The notes under the pieces: model-generated
What the model was told of the DNA's origin: nothing
The model's database searches: none
What the model saw: only the letters and a program-made list of their open reading frames with translations
Shown here: positions 1 to 64,000 of the stretch, one piece after another
Layout: the number at the start of each line of letters is the position of its first letter
How positions within the stretch are numbered: position 1 is the stretch's first letter
Source: Odiellus spinosus
Taxonomy: Eukaryota; Arthropoda; Arachnida; Opiliones; Phalangiidae
Assembly (NCBI GenBank): GCA_963920705.1
Contig: CAWUCO010000183.1
Span: 1,020,268 to 1,084,267 of the forward strand
Length of the DNA stretch: 64,000 nt
Direction of reading: 5' to 3'
Program-made: the position numbers and the translations under genes

Positions 1-733
1 TGATATAATATCTGTCGCTTCAGCCTTCCGAAATCATAACGTGTCCTTCTGGGTCTTTGTTCTCAAAGAAATTTTTGATATATTATATATTTGAATCAAG
101 AAATTTAAGAATCAATTAATATGAAGAATTTATTATCCATTTAAAAATTTGAATTCCAATAAAATCTTTGGATTAGGAGACTAAAACGATATCTGTATTT
201 TTAAAAATTGCTCTTTCTCGAACAATTAATCTCTGTCCCTTTACGGGTTTAACCTGTTCAAGGAAATACACCATTAACCATTACTTAGGGCGCTATAGCG
301 AAAATTGCGGAATAGGGCGAACTTTTGCTTGGTGAAAATGGCATTGAAAAAACCTACATGGGGTAATGCGGGCGCCTCACCGAGCGAACGTTTTTGCTTT
401 CGCCACTAGTCTTACATTTTATTGTAAACTTCAATATCATTAGACTTGCCATCTAATGGTATTAAGTTATATATTAATAATATAAACATCGCAATTTTCC
501 ATATCGTCAGACTTTTTCTTTAAAAATGGTAAAATATTTAGTTGTATATTATACAAAAACGTAGGTTTGCTTCTCACTTCTAAAAAAGTGGACCAAAGCC
601 GTAAAGGTACGGAAATTAAAAATTCAAAACCGTGAAGGGTTAAAATTAAAAATTAACGGTTAATAAAATAAGAAAACCAGAGTCTAAGGAATTAGGAACT
701 TATAGATATTAATATGAATTAAAATTATCCAAA
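1..733. other. AT-rich intergenic sequence, no gene seen
   Basis: This stretch is AT-rich with short A and T runs. I see no open frame with recognisable protein similarity, no RNA gene and no clear repeat. A GC-richer patch near 290-410 is the only compositional break. Confidence 0.5.
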
Positions 734-1079
734 AAAAGACGTATAAATTCGACATATGGAAAGTTTAAATTATGTAGTCATTCTATAGGGAGACAGCAAA
801 GAGCCAAGGCGGAAAGAAAGCCTGACGTCATGGAACTCCTTTACTGGGGGGCGTTTGTAATGGCTACTTCTGTAACTCCTTCACTAAGGGGGAAGAACAC
901 ACTAAGAGTTGAGAGATAGAAACCTCTGACGTATAAATGTCTCCCTTTCTGAGTCCCTATAGTACAATCCACCCTTGGACCGGTTATTTTTTACGTCACC
1001 CCTATATATGTAAACATTTCCATTTTTAAGGGTGAATCTACCATTAAAACTTTCCATAGGCCGAATTTGTACGTCTTTT
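734..1079. mobile_element. Short inverted-repeat element (MITE-like)
   Basis: The left end (734-770) and right end (1043-1079) are inverted copies of about 37 bp, both starting AAAAGACGTA and containing TATGGAAAGTTT, with a few mismatches. Weaker inverted similarity continues inward, with CTATAGGGA near 784 and its complement near 955. The size (346 bp), terminal inverted repeats and lack of a coding frame fit a non-autonomous DNA transposon. No clear target-site duplication is visible, because the right end abuts the minisatellite that starts at 1081. Family not assigned. Confidence 0.5.
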
Positions 1080-1080
1080 C

Positions 1081-3015
1081 TGCCCTTTAAACCCAATTAA
1101 AATTAATTTATTCATCATTTTTAATGTTAATACCTCCGGCAGCCACAGCGAAATCTTTAAATTTTTATCATTGCCCTTTAAACCCAATTAAAATTAATTT
1201 TTTCATCATTTTTGATGTTAATAGCTACAGCAGCCGCACTTGATTCAGTCAAATCTCTACATTTTTGCCACTGCCCTTTAAACCCAATTAAAATTATTTT
1301 TTTCATAATTTTTGATGTTAATAGCTGGGGCAGCCGCAATTGATTTAGTCAAATTTCTACATTTTTACCATTGCCCTTTAAACCCAATTAAAATTAATTT
1401 TTTTCATAATTTTTGATGTTAATAGCTGCGGCAGCCGCACTTGATTAAGTAAAATTTCTACATTTTTCCATTGCCCTTTAAACCCAATTAAACAAAATAT
1501 TTTCATAATATTTTCAATCAGATCTCTACATTTTTACCATTGCCCTTTAAACCCAATTAAAATTATTTTTTTTTCATAATTTTTGATGTTAATAGCTGGG
1601 GCAGCCTCACTTGATTCAGTCAGATCTCTACATTTTTACCATTGCCCTTTAAACCCAATTAAAATTAATTTTTTTCATAATTTTTGATGTTAATAGCTGC
1701 GGCAGCCGCACTTGATTCAGTAAAATTTCTACATTTTTCCATTGCCCTTTAAACCCAATTAAACAAAATATTTTCATAATATTTTCAATCAGATCTCTAC
1801 ATTTTTACCATTGCCCTTTAAACCCAATTAAAATTTTTTTTTTTTCATAATTTTTGATGTTAATAGCTGGGGCAGCCGCACTTGATTCAGTCAGATCTCT
1901 ACATTTTTACCATTGCCCTTTAAACCCAATTTAAATTAATTTTTTCATAATTGTTGATGTTAATAGCTCCGGCAGCCGCACTTGATTTAGTCAAATTTCT
2001 ACATTTTTACCATTGCCCTTTAAACCCAATTAAAATTTTTTTTTTTTTCATAATTTTTGATGTTAATAGCTGGGGCAGCCTCACTTGATTCAGTCAGATC
2101 TCTACATTTTTACCATTGCCCTTTAAACCCAATTAAAATTAATTTTTTCATAATTTTTGATGTTAATAGCTGGGGCAGCCTCACTTGATTCAGTCAGGTC
2201 TCTACATTTTTACCATTGCCCTTTAAAATGAATTTAAATTAATTTTTTCATCATTTTTGATGTTAATAGCTGCGGCAGCCGCACTTGATTCAGTCAAATT
2301 TCTACATTTTTACCAGTTCCCTTTAAACCCAATTAAAATTATTTTTTTCATAATTTTTGATGTTAATAGCTGGGGCAGCCTCACTTGATTCAGTCAGATC
2401 TCTACATTTTCCCCATTGCCCTTTAAAACAAATTTAAATAAATTTTTTCATCAATTTTGATGTTTATACCTCCGACAGCCGCAGTGAAATCTTTATATTT
2501 TCCCCATTGCCCTTTAAACCAAATTTAAAATGAATTTTTTCATAAATTTTGATGTTAATGCCTCCGACAGCCGCAGTGAAATCATTACATTTTTTCCACT
2601 GCCCTTTAAACTGAATTTAAATTAATTTTTTCATCAATTTTGATGTTAATACCTCTGACATCCGCCGCGAAATCTTTATATTTTCCCCATTGCCCTTTAA
2701 ACCAAATGTAAATTAATTTTTTCATCAATTTTGCTGTTAATACCTCCAACAACCGCAGCGAAATAATTATATTTTCCCCATTGCCCTTTAAACCAAATTT
2801 CAAATAAATTATTTCATAAATTTTGATGTTAATACCTCTGACATTCGCAGCGAAATCTTTATATTTTTCCCATTGCCCTTTAAACCAAATTTAAATTAAT
2901 TTTTTCATCAATTTTGATGTTAATATCTCCGACAGCCGCAGTGAAATCTTTATATTTTTCCATTACCCTTTAAACTAAATTTAAATTAATTTTTTCAATA
3001 TTTTTGATGCTAATA
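1081..3015. repeat. Minisatellite, 91-103 bp units, about 21 copies
   Basis: Each unit begins GCCCTTTAAACCCAATT and carries TTTTTGATGTTAATA then GGCAGCCGCA. Unit starts near 1082, 1173, 1273, 1373, 1473, 1542, 1644, 1744, 1813, 1915, 2015, 2118, 2218, 2318, 2418, 2509, 2601, 2692, 2783, 2875 and 2965 give spacings of about 91, 100-103 or 69 bp. The 100-bp form has an extra CTTGATTCAG segment; the 69-bp form is an internal deletion. The triplet 69+102+100 (271 bp) occurs twice in succession, from 1473 and from 1744, so there is a higher-order duplication. The outer units are mostly the 91-bp type. Confidence 0.92.
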
Positions 3016-3091
3016 CCTTCCTTATTGCCGTTCGGAATTTCACTTATTTTTAAAAAGGAGAGTACTTTTAAGGCGGAGAAATTGAAAATTT

Positions 3092-3532
3092 ATGTTATTC
3101 TATGGGATTTCGATTTTTTGTAAGAGACTTACCTTTCAGACTTATTTTCTAATGCTTCCAGATATTTTTCGGGCTTTATTTTAAGACTAATTATATAATT
3201 TTACACCGATTAGTTTGGCCACAATCTATCTATAAAAACGGAAAAATATGAAGGAGGAGAAATTAAGTCATTAGAGTTCAATACCCATATCCTCCAAATC
3301 AAGCGCGATTTTGCCAATCTATCTATTTCTCCGCCTTGTTGTTCCCTCCGTTTTCATAAATATATTGTGGGCCAACTAATCGGTGTATTATTATGAAATT
3401 AGTCTTAAAATAAAGCTCGAATCTTAATTCATACCACACAGAAAATCCAAGTCTGAAAAATATCCGGAAGTATTAGAAAATAAACCTGAAAGGTAAGCCA
3501 CTTTCAAAAAACCAAATCCCATAGAATAACAT
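3092..3532. repeat. Long inverted repeat (fold-back element)
   Basis: The left arm (about 3092-3260) and right arm (about 3319-3532) are inverted copies. Shared blocks include ATGTTATTCTATGGGATTT, CTTACCTTTCAG, TTTATTTTAAGACTAATT and ACACCGATTAGTTGG. The right arm carries an extra segment of about 28 bp. A loop of about 58 bp lies between them. No coding frame is present. It could be a fold-back transposon or two head-to-head copies of one short repeat. Confidence 0.75.
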
Positions 3533-4409
3533 TACGAATTTGGCCATGCGCGAAACCAGCTAAGTACCAAAAAAAGGGTCAACTTCAGAATTAATTTTAA
3601 AATACTTAGACTTAATATTTTTAATTGAAACTTGGAAAAGGCACACATTCGAACCTTGCTCTACCACTTAAAATTGATTTTAACTGTAACAAATAATTGC
3701 TCGTTTAGTTCTGCGATGCACAGGACATGTCCTCGAAAAAGTCAATTTTAATGTTATTTCAATGGGGAAATGGAGCGTTCTGATTGGCTAAAGGTCCATT
3801 TTTTTAAGGAAATCAAAATAGCATTACAGATGATGATCAGCCCATAACATAGAACCCTACCGGATTCTCCGAATTACCCAAAATATTATGTCAAGGTCGT
3901 TAGTGGCGCGGGTTAATAATAGATTTCAGGAGCGATTTACTTGAAAAATCGATTCGAAGCGGACGAACTTTTGCTACAAAGTTTGGGAGGATGGTTATTG
4001 AATCGCGGCCTTCCCATATTCTTATGGAAGCTGAATGGATTCTTGGTTCCGAATCTGTAAATCTCGTTTATATAGGCCCAGAAGAGATATATTATTAAAG
4101 TTAAAAAATCAAATGATAAGAAAATCTTGCCTACTTTTTAACTACGGTGAATTAAGATGAATTTAATGGGATACTCATGATATAATATAATAGTCAAAAT
4201 TAAAGGGCTGAAGAGGGCTACCCGAGCACAAGAACCTAGTGAATGTAATTTACAGTTATCGATAAAAAATACCATTAAAAATAGCTTATCTACTTAAAGA
4301 GATTCATAAGTATCGTCTTACGGTGGGTTATTAGTAATTATTAAAAAAGAAATGTTTTACGAAGAAAAACCCGTAAGTAATATAAAACTGAGTTTTATTT
4401 AAAATTTGA
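3533..4409. other. Intergenic sequence, no gene seen
   Basis: AT-rich sequence without a convincing open frame, RNA gene or tandem structure. The last part, from about 4200, may belong to the 3' flank or tail of the Penelope-like element that follows, but I see no motif that proves it. Confidence 0.4.
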
Positions 4410-4410
4410 G

Positions 4411-4450
4411 ACGTTTCGAGCCGTGGCTCGTCATTCAGTCCTGTGTACAG
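4411..4450 (-). ncRNA. Possible hammerhead-ribozyme-like motif of the Penelope-like element
   Basis: Read on the minus strand, CTGAATGA is followed by CGAGCC, a short loop and GGCTCG, then AAACGTC. This matches the order expected of a minimal hammerhead: CUGAUGA-like core, helix II, GAAAC, a tiny ACGU helix III, and cleavage after GUC. Such minimal hammerheads are known in Penelope-like elements. The core has one extra A and helix I is weak, so activity is doubtful. The location, just beyond the GIY-YIG segment, supports the reading. Confidence 0.4.
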
Positions 4451-4530
4451 TGAGTATTAACTCGCTTAAATATAGAAACGGGAAGCGGACAAACAACAGC
4501 GTGGGGTCAAAGATCACGTTAAGTTATTTT

Positions 4531-4673
4531 TTACAGATAATATTAGCTAGGTTCCAATTGTTTTTTAGTTTAAATCCAAATTCTAGATTAAAGTTATTTT
4601 TAAATTTTTTAATATAGAATCTTTCGGTGATTTTTCTCCGATAGTAATCGTTTTATTTAGTTAAAATACTAAC
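4531..4673 (+). repeat. Left arm of the Penelope-associated inverted repeat
   Basis: This is near-identical to the reverse complement of 5050-5193, with scattered single differences and one extra base in places. The end of the GIY-YIG reading frame overlaps its inner edge. Confidence 0.85.
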
Positions 4674-4982
4674 ATTCTCCCAATCAATTATGTGATCGTT
4701 ATTATTTTTCAGGTGGACATAAATGGCGTTTGTTATTTTACAATTTTTAACATCGCGTTTTTGTTCATTAATTCTCTCTTTTAATCTTCTTTCAGTTTCT
4801 CCTATGTAGATACCGGGGCAATTAAGGCAATTGATTTTATATACCACTCCGACAGTATCCATAATGTTGGTCTTTTTATGTGGTTCAGCATTTTCCCATT
4901 TTACAAATTTACTTCTAAGGTCGTAGCTTTTTGTTAATGACTTTGATATCATACGTCGCAAGTTTTCTTTGTAAAATTTCAT
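4653..4982 (-). CDS. GIY-YIG endonuclease domain of a Penelope-like element (fragment)
   Basis: A 109-codon frame. GVVYKI (residues 45-50) and YIGE (59-62) form the GIY-YIG core. R65/R66 and R70 follow at the positions of the conserved arginine helix, and E73 could be the metal-binding glutamate. C52 and C55 form the CxxC pair that Penelope-like endonucleases carry between the GIY and YIG strands. In the family this domain nicks target DNA for reverse transcription and follows the reverse transcriptase. The first methionine is probably internal to a longer protein, because nothing resembling the upstream reverse transcriptase is present. The frame ends inside the left inverted-repeat arm. I am confident of the domain. 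Whether the truncated frame is expressed is unknown and unlikely. Confidence 0.8.
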   Translation of the reverse strand: MKFYKENLRRMISKSLTKSYDLRSKFVKWENAEPHKKTNIMDTVGVVYKINCLNCPGIYIGETERRLKERINEQKRDVKNCKITNAIYVHLKNNNDHIIDWENVSILTK

Positions 4983-5049
4983 TTAGACCTTTATAGTGAG
5001 GAATAAATAACCATTTGCGTTCGTCTCGGGGTTTGACATTATTGGTGGC

Positions 5050-5193
5050 GTTAGTATTTTAACTAAATAAAACTATTACTATCGGAGAAAAATCACCGAA
5101 AGCCTCTATATTAAAAAATTTAAAAATAACTTTAATCTAGAATTTGGATTTAAACTAAAAAAACAATTGGAACCTAGATAATATTATCTGTAA
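5050..5193 (-). repeat. Right arm of the Penelope-associated inverted repeat
   Basis: Reverse-complement partner of 4531-4673. It begins 67 bp upstream of the GIY-YIG frame start, which suggests that the copy was truncated and an inverted terminal copy attached, as often seen in this family. Confidence 0.85.
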
Positions 5194-5236
5194 CAAGTTG
5201 GGAAACCAAAATATTACCTCCCCGACTACCACGTGA

Positions 5237-5258
5237 CCTAACCTAACCTAACCTAACC
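5237..5258. repeat. Interstitial telomere-like repeat (CCTAA)n
   Basis: Four full tandem copies of CCTAA, the complement of the insect telomere repeat TTAGG, plus a partial one. They lie 44 bp beyond the right arm of the Penelope-like element. Such short runs are common inside insect chromosomes and do not prove a chromosome end. Confidence 0.75.
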
Positions 5259-6341
5259 TTAACTTAAATATTAAAATTGATAAGTGTTTCTGTAAGATAA
5301 TGTCAAATAAAACGTATTAAAAATAAGTATGGGTTATAGGCAGGAAAGTTACACGCTTGTGAGTTGCAATGTTTGTTTTTTTTATAATTCAGACTTAAGT
5401 TTTGGTATGTAGGAGAAATTTCCCTCAACCTGAGGTTGATTAATCCATTACGCAAATTACCATTACATTAGGTGAAAACCCTAGGGGGACGTCATTCTTG
5501 ATTTGCTTGTACACATGAGTTCAACTGTGGCAGTGCAAAGAGTTTGAACTCTTGCCGAGTTCAATATTTGTATCGCTGAGCTCTCAAGCATAGAGGGTAG
5601 AAAGAAGAGAAGCAGAAGGCCTGGCTTTGGCATGGCAATTTTAGAATTATGGCCCTTTCGGTTTTATTTATTTGTTAAATTTGTCTCCTTACATCCGGCT
5701 CATCGTCATTGACTGGTTTTCAACCAAAAAGAGCATAGAGATGCAAACTGCCAAGCATAAAGCCTCCAAGCCAAGCTTCTCCTCTTCTATCTATCCTTTA
5801 TGTCTGAAGTGTCTGACCCCTCGTGAAAACCTTTGGCTAGGTATCCAATTTGAATACTCCATGAGGGTATGCAGTGCATGCCAAACGTTTTCATCATGGA
5901 GCCTCTAATACAGGGAGTTATAACTTCCTTCCCCATCTAGATTTGAGCAGTGCTAAGGACGTTTAGACAGAAAAATGTCCAAAAAAAGGGCAATAAATTT
6001 TCCTCCTCCCCGTCGGAAAAGCCGAGCCTATGTAAACAAAAAAGATGACTGCGAATTCCTTATTTTTTATCGGTATGAGCACGAAATCTTTTTTGTTTCC
6101 CTTCCGCTAAAATAAATAACAGTAGGATGGATTGCTATTTTAAAAAAAATTCCAGTATTTACTAATTTTAAAATTCCTAATTGGCACTAACAGTGGTTTA
6201 ATTTAACTGGAATAGGTGCTCTAATAAGCTTCTTAGCTCGACATATTGCCTATTTTACTTCAGGTTAGCTCAAATAGTATTAGAACGATAAGAAAATCAC
6301 AAGTCTCTCAAAAAATTTATTTGCAAAAGAATACAATGAAT
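5259..6341. other. Intergenic sequence with a short direct repeat partner
   Basis: No gene recognised. A 78-codon plus-strand frame near 5672-5908 has no recognisable domain and is probably chance. At 5895-5925 lies a sequence starting CATGGAGCCTCTAATACAGG that recurs, with few changes, at 8046-8076. The poly(A) signal of the neighbouring minus-strand gene (AATAAA, complement of 6316-6321) lies at the right edge. Confidence 0.45.
6316..6321 (-). promoter_or_regulatory. Poly(A) signal of the zinc-knuckle gene
   Basis: AATAAA on the minus strand, about 20 nt past the stop codon. The same signal in the same context (CAAATAAAT.TTTTTTGA) is kept in the plus-strand copy at 8674-8679. Confidence 0.6.
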
Positions 6342-7663
6342 TTATACACAAGTTGTTTCATTGTTAAAATTAACTTGCGAGGAAGGTTCGTCTGGCGAGG
6401 AAGGTTCGTCTGGCGAGGAAGGTTCGTCTGGCGAGGAAGGTTCGTCTGGCGAGGAAGGTTCGTCTGGCGAGGAAGGTTCGTCTGGCGAGGAAGGTTCGTC
6501 TGGCGAGGAAGGTTCGTCTGGCGAGGAAGGTTCGTCTGGCGAGGAAGGTTCGTCTGGCGAGGAAGGTTCGTCTAGCGAGGATGGTTCGTCTGGCGAGGAA
6601 GGTTCCATTTGCGATTGAACTTGATAAGTAGATTCTATTTGTGACAGAGTAATTAATTCTTCATCTGGCTCATCTTCAGATAACATCCTTATTTCATTGG
6701 GAGTTGATCTCTTGACTGGGTTTGAAAATTTTGGGCACTCCGACTTAAAATGTCCAAGACGGTGGCACCCGAAGCATCGCATGTTTGAAAACTTTAATAT
6801 CTCTGCTTCTCCGTACCTAGGAATACATTTATTCTTATTTAAAAAAATGTAAATAAAAAAAAAAATCGAACCAATTCTTTCTGTATTTAAATTCAATACC
6901 TTGTTTTAAAAATGTTCCCCAACTGGAACTCTTAAAATTCGTGGACCAAATGAGACCCTTCTTGTTCTGCTACAAATCCTAGCCCCTGAGGCAAACAATG
7001 TAATGTGTCCAAGGGCAAAAAGATGCTCGTTGGCACATATTAGCACTTTATGGTTCTCTAATTTTCGCCCACTGACTTCTAAGTCGACAAAAACCACTCC
7101 CATACATTGGCTGACTTCTTCAGTTTGCTTAATTTGATCCTTGAGCCACTCAAAACGCAGATATCCAGGGAGCAAGTTGAATATAGCCAAAGGCATTCTT
7201 GAGAAGAATCTGTCATGACGAAGGACAGCATCACAAATAGATATGCCTGGGCCAACCTTTACTTTGAGTAGAAAAGGTGGTTTCTCGGTCAAAATACTTG
7301 ACATGATTCTTCTGTTAAATACAAATTGATGATGGTGTTCCAACTAAAGAAATATACTTAAAAAAATAAAATAAAAAAATAATTAGACACGGCTTGATTA
7401 AACATGAACGAATTTATTCATTTTAAACATGTTAACCTAAATATTTCTACAAAGCTATTTATTTCAATTTGCATACCAAAATTATAGTTTGGGCTGACTT
7501 GATAACAATATTACTTCTCAATGATTTAATATAATATATTCTTAGCGATTAATGAAGATATAGAAGAATTGAGTTCTTACCACTGATCTCCGATAGCCTC
7601 GGGCAGCTAAGATTAATTGACTGTTTTAACTGGATACTCTGGAATAAATCAACTCGATGAATA
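6342..7663 (-). CDS. Zinc-knuckle protein gene with acidic PSSPDE repeats, probably spliced
   Basis: Unrecognised gene. The first coding part runs from the ATG at 7314 down to about 6906 and encodes a protein starting MSSILTEKPP. The second part (about 6817-6342) holds a CCHC zinc knuckle, CFGCHRLGHFKSEC, then a linker and about a dozen PSSPDE hexapeptides, and stops at 6342. Between them lie a candidate donor and acceptor (acceptor CCTAG near 6818); the exact junction is unresolved. Upstream are a TATA box at 7684-7693 and a 5' exon ending at 7581 with a GTAAG donor. A pyrimidine-rich acceptor ends at 7344. An AATAAA lies just past the stop. The knuckle suggests nucleic-acid binding, and a mobile-element Gag/ORF1 origin is possible. 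A diverged, shorter copy lies head-to-head at 8241. Confidence 0.55.
6376..6606. repeat. 18-bp coding minisatellite (PSSPDE repeats)
   Basis: About 12-13 tandem copies of an 18-bp unit (plus strand GAGGAAGGTTCGTCTGGC), nearly identical. One unit carries TCTAGC and GAGGAT variants. Read on the minus strand in frame, each unit encodes PSSPDE. Because 18 is a multiple of 3, copy-number change would keep the frame. The near-identity of units suggests recent expansion. Confidence 0.92.
7344..7580 (-). other. Putative 5'UTR intron of the zinc-knuckle gene
   Basis: On the minus strand the donor reads CAGTG|GTAAGAAC at 7581/7580, and the acceptor is a T-rich tract ending TTTCTTTAG at 7344. The length of 237 bp is typical for an insect intron. 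The plus-strand copy at 8201 starts its similarity exactly at the first exon base after this acceptor (7343), which independently supports the splice site. Confidence 0.6.
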
Positions 7664-7683
7664 GAAGTTTGGAGTTCTACCCT

Positions 7684-7693
7684 CCTTTTATAG
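7684..7693 (-). promoter_or_regulatory. TATA box of the zinc-knuckle gene
   Basis: CTATAAAAGG on the minus strand, about 30 bp upstream of a plausible start near 7663 and about 110 bp upstream of the GTAAG donor. Confidence 0.5.
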
Positions 7694-8116
7694 TTAGAAT
7701 TAAAAAACATCACCAGGAGGCAGCTTATGCTATCGCCAACAAAAAAAAAAAACTATACTGAAGTAAAAACGAAATAACATTCGTTTTTTCTGTTTATTTT
7801 ATTCAAATAAATAAAGTTGTATATCAAATAACCTAAAATATTAGCCAAAATAGCCAAAGAATCAATCATACAAATAAATCAATGACTCAATTGAAATTCA
7901 GTCACATAAATGGCAAGCTTGAAAAACACAGATAAAATTATTTTTAAACATTCTTTAAAAATATCTATAAAAAAGCCAGGATAGACTGAAAGCGATTAGC
8001 GACGTCACAAAAAAAACCGCGGAAGAACGCCGATATTAGGTGAAAACATGGAGCTTCTAATACAGGGAGTGGTAACTCAGAGTCCCCCCTAGACTAAAAC
8101 GGTACCAAAAATTCTG
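7694..8116. other. Intergenic region between two head-to-head gene copies
   Basis: AT-rich with a run of A near 7741. It contains the second copy (8046-8076) of the direct repeat also found at 5895. No coding frame recognised. Confidence 0.45.
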
Positions 8117-8194
8117 CGCATAGCAGTTTTGCCTATCGTGCATACCGAGCCCATGTAAAAGTTCGGTATGCGCGATAGGCAAAACTGCTATGCG
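8117..8194. repeat. Near-perfect 32-bp hairpin upstream of the plus-strand copy
   Basis: Arms 8117-8148 and 8163-8194 are reverse complements over 32 bp with one mismatch (a G-U wobble in RNA), separated by a 14-bp loop. The arm starts CGCATAGCAGTTTTGCC. It ends only 6 bp before the similarity to the zinc-knuckle gene begins at 8201. It could be a tiny inverted-repeat element or a structured RNA leader. Confidence 0.85.
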
Positions 8195-8200
8195 ACTTAC

Positions 8201-8690
8201 TTGAAACACCATCATAAATTTGTATTGAACAAAAAAAATCATGTCAAGTATTTTGACTGAAAAACCACCTATTCTACTAAAAGTAAAGGTTGGTCCAGGA
8301 ATGTCTCTTTGTGATGCTGTCCTTCGTCATGACAGATTCTTCTCGAGAATGCCATTGGCTATATTCAACTTACTCCCTGGATATCTGCATTTTGAGAAGC
8401 TGAATGATCAAATCAAGCAAACTGAAGAAGTCGGCCAATTTATGGGAATGGTTTTTGTCAACTTGGAAGTCAGTGGGCGAAAATTAGAGAACCATAAAGT
8501 GCTAATATGTGCCAACGAGCATCTTTTTGCTCTTGGACATATTACATTGTTTGCCTTAGGGGCTAGGATTTGTAGCAGAACAAGAAGAAATCCTACTTCG
8601 CAAATTGAACTTTCCTCGCAAGATATTTTTTAATAATGAAATGAACTTATGCATTTCGTGTATAGCTTCTTCAAATAAATATTTTTTGAA
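8201..8690 (+). pseudogene. Spliced-looking, shortened copy of the zinc-knuckle gene
   Basis: An open frame from the ATG at 8241 to 8633 (130 codons) matches the minus-strand gene closely from MSSILTEKPP to RICSRTRR. It then jumps to a short tail, NPTSQIELSSQ, which corresponds to the end of the linker and the first repeat of that gene. The zinc knuckle and nearly all PSSPDE repeats are missing. The jump at about 8587 coincides with a potential donor (AAGG|GT, 6957/6956) and acceptor (AATAG, before 6634) of the parent. The left limit (8201) coincides with the parent's 5'UTR acceptor. This suggests a retrocopy of an alternatively spliced mRNA. No poly(A) tail or target duplication is evident. 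An AATAAA follows at 8674. It could still be expressed as a short protein. Confidence 0.6.
8674..8679 (+). promoter_or_regulatory. Poly(A) signal of the plus-strand copy
   Basis: AATAAA about 40 bp after the stop codon, in the same sequence context as the signal of the minus-strand parent at 6316-6321. Confidence 0.5.
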
Positions 8691-8875
8691 AACTTGCTAT
8701 TTATTTTGTCATTGGAGAAAGAAACTCGTCATAAGGTATGCTTGGGGGAAAAACACTTAACGGTTCTTATGGTTTTGTTATCGTTGTATGAGCATACCTA
8801 AAGGAAAATCGGCTGTATGAATTTCCATATTGACGTGTTAAGAAACTTTTTAGGGACCTATTCCAGTTTTATCTC

Positions 8876-9428
8876 TAAAGGGCCTTTCACACGAGCCAAT
8901 TTTTCCCTCAAACTAGTTGGCCCAACTACTTGTCACAATTAATTGGCCCAACCCCACCGTTCACACGCTTAACAAAAATAGTAAATTCCATCTACCAATT
9001 TTTACGAACAGTCAATCATCATAGGTGTGACATTTACATCTTACGTCAGCGCGTCAAGTTTTTTTCGAATTATATTCTTTTATATGGTTCTTAAAAATTA
9101 TTTTATATTTGCATTCGCTATCCGAAATAAACTATTCTAATCCCAGCCTAACCCTCAATCGAAAATAAAATGATTTTTCACTATCCAGATTGACCGGAAA
9201 ATAGTCCCTAACACGCGGGATATACGTCATAAAATGTCCGTAATCGTTAAATTCTCGAAGTTGGCCCGATAAGTTGCCTAGAAATTGGGTCGGCAACCCA
9301 ATTTTTCTGGGACGATTTTCATTTCGCCAACTTGACCAATTTTTGTTCACACGGACCAACTAGTTGAGGCAACTGGAGTTGTTCCAACTAGTTGGAGGTA
9401 AAAATTGGCCAATGTGAAAGGCCCTTAA
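8876..9428. mobile_element. PIF/Harbinger-type MITE with TAA target duplication
   Basis: The element spans 8879-9425 (547 bp). Its ends are inverted copies of about 42 bp starting AGGGCCTTTCACA and containing GCCAATTTTT and AACTAGTTGG, with a handful of mismatches. TAA flanks both sides (8876-8878 and 9426-9428), which is the three-base TWA duplication of PIF/Harbinger elements. No transposase is recognised inside; a 75-codon minus-strand frame at 9132-9359 has no motif I know. The family call rests on the duplication and the G/C-rich ends. Confidence 0.72.
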
Positions 9429-10576
9429 ATTCGACTGTTAGGGAAGATTTTGTACTCATACCGATTAGAAAATGGGTTGTAGTTTACCTTTCAGTAAAAA
9501 GCTCGTGCTTATAAAATATCCATGTAATAACATAGCTAACCTTAATTTTTTTTAATTTGCTTAACGTTTTTCACAAATTTTTCAAGTGTAAAATGTAGCT
9601 TTCGTATAATCATTTGAAGTTTCTATAGTTCCTTCTAACTTATTGTATGATAATGATTATGATATCCAAAATGTTTGTAAGACTTTACGAAACCCCCAAG
9701 TGTCTCGACAAATGTATCATTAACTTAATCGGTTTCAACAAACTTAAGGGTTATACAATCATAAAAAAGAACAAAAGTATTTGCAAGTTTTTGGGATTTT
9801 TTTATCGCTGCATTTACATGTTTTGTTTTCCATACAAATCAAAGATTTAAAGATATTGGATATTGATTAATTATTTAATTTTGTGTATAGAATACAAACA
9901 CAGACATAACCGGTGTTAAACCTACCCCTGAACTAATTGAACTAGACTCGAAACAAATATAATTTAATATTATATTTTAAATGAAGTTTAGTCATTTAAC
10001 AAATTTTTAGTTTCACCCACCCTTTATAAGATTCCACTGGCTTTATCTAGAGGGCGACATAGCCTACTCGATACTTGTCCAGGCATTCCCGCTAATTTTG
10101 CGACAAAATGTCTGCAAAGTTTGTGCTCTAAACATGTTTCGGGAAAAAGAAAATGTTATTTTAATTGCAAACCTGTAACGGCTTTCATCAAGTTCTCTTG
10201 TACCATATTTTTCAAGAACCCTCGTTAATTTCGCTTTTTGAAATATTCTAGTAACCCAAAAACCTTTTCGTTACTTCTTAAATTTTTTTTTTTTTTGGAA
10301 TTTACTCGATACTAAATTACTGATAATACTGATCCCAATGTTATTACTTTCTAAATTATCTATCAGTTACCCACTCACACTTGCCAGAGACGGAACTTTT
10401 ATATATGTCCACTTTTGCTTTCAAAATACGCTTGGTGAAAAATTTTTAGGCGTTTAAAACCTCGCCTCAAAATAATTGTTGTGGAAATCGCTGTGCGCGT
10501 CGCGGAAGACGTTAGCTACGTAAATTTGACGCTTTTTGACGCACGTATTCTTTTGCGCGCTAGTGCAAACGTAACG
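9429..10576. other. AT-rich intergenic sequence, no gene seen
   Basis: Contains short A/T homopolymers (a T-run near 10270-10285) but no supported gene. A 67-codon frame at 9647-9850 has no recognisable feature. The last 100 bp, from about 10480, are unusually rich in CG dinucleotides. Confidence 0.45.
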
Positions 10577-10697
10577 TTAAGGCGGATGCATACAGACCAG
10601 TTTTCGTGGGTTTCACGTTACACTCGTGCGCTCGTAGAATTATATGGGCGCGCGAGCTTGAAACGCTGGAAGACTAGTCTGTGTGCATCCGCCTTAA
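10577..10697. mobile_element. 113-bp inverted-repeat element flanked by TTAA
   Basis: Ends 10581-10600 and 10674-10693 are inverted copies of 20 bp starting GGCGGATGCA and continuing ACAGAC, with two mismatches. Both sides carry TTAA (10577-10580 and 10694-10697), so a piggyBac-like TTAA duplication or a TA duplication with longer repeats are both possible. It is too small to encode anything. Confidence 0.55.
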
Positions 10698-11134
10698 CTC
10701 TTTAATCACTTGTATCTACGCGAATTCACGCAACAACAGCAACTACCAGTTTTAACATCATTAACCATATTATAGTTTGTTACATTATTAAAAACATTTC
10801 GCGCGTTAAATTATGGAACATTTCGCTCGTTTCGGAATTATCTTTATTTACCGTGATTTTCAAATAATTTGTTGCAAATCCTAAGCTGATTATCGACTAA
10901 TTGAATAATATTTTGTTTTCTCCTGTTAGTTTTACAGAAATTTCAAACGAATTAAAATTTGAATATGAAACAACAGGAACTGTTATATGTGGTAAATTTT
11001 TCTTTTAAAAATTGAGTTGATGCTGCTGGTAGACTAAGTTTGAAGGTACCGTTCTTCCTGGAAGATTAACCTTGTTGTTTCAGCAAGTTGACTTTCAAAT
11101 TAGTGCCATTGGTGTGCTGCACTAATGTTATTTC
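10698..11134. other. Intergenic sequence, no gene seen
   Basis: AT-rich and non-repetitive, ending where the 322-bp tandem repeat starts. No coding or RNA feature recognised. Confidence 0.45.
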
Positions 11135-11164
11135 AGTGGAGGCTTGAAGGCATGTTGTCCTTAA

Positions 11165-11448
11165 AGGAAGGGGCTCTCAGTTGGAGATTTATAGAGCGCT
11201 GTACCGTTTGCACACACCAGCGCTGTATCCGCCGTCATATCATCACCGCGTCCAGGACCGAGAAGGTCGATACCAGCAAAACCCCATCCCAGGAAAGAGG
11301 TCAGCAAAGTACAGAGCGAACCAACCAAACCCATAATGAGCTTGACTGTCGTCCTCGACTCGGTGAGGCTTTGGTAACATAAGACCTAGGGAGTCGACAG
11401 CGGAGAGCTCCTTCGACACTAATGCACCATCCACCCCAGGAAGGGGCT
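11165..11448. mobile_element. 262-bp insertion with 11-bp target-site duplication (SINE-like)
   Basis: AGGAAGGGGCT occurs at 11165-11175 and again at 11438-11448. Comparison with the neighbouring tandem units shows that the unit sequence runs up to the first copy and resumes immediately after the second. The 262 bp between (11176-11437) is therefore an insertion. An 11-bp duplication is typical of LINE-driven retrotransposition. The insert is GC-richer than its surroundings. No poly(A) tail, and no A or B box that I can assign, so SINE is only the best guess. Confidence 0.7.
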
Positions 11449-11660
11449 AAAGAGATGTTGTTGTCTATGGGCCTCTTTTGAAGGGATCTTGTTCTTTTTA
11501 AGGATGTTGTTGTCGGCGGAAGTCTTTGTTCGGCCTTTGTAATTATGTTTGTTGTCGGTCTTTCAATGGACGTGCTGTTGGCAGTCTGAAATCATGCTTC
11601 AAGACGTGCTTAATTAACTACATTTCAGTCTTGAATAGACAAAAAGTTCCATACAGAACC

Positions 11661-11662
<2 letters not shown>

Positions 11663-11696
<34 letters not shown>
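11663..11696. repeat. Poly(T) tract of 34 bp
   Basis: An uninterrupted T run at the place where the other tandem units have only five to seven T after AGACCGG. It looks like a local homopolymer expansion in one unit. Confidence 0.9.
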
Positions 11697-11699
<3 letters not shown>

Positions 11700-13012
11700 A
11701 TGGATCAAAACTTTTCAACACTTTAAAACCGGGCATTTTAAGTGGAGGCTTGGAGTCATGTTGTCTCTTGAAGAACGTGGCTGAAGAGATGTTGTCTATG
11801 GGCTGCTTTTGAAGGGATATTGTTTTCGGTGGACCGCTTTTTTAAGGATGTTGTTGTCGGTGGAAGTATTTCTTGGGATTTTAAAGTGATTTTGTTTGTC
11901 GGCGGCCTTTCAAGGGATGTCACTGCTGGCGATCTGAAAAAATAATGCTTAATTCATAAACTAGATTTCAGTCTTGCTTAAAGAAAAGTTCCATACAGAC
12001 CGGTTTTTTAGTTATTTTTATTCTGGATCAAAACGTTTTAACACTTTAAAACTCACCATTTTAAGTGGAGTCTTGAAGTCAAGTTGTCTCTTGAAGAAAG
12101 TAGCTGAAGAGATGTTGTCTATGAACCGCTTTTGAAGGGATATAGTTTTCGGTGGGCCGCTTTTTTAAGAATGTTCTTGTCGGTGGAAGTATTTCTTGGG
12201 ATTTTAAAGTGATTTTGTTTGTCGGCGGCCTTTCAAGGGATGTTACTGCTGGCGATCTGAAAAAATAATGCTTAATTCGTAAACTAGATTTCAGTCTTGC
12301 TTAAAGAAAAGTTCCATACAGACCGGTTTTTTGTTATTTTTACTCTGGATCAAAACGTCTTAACACTTTAAAACTCACCATTTTAAGCGGAGTCTTGAAG
12401 TCATGTTGTCTCTTGAAGACCGTGGCTGAAGAGATGTTGTCTATGGGCTGCTTTTGAAGGGATATTGTTTTCGGTGCGCCGCTTTTTTAAGGATGTTGTT
12501 GTCGGTGGAAGTATTTCTTGGGATTTTCTAGTGATTTTGTTTGTCGGCGGCCTTTCAATGGATGTTACTGCTAGCGAAATGCTTAATTCATAAACTAGAT
12601 TTCAGTCTTGCTTAAAGAAAAGTTCCATACAGACCGGTTTTTTGTTATTTTTATTCTGGATCAGATCAAAACGCTTGAACACTTTAAAACTAGCCATTTT
12701 AAGTGGAGTCTTGAAGTCATGTTGTCTCTTGAAGAAAGTGGCTGTAGAGATGTTGTCTATGGGCCACGTTTAAAGAGATATAATTTTCGGTGGGCTTCTT
12801 TTTTAAGGATGTTGTTGTCGGTGGAAGTATTTCTTGGGATTTTCTAGTGATTTTGTTTGTTGGCGGCCTTTCAGGGATGTTGCTATTGCCTGTTGGTGAT
12901 CTGAATTAATGCTTCATTGTAAACTAAAATTCAGTCTTCCTTGAGAAAAGTTCATACAGAACAGGTTTTTTTGTTCAATTTAACTCCAAAATAAAACGTT
13001 TTAACAATTACA

Positions 13013-13650
13013 GAAAGAACAACAGCAACTCCCCATAAGAGTCTGGGTCCACGTAATGTTAAAAATTTTCGTCTCTTTTATGATAAATTCGTATTATATT
13101 ATTAAAATAGGGTAGTTGGAGGATAATTTAAAGCTAAAATTCGAGCTCACAACTGTAAATTTTGGGAATTACAACGAATGGAAGGTTTCTTCCATAATGT
13201 AAAGAATAGGAAGAATCTATGACTTCCGTGCCGGATATGAAAGCCTTCCCCCACACGAAAATCTTGAACGGTTATTATTTTAGATTCATAATTATGTTAG
13301 GAAAATATTAGGAAAGAATTATTTTGTAACTGCCACGGGTATAGTGCTGGCGGCAAAATGAAATTCGTATATTTTTTGTCTACTATGCCTCGAAATCCTC
13401 GAAAACGCCTGTAGAAGTGTTCCACTTGTCAAGTATTCATGCAGTAGGCTTTTGCTAGCTTTACAGGGGCCGTGCAAAGACTATATAGCTTACTTGAATA
13501 GTCTTTGGTGTATAAGAAACTCGAAAAATAAATAGAGAAATCATACCAATTAGAAGATACTGGAGTAGTATCTTTAATTTTTATTTCATATTAAACAAAA
13601 CACACTTGTATAAAACGGACAAATTATTCATTTAACGCTAAGGTTTTCTA
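13013..13650. other. Intergenic sequence, no gene seen
   Basis: Nothing recognised between the end of the 322-bp tandem repeat and the stop of the transposase fragment. It may hold the 3' untranslated part and end of the PIF/Harbinger element, but no terminal repeat was identified. Confidence 0.4.
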
Positions 13651-13653
13651 CGT

Positions 13654-14750
13654 TTAACGTATGTCTGGTAGTTCAAGCTCAGTGGCATCTTCACACACTA
13701 CACGCAATTTTGACTGGTACCAACTGCCTCGATCTTCATGGCGACGATAACCAAGATACCAGATTACGCTGCTAACGTGAACACAAGTACCTATCGTCAA
13801 ACTACCACCTTTGCAATTGCAATACCAGCCTTTAATGGCATTTGCACCTGTCCCGTTCGGTACATAACGAATTAGAGCTTGGTGAACAGCTGAGGTGGAA
13901 AATTGACCAGGCACGCGTATACGAGTTAAGTCATGTTCAACTTTGGACACTTCGACGCTGAAAGAGCCGGATTTCTCTATAGTCAACGCCACATAAGATT
14001 CAGCGCGTTTCGTTTTAAAGTCGCTCATTACCACCTCACGTACATCACTTTCACGAAGTACAGGGAAGTCTTGAAATTCACTATCCTCAATTCGTTGCCA
14101 TTTAGACGGTTTGCGAAGCAGATTATCGCGCTCGACTACTTCCTTAAGAGGATTTTCTTTCGTAGAGACTGCCAGCATTTTTTCGACGGAGTCTTCCCAG
14201 GAACCTTTAAGATGTAACTCCGGGTGTTAGGCGTTCAACAGCGCAGCAGCAATTTGAAGAAGTTCCGGAACTAATGGTAACATATGCACAGGTATACGGT
14301 TTTGAAAAAAACGATACACCGTCTGCAAATGCCCATTCCTAACTTCAACCGGCCACCTGAGGTACGTTACTTGTCGAGAACGATTAACTTCTTGCGTGTT
14401 TACTTGCTTCTCGCCTTTAGACAAGAACGAAGGCATTTGTAAATCCACACCCAGTTCAGTCAGTACGCTGTTGGAGTCTCGAAAACCGCGGTCTGCCAGT
14501 ACAACGTCACCAACTTGAAAGAAAGACTGGAGTTCTTCTCTCTTTTTGATAGAATGGTTTAAAATGCGCGCGTCGTTATTGCGGCCATTAGCAAAGTAGG
14601 GTCAGATTATATCTATTATGTAACCCGTAGTTGTTACCATTAACATTGGCTTGAGGATATGCTGGCCTTTGTGCACACAGAAGGATTTGTGAAGAACGGT
14701 ATAGTCCTTGGATCTTCCAACCTTGACCAGGCAATAGAGACATATCGAAA
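13654..14750 (-). pseudogene. PIF/Harbinger (ISL2EU-like) transposase with C-terminal SWIM zinc finger, 5'-truncated
   Basis: One minus-strand frame, interrupted by stops at 14604-14602 (TGA) and 14229-14227 (TAA), encodes the C-terminal part of a DDE_Tnp_4-type transposase. Visible are YCLVKVGRSKDY, KPMLMVTTTGYIIDII, FANGRNNDARIL, then LADRGFRD with the second catalytic Asp. MPSFLSKGEKQ follows, then RWPVEVRNG with the probable catalytic Glu. After the second stop come about 175 codons ending in a SWIM-like motif, CNC...CVH (near GWYCNCKGG and IGTCVH), followed by IWYLGY. DDE_Tnp_4 followed by SWIM is a known arrangement in insect and cnidarian transposon proteins. The N-terminus with the first catalytic Asp is missing: the frame begins where the Helitron endonuclease breaks off. 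A decayed DNA transposon. Confidence 0.75.
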
Positions 14751-17700
14751 GGCTCGAAAAACCTTGTAAGTGCTGTTTTACTTTTTAAAAAGTTAATATT
14801 AAAATGTCCAAACGCAACTGTAGGCACTGAACGATCATACTTAATGTCAAATAAAGGGTTAAAATCTTCAAAAACCGTTCGCAAACTTGCACCAGGAGAT
14901 TTGTACAACAGTACCACAGACACGGGCTCATTTTCTATTGAAACGTCTAACCAGCAACGTTCTACATGAGAGTTTTTGAAGGGCATATCTCTTCGTAAGA
15001 CTCTGTTATCCATGTCTTTAACTGTGTTTACCGATTTATCTTTTAAATAAATTGATGATCCAAAAGCAATTCTACGTGCTGTTCTTGGTAAGAAAATACC
15101 TCCTACCTCCCTAAAGGATGGAACGCTAAACTTATCTATCTCTTTTTTCCACGTTTCAACAAAACATAATAATTGGCTCGATAGTATTACTTTGTCCGCT
15201 AGAATATCTTCCAAATGAGCATTTAGAGACTGAACATTCTGAACAAATATGGACACTGGTTTTCTCAAGAATGGAAGGTCAATGCTTTTTGTATCTCGCA
15301 ATCTTTTGAGTTCCAAATCTACGACGTTATTTTTAGGGGAATTTGGAACATGAAATTTCCCATCAATATACAAACCGGAAGCTGACCTTGCTCTACTGCA
15401 CGCGACATACAAAGAAGCCTTTTCTAGTTTCTTTGATCCTTTAAAATGAACCACCACCGAAGAGTACGTATCTCCCTGGCTTTTATGTATAGTAATAGCT
15501 TCGGAAATTACCAAAGGAAATTGTTTCCTGGACACTGTAACGTTGTTCTGCCTCCATTTTTTCGCAAATGTTTTGGTTACCTTTTCAACGGGCGTCCAAG
15601 ACGGACTAAATTTATTTAACCTATACAACCCATAACTTCTTTGCCTCAAATTTTTTCCCACATTTTGGTCATTAAATTCAATCCAAACTCTTGATGGAAA
15701 TTGATTTCCGTTTCTATTAGTGCCGTATTCTATTTTACGTAACCAACCAGTTGCGCCATTCGTCAGTCCGTCCGCCGTGTCAACATTATTAGTCATCATA
15801 TATCTAATGCCACACGCCAGTTTCAATTCTCTAGGAAGACCATAAGTATCGGAAGTTTCTAACTTTTGAACATGTCCCAAAATATCACACTTTACTTTCG
15901 TACTTAAGTCTCCGTTTACAAAGTCTATTGATACTGAACAAGTCTTTTCAGTTTCTATCCTAGCAAGTTTCTCTGAATTAAAGCGGTTCACCTCAGCATT
16001 AGTGGCGAAAAGATGAATAGCATCTTTTGGAGGGTTACGGTCCGAATTTATTTCCAAACTAGTGAAAAGTTCTATAATCTTTTGTGTCATCTTACCAACT
16101 GCCATATTATTTAACGCTTCCGCAAATATTTTATCATCCTTTTGTCTTATTATCTCGTCTAGTTCCGAAAACTGGAACTCCTCCCATATAGGGTTTCCAA
16201 TCAACGAAACATAAGGATTTTCAGCTTCACTTGGTGGCTGAAAAACGAAATAATCACGTACAGGTCTAAGCTGATTAAAATCGCCAACGAGCAAAACGGA
16301 CACTCCCCCAAAATACTCCGGGCAACCCATAATTTCTTGCAATCTCGCATTAACTCTATTAAATATTTTTGCCCCTATCATAGAAATTTCATCAATAATT
16401 AGCAGTTTTAATTGACCGTACAGTAGTCTAGATTTGTGTAGAGTTTCACTCTCCAACCTGGAAATATTTCCAGCAAACTGACTAACAGGTAAACTAAATG
16501 TACTATGCAAAGTAGCTCCACCTATATTGCAAGCCGCTTTACCCGTTGGTGCACATCGTATAACTTTCGCTTCTGAAGGATTAGACCCAGGTTGTTTGTT
16601 GTAAAATCTAGAAACTGCCTCGTAAATAGCACTAATCAATAGGCTTTTTCCAACACCGGCTCCCCCGGTAACAAAAAGACGTAAAGGCGTTTCTCGAGTT
16701 TCTAAATGAAACAAAACATAATAAAATATCTCTCTTTGTTTCGAATTCAATTTTCTAACAATATCTTTGTATTCTGAATCATCAACCAAAGTAACTGACG
16801 GCGAAATCGTTTTATCAGGATTTCCATTAATAAGCTCTCTATTGATATTTCCTACAGCGTCTTGCGCACTATTAACTAGAAATTCAGTATCTTCGGTAGC
16901 AACCGATACATCTAATTCATTTTGATGTTCAAATTCGGGTTGCATATTAGTAAGATCTGATTCTATGGCTTCGTTCTCAAAATCGTTAATGGCCTGTTCA
17001 AGCGCCATTTCATCAATTTCATCGGTAAATTCTTTTCTGACTTCCTTAATATTTTCTAGACAAACTTCATACTCTGTTTTAAAATCCTGATCTAAGATGT
17101 CTTTGGTTTCATCGCGCCATGGCGTAAACAACATTATTTGTTCTCTATAAAAGTTTTCTGGATCTTTTTGCAAATTAAACCTTCGATATCGTACTATTTT
17201 AGAGTGGCCACGTTTTCGAACGAAACCGGAAGAATCCTTAAGTTTTAGCCACTTACCATACGATTCAACCTCATTGTTTTCTACGTCATCATAATTGGGT
17301 TGGGGATTAGGGACTGCTCTTCGATTTTTGGCATACGCATACCCAGCAGCGAACTGAGCTAAAGTTGTCATCTCTAACTCATCAGGTCTATGGACATAAT
17401 GATCTAAAAGCCCAGTGGAAAAGACATTGTCACTGTCTTCTGGCAACTCTTGAAGTTCCACTTGGCTTTTAAGAATGTGTACACGGTTTTCGGGCAAATT
17501 TATATTAATGAACGTACACGCTCTACTACACCTTGACACAGGAATTTGCAAACAAGAATAAGCCGCCTCCTGCGCACTTATCTCGTGTGAATTTAAAAAC
17601 TTATTCGCTATAACTTTCAATTTCTCTTTAACTGTACATTTGTCTTTATTCGCTTGCTTTGTGGCTGTATGCAAGAGGTCCGACATGCCTCTTTGCGATT

Positions 17701-18079
17701 TTCCAATATAAGATACAATGTACATAACGCAAGCGTAGGGATCGAGAACATACTGAATATCCATATTTGCTTGCCAAAGCCCCAAAACTTCCTTATTATA
17801 AGGATTAACCCTAGTATCTTTAGGATTTCGTTTCAATAGAACTGTTTTTCTTTTAATATCGTAAGTTACGGCAGAAATATACTCTTCTTCAGTCATGTTA
17901 AATTTCGCTAACAATTCCTCAAATGTATTAACCCAAAGTTCCTTTTCCTTAGTTTGCAATGTATCGTATAAACGTTTACTATTTTCTTTGCATTTCTTTT
18001 CTACCTCCGCCGTTCCAACCACCCTTTTCTTTGGATCGTATATTAGAGTATGGGTGGAAAAGGAATTCCAAAGCGGCAA
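14746..18079 (-). pseudogene. Helitron Rep C-terminus, PIF1-like helicase and EEP endonuclease
   Basis: A single open frame of about 1,110 codons before the junction. Residues 120 and 124 (YIVSYIGK) look like the paired Rep tyrosines. The helicase has Walker A GGAGVGKS (472-479), APTGKAACN (510-518) and Walker B IIDEIS (561-566). Next are LLVGDFNQLRPV (596-607), ITIHKSQGDTYSSVVVHF (862-879) and the arginine finger YVACSRAR (891-898). This is the PIF1/RecD-like SF1B set that unwinds DNA during rolling-circle transposition. From about 941, FVQNVQSLNAHL and FVETW show a LINE-like EEP nuclease. Its usual GDFN motif reads GHFN (1091-1094), so the catalytic Asp appears lost. The frame start is not a real start, because it continues the upstream Rep fragment in another frame. 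Beyond 14,746 the frame runs out of phase through the transposase fragment to a stop at 14,588. Confidence 0.85.
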
Positions 18080-18273
18080 ACAGAACTATTATTAACCTTT
18101 TTTTTACACGTTGTCGTGTGTCTATGAAACTGTAGCCGTGTCAATAAATTTAAGTTTTCATCTTCATGCTCACCAGCGCATGCAATAATTTCATCGACAA
18201 ACTTTTCTACTTCTTTGACATTAGAAAAGTCGTCCTTCAATTTTGGAGCCCCTTTTATCCATATAAGTCCATG
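18043..18273 (-). pseudogene. Helitron Rep fragment after the HUH break
   Basis: This continues the upstream frame directly after the in-frame stop. HGLIWI supplies the second His of the HUH motif, followed by a region ending HRHTTTCKKK and CRFGIPFPP. That cysteine/histidine pattern is usual in Helitron_like_N proteins. The frame then ends at 18,043 and the expected continuation (TLIYDPKK) is in the next frame, so a frame change lies near 18,045. Confidence 0.7.
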
Positions 18274-19611
18274 TTAGTGAGGAGAGCCCCTTTGCTGTAT
18301 TTCTACTCTAAAGTAGTAATCTTCTACTATACCAAGGGGACCTAATTTCTGAAGAGCTTTAAGCAAAGCTCGGAAACGGTAGTCAAAATAACGATCGCAA
18401 GTAACTGGGTCATCTTGAATAAGCTTCGCTTTTTCGGCGTAACTTAAACTTAAAACCTCTGGGTTTTCTAGAACTTCTTGCCCAGAAGTTGAGCGCAATA
18501 CGTTTAAAAGCTCGGGCCATTTACTTTCGGCAGCTGAAAGCGTTACAAAAAGAGTAGCTGTCCCAAGTTGTCTCAGCATCGCCAGCATCTCTTTTTGCCT
18601 GTGTTGCCAATAAGACGGAGAAGATTGTAGTCTTTCGAGAACTCTAAAACCATCATCGTGCTTTATAAGCGTATCAATAGCCCCCTCAGAGGTGAGATAC
18701 CCGGCCGTGAAATTCGACACGTCTTTTTTTTTACTTTTTCTCATACAAACTTGTATCGATTGACTAATTTTGTTCGTTTCTAATTTAGCCAAAGAATAAA
18801 ATAACTTCGAAGGATTCTTCGCACATCGGCGATCGGCATTTCGAATTTCCCACTTAACGATATCACCATAGCTACTTTTGACATTGAGTTCTCTTTTTTC
18901 ACCAACATAAATACTCGGGAAAGACAATTCCTCTGAATCCTCGTCAAATAACAATGACATTGGTTTTTGCCCTTCTCCTGGGGCAAATTTAACTCGCAGA
19001 GTATCAGGTGGTAAAAAATCGGAAAAAGAAACTAATAACGTGTCCCGGTTTCCCACTGGTATTGAATTAACAATATCGGGCTCATTCCATAAATCATCGC
19101 TGTCTATATCGTCATTTTTAACACCTTGATCACCTTCTGGGTTAACCTGTGGTACCTCGATGTCAAGTCTCTGAGAATCATCTGTATCAACAATAAATTC
19201 TAACTCTTCCTGAATTGGATCTAATATATTGCGATTAATCGTTATTTCATGCTTCTGATACAATGGGGTACCAACTAAATAATTTAGGGCTGCCAAAATC
19301 TTTCTGGGCCGAACAGTTTCATGCATAAACGGCCTGTTATATTGCATCCTTCTCATTAGTTCAATTTGTATGGTGTCTGTGTCACGGGGTAACCTTGGTA
19401 AAACGGATACTGTGGATTCAACATTTATCGGTACATTAACGACATTGCCTTTAATACCCCTTTGTTGGCCACACCCCCGTCGTCTTATTTGCATAAATGG
19501 TATTCGTGGCGTTGTCATTCTCTCCTCCAAATTCGAAATACTTGCTAAAGCTTCTGGTATAACAGGGAACTGGAAACCATTTTCTCTCGAAAACTTTGGA
19601 ACCTCCTTTTT
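18274..19611 (-). pseudogene. Helitron N-terminal region (DUF6570-like and HUH Rep first half)
   Basis: An open frame of 446 codons bounded upstream by a stop at 19,614-19,612. FMQIRRRGCGQQRGIKGNV is typical of the DUF6570 region in front of Helitron Rep domains. FVTLSAAESKWPELL (about residues 328-342 counted from 19,530) is the Helitron_like_N signature. The frame ends RGSPH followed by TAA and then CAT: the stop sits exactly in the middle position of the His-x-His metal-binding motif. The HUH nuclease makes the nick and forms the tyrosine link in rolling-circle transposition, so this copy should be dead. An acidic linker with many D and E lies around residues 105-160. Confidence 0.8.
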
Positions 19612-19703
19612 TTAACCGCCTTATTGCAAGCGCTGCATAAAAAACCCTTTCGTTTAACACGCGGTGTTGAATACCGGGAACCGACAAAAAACATTAGATT
19701 TTA

Positions 19704-20708
19704 TTAGAGATCCTGATCCCTTAAAAAAAGATTAGAACATCCTTCACATTTCCAAGTCGGGCCTTCTTTAATGGTATTGAAATAAACTGCTTTTATATTC
19801 AAAGGGTTAGCCCTTCTTTCAATCGCAGAGGTTCTATTTTGTGAACGCTCTGTGGTTCTATATATTTCAACCTGACGCCTATCATCCATCGCCAACTGAT
19901 TTCTAGCACGTTCAACTACTCTATATTCTACCTCTTGGCGTCTATCAGCCTTCGCCATCTGATTTTTAGCTCGTTCAGCTACTATATATTCTACCTCTTG
20001 GCGTCTATCAGCCTTCGCCAACTGATTTTTAGCACGTTCAGCTTCTCTATATTCAACCTCTTGGCGTCTACCAACCATCGCCAACTGATTTCTAGAACGT
20101 TCAGCTTCTCTAAATTCTATATTATGCCGTCTATCAACCTTCGTCAACTGATTTTTAGCACGTTCAGCTTCTCTATATTCTATCTCTTGGCGTCTACCAA
20201 CCATCGCCAACTGATTTCTAGAACGTTCAGCTTCTCTAAATTCTATATTATGCCGTCTATCAACCTTCGCCAACTGATTTTTAGCACGTTCAGCTTCTCT
20301 ATATTCTATCTCTTGGCGTCTACCAACCATCGCCAACTGATTTCTAGAACGTTCAGCTTCTCTAAATTCTATATCGTGCCGTCTATCAACCTTCGCCAAC
20401 TGATTTTTAGCACGTTCAGCTTCTCTACATTCTACCTCTTCTCGTCTACCAACCATCGCCAACTGATTTCTAGCACGTTCAGCTTCTCTAAATTCTACCT
20501 CTTGGCGTCTAGCAACCATTGCCAAATGATTTTTAGCGCGTTCTGCTTCTCTATTTTCTACACCTTGGCGCGAAGTTGCCTTGGCTAACAGGTTCCGAAT
20601 ACGCTCCTTGTCTTTATAATTTGTACTATCCATCTTAATTTTTTTAGCCATTTGTTCTATCGCACCTTCATTGTCGATCTGACTTAGAGGTAGAAGGTTG
20701 ATTTTCAT
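19704..20708 (-). CDS. Helitron-associated coiled-coil repeat protein segment
   Basis: An open frame of 334 codons from an ATG at 20,708. Residues from about 50 to 290 are built of about 12 units of 21 residues with the theme AERAKNQLAKVDRRHNIEFRE. The charge pattern suggests a long helical or coiled-coil rod. Near the end, FNTIKEGPTWKCEGCSNLF has the CxxC and GP pattern found just before the DUF6570 region of Helitron proteins, so this segment belongs to the Helitron. It starts by overlapping the upstream 122-codon frame by 41 bp and stops shortly before the next Helitron segment, which is in another frame. The repeats evidently expanded within this Helitron lineage. What the rod does is unknown; DNA binding or oligomerisation would be guesses. 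Confidence 0.7.
   Translation of the reverse strand: MKINLLPLSQIDNEGAIEQMAKKIKMDSTNYKDKERIRNLLAKATSRQGVENREAERAKNHLAMVARRQEVEFREAERARNQLAMVGRREEVECREAERAKNQLAKVDRRHDIEFREAERSRNQLAMVGRRQEIEYREAERAKNQLAKVDRRHNIEFREAERSRNQLAMVGRRQEIEYREAERAKNQLTKVDRRHNIEFREAERSRNQLAMVGRRQEVEYREAERAKNQLAKADRRQEVEYIVAERAKNQMAKADRRQEVEYRVVERARNQLAMDDRRQVEIYRTTERSQNRTSAIERRANPLNIKAVYFNTIKEGPTWKCEGCSNLFLRDQDL
19860..20585. repeat. 63-bp coding tandem repeat with 126-bp alternation
   Basis: Tandem 63-bp units (21 codons). Two unit types alternate in the middle, one with KVDRRHNIEFRE and one with MVGRRQEIEYRE. This gives a 126-bp higher-order period repeated about three times with near-identical DNA. Outer units are more diverged. 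Confidence 0.88.
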
Positions 20709-21036
20709 CCGTTGGAGAATTCCTTAAACCCTCTATTACCACTATTCCTACCACTCCAGAATGGCTTTTAACCACATTGGCAGATGACTCTACTTCAAAA
20801 TTATTCTCCCCAGCAATATTGCCAGATAAGATCACTTCAGACGAACTACCTGGTATATTAGTAACCGGAGTAGTAACCATATTCAATGACGAACTGGCTT
20901 TCCTTTGGGCAGCTAAAACTTTCCTTCTTTCATTTTCCCTCCTACGATAATCTGGATCACCTCTAAGCTCTCTCATTTTCTCTCTAGCTTTACGCTTTTT
21001 GAGTTCCTCTTTACTTATACCTTCGTCTCCTTCCAT
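20668..21036 (-). CDS. Helitron N-terminal basic segment
   Basis: An open frame of 122 codons from ATG at 21,036. The first 50 residues are rich in K, R and E (KKRKAREKMRELRG) and look like a charged helix. The rest is serine- and valine-rich and low in complexity. It ends 41 bp inside the next frame, so together they probably formed one protein N-terminus once. No independent domain recognised. It is placed in the Helitron because of position, strand and overlap. Confidence 0.5.
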   Translation of the reverse strand: MEGDEGISKEELKKRKAREKMRELRGDPDYRRRENERRKVLAAQRKASSSLNMVTTPVTNIPGSSSEVILSGNIAGENNFEVESSANVVKSHSGVVGIVVIEGLRNSPTDENQPSTSKSDRQ

Positions 21037-22544
21037 TTTTCAAAATATTTAAATTTTCAAAGAAAATAATACACCAACTCAATAATAAATAAACCAAACT
21101 ATTTTTGAATAAATTCAACGGAGCAATCTCAGGATTGTGTTCAATAACTCTTAACCCAAAAAAAAGAAATACTTCGATCTGCGAAGTAAAAATAAAACTC
21201 GTGAAGTCGGTAACCAAAATATATCAGAAAATCAATCGGTAAATCGTAAAATAACTCTTTTACGAAAACAAAAAATAACTACAGAGAAAAATGAATCAGA
21301 AAACACCTTTTGATTTCCAAACTAATATTTCAGTCACAAAATTAGAATTCAAGTTAATGAAAATATACCAAAAACGTCTAAACAAATAATTCAAATTCAC
21401 AATTACTTCCTTACCTATAAATTGTATTCAAACGAATCAAATTCAAAATTACTTCCTTACCAATAAATTGTATTCAAACGAATCAAACTTAATTTTAAAT
21501 TTCAACGAGCCAAATCTCTAGAGAACAAGCTTCGTCGAAGATTTCAAAAGAATGAAGTGAATTAACGTTCAATAAATTAAAATTTAGACAAGCAAGGTCA
21601 AGGTCCCGCAGTAAAAACATATCGGCGTTTAAAAAACTCTGGAGTATTTGTAGACCAAGTAACGCCATTAGGCAAAATGTTTAATCAAAATCAAGTTATG
21701 ACCTCGGTATCGCCTATATAACCGTAAATAAACATATTCAATAAACAATTAACGAATTAGCTTTCCGCATAACACGCTAAACTAAGGACTGTGACGTACA
21801 ATTTCACTTTTTTGGTGCTACTACCCACGTCTAAAAACACATTTTTTTGTTGTATAATGCTGTGAGTGGAGAAGGGATGTCGCTCTTTTGGCCGCACCAT
21901 CAATTTTTTATAATTTTTTTTTCTGACTGGGCGGACCTGATTAAAAATATACCAAGTTGTGAAAAAAAACGTCATTTTACTTGACTACACACTAGCTAAA
22001 ACCTTACGGAAATACACGACAGTAGGCATTAAAAGCCTGGTTCTAATATACTTAATTGGGATTAACATTAAATTCATGTACGGAAAAGTGTGAAACTAAA
22101 ACTAGCAGTCATCTCGAGATCCAATCACGTGATTATTTTCCCCACTCGGTCTACATTTCACTCTAGGGTCAACCATATCATATATACCAAATAAAACACG
22201 AGTAATTTCAATGTGAATTCGGTTTCAGACTAGCCTGCTTTGATTTGCGCTTCCGCACGCGCAATAATTTGGCACAATTTTACGCAAAATACATTTGCAA
22301 AACGCGCGAGAATTATAAAAAATTTATTTGAAAAACAATTCTTACGCTACTATTCGCAAATTTGCCAGAAGATTACAGTATTTCCCCATACATAAAGGTG
22401 ATTCTCCCAACAATTTCAAAATCGCTTTAATATTGGCATGCATAAAGTGGTTTCTGTCTTCCAATTTAGTTGGCTACTTATGCTCTCGTGCAGGCGAACT
22501 CGATTTTACGCGTGTCATAAATACACGGGAAACTTACTCTACTC
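21037..22544. other. AT-rich flank between the Helitron and the satellite
   Basis: Probably contains the Helitron 5' flank, but no terminal motif was recognised. A 46-bp tandem duplication sits at 21,391-21,482. A TATA-like CTATATAA lies near 21,713. Short frames at 21,757-21,975 and 22,328-22,561 show no motif. The last 300 bp are unique sequence directly abutting the satellite. Confidence 0.45.
21391..21482. repeat. 46-bp tandem duplication
   Basis: Two adjacent copies starting TCAAATTCA and containing ATTACTTCCTTACC and AAATTGTATTCAAACGAA, with about two differences. Confidence 0.85.
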
Positions 22545-22853
22545 TGATTGGAAAAACGTGATTGGAAAAACGTGATTGGAAAAACGTGATTGGAAAAACG
22601 TGATTGGAAAAACGTGATTGGAAAAACGTGATTGGAAAAACGTGATTGAAAAAACGTGATTGGAAAAACGTGATTGGAAAAACGTGATTGGAAAAACGTG
22701 ATTGAAAAAACGTGATTGAAAAAACGTGATTGGAAAAACGTGATTGGAAAAACGTGATTGGAAAAACGTGATTGGAAAAACGTGATTGGAAAAACGTGAT
22801 TGGAAAAACGTGATTGGAAAAACGTGATTGGAAAAACGTGATTGGGAAAACGT

Positions 22854-23175
22854 GCTTGGGAAAACGTGCTTGGGAAAACGTGCTTGGGAAAACGTGCTTG
22901 GGAAAACGTGCTTGGAAAAACTTGCTTGGAAAAACGTGCTTGGAAAAACGTGCTTGGAAAAACGTGCTTGGAAAAACGTGCTTGGAAAAACGTGCTTGGA
23001 AAAACGTGCTTGGAAAAACGTGCTTGGAAAAACGTGCTTGGAAAAACGTGCTTGGAAAAACGTGCTTGGAAAAACGTGCTTGGAAAAACGTGCTTGGAAA
23101 AACGTGCTTGGAAAAACGTGCTTGGAAAAACGTGCTTGGAAAAACGTGCTTGGAAAAACGTGCTTGGAAAAACGT
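22854..23175. repeat. Satellite block of GCTTGG units
   Basis: Exactly 23 successive 14-bp units with GCTTGG in place of GATTGG. The first few also read GGGAAAAC. This block is open on the plus strand because the TGA of the canonical unit is lost. Confidence 0.93.
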
Positions 23176-23259
23176 GATTGGTAAAACGTGATTGGAAAAA
23201 CGTGATTGGAAAAACGTGATTGGAAAAACGTGATTGGAAAAACGTGATTGGAAAAACGT

Positions 23260-24826
23260 GATCGGAAAAACCTGATCGGAAAAACCTGATCGGAAAAACC
23301 TGATCGGAAAAACCTGATCGGAAAAACCTGATCGGAAAAACCTGATCGGAAAAACGTGATCGGAAAAACGTGATCGGAAAAACGTGATCGGAAAAACGTG
23401 ATCGGAAAAACGTGATCGGAAAAACGTGATCGGAAAAACGTGATCGGAAAAACCTGATCGGAAAAACCTGATCGGAAAAACCTGATCGGAAAAACCTGAT
23501 CGGAAAAACCTGATCGGAAAAACCTGATCGGAAAAACCTGATCGGAAAAACCTGATCGGAAGAACCTGATCGGAAAAACCTGATCGGAAAAACCTGATCG
23601 GAAAAACCTGATCGGAAAAACCTGATCGGAAAAACCTGATCGGAAAAACCTGATCGGAAAAACCTGATCGGAGAAACCTGATCGGAAAAACGTGATCGGA
23701 AAAACGTGATCGGAAAAACGTGATCGGAAAAACGTGATCGGAAAAACGTGATCGGAAAAACGTGATCGGAAAAACGTGATCGGAAAAACGTGATCGGAAA
23801 AACGTGATCGGAAAAACGTGATCGGAAAAACGTGATCGGGAAAACGTGATCGGGAAAACGTGATCGGGAAAACGTGCTCGGGAAAACGTGCTCGGGAAAA
23901 CGTGCTCGGGAAAACGTGCTCGCGAAAACGTGCTCGGAAAAACGTGCTCGGAAAAACGTGCTCGGAAAAACGTGCTCGGAAAAACGTGCTCGGAAAAACG
24001 TGCTCGGAAAAACGTGCTCGGAAAAACGTGATCGGAAAAACGTGATCGGAAAAACGTGATCGGAAAAACGTGATCGGAAAAACGTGATCGGAAAAACGTG
24101 ATCGGAAAAACGTGATCGGAAAAACGTGATCGGAAAAACGTGATCGGAAAAACGTGATCGGAAAAACGTGATCGGAAAAACGTGATCGGAAAAACCTGAT
24201 CGGAAAAACCTGATCGGAAAAACCTGATCGGAAAAACCTGATCGGAAAAACCTGATCGGAAAAACCTGATCGGAAAAACCTGATCGGAAAAACCTGATCG
24301 GAAAAACCTGATCGGAAAACCTGATCGGAAAAACCTGATCGGAAAAACCTGATCGGAAAAACCTGATCGGAAAAACCTGATCGGAAAAACCTGATCGGAA
24401 AAACCTGATCGGAAAAACCTGATCGGAAAAACCTGATCGGAAAAACCTGATCGGAAAAACCTGATCGGAAAAACCTGATCGGAAAAACCTGATCGGAAAA
24501 ACCTGATCGGAAAAACCTGATCGGAAAAACCTGATCGGAAAAACCTGATCGGAAAAACCTGATCGGAAAAACCTGATCGGAAAAACCTGATCGGAAAAAC
24601 CTGATCGGAAAAACCTGATCGGAAAAACCTGATCGGAAAAACCTGATCGGAAAAACCTGATCGGAAAAACCTGATCGGAAAAACCTGATCGGAAAAGCCT
24701 GATCGGAAAAACCTGATCGGAAAAACCTGATCGGAAAAACCTGATCGGGAAAAGCTGATCGGGAAAACCTGATCGGAAAAACCTGATCGGAAAAACCTGA
24801 TCGGAAAAACCTGATCGGAAGAACCT
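23260..24826. repeat. Satellite block of GATCGG units
   Basis: About 112 units with GATCGG. Inside it the second half-unit switches between ACCT and ACGT in runs (ACCT about 23,270-23,350, 23,455-23,690 and from 24,190 on), so two variant sites spread independently. A sub-block of 11 GCTCGG units lies at 23,876-24,029. Confidence 0.92.
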
Positions 24827-27800
24827 GATTGGAAGAACGTGATTGGAAAAACGTGATTGGAAAAACGAGATTGGAAAAACCTGATTGGAAAAACCTGATT
24901 GGAAAAACCTGATTGGAAAAACCTGATTGGAAAAACCTGATTGGAAAAACCTGATTGGAAAAACCTGATTGGAAAAACCTGATTGGAAAAACCTGATTGG
25001 AAAAACGTGATTGGAAAAACGTGATTGGAAAAACGTGATTTTAAAAACGTGATTGGAAAAACGTGATTGGAAAAACGTGATTGGGAAAACGTGATTGGGA
25101 AAACTTGATTGGAAAAACGTGATTGGAAAAACGTGATTGGAAAAACGTGATTGGAAAAACGTGATTGGAAAAACGTGATTGGAAAAACGTGATTGGAAAA
25201 ACGTGATTGGAAAAACGTGATTGGAAAAACGTGATTGGAAAAACGTGATTGGAAAAACGTGATTGGAAAAACGTGATTGGAAAAACGTGATTGGAAAAAC
25301 GTGATTGGAAAAACGTGATTGGAAAAACGTGATTGGAAAAACGTGATTGGAAAAACGTGAAGGAAAAACGTGATTGGAAAAACGTGATTGGAAAAACGTG
25401 ATTGGAAAAACGTGATTGGAAAAACGTGATTGGAAAAACGTGATTGGAAAAACGTGATTGGAAAAACGTGATTGGAAAAACGTGATTTTAAAAACGTGAT
25501 TGGAAAAACGTGATTGGAAAAACGTGATTGGAAAAACGTGATTGGGAAAACGTGATTGGGAAAACTTGATTGGAAAAACGTGATTGGAAAAACGTGATTG
25601 GAAAAACGTGATTGGAAAAACGTGATTGGAAAAACGTGATTGGAAAAACGTGATTGGAAAAACGTGATTGGAAAAACGTGATTGGAAAAACGTGATTGGA
25701 AAAACGTGATTGGAAAAACGTGATTGGAAAAACGTGAAGGAAAAACGTGATTGGAAAAACGTGATTGGAAAAACGTGATTGGAAAAACGTGATTGGAAAA
25801 ACGTGATTGGAAAAACGGGATTGGAAAACGTGATTGGAAAAACGTGATTGGAAAAACGTGATTGGAAAAACGTGATTGGAAAAACGTGATTGGAAAAACG
25901 TGATTGGAAAAACGTGATTATAAAAACGTGATTGGAAAAACGTGATTGGAAAAACGTGATTGGAAAAACGTGATTGGAAAAACGTGATTGGAAAAACGTG
26001 ATTGGAAAAACGTGATTGGAAAAACGTGATTGGAATAACGTGATTGGAATAACGTGATTTGGAAAAACGTGACGTGATTGAAAAAACGTGACGTGATTGG
26101 AAAAACGTGATTGGAAAAACGTGATTGGAAAAACGTGATTGGAAAAACGTGATTGGAAAAACGTGATTGGAAAAACGTGATTGGAAAAACGTGATTGGAA
26201 AAACGTGATTGGAAAAACGTGATTGGAAAAACGTGATTGGAAAAACGTGATTGGAAAAACGTGATTGGAACAACGTGATTGGAAAAACGTGATTGGAAAA
26301 ACGTGATTGGAAAAACGTGATTGGAAAAACGTGATTGGAAAAACGTGATTGGAAAAACGTGATTGGAAAAACGTGATTGGAAAAACGTGATTGGAAAAAC
26401 GTGATTGGAAAAACGTGATTGGAAAAACGTGATTGGAAAAACGTGAAGGAAAAACCTGATTGGAAAAACCTGATTGGAAAAACCTGATTGGAAAAACCTG
26501 ATTGGAAAAACCTGATTGGAAAAACCTGATTGGAATAACGTGATTGGAAAAACGTGATTGGAAAAACGTGATTGGAAAAACGTGATTGGAAAAACGTGAT
26601 TGGAAAAACGTGATTGGAAAAACGTGATTGGAAAAACGTGATTGGAAAAACGTGATTGGGAAAACGTGATTGGAAAAACGTGATTGGAAAAACGTGATTG
26701 GAAAAACGTGATTGGAAAAACGTGATTGGAAAAACGTGATTGGAAAAACGTGATTGGAAAAACGTGAAGGAAAAACGTGATTGGAAAAACGTGATTGGAA
26801 AAACGTGATTGGAAAAACGTGATTGGAAAAACGTGATTGGAAAAACGTGAGTGGAAAAACGTGAGTGGAAAAACGTGAGTGGAAAAACGTGAGTGGAAAA
26901 ACGTGAGTGGAAAAACGTGAGTGGAAAAACGTGAGTGGAAAAACGTGAGTGGAAAAACGTGAGTGGAAAAACGTGAGTGGAAAAACCTGATTGGAAAAAC
27001 CTGATTGGAAAAACCTGATTGGAAAAACGTGATTGGAAAAACGTGATTGGAAAAACGTGATTGGAAAAACGTGATTGGAAAAACGTGATTGGAAAAACGT
27101 GATTGGAAAAACGTGATTGGAAAAACGTGATTGGAAAAACGTGATTGGAAAAACGTGATTGGAAAAACGTGATTGGAAAAACGTGATTGGAAAAACGTGA
27201 TTGGAAAAACCTGATTGGAAAAACCTGATTGGAAAAACCTGATTGGAAAAACCTGATTGGAAAAACCTGATTGGAAAAACGTGATTGGAAGAACGTGATT
27301 GGAAAAACGTGATTGGAAAAACGTGATTGGAAAAACGTGATTGGAAAAACGTGATTGGAAAAACGTGATTGGAAAAACGTGATTTAAAAAACGTGATTGG
27401 AAAAACGTGATTGGAAAACGTGATTGGAAAAACGTGATTGGAAAAACGTGATTGGAAAAACGTGATTGGAAAAACGTGATTGAAAAAACGTGATTGGAAA
27501 AACGTCATTGGAAAAACGTCATTGGAAAAACGTGATTGGAAAAACGTGATTGGAAAAACGTGATTGGAAAAACGTGATTGGAAAAACGTGATTGGAAAAA
27601 CGTGATTGGAAAAACGTGATTGGAAAAACGTGATTGGAAAAACGTGATTGGAATAACGTGATTGGAAAAACGTGATTGGAAAAACGTGATTGGAAAAACG
27701 TGATTGGAAAAACGTGATTGGAAAAACGTGATTGGAAAAACGTGATTGGAAAAACGTGATTGGAAAAACGTGATTGGAAAAACGTGATTGGAAAAACGTG

Positions 27801-30800
27801 ATTGGAAAAACGTGATTGGAAAAACGTGATTGGAAAAACGTGATTGGAAAAACGTGATTGGAAAAACGTGATTGGAAAAACGTGATTGGAAAAACGTGAT
27901 TGGAAAAACGTGATTGGAAAAACGTGATTGGAAAAACGTGATTGGAAAAACGTGATTGGAAAAACGTGAAGGAAAAACCTGATTGGAAAAACCTGATTGG
28001 AAAAACGTGATTGGAAAAACCTGATTGGAAAAACCTGATTGGAAAAACCTGATTGGAAAAACCTGATTGGAAAAACGTGATTGGAATAACGTGATTGGAA
28101 AAACGTGATTGGAAAAACGTGATTGGAAAAACGTGATTGGAAAAACGTGATTGGAAAAACGTGATTGGAAAAACGTGATTGGAAAAACGTGATTGGAAAA
28201 ACGTGATTGGAAAAACGTGATTGGAAAAACGTGATTGGAAAAACGTGATTGGAAAAACGTGATTGGAAAAACGTGAAGGAAAAACGTGATTGGAAAAACG
28301 TGATTGGAAAAACGTGATTGGAAAAACGTGATTGGAAAAACGTGATTGGAAAAACGTGAGTGGAAAAACGTGAGTGGAAAAACGTGAGTGGAAAAACGTG
28401 AGTGGAAAAACGTGAGTGGAAAAACGTGAGTGGAAAAACGTGAGTGGAAAAACGTGAGTGGAAAAACCTGAGTGGAAAAACCTGATTGGAAAAACCTGAT
28501 TGGAAAAACCTGATTGGAAAAACGTGATTGGAAAAACGTGATTGGAAAAACGTGATTGGAAAAACGTGATTGGAAAAACGTGATTGGAAAAACGTGATTG
28601 GAAAAACGTGATTGGAAAAACGTGATTGGAAAAACGTGATTGGAAAAACGTGATTGGAAAAACCTGATTGGAAAAACCTGATTGGAAAAACCTGATTGGA
28701 AAAACCTGATTGGAAAAACCTGATTGGAAAAACCTGATTGGAAAAACGTGATTGGAAGAACGTGATTGGAAAAACGTGATTGGAAAAACGTGATTGGAAA
28801 AACGTGATTGGAAAAACGTGATTTAAAAAACGTGATTGGAAAAACGTGATTGGAAAACGTGATTGGAAAAACGTGATTGGAAAAACGTGATTGGAAAAAC
28901 GTGATTGGAAAAACGTGATTGAAAAAACGTGATTGGAAAAACGTGATTGGAAAAACGTGATTGGAAAAACGTGATTGGAAAAACGTGATTGGAAAAACGT
29001 GATTGGAAAAACGTGATTGGAAAAACGTGATTGGAAAAACGTGATTGGAAAAACGTGATTGGAAAAACGTGATTGGAATAACGTGATTGGAAAAACGTGA
29101 TTGGAAAAACGTGATTGGAAAAACGTGATTGGAAAAACGTGATTGGAAAAACGTGATTGGAAAAACGTGATTGGAAAAACGTGATTGGAAAAACGTGATT
29201 GGAAAAACGTGATTGGAAAAACGTGATTGGAAAAACGTGATTGGAAAAACGTGATTGGAAAAACGTGATTGGAAAAACGTGATTGGAAAAACGTGATTGG
29301 AAAAACGTGATTGGAAAAACGTGATTGGAAAAACGTGATTGGAAAAACGTGAAGGAAAAACCTGATTGGAAAAACCTGATTGGAAAAACGTGATTGGAAA
29401 AACCTGATTGGAAAAACCTGATTGGAAAAACCTGATTGGAAAAACCTGATTGGAAAAACCTGATTGGAAAAACGTGATTGGAATAACGTGATTGGAAAAA
29501 CGTGATTGGAAAAACGTGATTGGAAAAACGTGATTGGAAAAACGTGATTGGAAAAACGTGATTGGAAAAACGTGATTGGAAAAAAGTGATTGGAAAAACG
29601 TGATTGGAAAAACGTGATTGGAAAAACGTGATTGGAAAAACGTGATTGGAAAAACGTGATTGGAAAAACGTGATTGGAAAAACGTGAAGGAAAAACGTGA
29701 TTGGAAAAACGTGATTGGAAAAACGTGATTGGAAAAACGTGATTGGAAAAACGTGAGTGGAAAAACGTGAGTGGAAAAACGTGAGTGGAAAAACGTGATT
29801 GGAATAACGTGATTGGAATAACGTGATTTGGAAAAACGTGACGTGATTGAAAAAACGTGACGTGATTGGAAAAACGTGATTGGAAAAACGTGATTGGAAA
29901 AACGTGATTGGAAAAACGTGATTGGAAAAACGTGATTGGAAAAACGTGATTGGAAAAACGTGATTGGAAAAACGTGATTGGAAAAACGTGATTGGAAAAA
30001 CGTGATTGGAAAAACGTGATTGGAACAACGTGATTGGAAAAACGTGATTGGAAAAACGTGATTGGAAAAACGTGATTGGAAAAACGTGATTGGAAAAACG
30101 TGATTGGAAAAACGTGATTGGAAAAACGTGATTGGAAAAACGTGATTGGAAAAACGTGATTGGAAAAACGTGATTGGAAAAACGTGATTGGAAAAACGTG
30201 AAGGAAAAACCTGATTGGAAAAACCTGATTGGAAAAACCTGATTGGAAAAACCTGATTGGAAAAACCTGATTGGAAAAACCTGATTGGAATAACGTGATT
30301 GGAAAAACGTGATTGGAAAAACGTGATTGGAAAAACGTGATTGGAAAAACGTGATTGGAAAAACGTGATTGGAAAAACGTGATTGGAAAAACGTGATTGG
30401 AAAAACGTGATTGGGAAAACGTGATTGGAAAAACGTGATTGGAAAAACGTGATTGGAAAAACGTGATTGGAAAAACGTGATTGGAAAAACGTGATTGGAA
30501 AAACGTGATTGGAAAAACGTGAAGGAAAAACGTGATTGGAAAAACGTGATTGGAAAAACGTGATTGGAAAAACGTGATTGGAAAAACGTGATTGGAAAAA
30601 CGTGATTGGAAAAACGTGAGTGGAAAAACGTGAGTGGAAAAACGTGAGTGGAAAAACGTGAGTGGAAAAACGTGAGTGGAAAAACGTGAGTGGAAAAACG
30701 TGAGTGGAAAAACGTGAGTGGAAAAACGTGAGTGGAAAAACGTGAGTGGAAAAACCTGATTGGAAAAACCTGATTGGAAAAACCTGATTGGAAAAACGTG

Positions 30801-33800
30801 ATTGGAAAAACGTGATTGGAAAAACGTGATTGGAAAAACGTGATTGGAAAAACGTGATTGGAAAAACGTGATTGGAAAAACGTGATTGGAAAAACGTGAT
30901 TGGAAAAACGTGATTGGAAAAACGTGATTGGAAAAACGTGATTGGAAAAACGTGATTGGAAAAACGTGATTGGAAAAACGTGATTGGAAAAACCTGATTG
31001 GAAAAACCTGATTGGAAAAACCTGATTGGAAAAACCTGATTGGAAAAACCTGATTGGAAAAACGTGATTGGAAGAACGTGATTGGAAAAACGTGATTGGA
31101 AAAACGTGATTGGAAAAACGTGATTGGAAAAACGTGATTGGAAAAACGTGATTGGAAAAACGTGATTTAAAAAACGTGATTGGAAAAACGTGATTGGAAA
31201 ACGTGATTGGAAAAACGTGATTGGAAAAACGTGATTGGAAAAACGTGATTGGAAAAACGTGATTGAAAAAACGTGATTGGAAAAACGTCATTGGAAAAAC
31301 GTGATTGGAAAAACGTGATTGGAAAAACGTGATTGGAAAAACGTGATTGGAAAAACGTGATTGGAAAAACGTGATTGGAAAAACGTGATTGGAAAAACGT
31401 GATTGGAAAAACGTGATTGGAAAAACGTGATTGGAATAACGTGATTGGAAAAACGTGATTGGAAAAACGTGATTGGAAAAACGTGATTGGAAAAACGTGA
31501 TTGGAAAAACGTGATTGGAAAAACGTGATTGGAAAAACGTGATTGGAAAAACGTGATTGGAAAAACGTGATTGGAAAAACGTGATTGGAAAAACGTGATT
31601 GGAAAAACGTGATTGGAAAAACGTGATTGGAAAAACGTGATTGGAAAAACGTGATTGGAAAAACGTGATTGGAAAAACGTGATTGGAAAAACGTGATTGG
31701 AAAAACGTGATTGGAAAAACGTGAAGGAAAAACCTGATTGGAAAAACCTGATTGGAAAAACCTGATTGGAAAAACCTGATTGGAAAAACCTGATTGGAAA
31801 AACCTGATTGGAAAAACCTGATTGGAAAAACCTGATTGGAATAACGTGATTGGAAAAACGTGATTGGAAAAACGTGATTGGAAAAACGTGATTGGAAAAA
31901 CGTGATTGGAAAAACGTGATTGGAAAAACGTGATTGGAAAAACGTGATTGGAAAAACGTGATTGGAAAAACGTGATTGGAAAAACGTGATTGGAAAAACG
32001 TGATTGGAAAAACGTGATTGGAAAAACGTGAAGGAAAAACGTGATTGGAAAAACGTGATTGGAAAAACGTGATTGGAAAAACGTGATTGGAAAAACGTGA
32101 TTGGAAAAACGTGAGTGGAAAAACGTGAGTGGAAAAACGTGAGTGGAAAAACGTGAGTGGAAAAACGTGAGTGGAAAAACGTGAGTGGAAAAACGTGAGT
32201 GGAAAAACGTGAGTGGAAAAACGTGAGTGGAAAAACCTGATTGGAAAAACCTGATTGGAAAAACCTGATTGGAAAAACGTGATTGGAAAAACGTGATTGG
32301 AAAAACGTGATTGGAAAAACGTGATTGGAAAAACGTGATTGGAAAAACGTGATTGGAAAAACGTGATTGGAAAAACGTGATTGGAAAAACGTGATTGGAA
32401 AAACGTGATTGGAAAAACCTGATTGGAAAAACCTGATTGGAAAAACCTGATTGGAAAAACCTGATTGGAAAAACCTGATTGGAAAAACCTGATTGGAAAA
32501 ACGTGATTGGAAGAACGTGATTGGAAAAACGTGATTGGAAAAACGTGATTGGAAAAACGTGATTGGAAAAACGTGATTTAAAAAACGTGATTGGAAAAAC
32601 GTGATTGGAAAACGTGATTGGAAAAACGTGATTGGAAAAACGTGATTGGAAAAACGTGATTGGAAAAACGTGATTGAAAAAACGTGATTGGAAAAACGTG
32701 ATTGGAAAAACGTCATTGGAAAAACGTGATTGGAAAAACGTGATTGGAAAAACGTGATTGGAAAAACGTGATTGGAAAAACGTGATTGGAAAAACGTGAT
32801 TGGAAAAACGTGATTGGAAAAACGTGATTGGAATAACGTGATTGGAAAAACGTGATTGGAAAAACGTGATTGGAAAAACGTGATTGGAAAAACGTGATTG
32901 GAAAAACGTGATTGGAAAAACGTGATTGGAAAAACGTGATTGGAAAAACGTGATTGGAAAAACGTGATTGGAAAAACGTGATTGGAAAAACGTGATTGGA
33001 AAAACGTGATTGGAAAAACGTGATTGGAAAAACGTGATTGGAAAAACGTGATTGGAAAAACGTGATTGGAAAAACGTGATTGGAAAAACGTGATTGGAAA
33101 AACGTGATTGGAAAAACGTGAAGGAAAAACCTGATTGTAAAAACCTGATTGGAAAAACGTGATTGGAAAAACCTGATTGGAAAAACCTGATTGGAAAAAC
33201 CTGATTGGAAAAACCTGATTGGAAAAACCTGATTGGAAAAACGTGATTGGAATAACGTGATTGGAAAAACGTGATTGGAAAAACGTGATTGGAAAAACGT
33301 GATTGGAAAAACGTGATTGGAAAAACGTGATTGGAAAAACGTGATTGGAAAAAAGTGATTGGAAAAACGTGATTGGAAAAACGTGATTGGAAAAACGTGA
33401 TTGGAAAAACGTGATTGGAAAAACGTGATTGGAAAAACGTGATTGGAAAAACGTGAAGGAAAAACGTGATTGGAAAAACGTGATTGGAAAAACGTGATTG
33501 GAAAAACGTGATTGGAAAAACGTGAGTGGAAAAACGTGAGTGGAAAAACGTGAGTGGAAAAACGTGAGTGGAAAAACGTGAGTGGAAAAACGTGAGTGGA
33601 AAAACGTGAGTGGAAAAACGTGAGTGGAAAAACCTGATTGGAAAAACCTGATTGGAAAAACGTGATTGGAAAAACGTGATTGGAAAAACGTGATTGGAAA
33701 AACGTGATTGGAAAAACGTGATTGTAAAAACGTGATTGGAAAAACGTGATTGGAAAAACGTGATTGGAAAAACGTGATTGGAAAAACGTGAAGGAAAAAC

Positions 33801-36800
33801 GTGATTGGAAAAACGTGATTGGAAAAACGTGATTGGAAAAACGTGATTGGAAAAACGTGAGTGGAAAAACGTGAGTGGAAAAACGTGAGTGGAAAAACGT
33901 GAGTGGAAAAACGTGAGTGGAAAAACGTGAGTGGAAAAACGTGAGTGGAAAAACGTGAGTGGAAAAACGTGAGTGGAAAAACGTGAGTGGAAAAACCTGA
34001 TTGGAAAAACCTGATTGGAAAAACCTGATTGGAAAAACCTGATTGGAAAAACGTGATTGGAAAAACGTGATTGGAAAAACGTGATTGGAAAAACGTGATT
34101 GGAAAAACGTGATTGGAAAAACGTGATTGGAAAAACGTGATTGGAAAAACGTGATTGGAAAAACGTGATTGGAAAAACGTGATTGGAAAAACCTGATTGG
34201 AAAAACCTGATTGGAAAAACCTGATTGGAAAAACCTGATTGGAAAAACCTGATTGGAAAAACCTGATTGGAAAAACGTGATTGGAAGAACGTGATTGGAA
34301 AAACGTGATTGGAAAAACGTGATTGGAAAAACGTGATTGGAAAAACGTGATTTAAAAAACGTGATTGGAAAAACGTGATTGGAAAACGTGATTGGAAAAA
34401 CGTGATTGGAAAAACGTGATTGGAAAAACGTGATTGGAAAAACGTGATTGAAAAAACGTGATTGGAAAAACGTGATTGGAAAAACGTCATTGGAAAAACG
34501 TGATTGGAAAAACGTGATTGGAAAAACGTGATTGGAAAAACGTGATTGGAAAAACGTGATTGGAAAAACGTGATTGGAAAAACGTGATTGGAAAAACGTG
34601 ATTGGAAAAACGTGATTGGAATAACGTGATTGGAAAAACGTGATTGGAAAAACGTGATTGGAAAAACGTGATTGGAAAAACGTGATTGGAAAAACGTGAT
34701 TGGAAAAACGTGATTGGAAAAACGTGATTGGAAAAACGTGATTGGAAAAACGTGATTGGAAAAACGTGATTGGAAAAACGTGATTGGAAAAACGTGATTG
34801 GAAAAACGTGATTGGAAAAACGTGATTGGAAAAACGTGATTGGAAAAACGTGATTGGAAAAACGTGATTGGAAAAACGTGATTGGAAAAACGTGAAGGAA
34901 AAACCTGATTGGAAAAACCTGATTGGAAAAACGTGATTGGAAAAACCTGATTGGAAAAACCTGATTGGAAAAACCTGATTGGAAAAACCTGATTGGAAAA
35001 ACCTGATTGGAAAAACGTGATTGGAATAACGTGATTGGAAAAACGTGATTGGAAAAACGTGATTGGAAAAACGTGATTGGAAAAACGTGATTGGAAAAAC
35101 GTGATTGGAAAAACGTGATTGGAAAAACGTGATTGGAAAAACGTGATTGGAAAAACGTGATTGGAAAAACGTGATTGGAAAAACGTGATTGGAAAAACGT
35201 GATTGTAAAAACGTGATTGGAAAAACGTGAAGGAAAAACGTGATTGGAAAAACGTGATTGGAAAAACGTGATTGGAAAAACGTGATTGGAAAAACGTGAT
35301 TGGAAAAACGTGAGTGGAAAAACGTGAGTGGAAAAACGTGAGTGGAAAAACGTGAGTGGAAAAACGTGAGTGGAAAAACGTGAGTGGAAAAACGTGAGTG
35401 GAAAAACGTGAGTGGAAAAACCTGATTGGAAAAACCTGATTGGAAAAACGTGATTGGAAAAACGTGATTGGAAAAACGTGATTGGAAAAACGTGATTGGA
35501 AAAACGTGATTGGAAAAACGTGATTGGAAAAACGTGATTGGAAAAACGTGATTGGAAAAACGTGATTGGAAAAACGTGATTGGAAAAACGTGATTGGAAA
35601 AACGTGATTGGAAAAACGTGATTGGAAAAACGTGATTGGAAAAACGTGATTGGAAAAACGTGATTGGAAAAACCTGATTGGAAAAACGTGATTGGAAAAA
35701 CCTGATTGGAAAAACCTGATTGGAAAAACCTGATTTAAAAAACGTGATTGGAAAAACGTGATTGGAAAACGTGATTGGAAAAACGTGATTGGAAAAACGT
35801 GATTGGAAAAACGTGATTGGAAAAACGTGATTGAAAAAACGTGATTGGAAAAACGTCATTGGAAAAACGTCATTGGAAAAACGTGATTGAAAAAACGTGA
35901 TTGGAAAAACGTGATTGGAAAAACGTGATTGGAAAAACGTGATTGGAAAAACGTGATTGGAAAAACGTGATTGGAAAAACGTGATTGGAATAACGTGATT
36001 GGAAAAACGTGATTGGAAAAACGTGATTGGAAAAACGTGATTGGAAAAACGTGATTGGAAAAACGTGATTGGAAAAACGTGATTGGAAAAACGTGATTGG
36101 AAAAACGTGATTGGAAAAACGTGATTGGAAAAACGTGATTGGAAAAACGTGATTGGAAAAACGTGATTGGAAAAACGTGATTGGAAAAACGTGAAGGAAA
36201 AACCTGATTGGAAAAACCTGATTGGAAAAACGTGATTGGAAAAACCTGATTGGAAAAACCTGATTGGAAAAACCTGATTGGAAAAACCTGATTGGAAAAA
36301 CCTGATTGGAAAAACGTGATTGGAATAACGTGATTGGAAAAACGTGATTGGAAAAACGTGATTGGAAAAACGTGATTGGAAAAACGTGATTGGAAAAACG
36401 TGATTGGAAAAACGTGATTGGAAAAACGTGATTGGAAAAACGTGATTGGAAAAACGTGATTGGAAAAACGTGATTGGAAAAACGTGATTGGAAAAACGTG
36501 AAGGAAAAACGTGATTGGAAAAACGTGATTGGAAAAACGTGATTGGAAAAACGTGATTGGAAAAACGTGAGTGGAAAAACGTGAGTGGAAAAACGTGAGT
36601 GGAAAAACGTGAGTGGAAAAACGTGAGTGGAAAAACGTGAGTGGAAAAACGTGAGTGGAAAAACGTGAGTGGAAAAACGTGAGTGGAAAAACCTGATTGG
36701 AAAAACCTGATTGGAAAAACCTGATTGGAAAAACGTGATTGGAAAAACGTGATTGGAAAAACGTGATTGGAAAAACGTGATTGGAAAAACGTGATTGGAA

Positions 36801-39800
36801 AAACGTGATTGGAAAAACGTGATTGGAAAAACGTGATTGGAAAAACGTGATTGGAAAAACGTGATTGGAAAAACGTGATTGGAAAAACGTGATTGGAAAA
36901 ACGTGATTGGAAAAACCTGATTGGAAAAACCTGATTGGAAAAACCTGATTGGAAAAACCTGATTGGAAAAACGTGATTGGAAAAACGTGATTGGAAGAAC
37001 GTGATTGGAAAAACGTGATTGGAAAAACGTGATTGGAAAAACGTGATTGGAAAAACGTGATTGGAAAAACGTGATTGGAAAAACGTGATTTAAAAAACGT
37101 GATTGGAAAAACGTGATTGGAAAACGTGATTGGAAAAACGTGATTGGAAAAACGTGATTGGAAAAACGTGATTGGAAAAACGTGATTGAAAAAACGTGAT
37201 TGGAAAAACGTGATTGGAAAAACGTGATTGGAAAAACGTGATTGGAAAAACGTGATTGGAAAAACGTGATTGGAAAAACGTGATTGGAAAAACGTGATTG
37301 GAAAAACGTGATTGGAAAAACGTGATTGGAAAAACGTGATTGGAAAAACGTGATTGGAAAAACGTGATTGGAAAACGTGATTGGAAAAACGTGATTGGAA
37401 AAACGTGATTGGAAAAACGTGATTGGAAAAACGTGATTGGAAAAACGTGATTGGAAAAACGTGATTGGAAAAACGTGATTGGAAAAACGTGATTGGAAAA
37501 ACGTGATTGGAAAAACGTGATTGGAAAAACGTGATTGGAAAAACGTGATTGGAAAAACGTGATTGGAAAAACGTGATTGGAAAAACGTGATTGGAAAAAC
37601 GTGATTGGAAAAACGTGATTGGAAAAACGTGATTGGAAAAACGTGATTGGAAAAACGTGATTGGAAAAACGTGATTGGAAAAACGTGATTGGAAAAACGT
37701 GATTGAAAAACGTGATTGGAAAAACGTGATTGGAAAAACGTGATTGGAAAAACGTGATTGGAAAAACGTGATTGGAAAAACGTGATTGGAAAAACGTGAT
37801 TGGAAAAACGTGATTTGGAAAAACGTGACGTGATTGGAAAAACGTGACGTGATTGGAAAAACGTGACGTGATTGGAAAAACGTGATTGGAAAAACGTGAT
37901 TGGAAAAACGTGATTGGAAAAACGTGATTGGAAAAACGTGATTGGAAAAAACGTGATTGGAAAAACGTGATTGGAAAAACGTGATTGGAAAAACGTGATT
38001 GGAAAAACGTGATTGGAAAAACGTGATTGGAAAAACGTGATTGGAAAAACGTGATTGGAAAAACGTGATTGGAAAAACGTGATTGGAAAAACGTGATTGG
38101 AAAAACGTGATTGGAAAAACGTGATTGGAAAAACGTGATTGGAAAAACGTGATTGGAAAAACGTGATTGGAAAAACGTGATTGGAAAAACGTGATTGGAA
38201 AAACGTGATTGGAAAAACGTGATTGGAAAAACGTGATTGGAAAAACGTGATTGGAAAAACGTGATTGGAAAAACGTGATTGAAAAAACGTGATTGGAAAA
38301 ACGTGATTGGAAAAACGTGATTGGAAAAACGTGATTGGAAAAACGTGATTTGGAAAAACGTGACGTGATTGGAAAAACGTGACGTGATTGGAAAAACGTG
38401 ATTGGAAAAACGTGATTGGAAAAATGTGATTGGAAAAACGTGATTGGAAAAACGTGATTGGAAAAACGTGATTGGAAAAACGTGATTGGAAAAACGTGAT
38501 TGGAAAAACGTGATTGGAAAAACGTGATTGGAAAAACGTGATTGGAAAAACGTGATTGGAAAAACGTGATTGGAAAAACGTGATTGGAATAACGTGATTG
38601 GAAAAACGTGATTGGAAAAACGTGATTGGAAAAACGTGATTGGAAAAACGTGATTGGAAAAACGTGATTGGAAAAACGTGATTGGAAAAACGTGATTGGA
38701 AAAACGTGATTGGAAAAACGTGATTGGAAAAACGTGATTGGAAAAACGTGATTGGAGAAACGTGATTGGAAAAACGTGATTGGAAAAACGTGATTGGAAA
38801 AAAGTGATTGGAAAAACGTGATTGGAAAAACGTGATTGGAAAAACGTGATTGGAAAAACGTGATTGGAAAAACGTGATTGGAAAAACGTGATTGGAAAAA
38901 CGTGATTGGAAAAACGTGATTGGAAAAACGTGATTGGAAAAACGTGATTGGAAAAACGTGATTGGAAAAACGTGATTGGAAAAACGTGATTGGAAAAACG
39001 TGATTGGAAAAACGTGATTTGGAAAAACGTGACGTGATTGGAAAAACGTGACGTGATTGGAAAAACGTGATTGGAAAAACGTGATTGGAAAAACGTGATT
39101 GGAAAAACGTGATTGGAAAAACGTGATTGGAAAAACGTGATTGGAAAAACGTGATTGGAAAAACGTGATTGGAAAAACGTGATTGGAAAAACGTGATTGG
39201 AAAAACGTGAAGGAAAAACGTGATTGGAAAAACGTGATTGGAAAAACGTGATTGGAAAAACGTGATTGGAAAAACGTGATTGGAAAAACGTGATTGGAAA
39301 AACGTGATTGGAAAAACGTGATTGGAAAAACAATATTGGAAAAACGTGATTGGAAAAACGTGATTGGAAAAACGTGATTGGAAAAACGTGATTGGAAAAA
39401 CGTGATTGGAAAAACGTGATTGGAAAAACGTGATTGGAAAAACGTGATTGGAAAAACGTGATTGGAAAAACGTGATTGGAAAAACGTGATTGGAAAAACG
39501 TGATTGGAAAAACGTGATTGGAAAAACGTGATTGGAAAAACGTGATTGGAAAAACGTGATTGGAAAAACGTGATTTGGAAAAACGTGACGTGATTGGAAA
39601 AACGTGACGTGATTGGAAAAACGTGATTGGAAAAACGTGATTGGAAAAACGTGATTGGAAAAACGTGATTGGAAAAACGTGATTGGAAAAACGTGATTGG
39701 AAAAACGTGATTGGAAAAACGTGATTGGAAAAACGTGATTGGAAAAACGTGATTGGAAAAACGTGATTGGAATAACGTGATTGGAAAAACGTGATTGGAA

Positions 39801-41141
39801 AAACGTGATTGGAAAAACGTGATTGGAAAAACGTGATTGGAAAAACGTGATTGGAAAAACGTGAAGGAAAAACGTGATTGGAAAAACCTGATTGGAAAAA
39901 CCTGATTGGAAAAACCTGATTGGAAAAACCTGATTGGAAAAACCTGATTGGAAAAACCTGATTGGAAAAACGTGATTGGAATAACGTGATTGGAAAAACG
40001 TGATTGGAAAAACGTGATTGGAAAAACGTGATTGGAAAAACGTGATTGGAAAAACGTGATTGGAAAAACGTGATTGGAAAAACGTGATTGGAAAAACGTG
40101 ATTGGAAAAACGTGATTGGAAAAACGTGATTGAAAAACGTGATTGGAAAAACGTGAGTGGAAAAACGTGAGTGGAAAAACGTGAGTGGAAAAACGTGAGT
40201 GGAAAAACGTGAGTGGAAAAACGTGAGTGGAAAAACGTGAGTGGAAAAACGTGAGTGGAAAAACGTGAGTGGAAAAACGTGAGTGGAAAAACCTGATTGG
40301 AAAAACCTGATTGGAAAAACCTGATTGGAAAAACCTGATTGGAAAAACGTGATTGGAAAAACGTGATTGGAAAAACGTGATTGGAAAAACGTGATTGGAA
40401 AAACGTGATTGGAAAAACGTGATTGGAAAAACGTGATTGGAAAAACGTGATTGGAAAAACGTGATTGGAAAAACGTGATTGGAAAAACGTGATTGGAAAA
40501 ACGTGATTGGAAAAACGTGATTGGAAAAACCTGATTGGAAAAACCTGATTGGAAAAACCTGAATGGAAAAACTGATTGGAAAAACGTGATTGGAAAAACG
40601 TGATTGGAAGAACGTGATTGGAAAAACGTGATTGGAAAAACGTGATTGGAAAAACGTGATTGGAAAAACGTGATTGGAAAAACGTGATTGGAAAAACGTG
40701 ATTGGAAAAACGTGATTGGAAAAACGTGATTGGAAAAACGTGATTGGAAAAACGTGATTGGAAAAACGTGATTGGAAAACGTGATTGGAAAAACGTGATT
40801 GGAAAAACGTGATTGGAAAAACGTGATTGGAAAAACGTGATTGAAAAAACGTGATTGGAAAAACGTGATTGGAAAAACGTGATTGGAAAACGTGATTGGA
40901 AAAACGTGTTTGGAAAAACGTGATTGGAAAAACGTGATTGGAAAAACGTGATTGGAAAAACGTGATTGGAAAAACGTGATTGGAAAAACGTGATTGGAAA
41001 AACGTGATTGGAAAAACGTGATTGGAAAAACGTGATTGGAAAAACGTGATTGGAAAAACGTGATTGGAAAAGCGTGATTGGAAAAACGTGATTGGAAAAA
41101 CGTGATTGGAAAAACGTGATTGGAAAAACGTGATTGGAAAA
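24827..41141. repeat. Satellite region with kilobase higher-order repeats
   Basis: A GATTGG background carries runs of GAGTGG units (for example 26,850-26,985, 30,615-30,750, 33,855-33,980, 40,155-40,290) and ACCT runs. Single markers recur: GATTTAAAAAACGT followed by a 13-bp unit starts at 27,381, 28,820, 31,164, 32,575, 34,349, 35,732 and 37,087. The spacings are 1,439, 2,344, 1,411, 1,774, 1,383 and 1,355 bp. The 12-bp GAAGG unit also recurs at each period, usually twice. Confidence 0.88.
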
Positions 41142-42235
41142 ACCTGACTGGAAAAACCTGATTGGAAAAACCTGATTGGAAAAACCTTATTGGAAAAACC
41201 TGATTGGAAAAACCTGATTGGAAAAACCTAATTGGAAAAACCTGATTGGAAAAACGTGATTGGAAAAACGTGATTGGAAAAACGTGATTGGAAAAACGTG
41301 ATTGGAAAAACGTGATTGGAAAAACGTGATTGGAAAAACTTGATTGGAAAAACCTGATTGGAAAAACCTGATTGGAAAAACCTGATTGGAAAAACCTGAT
41401 TGGAAAAACCTGATTGGAAAAACCTGATTGGAAAAACCTGATTGGAAAAACCTGATTGGAAAAACCTGATTGGAAAAACCTGATTGGAAAAACCTGATTG
41501 GAAAAACCTGATTGGAAAAACCTGATTGGAAAAACCTGATTGGAAAAACCTGATTGGAAAAACCTGATTGGAAAAACCTGATTGGAAAAACCTGATTGGA
41601 AAAACCTGATTGGAAAAACCTGATTGGAAAAACCTGATTGGAAAAACCTGATTGGAAAAACCTGATTGGAAAAACCTGATTGGAAAAACCTGATTGGAAA
41701 AACCTGATTGGAAAAACCTGATTGGAAAAACCTGATTGGAAAAACCTGATTGGAAAAACCTGATTGGAAAAACCTGATTGGAAAAACCTGATTGGAAAAA
41801 CCTGATTGGAAAAACCTGATTGGAAAAACCTGATTGGAAAAACCTGATTGGAAAAACCTGATTGGAAAAACCTGATTGGAAAAACCTGATTGGAAAAACC
41901 TGATTGGAAAAACCTGATTGAAAAAACCTGATTGGAAAAACCTGATTGGAAAAACCTGATTGGAAAAACCTGATTGGAAAAACCTGATTGGAGAAACCTG
42001 ATTGGAAAAACCTGATTGGAAAAACCTGATTGGAAAAACCTGATTGGAAAAACCTGATTTAAAAAACCTGATTGGAAAAACCTGATTGGAAAAACCTGAT
42101 TGGAAAAACCTGATTGGAAAAACCTGATTGGAAAAACCTGATTGGAAAAACCTGATTGGAAAAACCTGATTGGAAAAACCTGATTGGAAAAACCTGATTG
42201 GAAAAACCTGATTGGAAAAACGTGATTGGAAAAAC
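41142..42235. repeat. Satellite block of ACCT units
   Basis: A nearly pure run of GATTGGAAAAACCT from about 41,340, preceded by a short mixed segment. A similar block returns at 43,060-43,795. Confidence 0.88.
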
Positions 42236-42238
42236 GTG

Positions 42239-43048
42239 AAGGAAAAACGCGATTGGAAAACGCGATTGGAAAAACGCGATTGGAAAAACGCGATTGGAAA
42301 AACGCGATTGGAAAAACGCGATTGGAAAAACGCGATTGGAAAAACGCGATTGGAAAAACGCGATTGGAAAAACGCGATTGGAAAAACGCGATTGGAAAAA
42401 CGCGATTGGAAAAACGCGATTGGAAAAACGCGGTTGGAAAAACGCGGTTGGAAAAACGCGGTTGGAAAAACGCGGTTGGAAAAACGCGGATGGAAAAACG
42501 CGGTTGGAAAAACGCGGTTGGAAAAACGCGGTTGGAAAAACGCGGTTGGAAAAACGCGGTTGGAAAAACGCGGTTGGAAAAACGCGGTTGGAAAAACGCG
42601 GTTGGAAAAACGCGGTTGGAAAAACGCGGTTGGAAAAACGCGGTTGGAAAAACGCGGTTGGAAAAACGCGCTTGGAAAAACGCGGTTGAAAAAACGCGGT
42701 TGGAAAAACGCGGTTGGAAAAACGCGGATGGAAAAACGCGGTTGGAAAAACGCGGTTGGAAAAACGCGGTTGGAAAAACGCGGTTGGAAAAACGCGGTTG
42801 GAAAAACGCGGTTGGAAAAACGCGGTTGGAAAAACGCGGTTGGAAAAACGCGGTTGGAAAAACGCGGTTGGAAAAACGCGCTTGGAAAAACGCGGTTGGA
42901 AAAACGCGGTTGGAAAAACGCGGTTGGAAAAACGCGGTTGGAAAAACGCGATTGGAAAAACGCGATTGGAAAAACGCGATTGGAAAAACGCGATTGGAAA
43001 AACGCGATTGGAAAAACGCGATTGGAAAAACGCAATTGGAAAAACGCG
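42239..43048. repeat. Satellite block of ACGC units, first copy
   Basis: Units end ACGC instead of ACGT. The centre of the block has GGTTGG, the edges GATTGG. The block starts right after a 12-bp GAAGG unit. Loss of TGA opens all plus-strand frames here, giving chance frames of up to 283 codons. Confidence 0.92.
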
Positions 43049-43832
43049 ATTGGAAAAACCTGACTGGAAAAACCTGATTGGAAAAACCTGATTGGAAAAA
43101 CCTGATTGGAAAAACCTGATTGGAAAAACCTGATTGGAAAAACGTGATTGGAAAAACGTGATTGGAAAAACGTGATTGGAAAAACGTGATTGGAAAAACG
43201 TGATTGGAAAAACGTGATTGGAAAAACGTGATTGGAAAAACGTGATTGGAAAAACGTGATTGGAAAAACTTGATTGGAAAAACCTGATTGGAAAAACCTG
43301 ATTGGAAAAACCTGATTGGAAAAACCTGATTGGAAAAACCTGATTGGAAAAACCTGATTGGAAAAACCTGATTGGAAAAACCTGATTGGAAAAACCTGAT
43401 TGGAAAAACCTGATTGGAAAAACCTGATTGGAAAAACCTGATTGGAAAAACCTGATTGGAAAAACCTGATTGGAAAAACCTGATTGGAAAAACCTGATTG
43501 GAAAAACCTGATTGGAAAAACCTGATTGGAAAAACCTGATTGGAAAAACCTGATTGGAAAAACCTGATTGGAAAAACCTGATTGGAAAAACCTGATTGGA
43601 GAAACCTGATTGGAGAAACCTGATTGGAAAAACCTGATTGGAAAAACCTGATTGGAAAAACCTGATTGGAAAAACCTGATTGGAAAAACCTGATTGGAAA
43701 AACCTGATTGGAAAAACCTGATTGGAAAAACCTGATTGGAAAAACCTGATTGGAAAAACCTGATTGGAAAAACCTGATTGGAAAAACCTGATTGGAAAAA
43801 CGTGATTGGAAAAACGTGATTGGAAAAACGTG

Positions 43833-44866
43833 AAGGAAAAACGCGATTGGAAAAACGCGATTGGAAAAACGCGATTGGAAAAACGCGATTGGAAAAACGC
43901 GATTGGAAAAACGCGATTGGAAAAACGCGATTGGAAAAACGCGATTGGAAAAACGAGATTGGAAAAACGCGATTGGAAAAACGCGATTGGAAAAACGCGA
44001 TTGGAAAAACGCGATTGGAAAAACGCGATTGGAAAAACGCGGTTGGAAAAACGCGGATGGAAAAACGCGGTTGGAAAAACGCGGTTGGAAAAACGCGGTT
44101 GGAAAAACGCGGTTGGAAAAACGCGGTTGGAAAAACGCGGTTGGAAAAACGCGGTTGGAAAAACGCGGTTGGAAAAACGCGGTTGGAAAAACGCGGTTGG
44201 AAAAACGCGGTTGGAAAAACGCGGTTGGAAAAACGCGGTTGGAAAAACGCGGTTGGAAAAACGCGGTTGGAAAAACGCGGTTGGAAAAACGCGGTTGGAA
44301 AAACGCGGTTGGAAAAACGCGGTTGGAAAAACGCGGTTGGAAAAACGCGATTGGAAAAACGCGATTGGAAAAACGCGATTGGAAAAACGCGATTGGAAAA
44401 ACGCGATTGGAAAAACGCGATTGGAAAAACGCGATTGGAAAAACGCGATTGGAAAAACGCGATTGGAAAAACGCGATTGGAAAAACGCGATTGGAAAAAC
44501 GCGATTGGAAAAACGCGATTGGAAAAACGCGATTGGAAAAACGCGATTGGAAAAACGCGATTGGAAAAACGCGATTGGAAAAACGCGATTGGAAAAACGC
44601 GATTGGAAAAACGTGAAGGAAAAAAGCGATTGGAAAAACGCGATTGGAAAAACGCGATTGGAAAAACGCGGTTGGAAAAACGCGGTTGGAAAAACGCGGT
44701 TGGAAAAACGCGATTGGAAAAACGCGGTTGGAAAAACGCGGTTGGAAAAACGCGGTTGGAAAAACGCGGTTGGAAAAACGCGGTTGGAAAGACGCGGTTG
44801 GAAAAACGCGGTTGGAAAAACGCGATCGGAAAAACGCGATCGGAAAAACGCGATCGGAAAAACGCG
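43833..44866. repeat. Satellite block of ACGC units, second copy
   Basis: Same architecture as the block at 42,239: the GAAGG unit first, then GATTGG-ACGC, GGTTGG-ACGC and GATTGG-ACGC again. It then has a second small GAAGG-led repeat of the pattern (from about 44,612) and ends in GATCGG-ACGC units. Confidence 0.9.
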
Positions 44867-45699
44867 ATCGGAAAAACTGATCGGAAAAACTGATCGGAAA
44901 ACCTGATCGGAAAAACCTGATCGGAAAAACCTGATCGGAAAAACCTGATCGAAAAAACCTGATCGGAAAAACCTGATCGGAAAAACCTGATCGGAAAAAC
45001 CTGATCGGAAAAACCTGATCGGAAAAACCTGATCGGTAAAACCTGATCGGAAAAACCTGTTCGGAAAACCTGATCGGAAAAACCTGATCGGAAAAACCTG
45101 ATCGGAAAAACCTGATCGGAAAAACCTGATCGGAAAAACCTGATCGGAAAAACCTGATCGGAAAAACCTGATCGGAAAAACCTGATCGGAAAAACCTGAT
45201 CGGAAAAACCTGATCGGAAAAACCTGATCGGAAAAACCTGATCGGAAAAACCTGATCGGAAAAAACTGATCGGAAAAACCTGATCGGAAAAACCTGATCG
45301 GAAAAACCTGATCGGAAAAACCTGATCGGAAAAACTTGATCGGAAAAACCTGATCGGAAAAACCTGATCGGAAAAACCTGATCGGAAAAACCTGATCGGA
45401 AAAACCTGATCGGAAAAAAATGATCGGAAAAACCTGATCGGAAAAACCTGATCGGAAAAACCTGATCGGAAAAACCTGATCGGAAAAACCTGATCGGAAA
45501 AACCTGATCGGAAAAACCTGATCGGAAAAACCTGATCGGAAACCTGATCGGAAAAACCTGATCGGAAAAACCTGATCGGAAAAACCTGATCGGAAAAACC
45601 TGATCGGAAAAACCTGATCGGAAAAACCTGATCGGAAAAACCTGATCGGAAAAACCTGATCGGAAAAACCTGATCGGAAAAACCTGATCGGAAAAACCT
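44824..45699. repeat. Satellite block of GATCGG units, second region
   Basis: About 62 units of GATCGGAAAAACCT, the same haplotype as the distant block ending at 24,826, with a few 13-bp and shorter units. The first four units still end ACGC. Confidence 0.9.
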
Positions 45700-48600
45700 G
45701 ATTGGAAAAACCTGATTGGAAAAACGTGATTTGGAAAAACGTGATTGGAAAAACGTGATTTGGAAAAACGTGATTGGAAAAACGTGATTGGAAAAACGTG
45801 ATTGGAAAAACGTGATTTGGAAAAACGTGATTTGGAAAAACGTGATTTGGAAAAACGTGATTGGAAAAACGTGATTTGGAAAAACGTGATTTGGAAAAAC
45901 CTGATTGGAAAAACCTGATTGGAAAAACCTGATTGGAAAAACCTGATTGGAAAAACCTGATTGGAAAAACCTGATTGGAAAAACGTGATTGGAAAAACGT
46001 GATTGGATAAACGTGATTGGAAAAACGTGATTTGGAAAAGCGTGATTGGAAAAACGTGATTGGAAAAACGTGATTGGAAAAACGTGATTTGGAAAAACCT
46101 GATTGGAAAAACCTGATTGGAAAAACCTGATTGGAAAAACCTGATTGGAAAAACCTGATTGGAAAAACGTGATTGGAAAAACGTGATTGGAAAAACGTGA
46201 TTGGAAAAACGTGATTGGAAAAACGTGATTGGAAAAACGTGATTGGAAAAACGTGATTGGAAAAACGTGATTGGAAAAACGTGATTGGAAAAACGTGATT
46301 GGAAAAACGTGTATTGGAAAAACGTGATTTGGAAAAACGTGATTTGGAAAAACGTGATTGGAAAAACGTGATTGGAAAAACGTGATTGGAAAAACGTGAT
46401 TTGGAAAAACGTGATTTGGAAAAACGTGATTTGGAAAAACGTGATTGGAAAAACGTGATTTGGAAAAACCTGATTGGAAAAACCTGATTGGAAAAACCTG
46501 ATTGGAAAAACCTGATTGGAAAAACCTGATTGGAAAAACCTGATTGGAAAAACCTGATTGAAAAAACGTGATTGGAAAAACGTGATTGGAAAAACGTGAT
46601 TGGAAAAACGTGATTGGAAAAACGTGATTGGAAAAACGTGATTGGAAAAACGTGATTGGAAAAACGTGATTGGAAAAACGTGATTGGAAAAACGTGATTG
46701 GAAAAATCGTGATTGGAAAAATCGTGATTGGAAAAACTTGATTGGAAAAACGTGATTGGAAAAACGTGATTGGAAAAACGTGATTGGAAAAACGTGATTG
46801 GAAAAACGTGATTGGAAAAACGTGATTGGAAAAACGTGATTGGAAAAACGTGATTGGAAAAACGTGATTGGAAAAACGTGATTGGAAAAACTTGATTGGA
46901 AAAACGTGATTGGAAAAACGTGATTGGAAAAACGTGATTGGAAAAACGTGATTGGAAAAACGTGATTTGGAAAAACGTGATTTGGAAAAATGTGATTGGA
47001 AAAACGTGATTGGAAAAACGTGATTTGGAAAAACGTGATTTGGAAAAACGTGATTTGGAAAAACGTGATTGGAAAAACGTGATTGGAAAAACGTGATTGG
47101 AAAAACGTGATTTGGAAAAACGTGATTTGGAAAAACGTGATTTGGAAAAACGTGATTTGGAAAAACGTGATTGGAAAGACGTGATTTGGAAAAACGTGAT
47201 TGGAAAAACGTGATTGGAAAAACGTGATTGGAAAAACGTGATTGGAAAAACGTGATTGGAAAAACGTGATTGGAAAAACGTGATTGGAAAAACGTGATTG
47301 GAAAAACGTGATTGGAAAAACGTGATTGGAAAAACGTGATTGGAAAAACGTGATTGGAAAAACGTGATTGGAAAAACGTGATTGGAAAAACGTGATTGGA
47401 AAAACGTGATTGGAAAAACGTGATTGGAAAAACGTGATTGGAAAAACGTGATTGGAAAAACGTGATTGGAAAAACGTGATTGGAAAAACGTGATTGGAAA
47501 AACGTGATTGGAAAAGCGTGATTGGAAAAACGTGATTGGAAAAACGTGATTGGAAAAACGTGATTGGAAAAACGTGATTGGAAAAACGTGATTGGAAAAA
47601 CGGGATTGGAAAAACGTGATTGGAAAAACGTGATTGGAAAAACGTGATTGGAAAACGTGATTGGAAAAACTTGATTGGAAAAACGTGATTGGAAAAACGT
47701 GATTGGAAAAACGTGATTGGAAAAACGTGATTGGAAAAACGTGATTTGGAAAAACGTGATTTGGAAAAACGTGATTGGAAAAACGTGATTGGAAAAACGT
47801 GATTTGGAAAAACGTGATTTGGAAAAACGTGATTTGGAAAAACGTGATTGGAAAAACGTGATTGGAAAAACGTGATTGGAAAAACGTGATTTGGAAAAAC
47901 GTGATTTGGAAAAACGTGATTTGGAAAAACGTGATTGGAAAGACGTGATTTGGAAAAACGTGATTGGAAAAACGTGATTGGAAAAACGTGATTGGAAAAA
48001 CGTGATTGGAAAAACGTGATTGGAAAAACGTGATTGGAAAAACGTGATTGGAAAAACGTGATTGGAAAAACGTGATTGGAAAAACGTGATTGGAAAAACG
48101 TGATTGGAAAAACGTGATTGGAAAAACGTGATTGGAAAAACGTGATTGGAAAAACGTAATTGGAAAAACGTGATTGGAAAAACGTGATTGGAAAAACGTG
48201 ATTGGAAAAACGTGATTGGAAAAACGTGATTGGAAAAACGTGATTGGAAAAACGTGATTGGAAAAACGTGATTGGAAAAACGTGATTGGAAAAACGTGAT
48301 TGGAAAAACGTGATTGGAAAAACGTGATTGGAAAACGTGATTGGAAAAACGTGATTGGAAAAACGTGATTGGAAAAACGTGATTGGAAAAACGTGATTGG
48401 AAAAACGTGATTGGAAAAACGTGATAGGAAAAACGTGATTGGAAAAACGTGATTGGAAAAACGTGATTGGAAAAACGTGATTGGAAAAACGTGATTGGAA
48501 AAACGTGATTGGAAAAACGTGATTGGAAAAACGTGATTGGAAAAACGTGACTGGAAAAACGTGATTGGAAAAACGTGATTGGAAAAACGGATTGGAAAAC

Positions 48601-51600
48601 GTGATTGGAAAAACGTGATTGGAAAAACGTGATTGGAAAAACGTGATTGGAAAAACGTGATTGGAAAAACGTGATTGGAAAAACGTGATTGGAAAAACGT
48701 GATTGGAAAAACGTGATTGGAAAAACGTGATTGGAAAAACGTGATTGGAAAAACGTGATTGGAAAAACGTGATTGGAAAAACGTGATTGGAAAAACGTGA
48801 TTGGAAAAACGTGATTGGAAAAACGTGATTGGAAAAACGTGATTGGAAAAACGTGATTTGGAAAAACGTGATTGGAAAAACGTGATTGGAAAAACGTGAT
48901 TTGGAAAAACGTGATTTGGAAAAACGTGATTGGAAAAACGTGATTGGAAAAACGTGATTGGAAAAACGTGATTGGAAAAACGTGATTTGGAAAAACGTGA
49001 TTTGGAAAAACGTGATTTGGAAAAACGTGATTGGAAAGACGTGATTGGAAAAACGTGATTGGAAAAACGTGATTGGAAAAACGTGATTGGAAAAACGTGA
49101 TTGGAAAAACGTGATTGGAAAAACGTGATTGGAAAAACGTGATTGGAAAAACGTGATTGGAAAAACGTGATTGGAAAAACGTGATTGGAAAAACGTGATT
49201 GGAAAAACGTGATTGGAAAAACGTGATTGGAAAAACGTGATTGGAAAAACGTGATTGGAAAAACGTGATTGGAAAAACGTGATTGGAAAAAACGTGATTG
49301 GAAAAACGTGATTGGAAAAACGTGATTGGAAAAACGTGATTGGAAAAACGTGATTGGAAAAACGTGATTGGAAAAACGTGATTGGAAAAACGTGATTGGA
49401 AAAACGTGATTGGAAAAACGTGATTGGAAAAACGTGATTGGAAAATCGTGATTGGAAAAACTTGATTGGAAAAACGTGATTGGAAAAACGTGATTGGAAA
49501 AACTTGATTGGAAAAACGTGATTGGAAAAACGTGATTGGAAAAACGTGATTGGAAAAACGTGATTGGAAAAACGTGATTTGGAAAAACGTGATTGGAAAA
49601 ACGTGATTGGAAAAACGTGATTGGAAAAACGTGATTTGGAAAAACGTGATTTGGAAAAACGTGATTGGAAAAACGTGATTGGAAAAACGTGATTGGAAAA
49701 ACGTGATTGGAAAAACGTGATTTGGAAAAACGTGATTTGGAAAAACGTGATTTGGAAAACGTGATTGGAAAACGTGATTGGAAAAACGTGATTGGAAAAA
49801 CGTGATTGGAAAAACGTGATTGGAAAAACGTGATTGGAAAAACGTGATTGGAAAAACGTGATTGGAAAAACGTGATTGGAAAAACGTGATTGGAAAAACG
49901 TGATTGGAAAAACGTGATTGGAAAAACGTGATTGGAAAAACGTGATTGGAAAAACGTAATTGGAAAAACGTGATTGGAAAACGTGATTGGAAAAACGTGA
50001 TTGGAAAAACGTGATTGGAAAAACGTGATTGGAGAAACGTGATTGGAAAAACGTGATTGGAAAAACGTGATTGGAAAAACGTGATTGGAAAAACGTGATT
50101 GGAAAAACGTGATTGGAAAAACGTGATTGGAAAAACGTGATTTGGAAAAACGTGATTTGGAAAAACGTGATTGGAAAAACGTGATTGGAAAAACGTGATT
50201 GGAAAAACGTGATTGGAAAAACGTGATTTGGAAAAACGTGATTTGGAAAAACGTGATTGGAAAAACGTGATTTGGAAAAACCTGATTGGAAAAACCTGAT
50301 TGGAAAAACCTGATTGGAAAAACCTGATTGGAAAAACCTGATTGGAAAAACCTGATTGGAAAAACCTGATTGGAAAAACGTGATTGGAAAAACGTGATTG
50401 GAAAAAACGCGATTGGAAAAACGCGATTGGAAAAACGCGATTGGAAAAACGTGATTGGAAAAACGTGATTGGAAAAACGTGATTGGAAAAACGTGATTGG
50501 AAAAACGTGATTGGAAAAACGTGATTGGAAAAATGTGATTGGAAAAACGTGATTGGAAAAACGTGATTGGAAAAACGTGATTGGAAAAACGTGATTGGAA
50601 AAGCGTGATTGGAAAAACGTGATTGGAAAAACGTGATTGGAAAAACGTGATTGGAAAAACGTGATTGGAAAAACGTGATTGGAAAAACGTGATTGGAAAA
50701 ACGTGATTGGAAAAACGTGATTGGAAGAACGTGATTGGAAAACGTGATTGGAAAAACTTGATTGGAAAAACGTGATTGGAAAAACGTGATTGGAAAAACG
50801 TGATTGGAAAAACGTGATTGGAAAAACGTGATTTGGAAAAACGTGATTTGGAAAAACGTGATTGGAAAAACGTGATTGGAAAAACGTGATTTGGAAAAAC
50901 GTGATTTGGAAAAACGTGATTTGGAAAAACGTGATTGGAAAAACGTGATTGGAAAAACGTGATTGGAAAAACGTGATTTGGAAAAACGTGATTTGGAAAA
51001 ACGTGATTTGGAAAAACGTGATTGGAAAGACGTGATTTGGAAAAACGTGATTGGAAAAACGTGATTGGAAAAACGTGATTGGAAAAACGTGATTGGAAAA
51101 ACGTGATTGGAAAAACGTGATTGGAAAAACGTGATTGGAAAAACGTGATTGGAAAAACGTGATTGGAAAAACGTGATTGGAAAAACGTGATTGGAAAAAC
51201 GTGATTGGAAAAACGTGATTGGAAAAACGTAATTGGAAAAACGTGATTGGAAAAACGTGATTGGAAAAACGTGATTGGAAAAACGTGATTGGAAAAACGT
51301 GATTGGAAAAACGTGATTGGAAAAACGTGATTGGAAAAACGTGATTGGAAAAACGTGATTGGAAAAACGTGATTGGAAAAACGTGATTGGAAAAACGTGA
51401 TTGGAAAAACGTGATTGGAAAAACGTGATTGGAAAAACGTGATTGGAAAAATCGTGATTGGAAAAATCGTGATTGGAAAAACTTGATTGGAAAAACGTGA
51501 TTGGAAAACGTGATTGGAAAAACTTGATTGGAAAAACGTGATTGGAAAAACGTGATTGGAAAAACGTGATTGGAAAAACGTGATTGGAAAAACGTGATTT

Positions 51601-54600
51601 GGAAAAACGTGATTTGGAAAAACGTGATTGGAAAAACGTGATTGGAAAAACGTGATTGGAAAAACGTGATTTGGAAAAACGTGATTTGGAAAAACGTGAT
51701 TTGGAAAAACGTGATTGGAAAGACGTGATTTGGAAAAACGTGATTTGGAAAAACGTGATTTGGAAAAACGTGATTGGAAAAACGTGATTGGAAAAACGTG
51801 ATTGGAAAAACGTGATTTGGAAAAACGTGATTTGGAAAAACGTGATTTGGAAAAACGTGATTGGAAAGACGTGATTTGGAAAAACGTGATTGGAAAAACG
51901 TGATTGGAAAAACGTGATTGGAAAAACGTGATTGGAAAAACGTGATTGGAAAAACGTGATTGGAAAAACGTGATTGGAAAAACGTGATTGGAAAAACGTG
52001 ATTGGAAAAACGTGATTGGAAAAACGTGATTGGAAAAGCGTGATTGGAAAAACGTGATTGGAAAAACGTGATTGGAAAAACGTGATTGGAAAAACGTGAT
52101 TGGAAAAACGTGATTGGAAAAACGTGATTGGAAAAACGTGATTGGAAAAACGTGATTGGAAAAACGTGATTGGAAAACGTGATTGGAAAAACTTGATTGG
52201 AAAAACGTGATTGGAAAAACGTGATTGGAAAAACGTGATTGGAAAAACGTGATTGGAAAAACGTGATTTGGAAAAACGTGATTTGGAAAAACGTGATTGG
52301 AAAAACGTGATTGGAAAAACGTGATTTGGAAAAACGTGATTTGGAAAAACGTGATTTGGAAAAACGTGATTGGAAAAACGTGATTGGAAAAACGTGATTG
52401 GAAAAACGTGATTTGGAAAAACGTGATTTGGAAAAACGTGATTTGGAAAAACGTGATTGGAAAGACGTGATTTGGAAAAACGTGATTGGAAAAACGTGAT
52501 TGGAAAAACGTGATTGGAAAAACGTGATTGGAAAAACGTGATTGGAAAAACGTGATTGGAATAACGTGATTGGAAAAACGTGATTGGAAAAACGTGATTG
52601 GAAAAACGTGATTGGAAAAACGTGATTGGAAAAACGTGATTGGAAAAACGTGATTGGAAAAACGTAATTGGAAAAACGTGATTGGAAAAACGTGATTGGA
52701 AAAACGTGATTGGAAAAACGTGATTGGAAAAACGTGATTGGAAAAACGTGATTGGAAAAACGTGATTGGAAAAACGTGATTGGAAAAACGTGATTGGAAA
52801 AACGTGATTGGAAAAACGTGATTGGAAAAACGTGATTGGAAAAACGTGATTGGAAAAATCGTGATTGGAAAAATCGTGATTGGAAAAACTTGATTGGAAA
52901 AACGTGATTGGAAAACGTGATTGGAAAAACTTGATTGGAAAAACGTGATTGGAAAAACGTGATTGGAAAAACGTGATTGGAAAAACGTGATTGGAAAAAC
53001 GTGATTTGGAAAAACGTGATTTGGAAAAACGTGATTGGAAAAATGTGATTGGAAAAACGTGATTTGGAAAAACGTGATTTGGAAAAACGTGATTTGGAAA
53101 AACGTGATTGGAAAAACGTGATTGGAAAAACGTGATTGGAAAAACGTGATTTGGAAAAACGTGATTTGGAAAAACGTGATTTGGAAAAACGTGATTGGAA
53201 AGACGTGATTTGGAAAAACGTGATTGGAAAAACGTGATTGGAAAAACGTGATTGGAAAAACGTGATTGGAAAAACGTGATTGGAAAAACGTGATTGGAAA
53301 AACGTGATTGGAAAAACGTGATTGGAAAAACGTGATTGGAAAAACGTGATTGGAAAAACGTGATTGGAAAAACGTGATTGGAAAAACGTAATTGGAAAAA
53401 CGTGATTGGAAAAACGTGATTGGAAAAACGTGATTGGAAAAACGTGATTGGAAAAACGTGATTGGAAAAACGTGATTGGAAAAACGTGATTGGAAAAACG
53501 TGATTGGAAAAACGTGATTGGAAAAACGTGATTGGAAAAACGTGATTTGGAAAAACGTGATTTGGAAAAACGTGATTTGGAAAAACGTGATTTGGAAAAA
53601 CGTGATTGGAAAAACGTGATTGGAAAAACGTGATTGGAAAAACGTGATTTGGAAAAACGTGATTTGGAAAAACGTGATTTGGAAAAACGTGATTGGAAAA
53701 ACCTGATTTGGAAAAACCTGATTGGAAAAACCTGATTGGAAAAACCTGATTGGAAAAACCTGATTGGAAAAACCTGATTGGAAAAACCTGATTGGAAAAA
53801 CCTGATTGGAAAAACGTGATTGGAAAAACGTGATTGGAAAAACGTGATTGGAAAAACGTGATTGGAAAAACGTGATTGGAAAAACGTGATTGGAAAAACG
53901 TGATTGGAAAAACGTGATTGGAAAAACGTGATTGGAAAAACGTGATTGGAAAAACGTGATTGGAAAAATGTGATTGGAAAAACGTGATTGGAAAAACGTG
54001 ATTGGAAAAACGTGATTGGAAAAACGTATTTGGAAAAGCGTGATTGGAAAAACGTGATTGGAAAAACGTGATTGGAAAAACGTGATTGGAAAAACGTGAT
54101 TGGAAAAACGTGATTGGAAAAACGTGATTGGAAGAACGTGATTGGAAAACGTGATTGGAAAAACTTGATTGGAAAAACGTGATTGGAAAAACGTGATTGG
54201 AAAAACGTGATTGGAAAAACGTGATTGGAAAAACGTGATTTGGAAAAACGTGATTTGGAAAAACGTGATTGGAAAAACGTGATTGGAAAAACGTGATTTG
54301 GAAAAACGTGATTTGGAAAAACGTGATTTGGAAAAACGTGATTGGAAAAACGTGATTGGAAAAACGTGATTGGAAAAACGTGATTTGGAAAAACGTGATT
54401 TGGAAAAACGTGATTTGGAAAAACGTGATTGGAAAGACGTGATTTGGAAAAACGTGATTGGAAAAACGTGATTGGAAAAACGTGATTGGAAAAACGTGAT
54501 TGGAAAAACGTGATTGGAAAAACGTGATTGGAAAAACGTGATTGGAAAAACGTGATTGGAAAAACGTGATTGGAAAAACGTGATTGGAAAAACGTGATTG

Positions 54601-57600
54601 GAAAAACGTGATTGGAAAAACGTGATTGGAAAAACGTAATTGGAAAAACGTGATTGGAAAAACGTGATTGGAAAAACGTGATTGGAAAAACGTGATTGGA
54701 AAAACGTGATTGGAAAAACGTGATTGGAAAAACGTGATTGGAAAAACGTGATTGGAAAAACGTGATTGGAAAAACGTGATTGGAAAAACGTGATTGGAAA
54801 AACGTGATTGGAAAAACGTGATTGGAAAAACGTGATTGGAAAAACGTGATTGGAAAAATCGTGATTGGAAAAATCGTGATTGGAAAAACTTGATTGGAAA
54901 AACGTGATTGGAAAACGTGATTGGAAAAACTTGATTGGAAAAACGTGATTGGAAAAACGTGATTGGAAAAACGTGATTGGAAAAACGTGATTGGAAAAAC
55001 GTGATTTGGAAAAACGTGATTTGGAAAAACGTGATTGGAAAAATGTGATTGGAAAAACGTGATTTGGAAAAACGTGATTTGGAAAAACGTGATTTGGAAA
55101 AACGTGATTGGAAAAACGTGATTGGAAAAACGTGATTGGAAAAACGTGATTTGGAAAAACGTGATTTGGAAAAACGTGATTTGGAAAAACGTGATTGGAA
55201 AGACGTGATTTGGAAAAACGTGATTGGAAAAACGTGATTGGAAAAACGTGATTGGAAAAACGTGATTGGAAAAACGTGATTGGAAAAACGTGATTGGAAA
55301 AACGTGATTGGAAAAACGTGATTGGAAAAACGTGATTGGAAAAACGTGATTGGAAAAACGTGATTGGAAAAACGTGATTGGAAAAACGTAATTGGAAAAA
55401 CGTGATTGGAAAAACGTGATTGGAAAAACGTGATTGGAAAAACGTGATTGGAAAAACGTGATTGGAAAAACGTGATTGGAAAAACGTGATTGGAAAAACG
55501 TGATTGGAAAAACGTGATTGGAAAAACGTGATTGGAAAAACGTGATTGGAAAAACGTGATTTGGAAAAACGTGATTTGGAAAAACGTGATTTGGAAAAAC
55601 GTGATTGGAAAAACGTGATTGGAAAAACGTGATTGGAAAAACGTGATTTGGAAAAACGTGATTTGGAAAAACGTGATTTGGAAAAACGTGATTGGAAAAA
55701 CGTGATTTGGAAAAACCTGATTGGAAAAACCTGATTGGAAAAACCTGATTGGAAAAACCTGATTGGAAAAACCTGATTGGAAAAACCTGATTGGAAAAAC
55801 CTGATTGGAAAAACGTGATTGGAAAAACGTGATTGGAAAAACGTGATTGGAAAAACGTGATTGGAAAAACGTGATTGGAAAAACGTGATTGGAAAAACGT
55901 GATTGGAAAAACGTGATTGGAAAAACGTGATTGGAAAAACGTGATTGGAAAAATCGTGATTGGAAAAATCGTGATTGGAAAAACTTGATTGGAAAAACGT
56001 GATTGGAAAAACGTGATTGGAAAAACGTGATTGGAAAAACGTGATTGGAAAAACGTGATTGGAAAAACGTGATTGGAAAAACGTGATTGGAAAAACGTGA
56101 TTGGAAAAACGTGATTTGGAAAAACGTGATTTGGAAAAATGTGATTGGAAAAACGTGATTGGAAAAACGTGATTTGGAAAAACGTGATTTGGAAAAACGT
56201 GATTTGGAAAAACGTGATTGGAAAAACGTGATTGGAAAAACGTGATTGGAAAAACGTGATTTGGAAAAACGTGATTTGGAAAAACGTGATTTGGAAAAAC
56301 GTGATTGGAAAGACGTGATTTGGAAAAACGTGATTGGAAAAACGTGATTGGAAAAACGTGATTGGAAAAACGTGATTGGAAAAACGTGATTGGAAAAACG
56401 TGATTGGAAAAACGTGATTGGAAAAACGTGATTGGAAAAACGTGATTGGAAAAACGTGATTGGAAAAACGTGATTGGAAAAACGTGATTGGAAAAACGTG
56501 ATTGGAAAAACGTGATTGGAAAAACGTGATTGGAAAAACGTGATTGGAAAAACGTGATTGGAAAAACGTGATTGGAAAAACGTGATTGGAAAAACGTGAT
56601 TGGAAAAACGTGATTGGAAAAACGTGATTGGAAAAACGTGATTGGAAAAACGTGATTGGAAAAACGTGATTGGAAAAACGTGATTGGAAAAACGTGATTT
56701 GAAAAACGTGATTGGAAAAACGTGATTGGAAAAACGTGATTGGAAAAACTTGATTGGAAAAACGTGATTGGAAAAACGTGATTGGAAAAACGTGATTGGA
56801 AAAACGTGATTGGAAAAACGTGATTTGGAAAAACGTGATTTGGAAAAATGTGATTGGAAAAACGTGATTGGAAAAACGTGATTTGGAAAAACGTGATTTG
56901 GAAAAACGTGATTTGGAAAAACGTGATTGGAAAAACGTGATTGGAAAAACGTGATTGGAAAAACGTGATTTGGAAAAACGTGATTTGGAAAAACGTGATT
57001 TGGAAAAACGTGATTGGAAAGACGTGATTTGGAAAAACGTGATTGGAAAAACGTGATTGGAAAAACGTGATTGGAAAAACGTGATTGGAAAAACGTGATT
57101 GGAAAAACGTGATTGGAAAAACGTGATTGGAAAAACGTGATTGGAAAAACGTGATTGGAAAAACGTGATTGGAAAAACGTGATTGGAAAAACGTGATTGG
57201 AAAAACGTGATTGGAAAAACGTGATTGGAAAAACGTGATTGGAAAAACGTGATTGGAAAAACGTGATTGGAAAAACGTGATTGGAAAAACGTGATTGGAA
57301 AAACGTGATTGGAAAAACGTGATTGGAAAAACGTGATTGGAAAAACGTGATTGGAAAAACGTGATTGGAAAACGTGATTGGAAAAACTTGATTGGAAAAA
57401 CGTGATTGGAAAAACGTGATTGGAAAAACGTGATTGGAAAAACGTGATTTGAAAAACGTGATTTGGAAAAACGTGATTTGGAAAAACGTGATTGGAAAAA
57501 CGTGATTGGAAAAACGTGATTTGGAAAAACGTGATTTGGAAAAACGTGATTTGGAAAAACGTGATTGGAAAAACGTGATTGGAAAAACGTGATTGGAAAA

Positions 57601-60600
57601 ACGTGATTTGGAAAAACGTGATTTGGAAAAACGTGATTTGGAAAAACGTGATTGGAAAGACGTGATTTGGAAAAACGTGATTGGAAAAACGTGATTGGAA
57701 AAACGTGATTGGAAAAACGTGATTGGAAAAACGTGATTGGAAAAACGTGATTGGAAAAACGTGATTGGAAAAACGTGATTGGAAAAACGTGATTGGAAAA
57801 ACGTGATTGGAAAAACGTGATTGGAAAAACGTGATTGGAAAAACGTGATTGGAAAAACGTGATTGGAAAAACGTGATTGGAAAAACGTGATTGGAAAAAC
57901 GTGATTGGAAAAACGTGATTGGAAAAACGTGATTGGAAAAACGTGATTGGAAAAACGTGATTGGAAAAACGTGATTGGAAAAACGTGATTGGAAAAACGT
58001 GATTGGAAAAACGTGATTGGAAAAACGTGATTGGTAAAACGTGATTGGAAAAGCGTGATTGGAAAAACGTGATTGGAAAAACGTGATTGGAAAAACGTGA
58101 TTGGAAAAACGTGATTGGAAAAACGTGATTGGAAAAACGTGATTGGAAAAACGTGATTGGAAAAACGTGATTGGAAAAACGTGATTGGAAAACGTGATTG
58201 GAAAAACGTGATTGGAAAAACGTGATTGGAAAAACGTGATTGGAAAAACGTGACGTGATTGGAAAAACGTGACGTGATTGGAAAAACGTGACGTGATTGG
58301 AAAAACGTGATTGGAAAAACGTGATTGGAAAAACGTGATTGGAAAAACGTGATTGGAAAAACGTGATTGGAAAAACGTGATTGGAAAAACGTGATTGGAA
58401 AAATCGTGATTGGAAAAATCGTGATTGTAAAAACTTGATTGGAAAAACGTGATTGGAAAAACGTGATTGGAAAAACGTGATTGGAAAAACGTGATTGGAA
58501 AAACGTGATTGGAAAAACGTGATTGGAAAAACGTGATTGGAAAAACGTGATTGGAAAAACGTGACGTGATTGGAAAAACGTGACGTGATTGGAAAAACGT
58601 GACGTGATTGGAAAAACGTGATTGGAAAAACGTGATTGGAAAAACGTGATTGGAAAAACGTGATTGGAAAAACGTGATTGGAAAAACGTGATTGGAAAAA
58701 CGTGATTGGAAAAACGTGATTGGAAAAACGTGATTTGGAAAAACGTGATTTGGAAAAACGTGATTGGAAAAACGTGATTGGAAAAACGTGATTGGAAAAA
58801 CCTGATTGGAAAAACCTGATTGGAAAAACCTGATTGGAAAAACCTGATTGGAAAAACGTGATTGGAAAAACGTGATTGGAAAAACGTGATTGGAAAAACG
58901 TGATTGGAAAAACGTGATTGGAAAAACGTGATTGGAAAAACGTGATTGGAAAAACGTGATTGGAAAAATCGTGATTGGAAAAATCGTGATTGGAAAAACT
59001 TGATTGGAAAAACGTGATTGGAAAAACGTGATTGGAAAAACGTGATTGGAAAAACGTGATTGGAAAAACGTGATTGGAAAAACGTGATTGGAAAAACGTG
59101 ATTGGAAAAACGTGATTGGAAAAACGTGATTTGGAAAAACGTGATTTGGAAAAATGTGATTGGAAAAACGTGATTGGAAAAACGTGATTTGGAAAAACGT
59201 GATTTGGAAAAACGTGATTTGGAAAAACGTGATTGGAAAAACGTGATTGGAAAAACGTGATTGGAAAAACGTGATTTGGAAAAACGTGATTTGGAAAAAC
59301 GTGATTTGGAAAAACGTGATTGGAAAGACGTGATTTGGAAAAACGTGATTGGAAAAACGTGATTGGAAAAACGTGATTGGAAAAACGTGATTGGAAAAAC
59401 GTGATTGGAAAAACGTGATTGGAAAAACGTGATTGGAAAAACGTGATTGGAAAAACGTGATTGGAAAAACGTGATTGGAAAAACGTGATTGGAAAACGTG
59501 ATTGGAAAAACGTGATTGGAAAAACGTGATTGGAAAAACGTGATTGGAAAAACGTGATTGGAAAAACGTGATTGGAAAAACGTGATTGGAAAAACGTGAT
59601 TGGAAAAACGTGATTGGAAAAACTTGATTGGAAAAACGTGATTGGAAAAACGTGATTGGAAAAACGTGATTGGAAAAACGTGATTGGAAAAACGTGATTT
59701 GGAAAAACGTGATTTGGAAAAATGTGATTGGAAAAACGTGATTGGAAAAACGTGATTTGGAAAAACGTGATTTGGAAAAACGTGATTTGGAAAAACGTGA
59801 TTGGAAAAACGTGATTGGAAAAACGTGATTGGAAAAACGTGATTTGGAAAAACGTGATTTGGAAAAACGTGATTTGGAAAAACGTGATTGGAAAGACGTG
59901 ATTTGGAAAAACGTGATTGGAAAAACGTGATTGGAAAAACGTGATTGGAAAAACGTGATTGGAAAAACGTGATTGGAAAAACGTGATTGGAAAAACGTGA
60001 TTGGAAAAACGTGATTGGAAAAACGTGATTGGAAAAACGTGATTGGAAAAACGTGATTGGAAAAACGTGATTGGAAAAACGTGATTGGAAAAACGTGATT
60101 GGAAAAACGTGATTGGAAAAACGTGATTGGAAAAACGTGATTGGAAAAACGTGATTGGAAAAACGTGATTGGAAAAACGTGATTGGAAAAACGTGATTGG
60201 AAAAACGTGATTGGAAAAACGTGATTGGAAAAACGTGATTGGAAAAACGTGATTGGAAAAACGTGATTGGAAAAACGTGATTGGAAAACGTGATTGGAAA
60301 AACTTGATTGGAAAAACGTGATTGGAAAAACGTGATTGGAAAAACGTGATTGGAAAAACGTGATTGGAAAAACGTGATTTGGAAAAACGTGATTTGGAAA
60401 AACGTGATTTGGAAAAACGTGATTGGAAAAACGTGATTGGAAAAACGTGATTGGAAAAACGTGATTTGGAAAAACGTGATTTGGAAAAACGTGATTTGGA
60501 AAAACGTGATTGGAAAGACGTGATTTGGAAAAACGTGATTGGAAAAACGTGATTGGAAAAACGTGATTGGAAAAACGTGATTGGAAAAACGTGATTGGAA

Positions 60601-63600
60601 AAACGTGATTGGAAAAACGTGATTGGAAAAACGTGATTGGAAAAACGTGATTGGAAAAACGTGATTGGAAAAACGTGATTGGAAAAACGTGATTGGAAAA
60701 ACGTTATTGGAAAAACGTGATTGGAAAAACGTGATTGGAAAAACGTGATTGGAAAAACGTGATTGGAAAAACGTGATTGGAAAAACGTGATTGGAAAAAC
60801 GTGATTGGAAAAACGTGATTGGAAAAACGTGATTGGAAAAACGTGATTGGAAAAACGTGATTGGAAAAACGTGATTGGAAAAACGTGATTGGAAAAACGT
60901 GATTGGAAAAACGTGATTGGAAAAACGTGATTGGAAAAGCGTGATTGGAAAAACGTGATTGGAAAAACGTGATTGGAAAAACGTGATTGGAAAAACGTGA
61001 TTGGAAAAACGTGATTGGAAAAACGTGATTGGAAAAACGTGATTGGAAAAACGTGATTGGAAAAACGTGATTGGAAAACGTGATTGGAAAAACGTGATTG
61101 GAAAAACGTGATTGGAAAAACGTGATTGGAAAAACGTGACGTGATTGGAAAAACGTGACGTGATTGGAAAAACGTGACGTGATTGGAAAAACGTGATTGG
61201 AAAAACGTGATTGGAAAAACGTGATTGGAAAAACGTGATTGGAAAAACGTGATTGGAAAAACGTGATTGGAAAAACGTGATTGGAAAAATCGTGATTGGA
61301 AAAATCGTGATTGTAAAAACTTGATTGGAAAAACGTGATTGGAAAAACGTGATTGGAAAAACGTGATTGGAAAAACGTGATTGGAAAAACGTGATTGGAA
61401 AAACGTGATTGGAAAAACGTGATTGGAAAAACGTGATTGGAAAAACGTGATTGGAAAAACGTGATTGGAAAAACGTGATTGGAAAAACGTGAGTGGAAAA
61501 ACGTGAGTGGAAAAACGTGAGTGGAAAAACGTGAGTGGAAAAACGTGAGTGGAAAAACGTGAGTGGAAAAACGTGAGTGGAAAAACGTGAGTGGAAAAAC
61601 GTGAGTGGAAAAACGTGAGTGGAAAAACGTGAGTGGAAAAACGTGAGTGGAAAAACGTGAGTGGAAAAACGTGATTGGAAAAACGTGATTGGAAAAACGT
61701 GATTGGAAAAACGTGATTGGAAAAACGTGATTGGAAAAACGTGATTGGAAAAACGTGATTGGAAAAACGTGATTGGAAAACGTGATTGGAAAAACGTGAT
61801 TGGAAAAACGTGATTGGAAAAACGTGATTGGAAAAACGTGATTGGAAAAACGTGATTGGAAAAACGTGATTGAAAAAACGTGATTGGAAAAACGTGATTG
61901 GAAAAACGTGATTGGAAAAACGTGATTGGAAAAACGTGATTGGAAAAACGTGATTGGAAAAACGTGATTGGAAAAACGTGATTGGAAAAACGTGATTGGA
62001 AAAACGTGATTGGAAAAACGTGATTGGAAAAACGTGATTGGAAAAACGTGATTGGAAAAACGTGATTGGAAAAACGTGATTGGAAAAACGTGATTGGAAA
62101 AACGTGATTGGAAAAACGTGATTGGAAAAACGTGATTGGAAAAACGTGATTGGAAAAACGTAATTGGAAAAACGTGATTGGAAAAACGTGATTTGGAAAA
62201 ACGTGATTTGGAAAAACGTGATTGGAAAAACGTGATTGGAAAAACGTGATTGGAAAAACGTGATTGGAAAAACGTGATTTGGAAAAACGTGACGTGATTG
62301 GAAAAACGTGACGTGATTGGAAAAACGTGATTGGAAAAACGTGATTGGAAAAACGTGATTGGAAAAACGTGATTGGAAAAACGTGATTGGAAAAACGTGA
62401 TTGGAAAAACGTGATTGGAAAAACGTGATTGGAAAAACGTGATTGGAAAAACGTGATTGGAAAAACGTGATTGGAAAAACGTGATTGGAAAAATCGTGAT
62501 TGGAAAAATCGTGATTGGAAAAACTTGATTGGAAAAACGTGATTGAAAAAACGTGATTGGAAAAACGTGATTGGAAAAACGTGATTGGAAAAACGTGATT
62601 GGAAAAACGTGATTGGAAAAACGTGATTGGAAAAACGTGATTGGAAAAACGTGATTGGAAAAACGTGATTGGAAAAACGTGATTGGAAAAACGTGATTGG
62701 AAAAACGTGAGTGGAAAAACGTGAGTGGAAAAACGTGAGTGGAAAAACGTGAGTGGAAAAACGTGAGTGGAAAAACGTGAGTGGAAAAACGTGAGTGGAA
62801 AAACGTGAGTGGAAAAACGTGAGTGGAAAAACGTGAGTGGAAAAACGTGATTGGAAAAACGTGATTGGAAAAACGTGATTGGAAAAACGTGATTGGAAAA
62901 ACGTGATTGGAAAAACGTGATTGGAAAAACGTGATTGGAAAAACGTGATTGGAAAAACGTGATTGGAAAAACGTGATTGGAAAAACGTGATTGGAAAAAC
63001 GTGATTGGAAAAACGTGATTGGAAAAACGTGATTGGAAAAACGTGATTGGAAAAACGTGATTGGAAAAACGTGATTGGAAAAACGTGATTGGAAAAACGT
63101 GATTGGAAAAACGTGATTGGAAAAACGTGATTGGAAAAACGTGATTGGAAAAACGTGATTGGAAAAACGTGATTGGAAAAACGTGATTGGAAAAACGTGA
63201 TTGGAAAAACGTGATTGGAAAAACGTGATTGGAAAAACGTGATTGGAAAAACGTGATTGGAAAAACGTGATTGGAAAAACGTGATTGGAAAAACGTGATT
63301 GGAAAAACGTGATTGGAAAAACGTGATTGGAAAAACGTGATTGGAAAAACGTGATTGGAAAAACGTGATTGGAAAAACGTGATTTGGAAAAACGTGATTT
63401 GGAAAAACGTGATTGGAAAAACGTGATTGGAAAAACGTGATTGGAAAAACGTGATTGGAAAGACGTGATTGGAAAAACGTGATTGGAAAAACGTGATTGG
63501 AAAAACGTGATTGGAAAAACGTGATTGGAAAAACGTGATTGAAAAAACGTGATTGGAAAAACGTGATTGGAAAAACGTGATTGGAAAAACGTGATTGGAA

Positions 63601-64000
63601 AAACGTGATTGGAAAAACGTGATTTGGAAAAACGTGATTTGGAAAAACGTGATTTGGAAAAACGTGATTGGAAAAACGTGATTTGGAAAAACGTGATTTG
63701 GAAAAACGTGATTGGAAAAACGTGATTGGAAAAACGTGATTGGAAAAACGTGATTGGAAAAACGTGATTGGAAAAACGTGATTGGAAAAACGTGATTGGA
63801 AAAACGTGATTGGAAAAACGTGATTGGAAAAACGTGATTGGAAAAACGTGATTTGGAAAAACGTGACGTGATTGGAAAAACGTGACGTGATTGGAAAAAC
63901 GTGACGTGATTGGAAAAACGTGATTGGAAAAACGTGATTGGAAAAACGTGATTGGAAAAACGTGATTGGAAAAACGTGATTGGAAAAACGTGATTGGAAA
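45700..64000. repeat. Satellite region with 15-bp GATTTGG units and long-range duplications
   Basis: A GATTGG-ACGT background with groups of 15-bp GATTTGG units, ACCT runs and the markers GGAAAGAC and AAAATCGTG (doubled). Marker distances show recent segment duplications, for example exactly 2,000 bp (52,859 and 54,859; 53,197 and 55,197) and 2,886 bp (58,051 and 60,937; 58,423 and 61,309). GAGTGG runs return at 61,491-61,672 (13 units) and 62,709-62,848 (10 units). The array continues past the window. Confidence 0.88.

What the first reader, a model, noticed from the sequence alone, without database searches (positions are those of the whole stretch)
22545..64000. A 41-kb pure 14-bp satellite with layered higher-order structure
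About 2,960 copies of GATTGGAAAAACGT run unbroken to the window edge. Variants are not scattered but form blocks, and rare marker units recur at kilobase distances. Arrays of so short a unit with several levels of higher-order repeat are not often described outside alpha-satellite-like systems. It may be a major heterochromatic satellite of this species.
Basis: partly seen in the sequence, partly recalled or inferred. Interest (0 to 1): 0.7.

Follow-up and report, generated by a model that had tools for sequence, protein, structure and literature searches.

The report
Fast-evolving 14-base satellite DNA array
A long stretch of a harvestman's DNA is one 14-letter word repeated thousands of times; it is ordinary satellite DNA, but duplicated copies of it let one see, unit by unit, how such arrays grow, shrink and get copied in blocks.

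Summary
Confirmed: window 22545-64000 is an uninterrupted 14-bp array, 2,942 monomers, 1,787 of them exactly GATTGGAAAAACGT (so not pure), in runs of like variants. It begins a 189-kb array, followed by a 20-kb Maverick/Polinton insertion and more 14-bp DNA, on a 1.44-Mb contig ending in TTAGG repeats. Layering is real: a 0.6-0.8-kb module (15 marker copies), kilobase duplications, a 45-kb duplication. The exact 14-mer is nearly confined to this and later-numbered contigs, but a genome-wide family with a GAAAAAC core at 14-bp spacing fills at least 2.5 Mb (0.57%). Likeliest mechanism: monomer slippage or misregistered sister-chromatid conversion makes and shifts runs, and unequal exchange copies blocks. 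Near the spacer of the 45-kb duplication the two copies keep run order but differ in run length, while the spacer differs by 0.1%. Short-unit satellites with long repeats are known (human HSat2,3), and the run dynamics resemble human minisatellite MSY1: a new member of a known kind. Unexplained: in a second copy of the locus 83 of 83 consecutive monomers share a one-column change while many other marks keep their order. Function and heterochromatin were not testable.

The parts
22545..64000 (+). 14-bp satellite array, consensus GATTGGAAAAACGT; first 41.5 kb of a 188.9-kb array (C183:1042812-1231704)
22047..22544 (.). copy of a dispersed repeat cut off by the array: six of six fetched relatives outside C264 run on past the point where the array starts here; the start at about 22047 is inferred because most matches begin at query base 3 or 4
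22546..24800 (+). edge block rich in position-2 C, position-4 C and position-13 C variants; many of its marks recur in like order in the second copy of the locus (C264), where position 14 is C in 83 of 83 monomers after the first 13
24314..35500 (+). segment with kilobase duplications (e.g. 26017-27561 recurs 3,769 bp on, 32472-33665 recurs about 1,780 bp on)
41500..46500 (+). block of ACCT- and ACGC-type monomers (position 13 or 14 changed) inside the ACGT array
47154..60536 (+). irregular higher-order module of about 0.6-0.8 kb with 15 copies of a 44-bp marker, itself copied in larger steps (e.g. 3.4 kb); this marker occurs nowhere else in the assembly, C264 included

Best explanation
It is a non-coding short-unit satellite array, one locus of a genome-wide family of 14-bp (and 15- and 17-bp) tandem repeats around a GAAAAAC core. 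It probably has no sequence-specific job at this locus and persists as a self-amplifying passenger of replication and repair. Two processes build it. (1) Within a few units, replication slippage or gene conversion between sister chromatids shifted by a whole unit copies a monomer onto its neighbour; a point mutation thereby becomes a run, runs gain or lose whole units, and run borders move. (2) Unequal exchange or break-induced copying duplicates blocks of about 0.7 kb, 1-4 kb and 45 kb, giving the layered higher-order pattern. Shown: the run structure, whole-unit indels between duplicates, conserved run order with changed run length near the spacer, block duplications, rapid loss of similarity between the two copies of the locus. 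Inferred: the molecular machinery, and the absence of a function.
For: Runs and one-step transitions far above shuffles. Thirteen duplicated blocks in the window versus a mean of 0.38 in run shuffles. In eight block alignments 13 of 14 gaps of 10 bp or more are multiples of 14; one 3,067-bp block recurs 3,424 bp on without a difference. The 45-kb duplication: a 2,663-bp non-satellite spacer is 99.887% identical between copies, yet in the nearest 230 versus 207 monomers there are 14 gap entries (43 monomers) and 4 changed monomers, with the sequence of run types kept (the last three gap entries lie at the cut-off end); one stretch has 34 monomers in both copies with the borders of a position-4 C run moved, a length-neutral boundary shift. 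Second copy of the locus on C264: flank reported at 100% identity over 1,499 and 498 bp, but the marker of the window's 0.6-0.8-kb module is absent from it (15 of 15 hits on C183) and it has private unit types (19 of 19 hits on C264). Human minisatellite MSY1 shows the same mutation classes in single molecules: gains or losses of 1-3 units, and boundary switches explained by misregistered synthesis-dependent strand annealing (PMC2599865, passages).
Against: No reads were seen, so kilobase duplications could partly be assembly errors. Aligning all 367 monomers of copy 2 shows that order is less well kept beyond the first 230. One claimed duplicate (24314, lag about 440) is only 92% alike with column-wise runs of differences. 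The one-column change over 83 monomers in C264 is not a simple outcome of whole-unit copying. Of 109 intersecting variant domains 30 overlap partially, fewer than for independent columns but more than strict whole-monomer genealogies give.
Confidence: 0.72

Rival explanations
1. Assembly artefact: the assembler expanded, collapsed or misjoined a shorter array, and the higher-order pattern is its by-product.
For: Unplaced 1.44-Mb contig; a second copy of the locus on a 355,000-bp contig (a round length, possibly a scaffolder break; inference); no reads available; one block pair without any difference over 3,067 bp.
Against: The data are HiFi reads with an assembly QV of 60.6 (PMC11503004, section 5 read). 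The marker spacings (146-3,087 bp) fit inside typical HiFi reads (read length recalled, not from a call). Run order agrees between the 45-kb duplicates, and junction-to-spacer length agrees between the two contigs once the 20-kb insertion is taken off (221,646 versus 221,298 bp).
Confidence: 0.12
2. The repeats are the inner tandem part of a Helentron/HINE mobile element, which spread them (as in oyster and Drosophila).
For: A Helitron-type gene (PIF1 helicase, Helitron_like_N domains) ends about 1.8 kb from the array; the flank of the array is a dispersed repeat; such carriage is known (PMC7492417, passages).
Against: Seven relatives of the flank were fetched at the junction: C264 shares the array, the other six continue as ordinary repeat with no array, so the array breaks this element and is not its inner part. 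The flank of the spacer side has three places in the genome, all at this locus or its second copy.
Confidence: 0.07
3. A selected centromeric or heterochromatin satellite whose core (GAAAAAC) is a protein-binding site.
For: The core varies less: in the 188.9-kb array positions 7-12 deviate in 47-106 monomers each, positions 1-4 in 214-593 and position 13 in 3,550; the core is shared by arrays on C1-C5.
Against: The core pattern itself selects arrays that keep the core. The array here lies about 0.11-0.40 Mb from a TTAGG-bearing contig end and family arrays lie at many chromosome positions. No binding or chromatin data.
Confidence: 0.07
4. A coding array: the minus strand is open for up to 2,114 codons.
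For: Long open frames on the minus strand, the same peptide repeat in all three frames.
Against: Openness follows from the unit itself: only 3 of 42 single substitutions make a minus-strand stop; those three occur (390 monomers) and the array has 167-183 minus-strand stops per frame.
Confidence: 0.01

Closest known systems
Human Satellites 2 and 3 (HSat2,3; CATTC-derived)
   Same: Short basic unit, diverged into location-specific subfamilies, with kilobase units layered on top (1.77 kb, 3.6 kb) (PMC4022460, passages)
   Different: Different sequence and unit length; HSat2,3 fill megabases of pericentromeric heterochromatin, which was not tested here; units here are irregular
Human Y minisatellite MSY1 (modular runs, boundary switches)
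   Same: Runs of variant units, whole-unit gains and losses, length-neutral shifts of run borders (PMC2599865, passages; here)
   Different: MSY1 has tens of 25-bp units at one locus (unit length recalled); here thousands of 14-bp units plus kilobase block duplications
Alpha-satellite higher-order repeats
   Same: Unit variants arranged in multi-unit blocks that are themselves copied (general knowledge)
   Different: 14-bp not 171-bp unit; no fixed-length tandem higher-order unit found (spacing 146-3,087 bp; TRF found none)
Helentron/HINE-carried satellite-like repeats (oyster, Drosophila)
   Same: Tandem repeats next to mobile-element sequence (PMC7492417, passages)
   Different: Six of six flank relatives outside C264 lack an array

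Membership tests
Satellite DNA (short-unit, multi-locus family) | Long head-to-tail array of a short unit | tested here: met
   2,942 monomers in the window, 13,428 parsed monomers over 188.9 kb
Satellite DNA (short-unit, multi-locus family) | Related arrays at several loci, homogenised per locus | tested here: met
   181,949 core places versus 34 control; arrays with other unit types on C1, C2, C3, C4, C5
Satellite DNA (short-unit, multi-locus family) | Heterochromatic location | not testable with these tools
   no chromatin or FISH data
Higher-order repeat in the alpha-satellite sense | Multi-monomer unit recurring with high identity | tested here: met
   13 duplicated blocks in the window; 15 copies of a module marker
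Higher-order repeat in the alpha-satellite sense | Fixed-length unit repeated head to tail | tested here: not met
   marker spacings irregular, 146-3,087 bp; TRF up to 2 kb found no row over period 100, possibly because of its settings
MSY1-type modular minisatellite behaviour | Whole-unit changes in run length between related copies | tested here: met
MSY1-type modular minisatellite behaviour | Length-neutral boundary switches | tested here: inconclusive
   one clear case, 34 monomers in both copies with moved borders; a loss plus an equal gain is not excluded
Helentron/HINE central repeats | Same mobile-element flanks around arrays at other loci | tested here: not met
   six of six flank relatives outside C264 have no array at that point; right-hand flanks of other arrays were not tested
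Maverick/Polinton (the insertion in the array) | About 15-20 kb, long terminal inverted repeats, 6-bp target duplication, rve integrase and DNA_pol_B_2 | tested here: met
   20,004 bp, 399-bp inverted ends 96.5% alike, CCTGAT duplication, rve and DNA_pol_B_2 matches in two of eight ORFs scanned; the list of defining features is recalled

The most novel reading that the evidence does not exclude
Column-wise sweep: in these arrays a single base position can be rewritten through dozens of consecutive units by very short conversion tracts (or a concerted mutation) without rearranging the other marks, so that each of the 14 columns evolves as its own one-dimensional domain pattern. The second copy of the locus (C264) has C at position 14 in 83 of 83 consecutive monomers while many of the other marks (position 7 G, then positions 2 and 7, then position 2 C, plain, position 4 C, positions 4 and 9, positions 4 and 7) follow in the order seen in C183, where position 14 is T throughout that block. 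Against: C264 has extra runs that C183 lacks and the reverse, and the comparison covers 1.35 kb only.
Probability: 0.17. Interest if true: 0.65.

Novelty: new member of a known kind. Interest (0 to 1): 0.4.

Why it matters
Models of satellite evolution rest mostly on theory and on human loci. Here a 45-kb internal duplication with a single-copy spacer, and a second copy of the whole locus, act as clocks beside thousands of typed units, so rates of unit gain, loss, border shift and block duplication can be measured against substitutions in one arthropod locus. A search for Opiliones, harvestmen, satellite DNA and heterochromatin in the held library listed no paper on a harvestman satellite (11 papers listed, listing only), and a search for five 14-base rotations or complements of the unit found one unrelated salmon paper.

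Tried and rejected
Helentron-carried array: tested by fetching the junction of seven flank relatives and rejected for this flank. Coding array: rejected. A search for the lost half of the cut repeat at the far side of the array among the fetched loci found it only in the six relatives, not at the locus. Exact monomer-string repeats: too strict, and the first-order Markov control was poor because rare states replay their own path. TRF with long periods gave nothing. Nucleotide alignment of the 45-kb duplicates misregistered (124 mismatches), and a first monomer alignment with cheap gaps was useless; the third is used. The first degenerate core pattern had 15-bp spacing by my mistake; it turned out to find sister arrays with 15-bp units (3,302 + 54 places). 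A second core pattern at 14-bp spacing gave 26,647 + 1,763 places. The 18S rRNA search for the species failed; the species rests on contig lengths.

Full report
What is there. The window lies at C183:1020268-1084267 of a 443,074,358-bp assembly in 286 contigs. From 22545 to the window edge it is one head-to-tail array of GATTGGAAAAACGT. A wrap-around parse gives 2,942 monomers in the window, 1,787 identical to consensus and 95 types. On C183 the array continues to 1231704, 188,893 bp and 13,428 parsed monomers in all, the longest 21 bp, so no foreign insert lies in it. Then come a 20,004-bp insertion, further 14-bp DNA with ACCT, ACAT and ACAG endings, and a 2.66-kb spacer at about 1284.4 kb that recurs 44,981 bp on. 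A sampled stretch at 1374-1384 kb has no 14-bp periodicity, and the contig ends in TTAGG repeats. The stretches 1294-1324 kb, 1334-1374 kb and 1384-1434 kb were not read.

Which organism. Seven chromosome-size contig lengths seen (C4, C5, C7, C8, C12, C15, C17) agree with the published table for Odiellus spinosus (25.33, 24.93, 24.62, 20.45, 23.73, 17.21, 13.74 Mb), and the 16,074-bp COX1-bearing contig with its 16.07-kb mitochondrion (PMC11503004, abstract, passages and section 5 read). The published total is 443,687,896 bp in 310 scaffolds, not the same as here, so this may be another version. The species is an inference.

More than chance. Like monomers cluster (74.2% identical neighbours versus 38.4% shuffled), neighbours that differ do so mostly by one base (86.9% of 405 versus 50.2%), and 13 collinear duplicated blocks are found versus a mean of 0.38 in run shuffles and 1.1 in monomer shuffles. 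Between 47 and 60 kb a module of about 50 monomers with off-length marker units recurs irregularly; its 44-bp marker has 15 copies in the whole assembly, all here. Beyond the window larger blocks recur, for example 121781-124847 (window-based numbering), identical over 3,067 bp at a distance of 3,424 bp. Not in favour of a regular higher-order unit: the irregular spacing, the TRF blank, and the weak result of the strict string test in the window.

Family. The exact dimer has 11,963 places; 14 lie on C4, C5 and C8, 6,365 in the part of C183 that I hold as one string and 9 in L033, and 5,575 are in parts or contigs not listed. The core GAAAAAC three times at 14-bp spacing has 113,404 + 68,545 places against 1 + 33 for the reversed pattern: about 2.55 Mb, 0.57% of the assembly, a lower bound for the family and dependent on the pattern chosen. 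Sister arrays with 15-bp units (3,302 + 54 places of one pattern) and a 17-bp array abutting a 14-bp one (L008) exist. Each array seen has its own unit types.

Borders and second copy. The 500 bp left of the array is a dispersed repeat (48 matched stretches among the 40 best of 838 candidates). Of seven relatives read across the junction, C264 has the same junction and array, and the other six run on as repeat: the array cuts this copy. C264 is a second copy of the locus: window 9000-10500 matches it at 100% over 1,499 bp, the flank at 100% over 498 bp, the spacer at 100%. From junction to spacer it has 221,298 bp, C183 has 241,656 bp, or 221,646 bp without the insertion and its 6-bp duplication. 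Of the 40 best-scoring relatives of the insertion (175 candidates) none is on C264, which suggests that the insertion came after the two copies separated. The inside of the array has changed much faster: the first run is 5 instead of 7 units, beyond 13 monomers all 83 read units of C264 have C at position 14, the module marker is missing (0 of 15 hits), and GCTTGGAAAAACGC dimers occur only there (19 of 19). Only about 1.35 kb of the C264 array was read.

How it works. The 45-kb duplication is the best clock. Its spacer differs by 0.113% over 2,663 bp. In the array next to it 193 of the 230 monomers of copy 2 pair with identical monomers, 4 pair with changed ones, and 10 and 33 monomers are private to copy 1 and copy 2, in 14 gap entries; the run types come in the same order. 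A run of ten ACGT units stands in copy 2 only. One stretch has 34 monomers in both copies but the position-4 C run covers 10 in one (one of them with a further change) and 17 in the other, which looks like a length-neutral border shift. Farther from the spacer the order is less well kept (269 identical, 6 changed, 33 and 92 private). Across eight block alignments 13 of 14 gaps of 10 bp or more are multiples of 14. These are the mutation classes seen at MSY1, where misregistered synthesis-dependent strand annealing was proposed (PMC2599865, passages). I infer the same kind of process plus unequal exchange for the blocks. The process leaves recombination inside units: 30 of 109 intersecting variant domains (11 of 37, 8 of 31, 11 of 41 in three arrays) overlap partially.

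What is known and what is not. Short-unit satellites with kilobase units and local subfamilies are known (HSat2,3; PMC4022460, passages). Whole-unit and boundary mutations are known (MSY1). What is uncommon is to have both layers with two internal clocks. The C264 one-column change is not explained by whole-unit copying and is offered as the boldest reading. Function, chromatin and read support were not tested.

Noticed in passing
L022-L025 (C183:1231705-1251708): A 20,004-bp Maverick/Polinton in the satellite array with 399-bp inverted ends and a CCTGAT target duplication; rve and DNA_pol_B_2 domains; a 700-bp piece has at least 40 relatives at 98-100% identity in this genome, which suggests recent activity.
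   Followed up: partly
window 14588-20723, minus strand: Helitron-type genes with long open frames: a 1,165-aa PIF1 helicase and a 445-aa Helitron_like_N/DUF6570 protein, beside a 339-aa ORF with 63-bp coding repeats at 19879-20570.
   Followed up: partly
window 6342-6905 and 6377-6605: An 18-bp repeat (12.7 copies, 98% matches) that codes SSPDEP repeats in a minus-strand ORF with a CCHC-like motif (motif reading recalled).
   Followed up: no
window 1081-3015 and 11682-12971: Two other tandem arrays, with units of about 100 bp and about 323 bp.
   Followed up: no
C183:1012236 and 1029267 (window 9000-10500): A near-identical copy of the left part of the window lies 17,031 bp upstream, and a 94% copy on C207.
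   Followed up: no
G000:C17: Eight fragments matching mitochondrial COX1 with table-11 stops on the 13.74-Mb chromosome, probably nuclear mitochondrial DNA.
   Followed up: no
L008 2601-3028 (C5) and L038 (C2): Sister tandem arrays: a 17-bp unit GGGGGTTTCTCCAACCA abutting the 14-bp array in what looks like opposite orientation, and a 15-bp unit GGTTCTTTCGAACCA.
   Followed up: no
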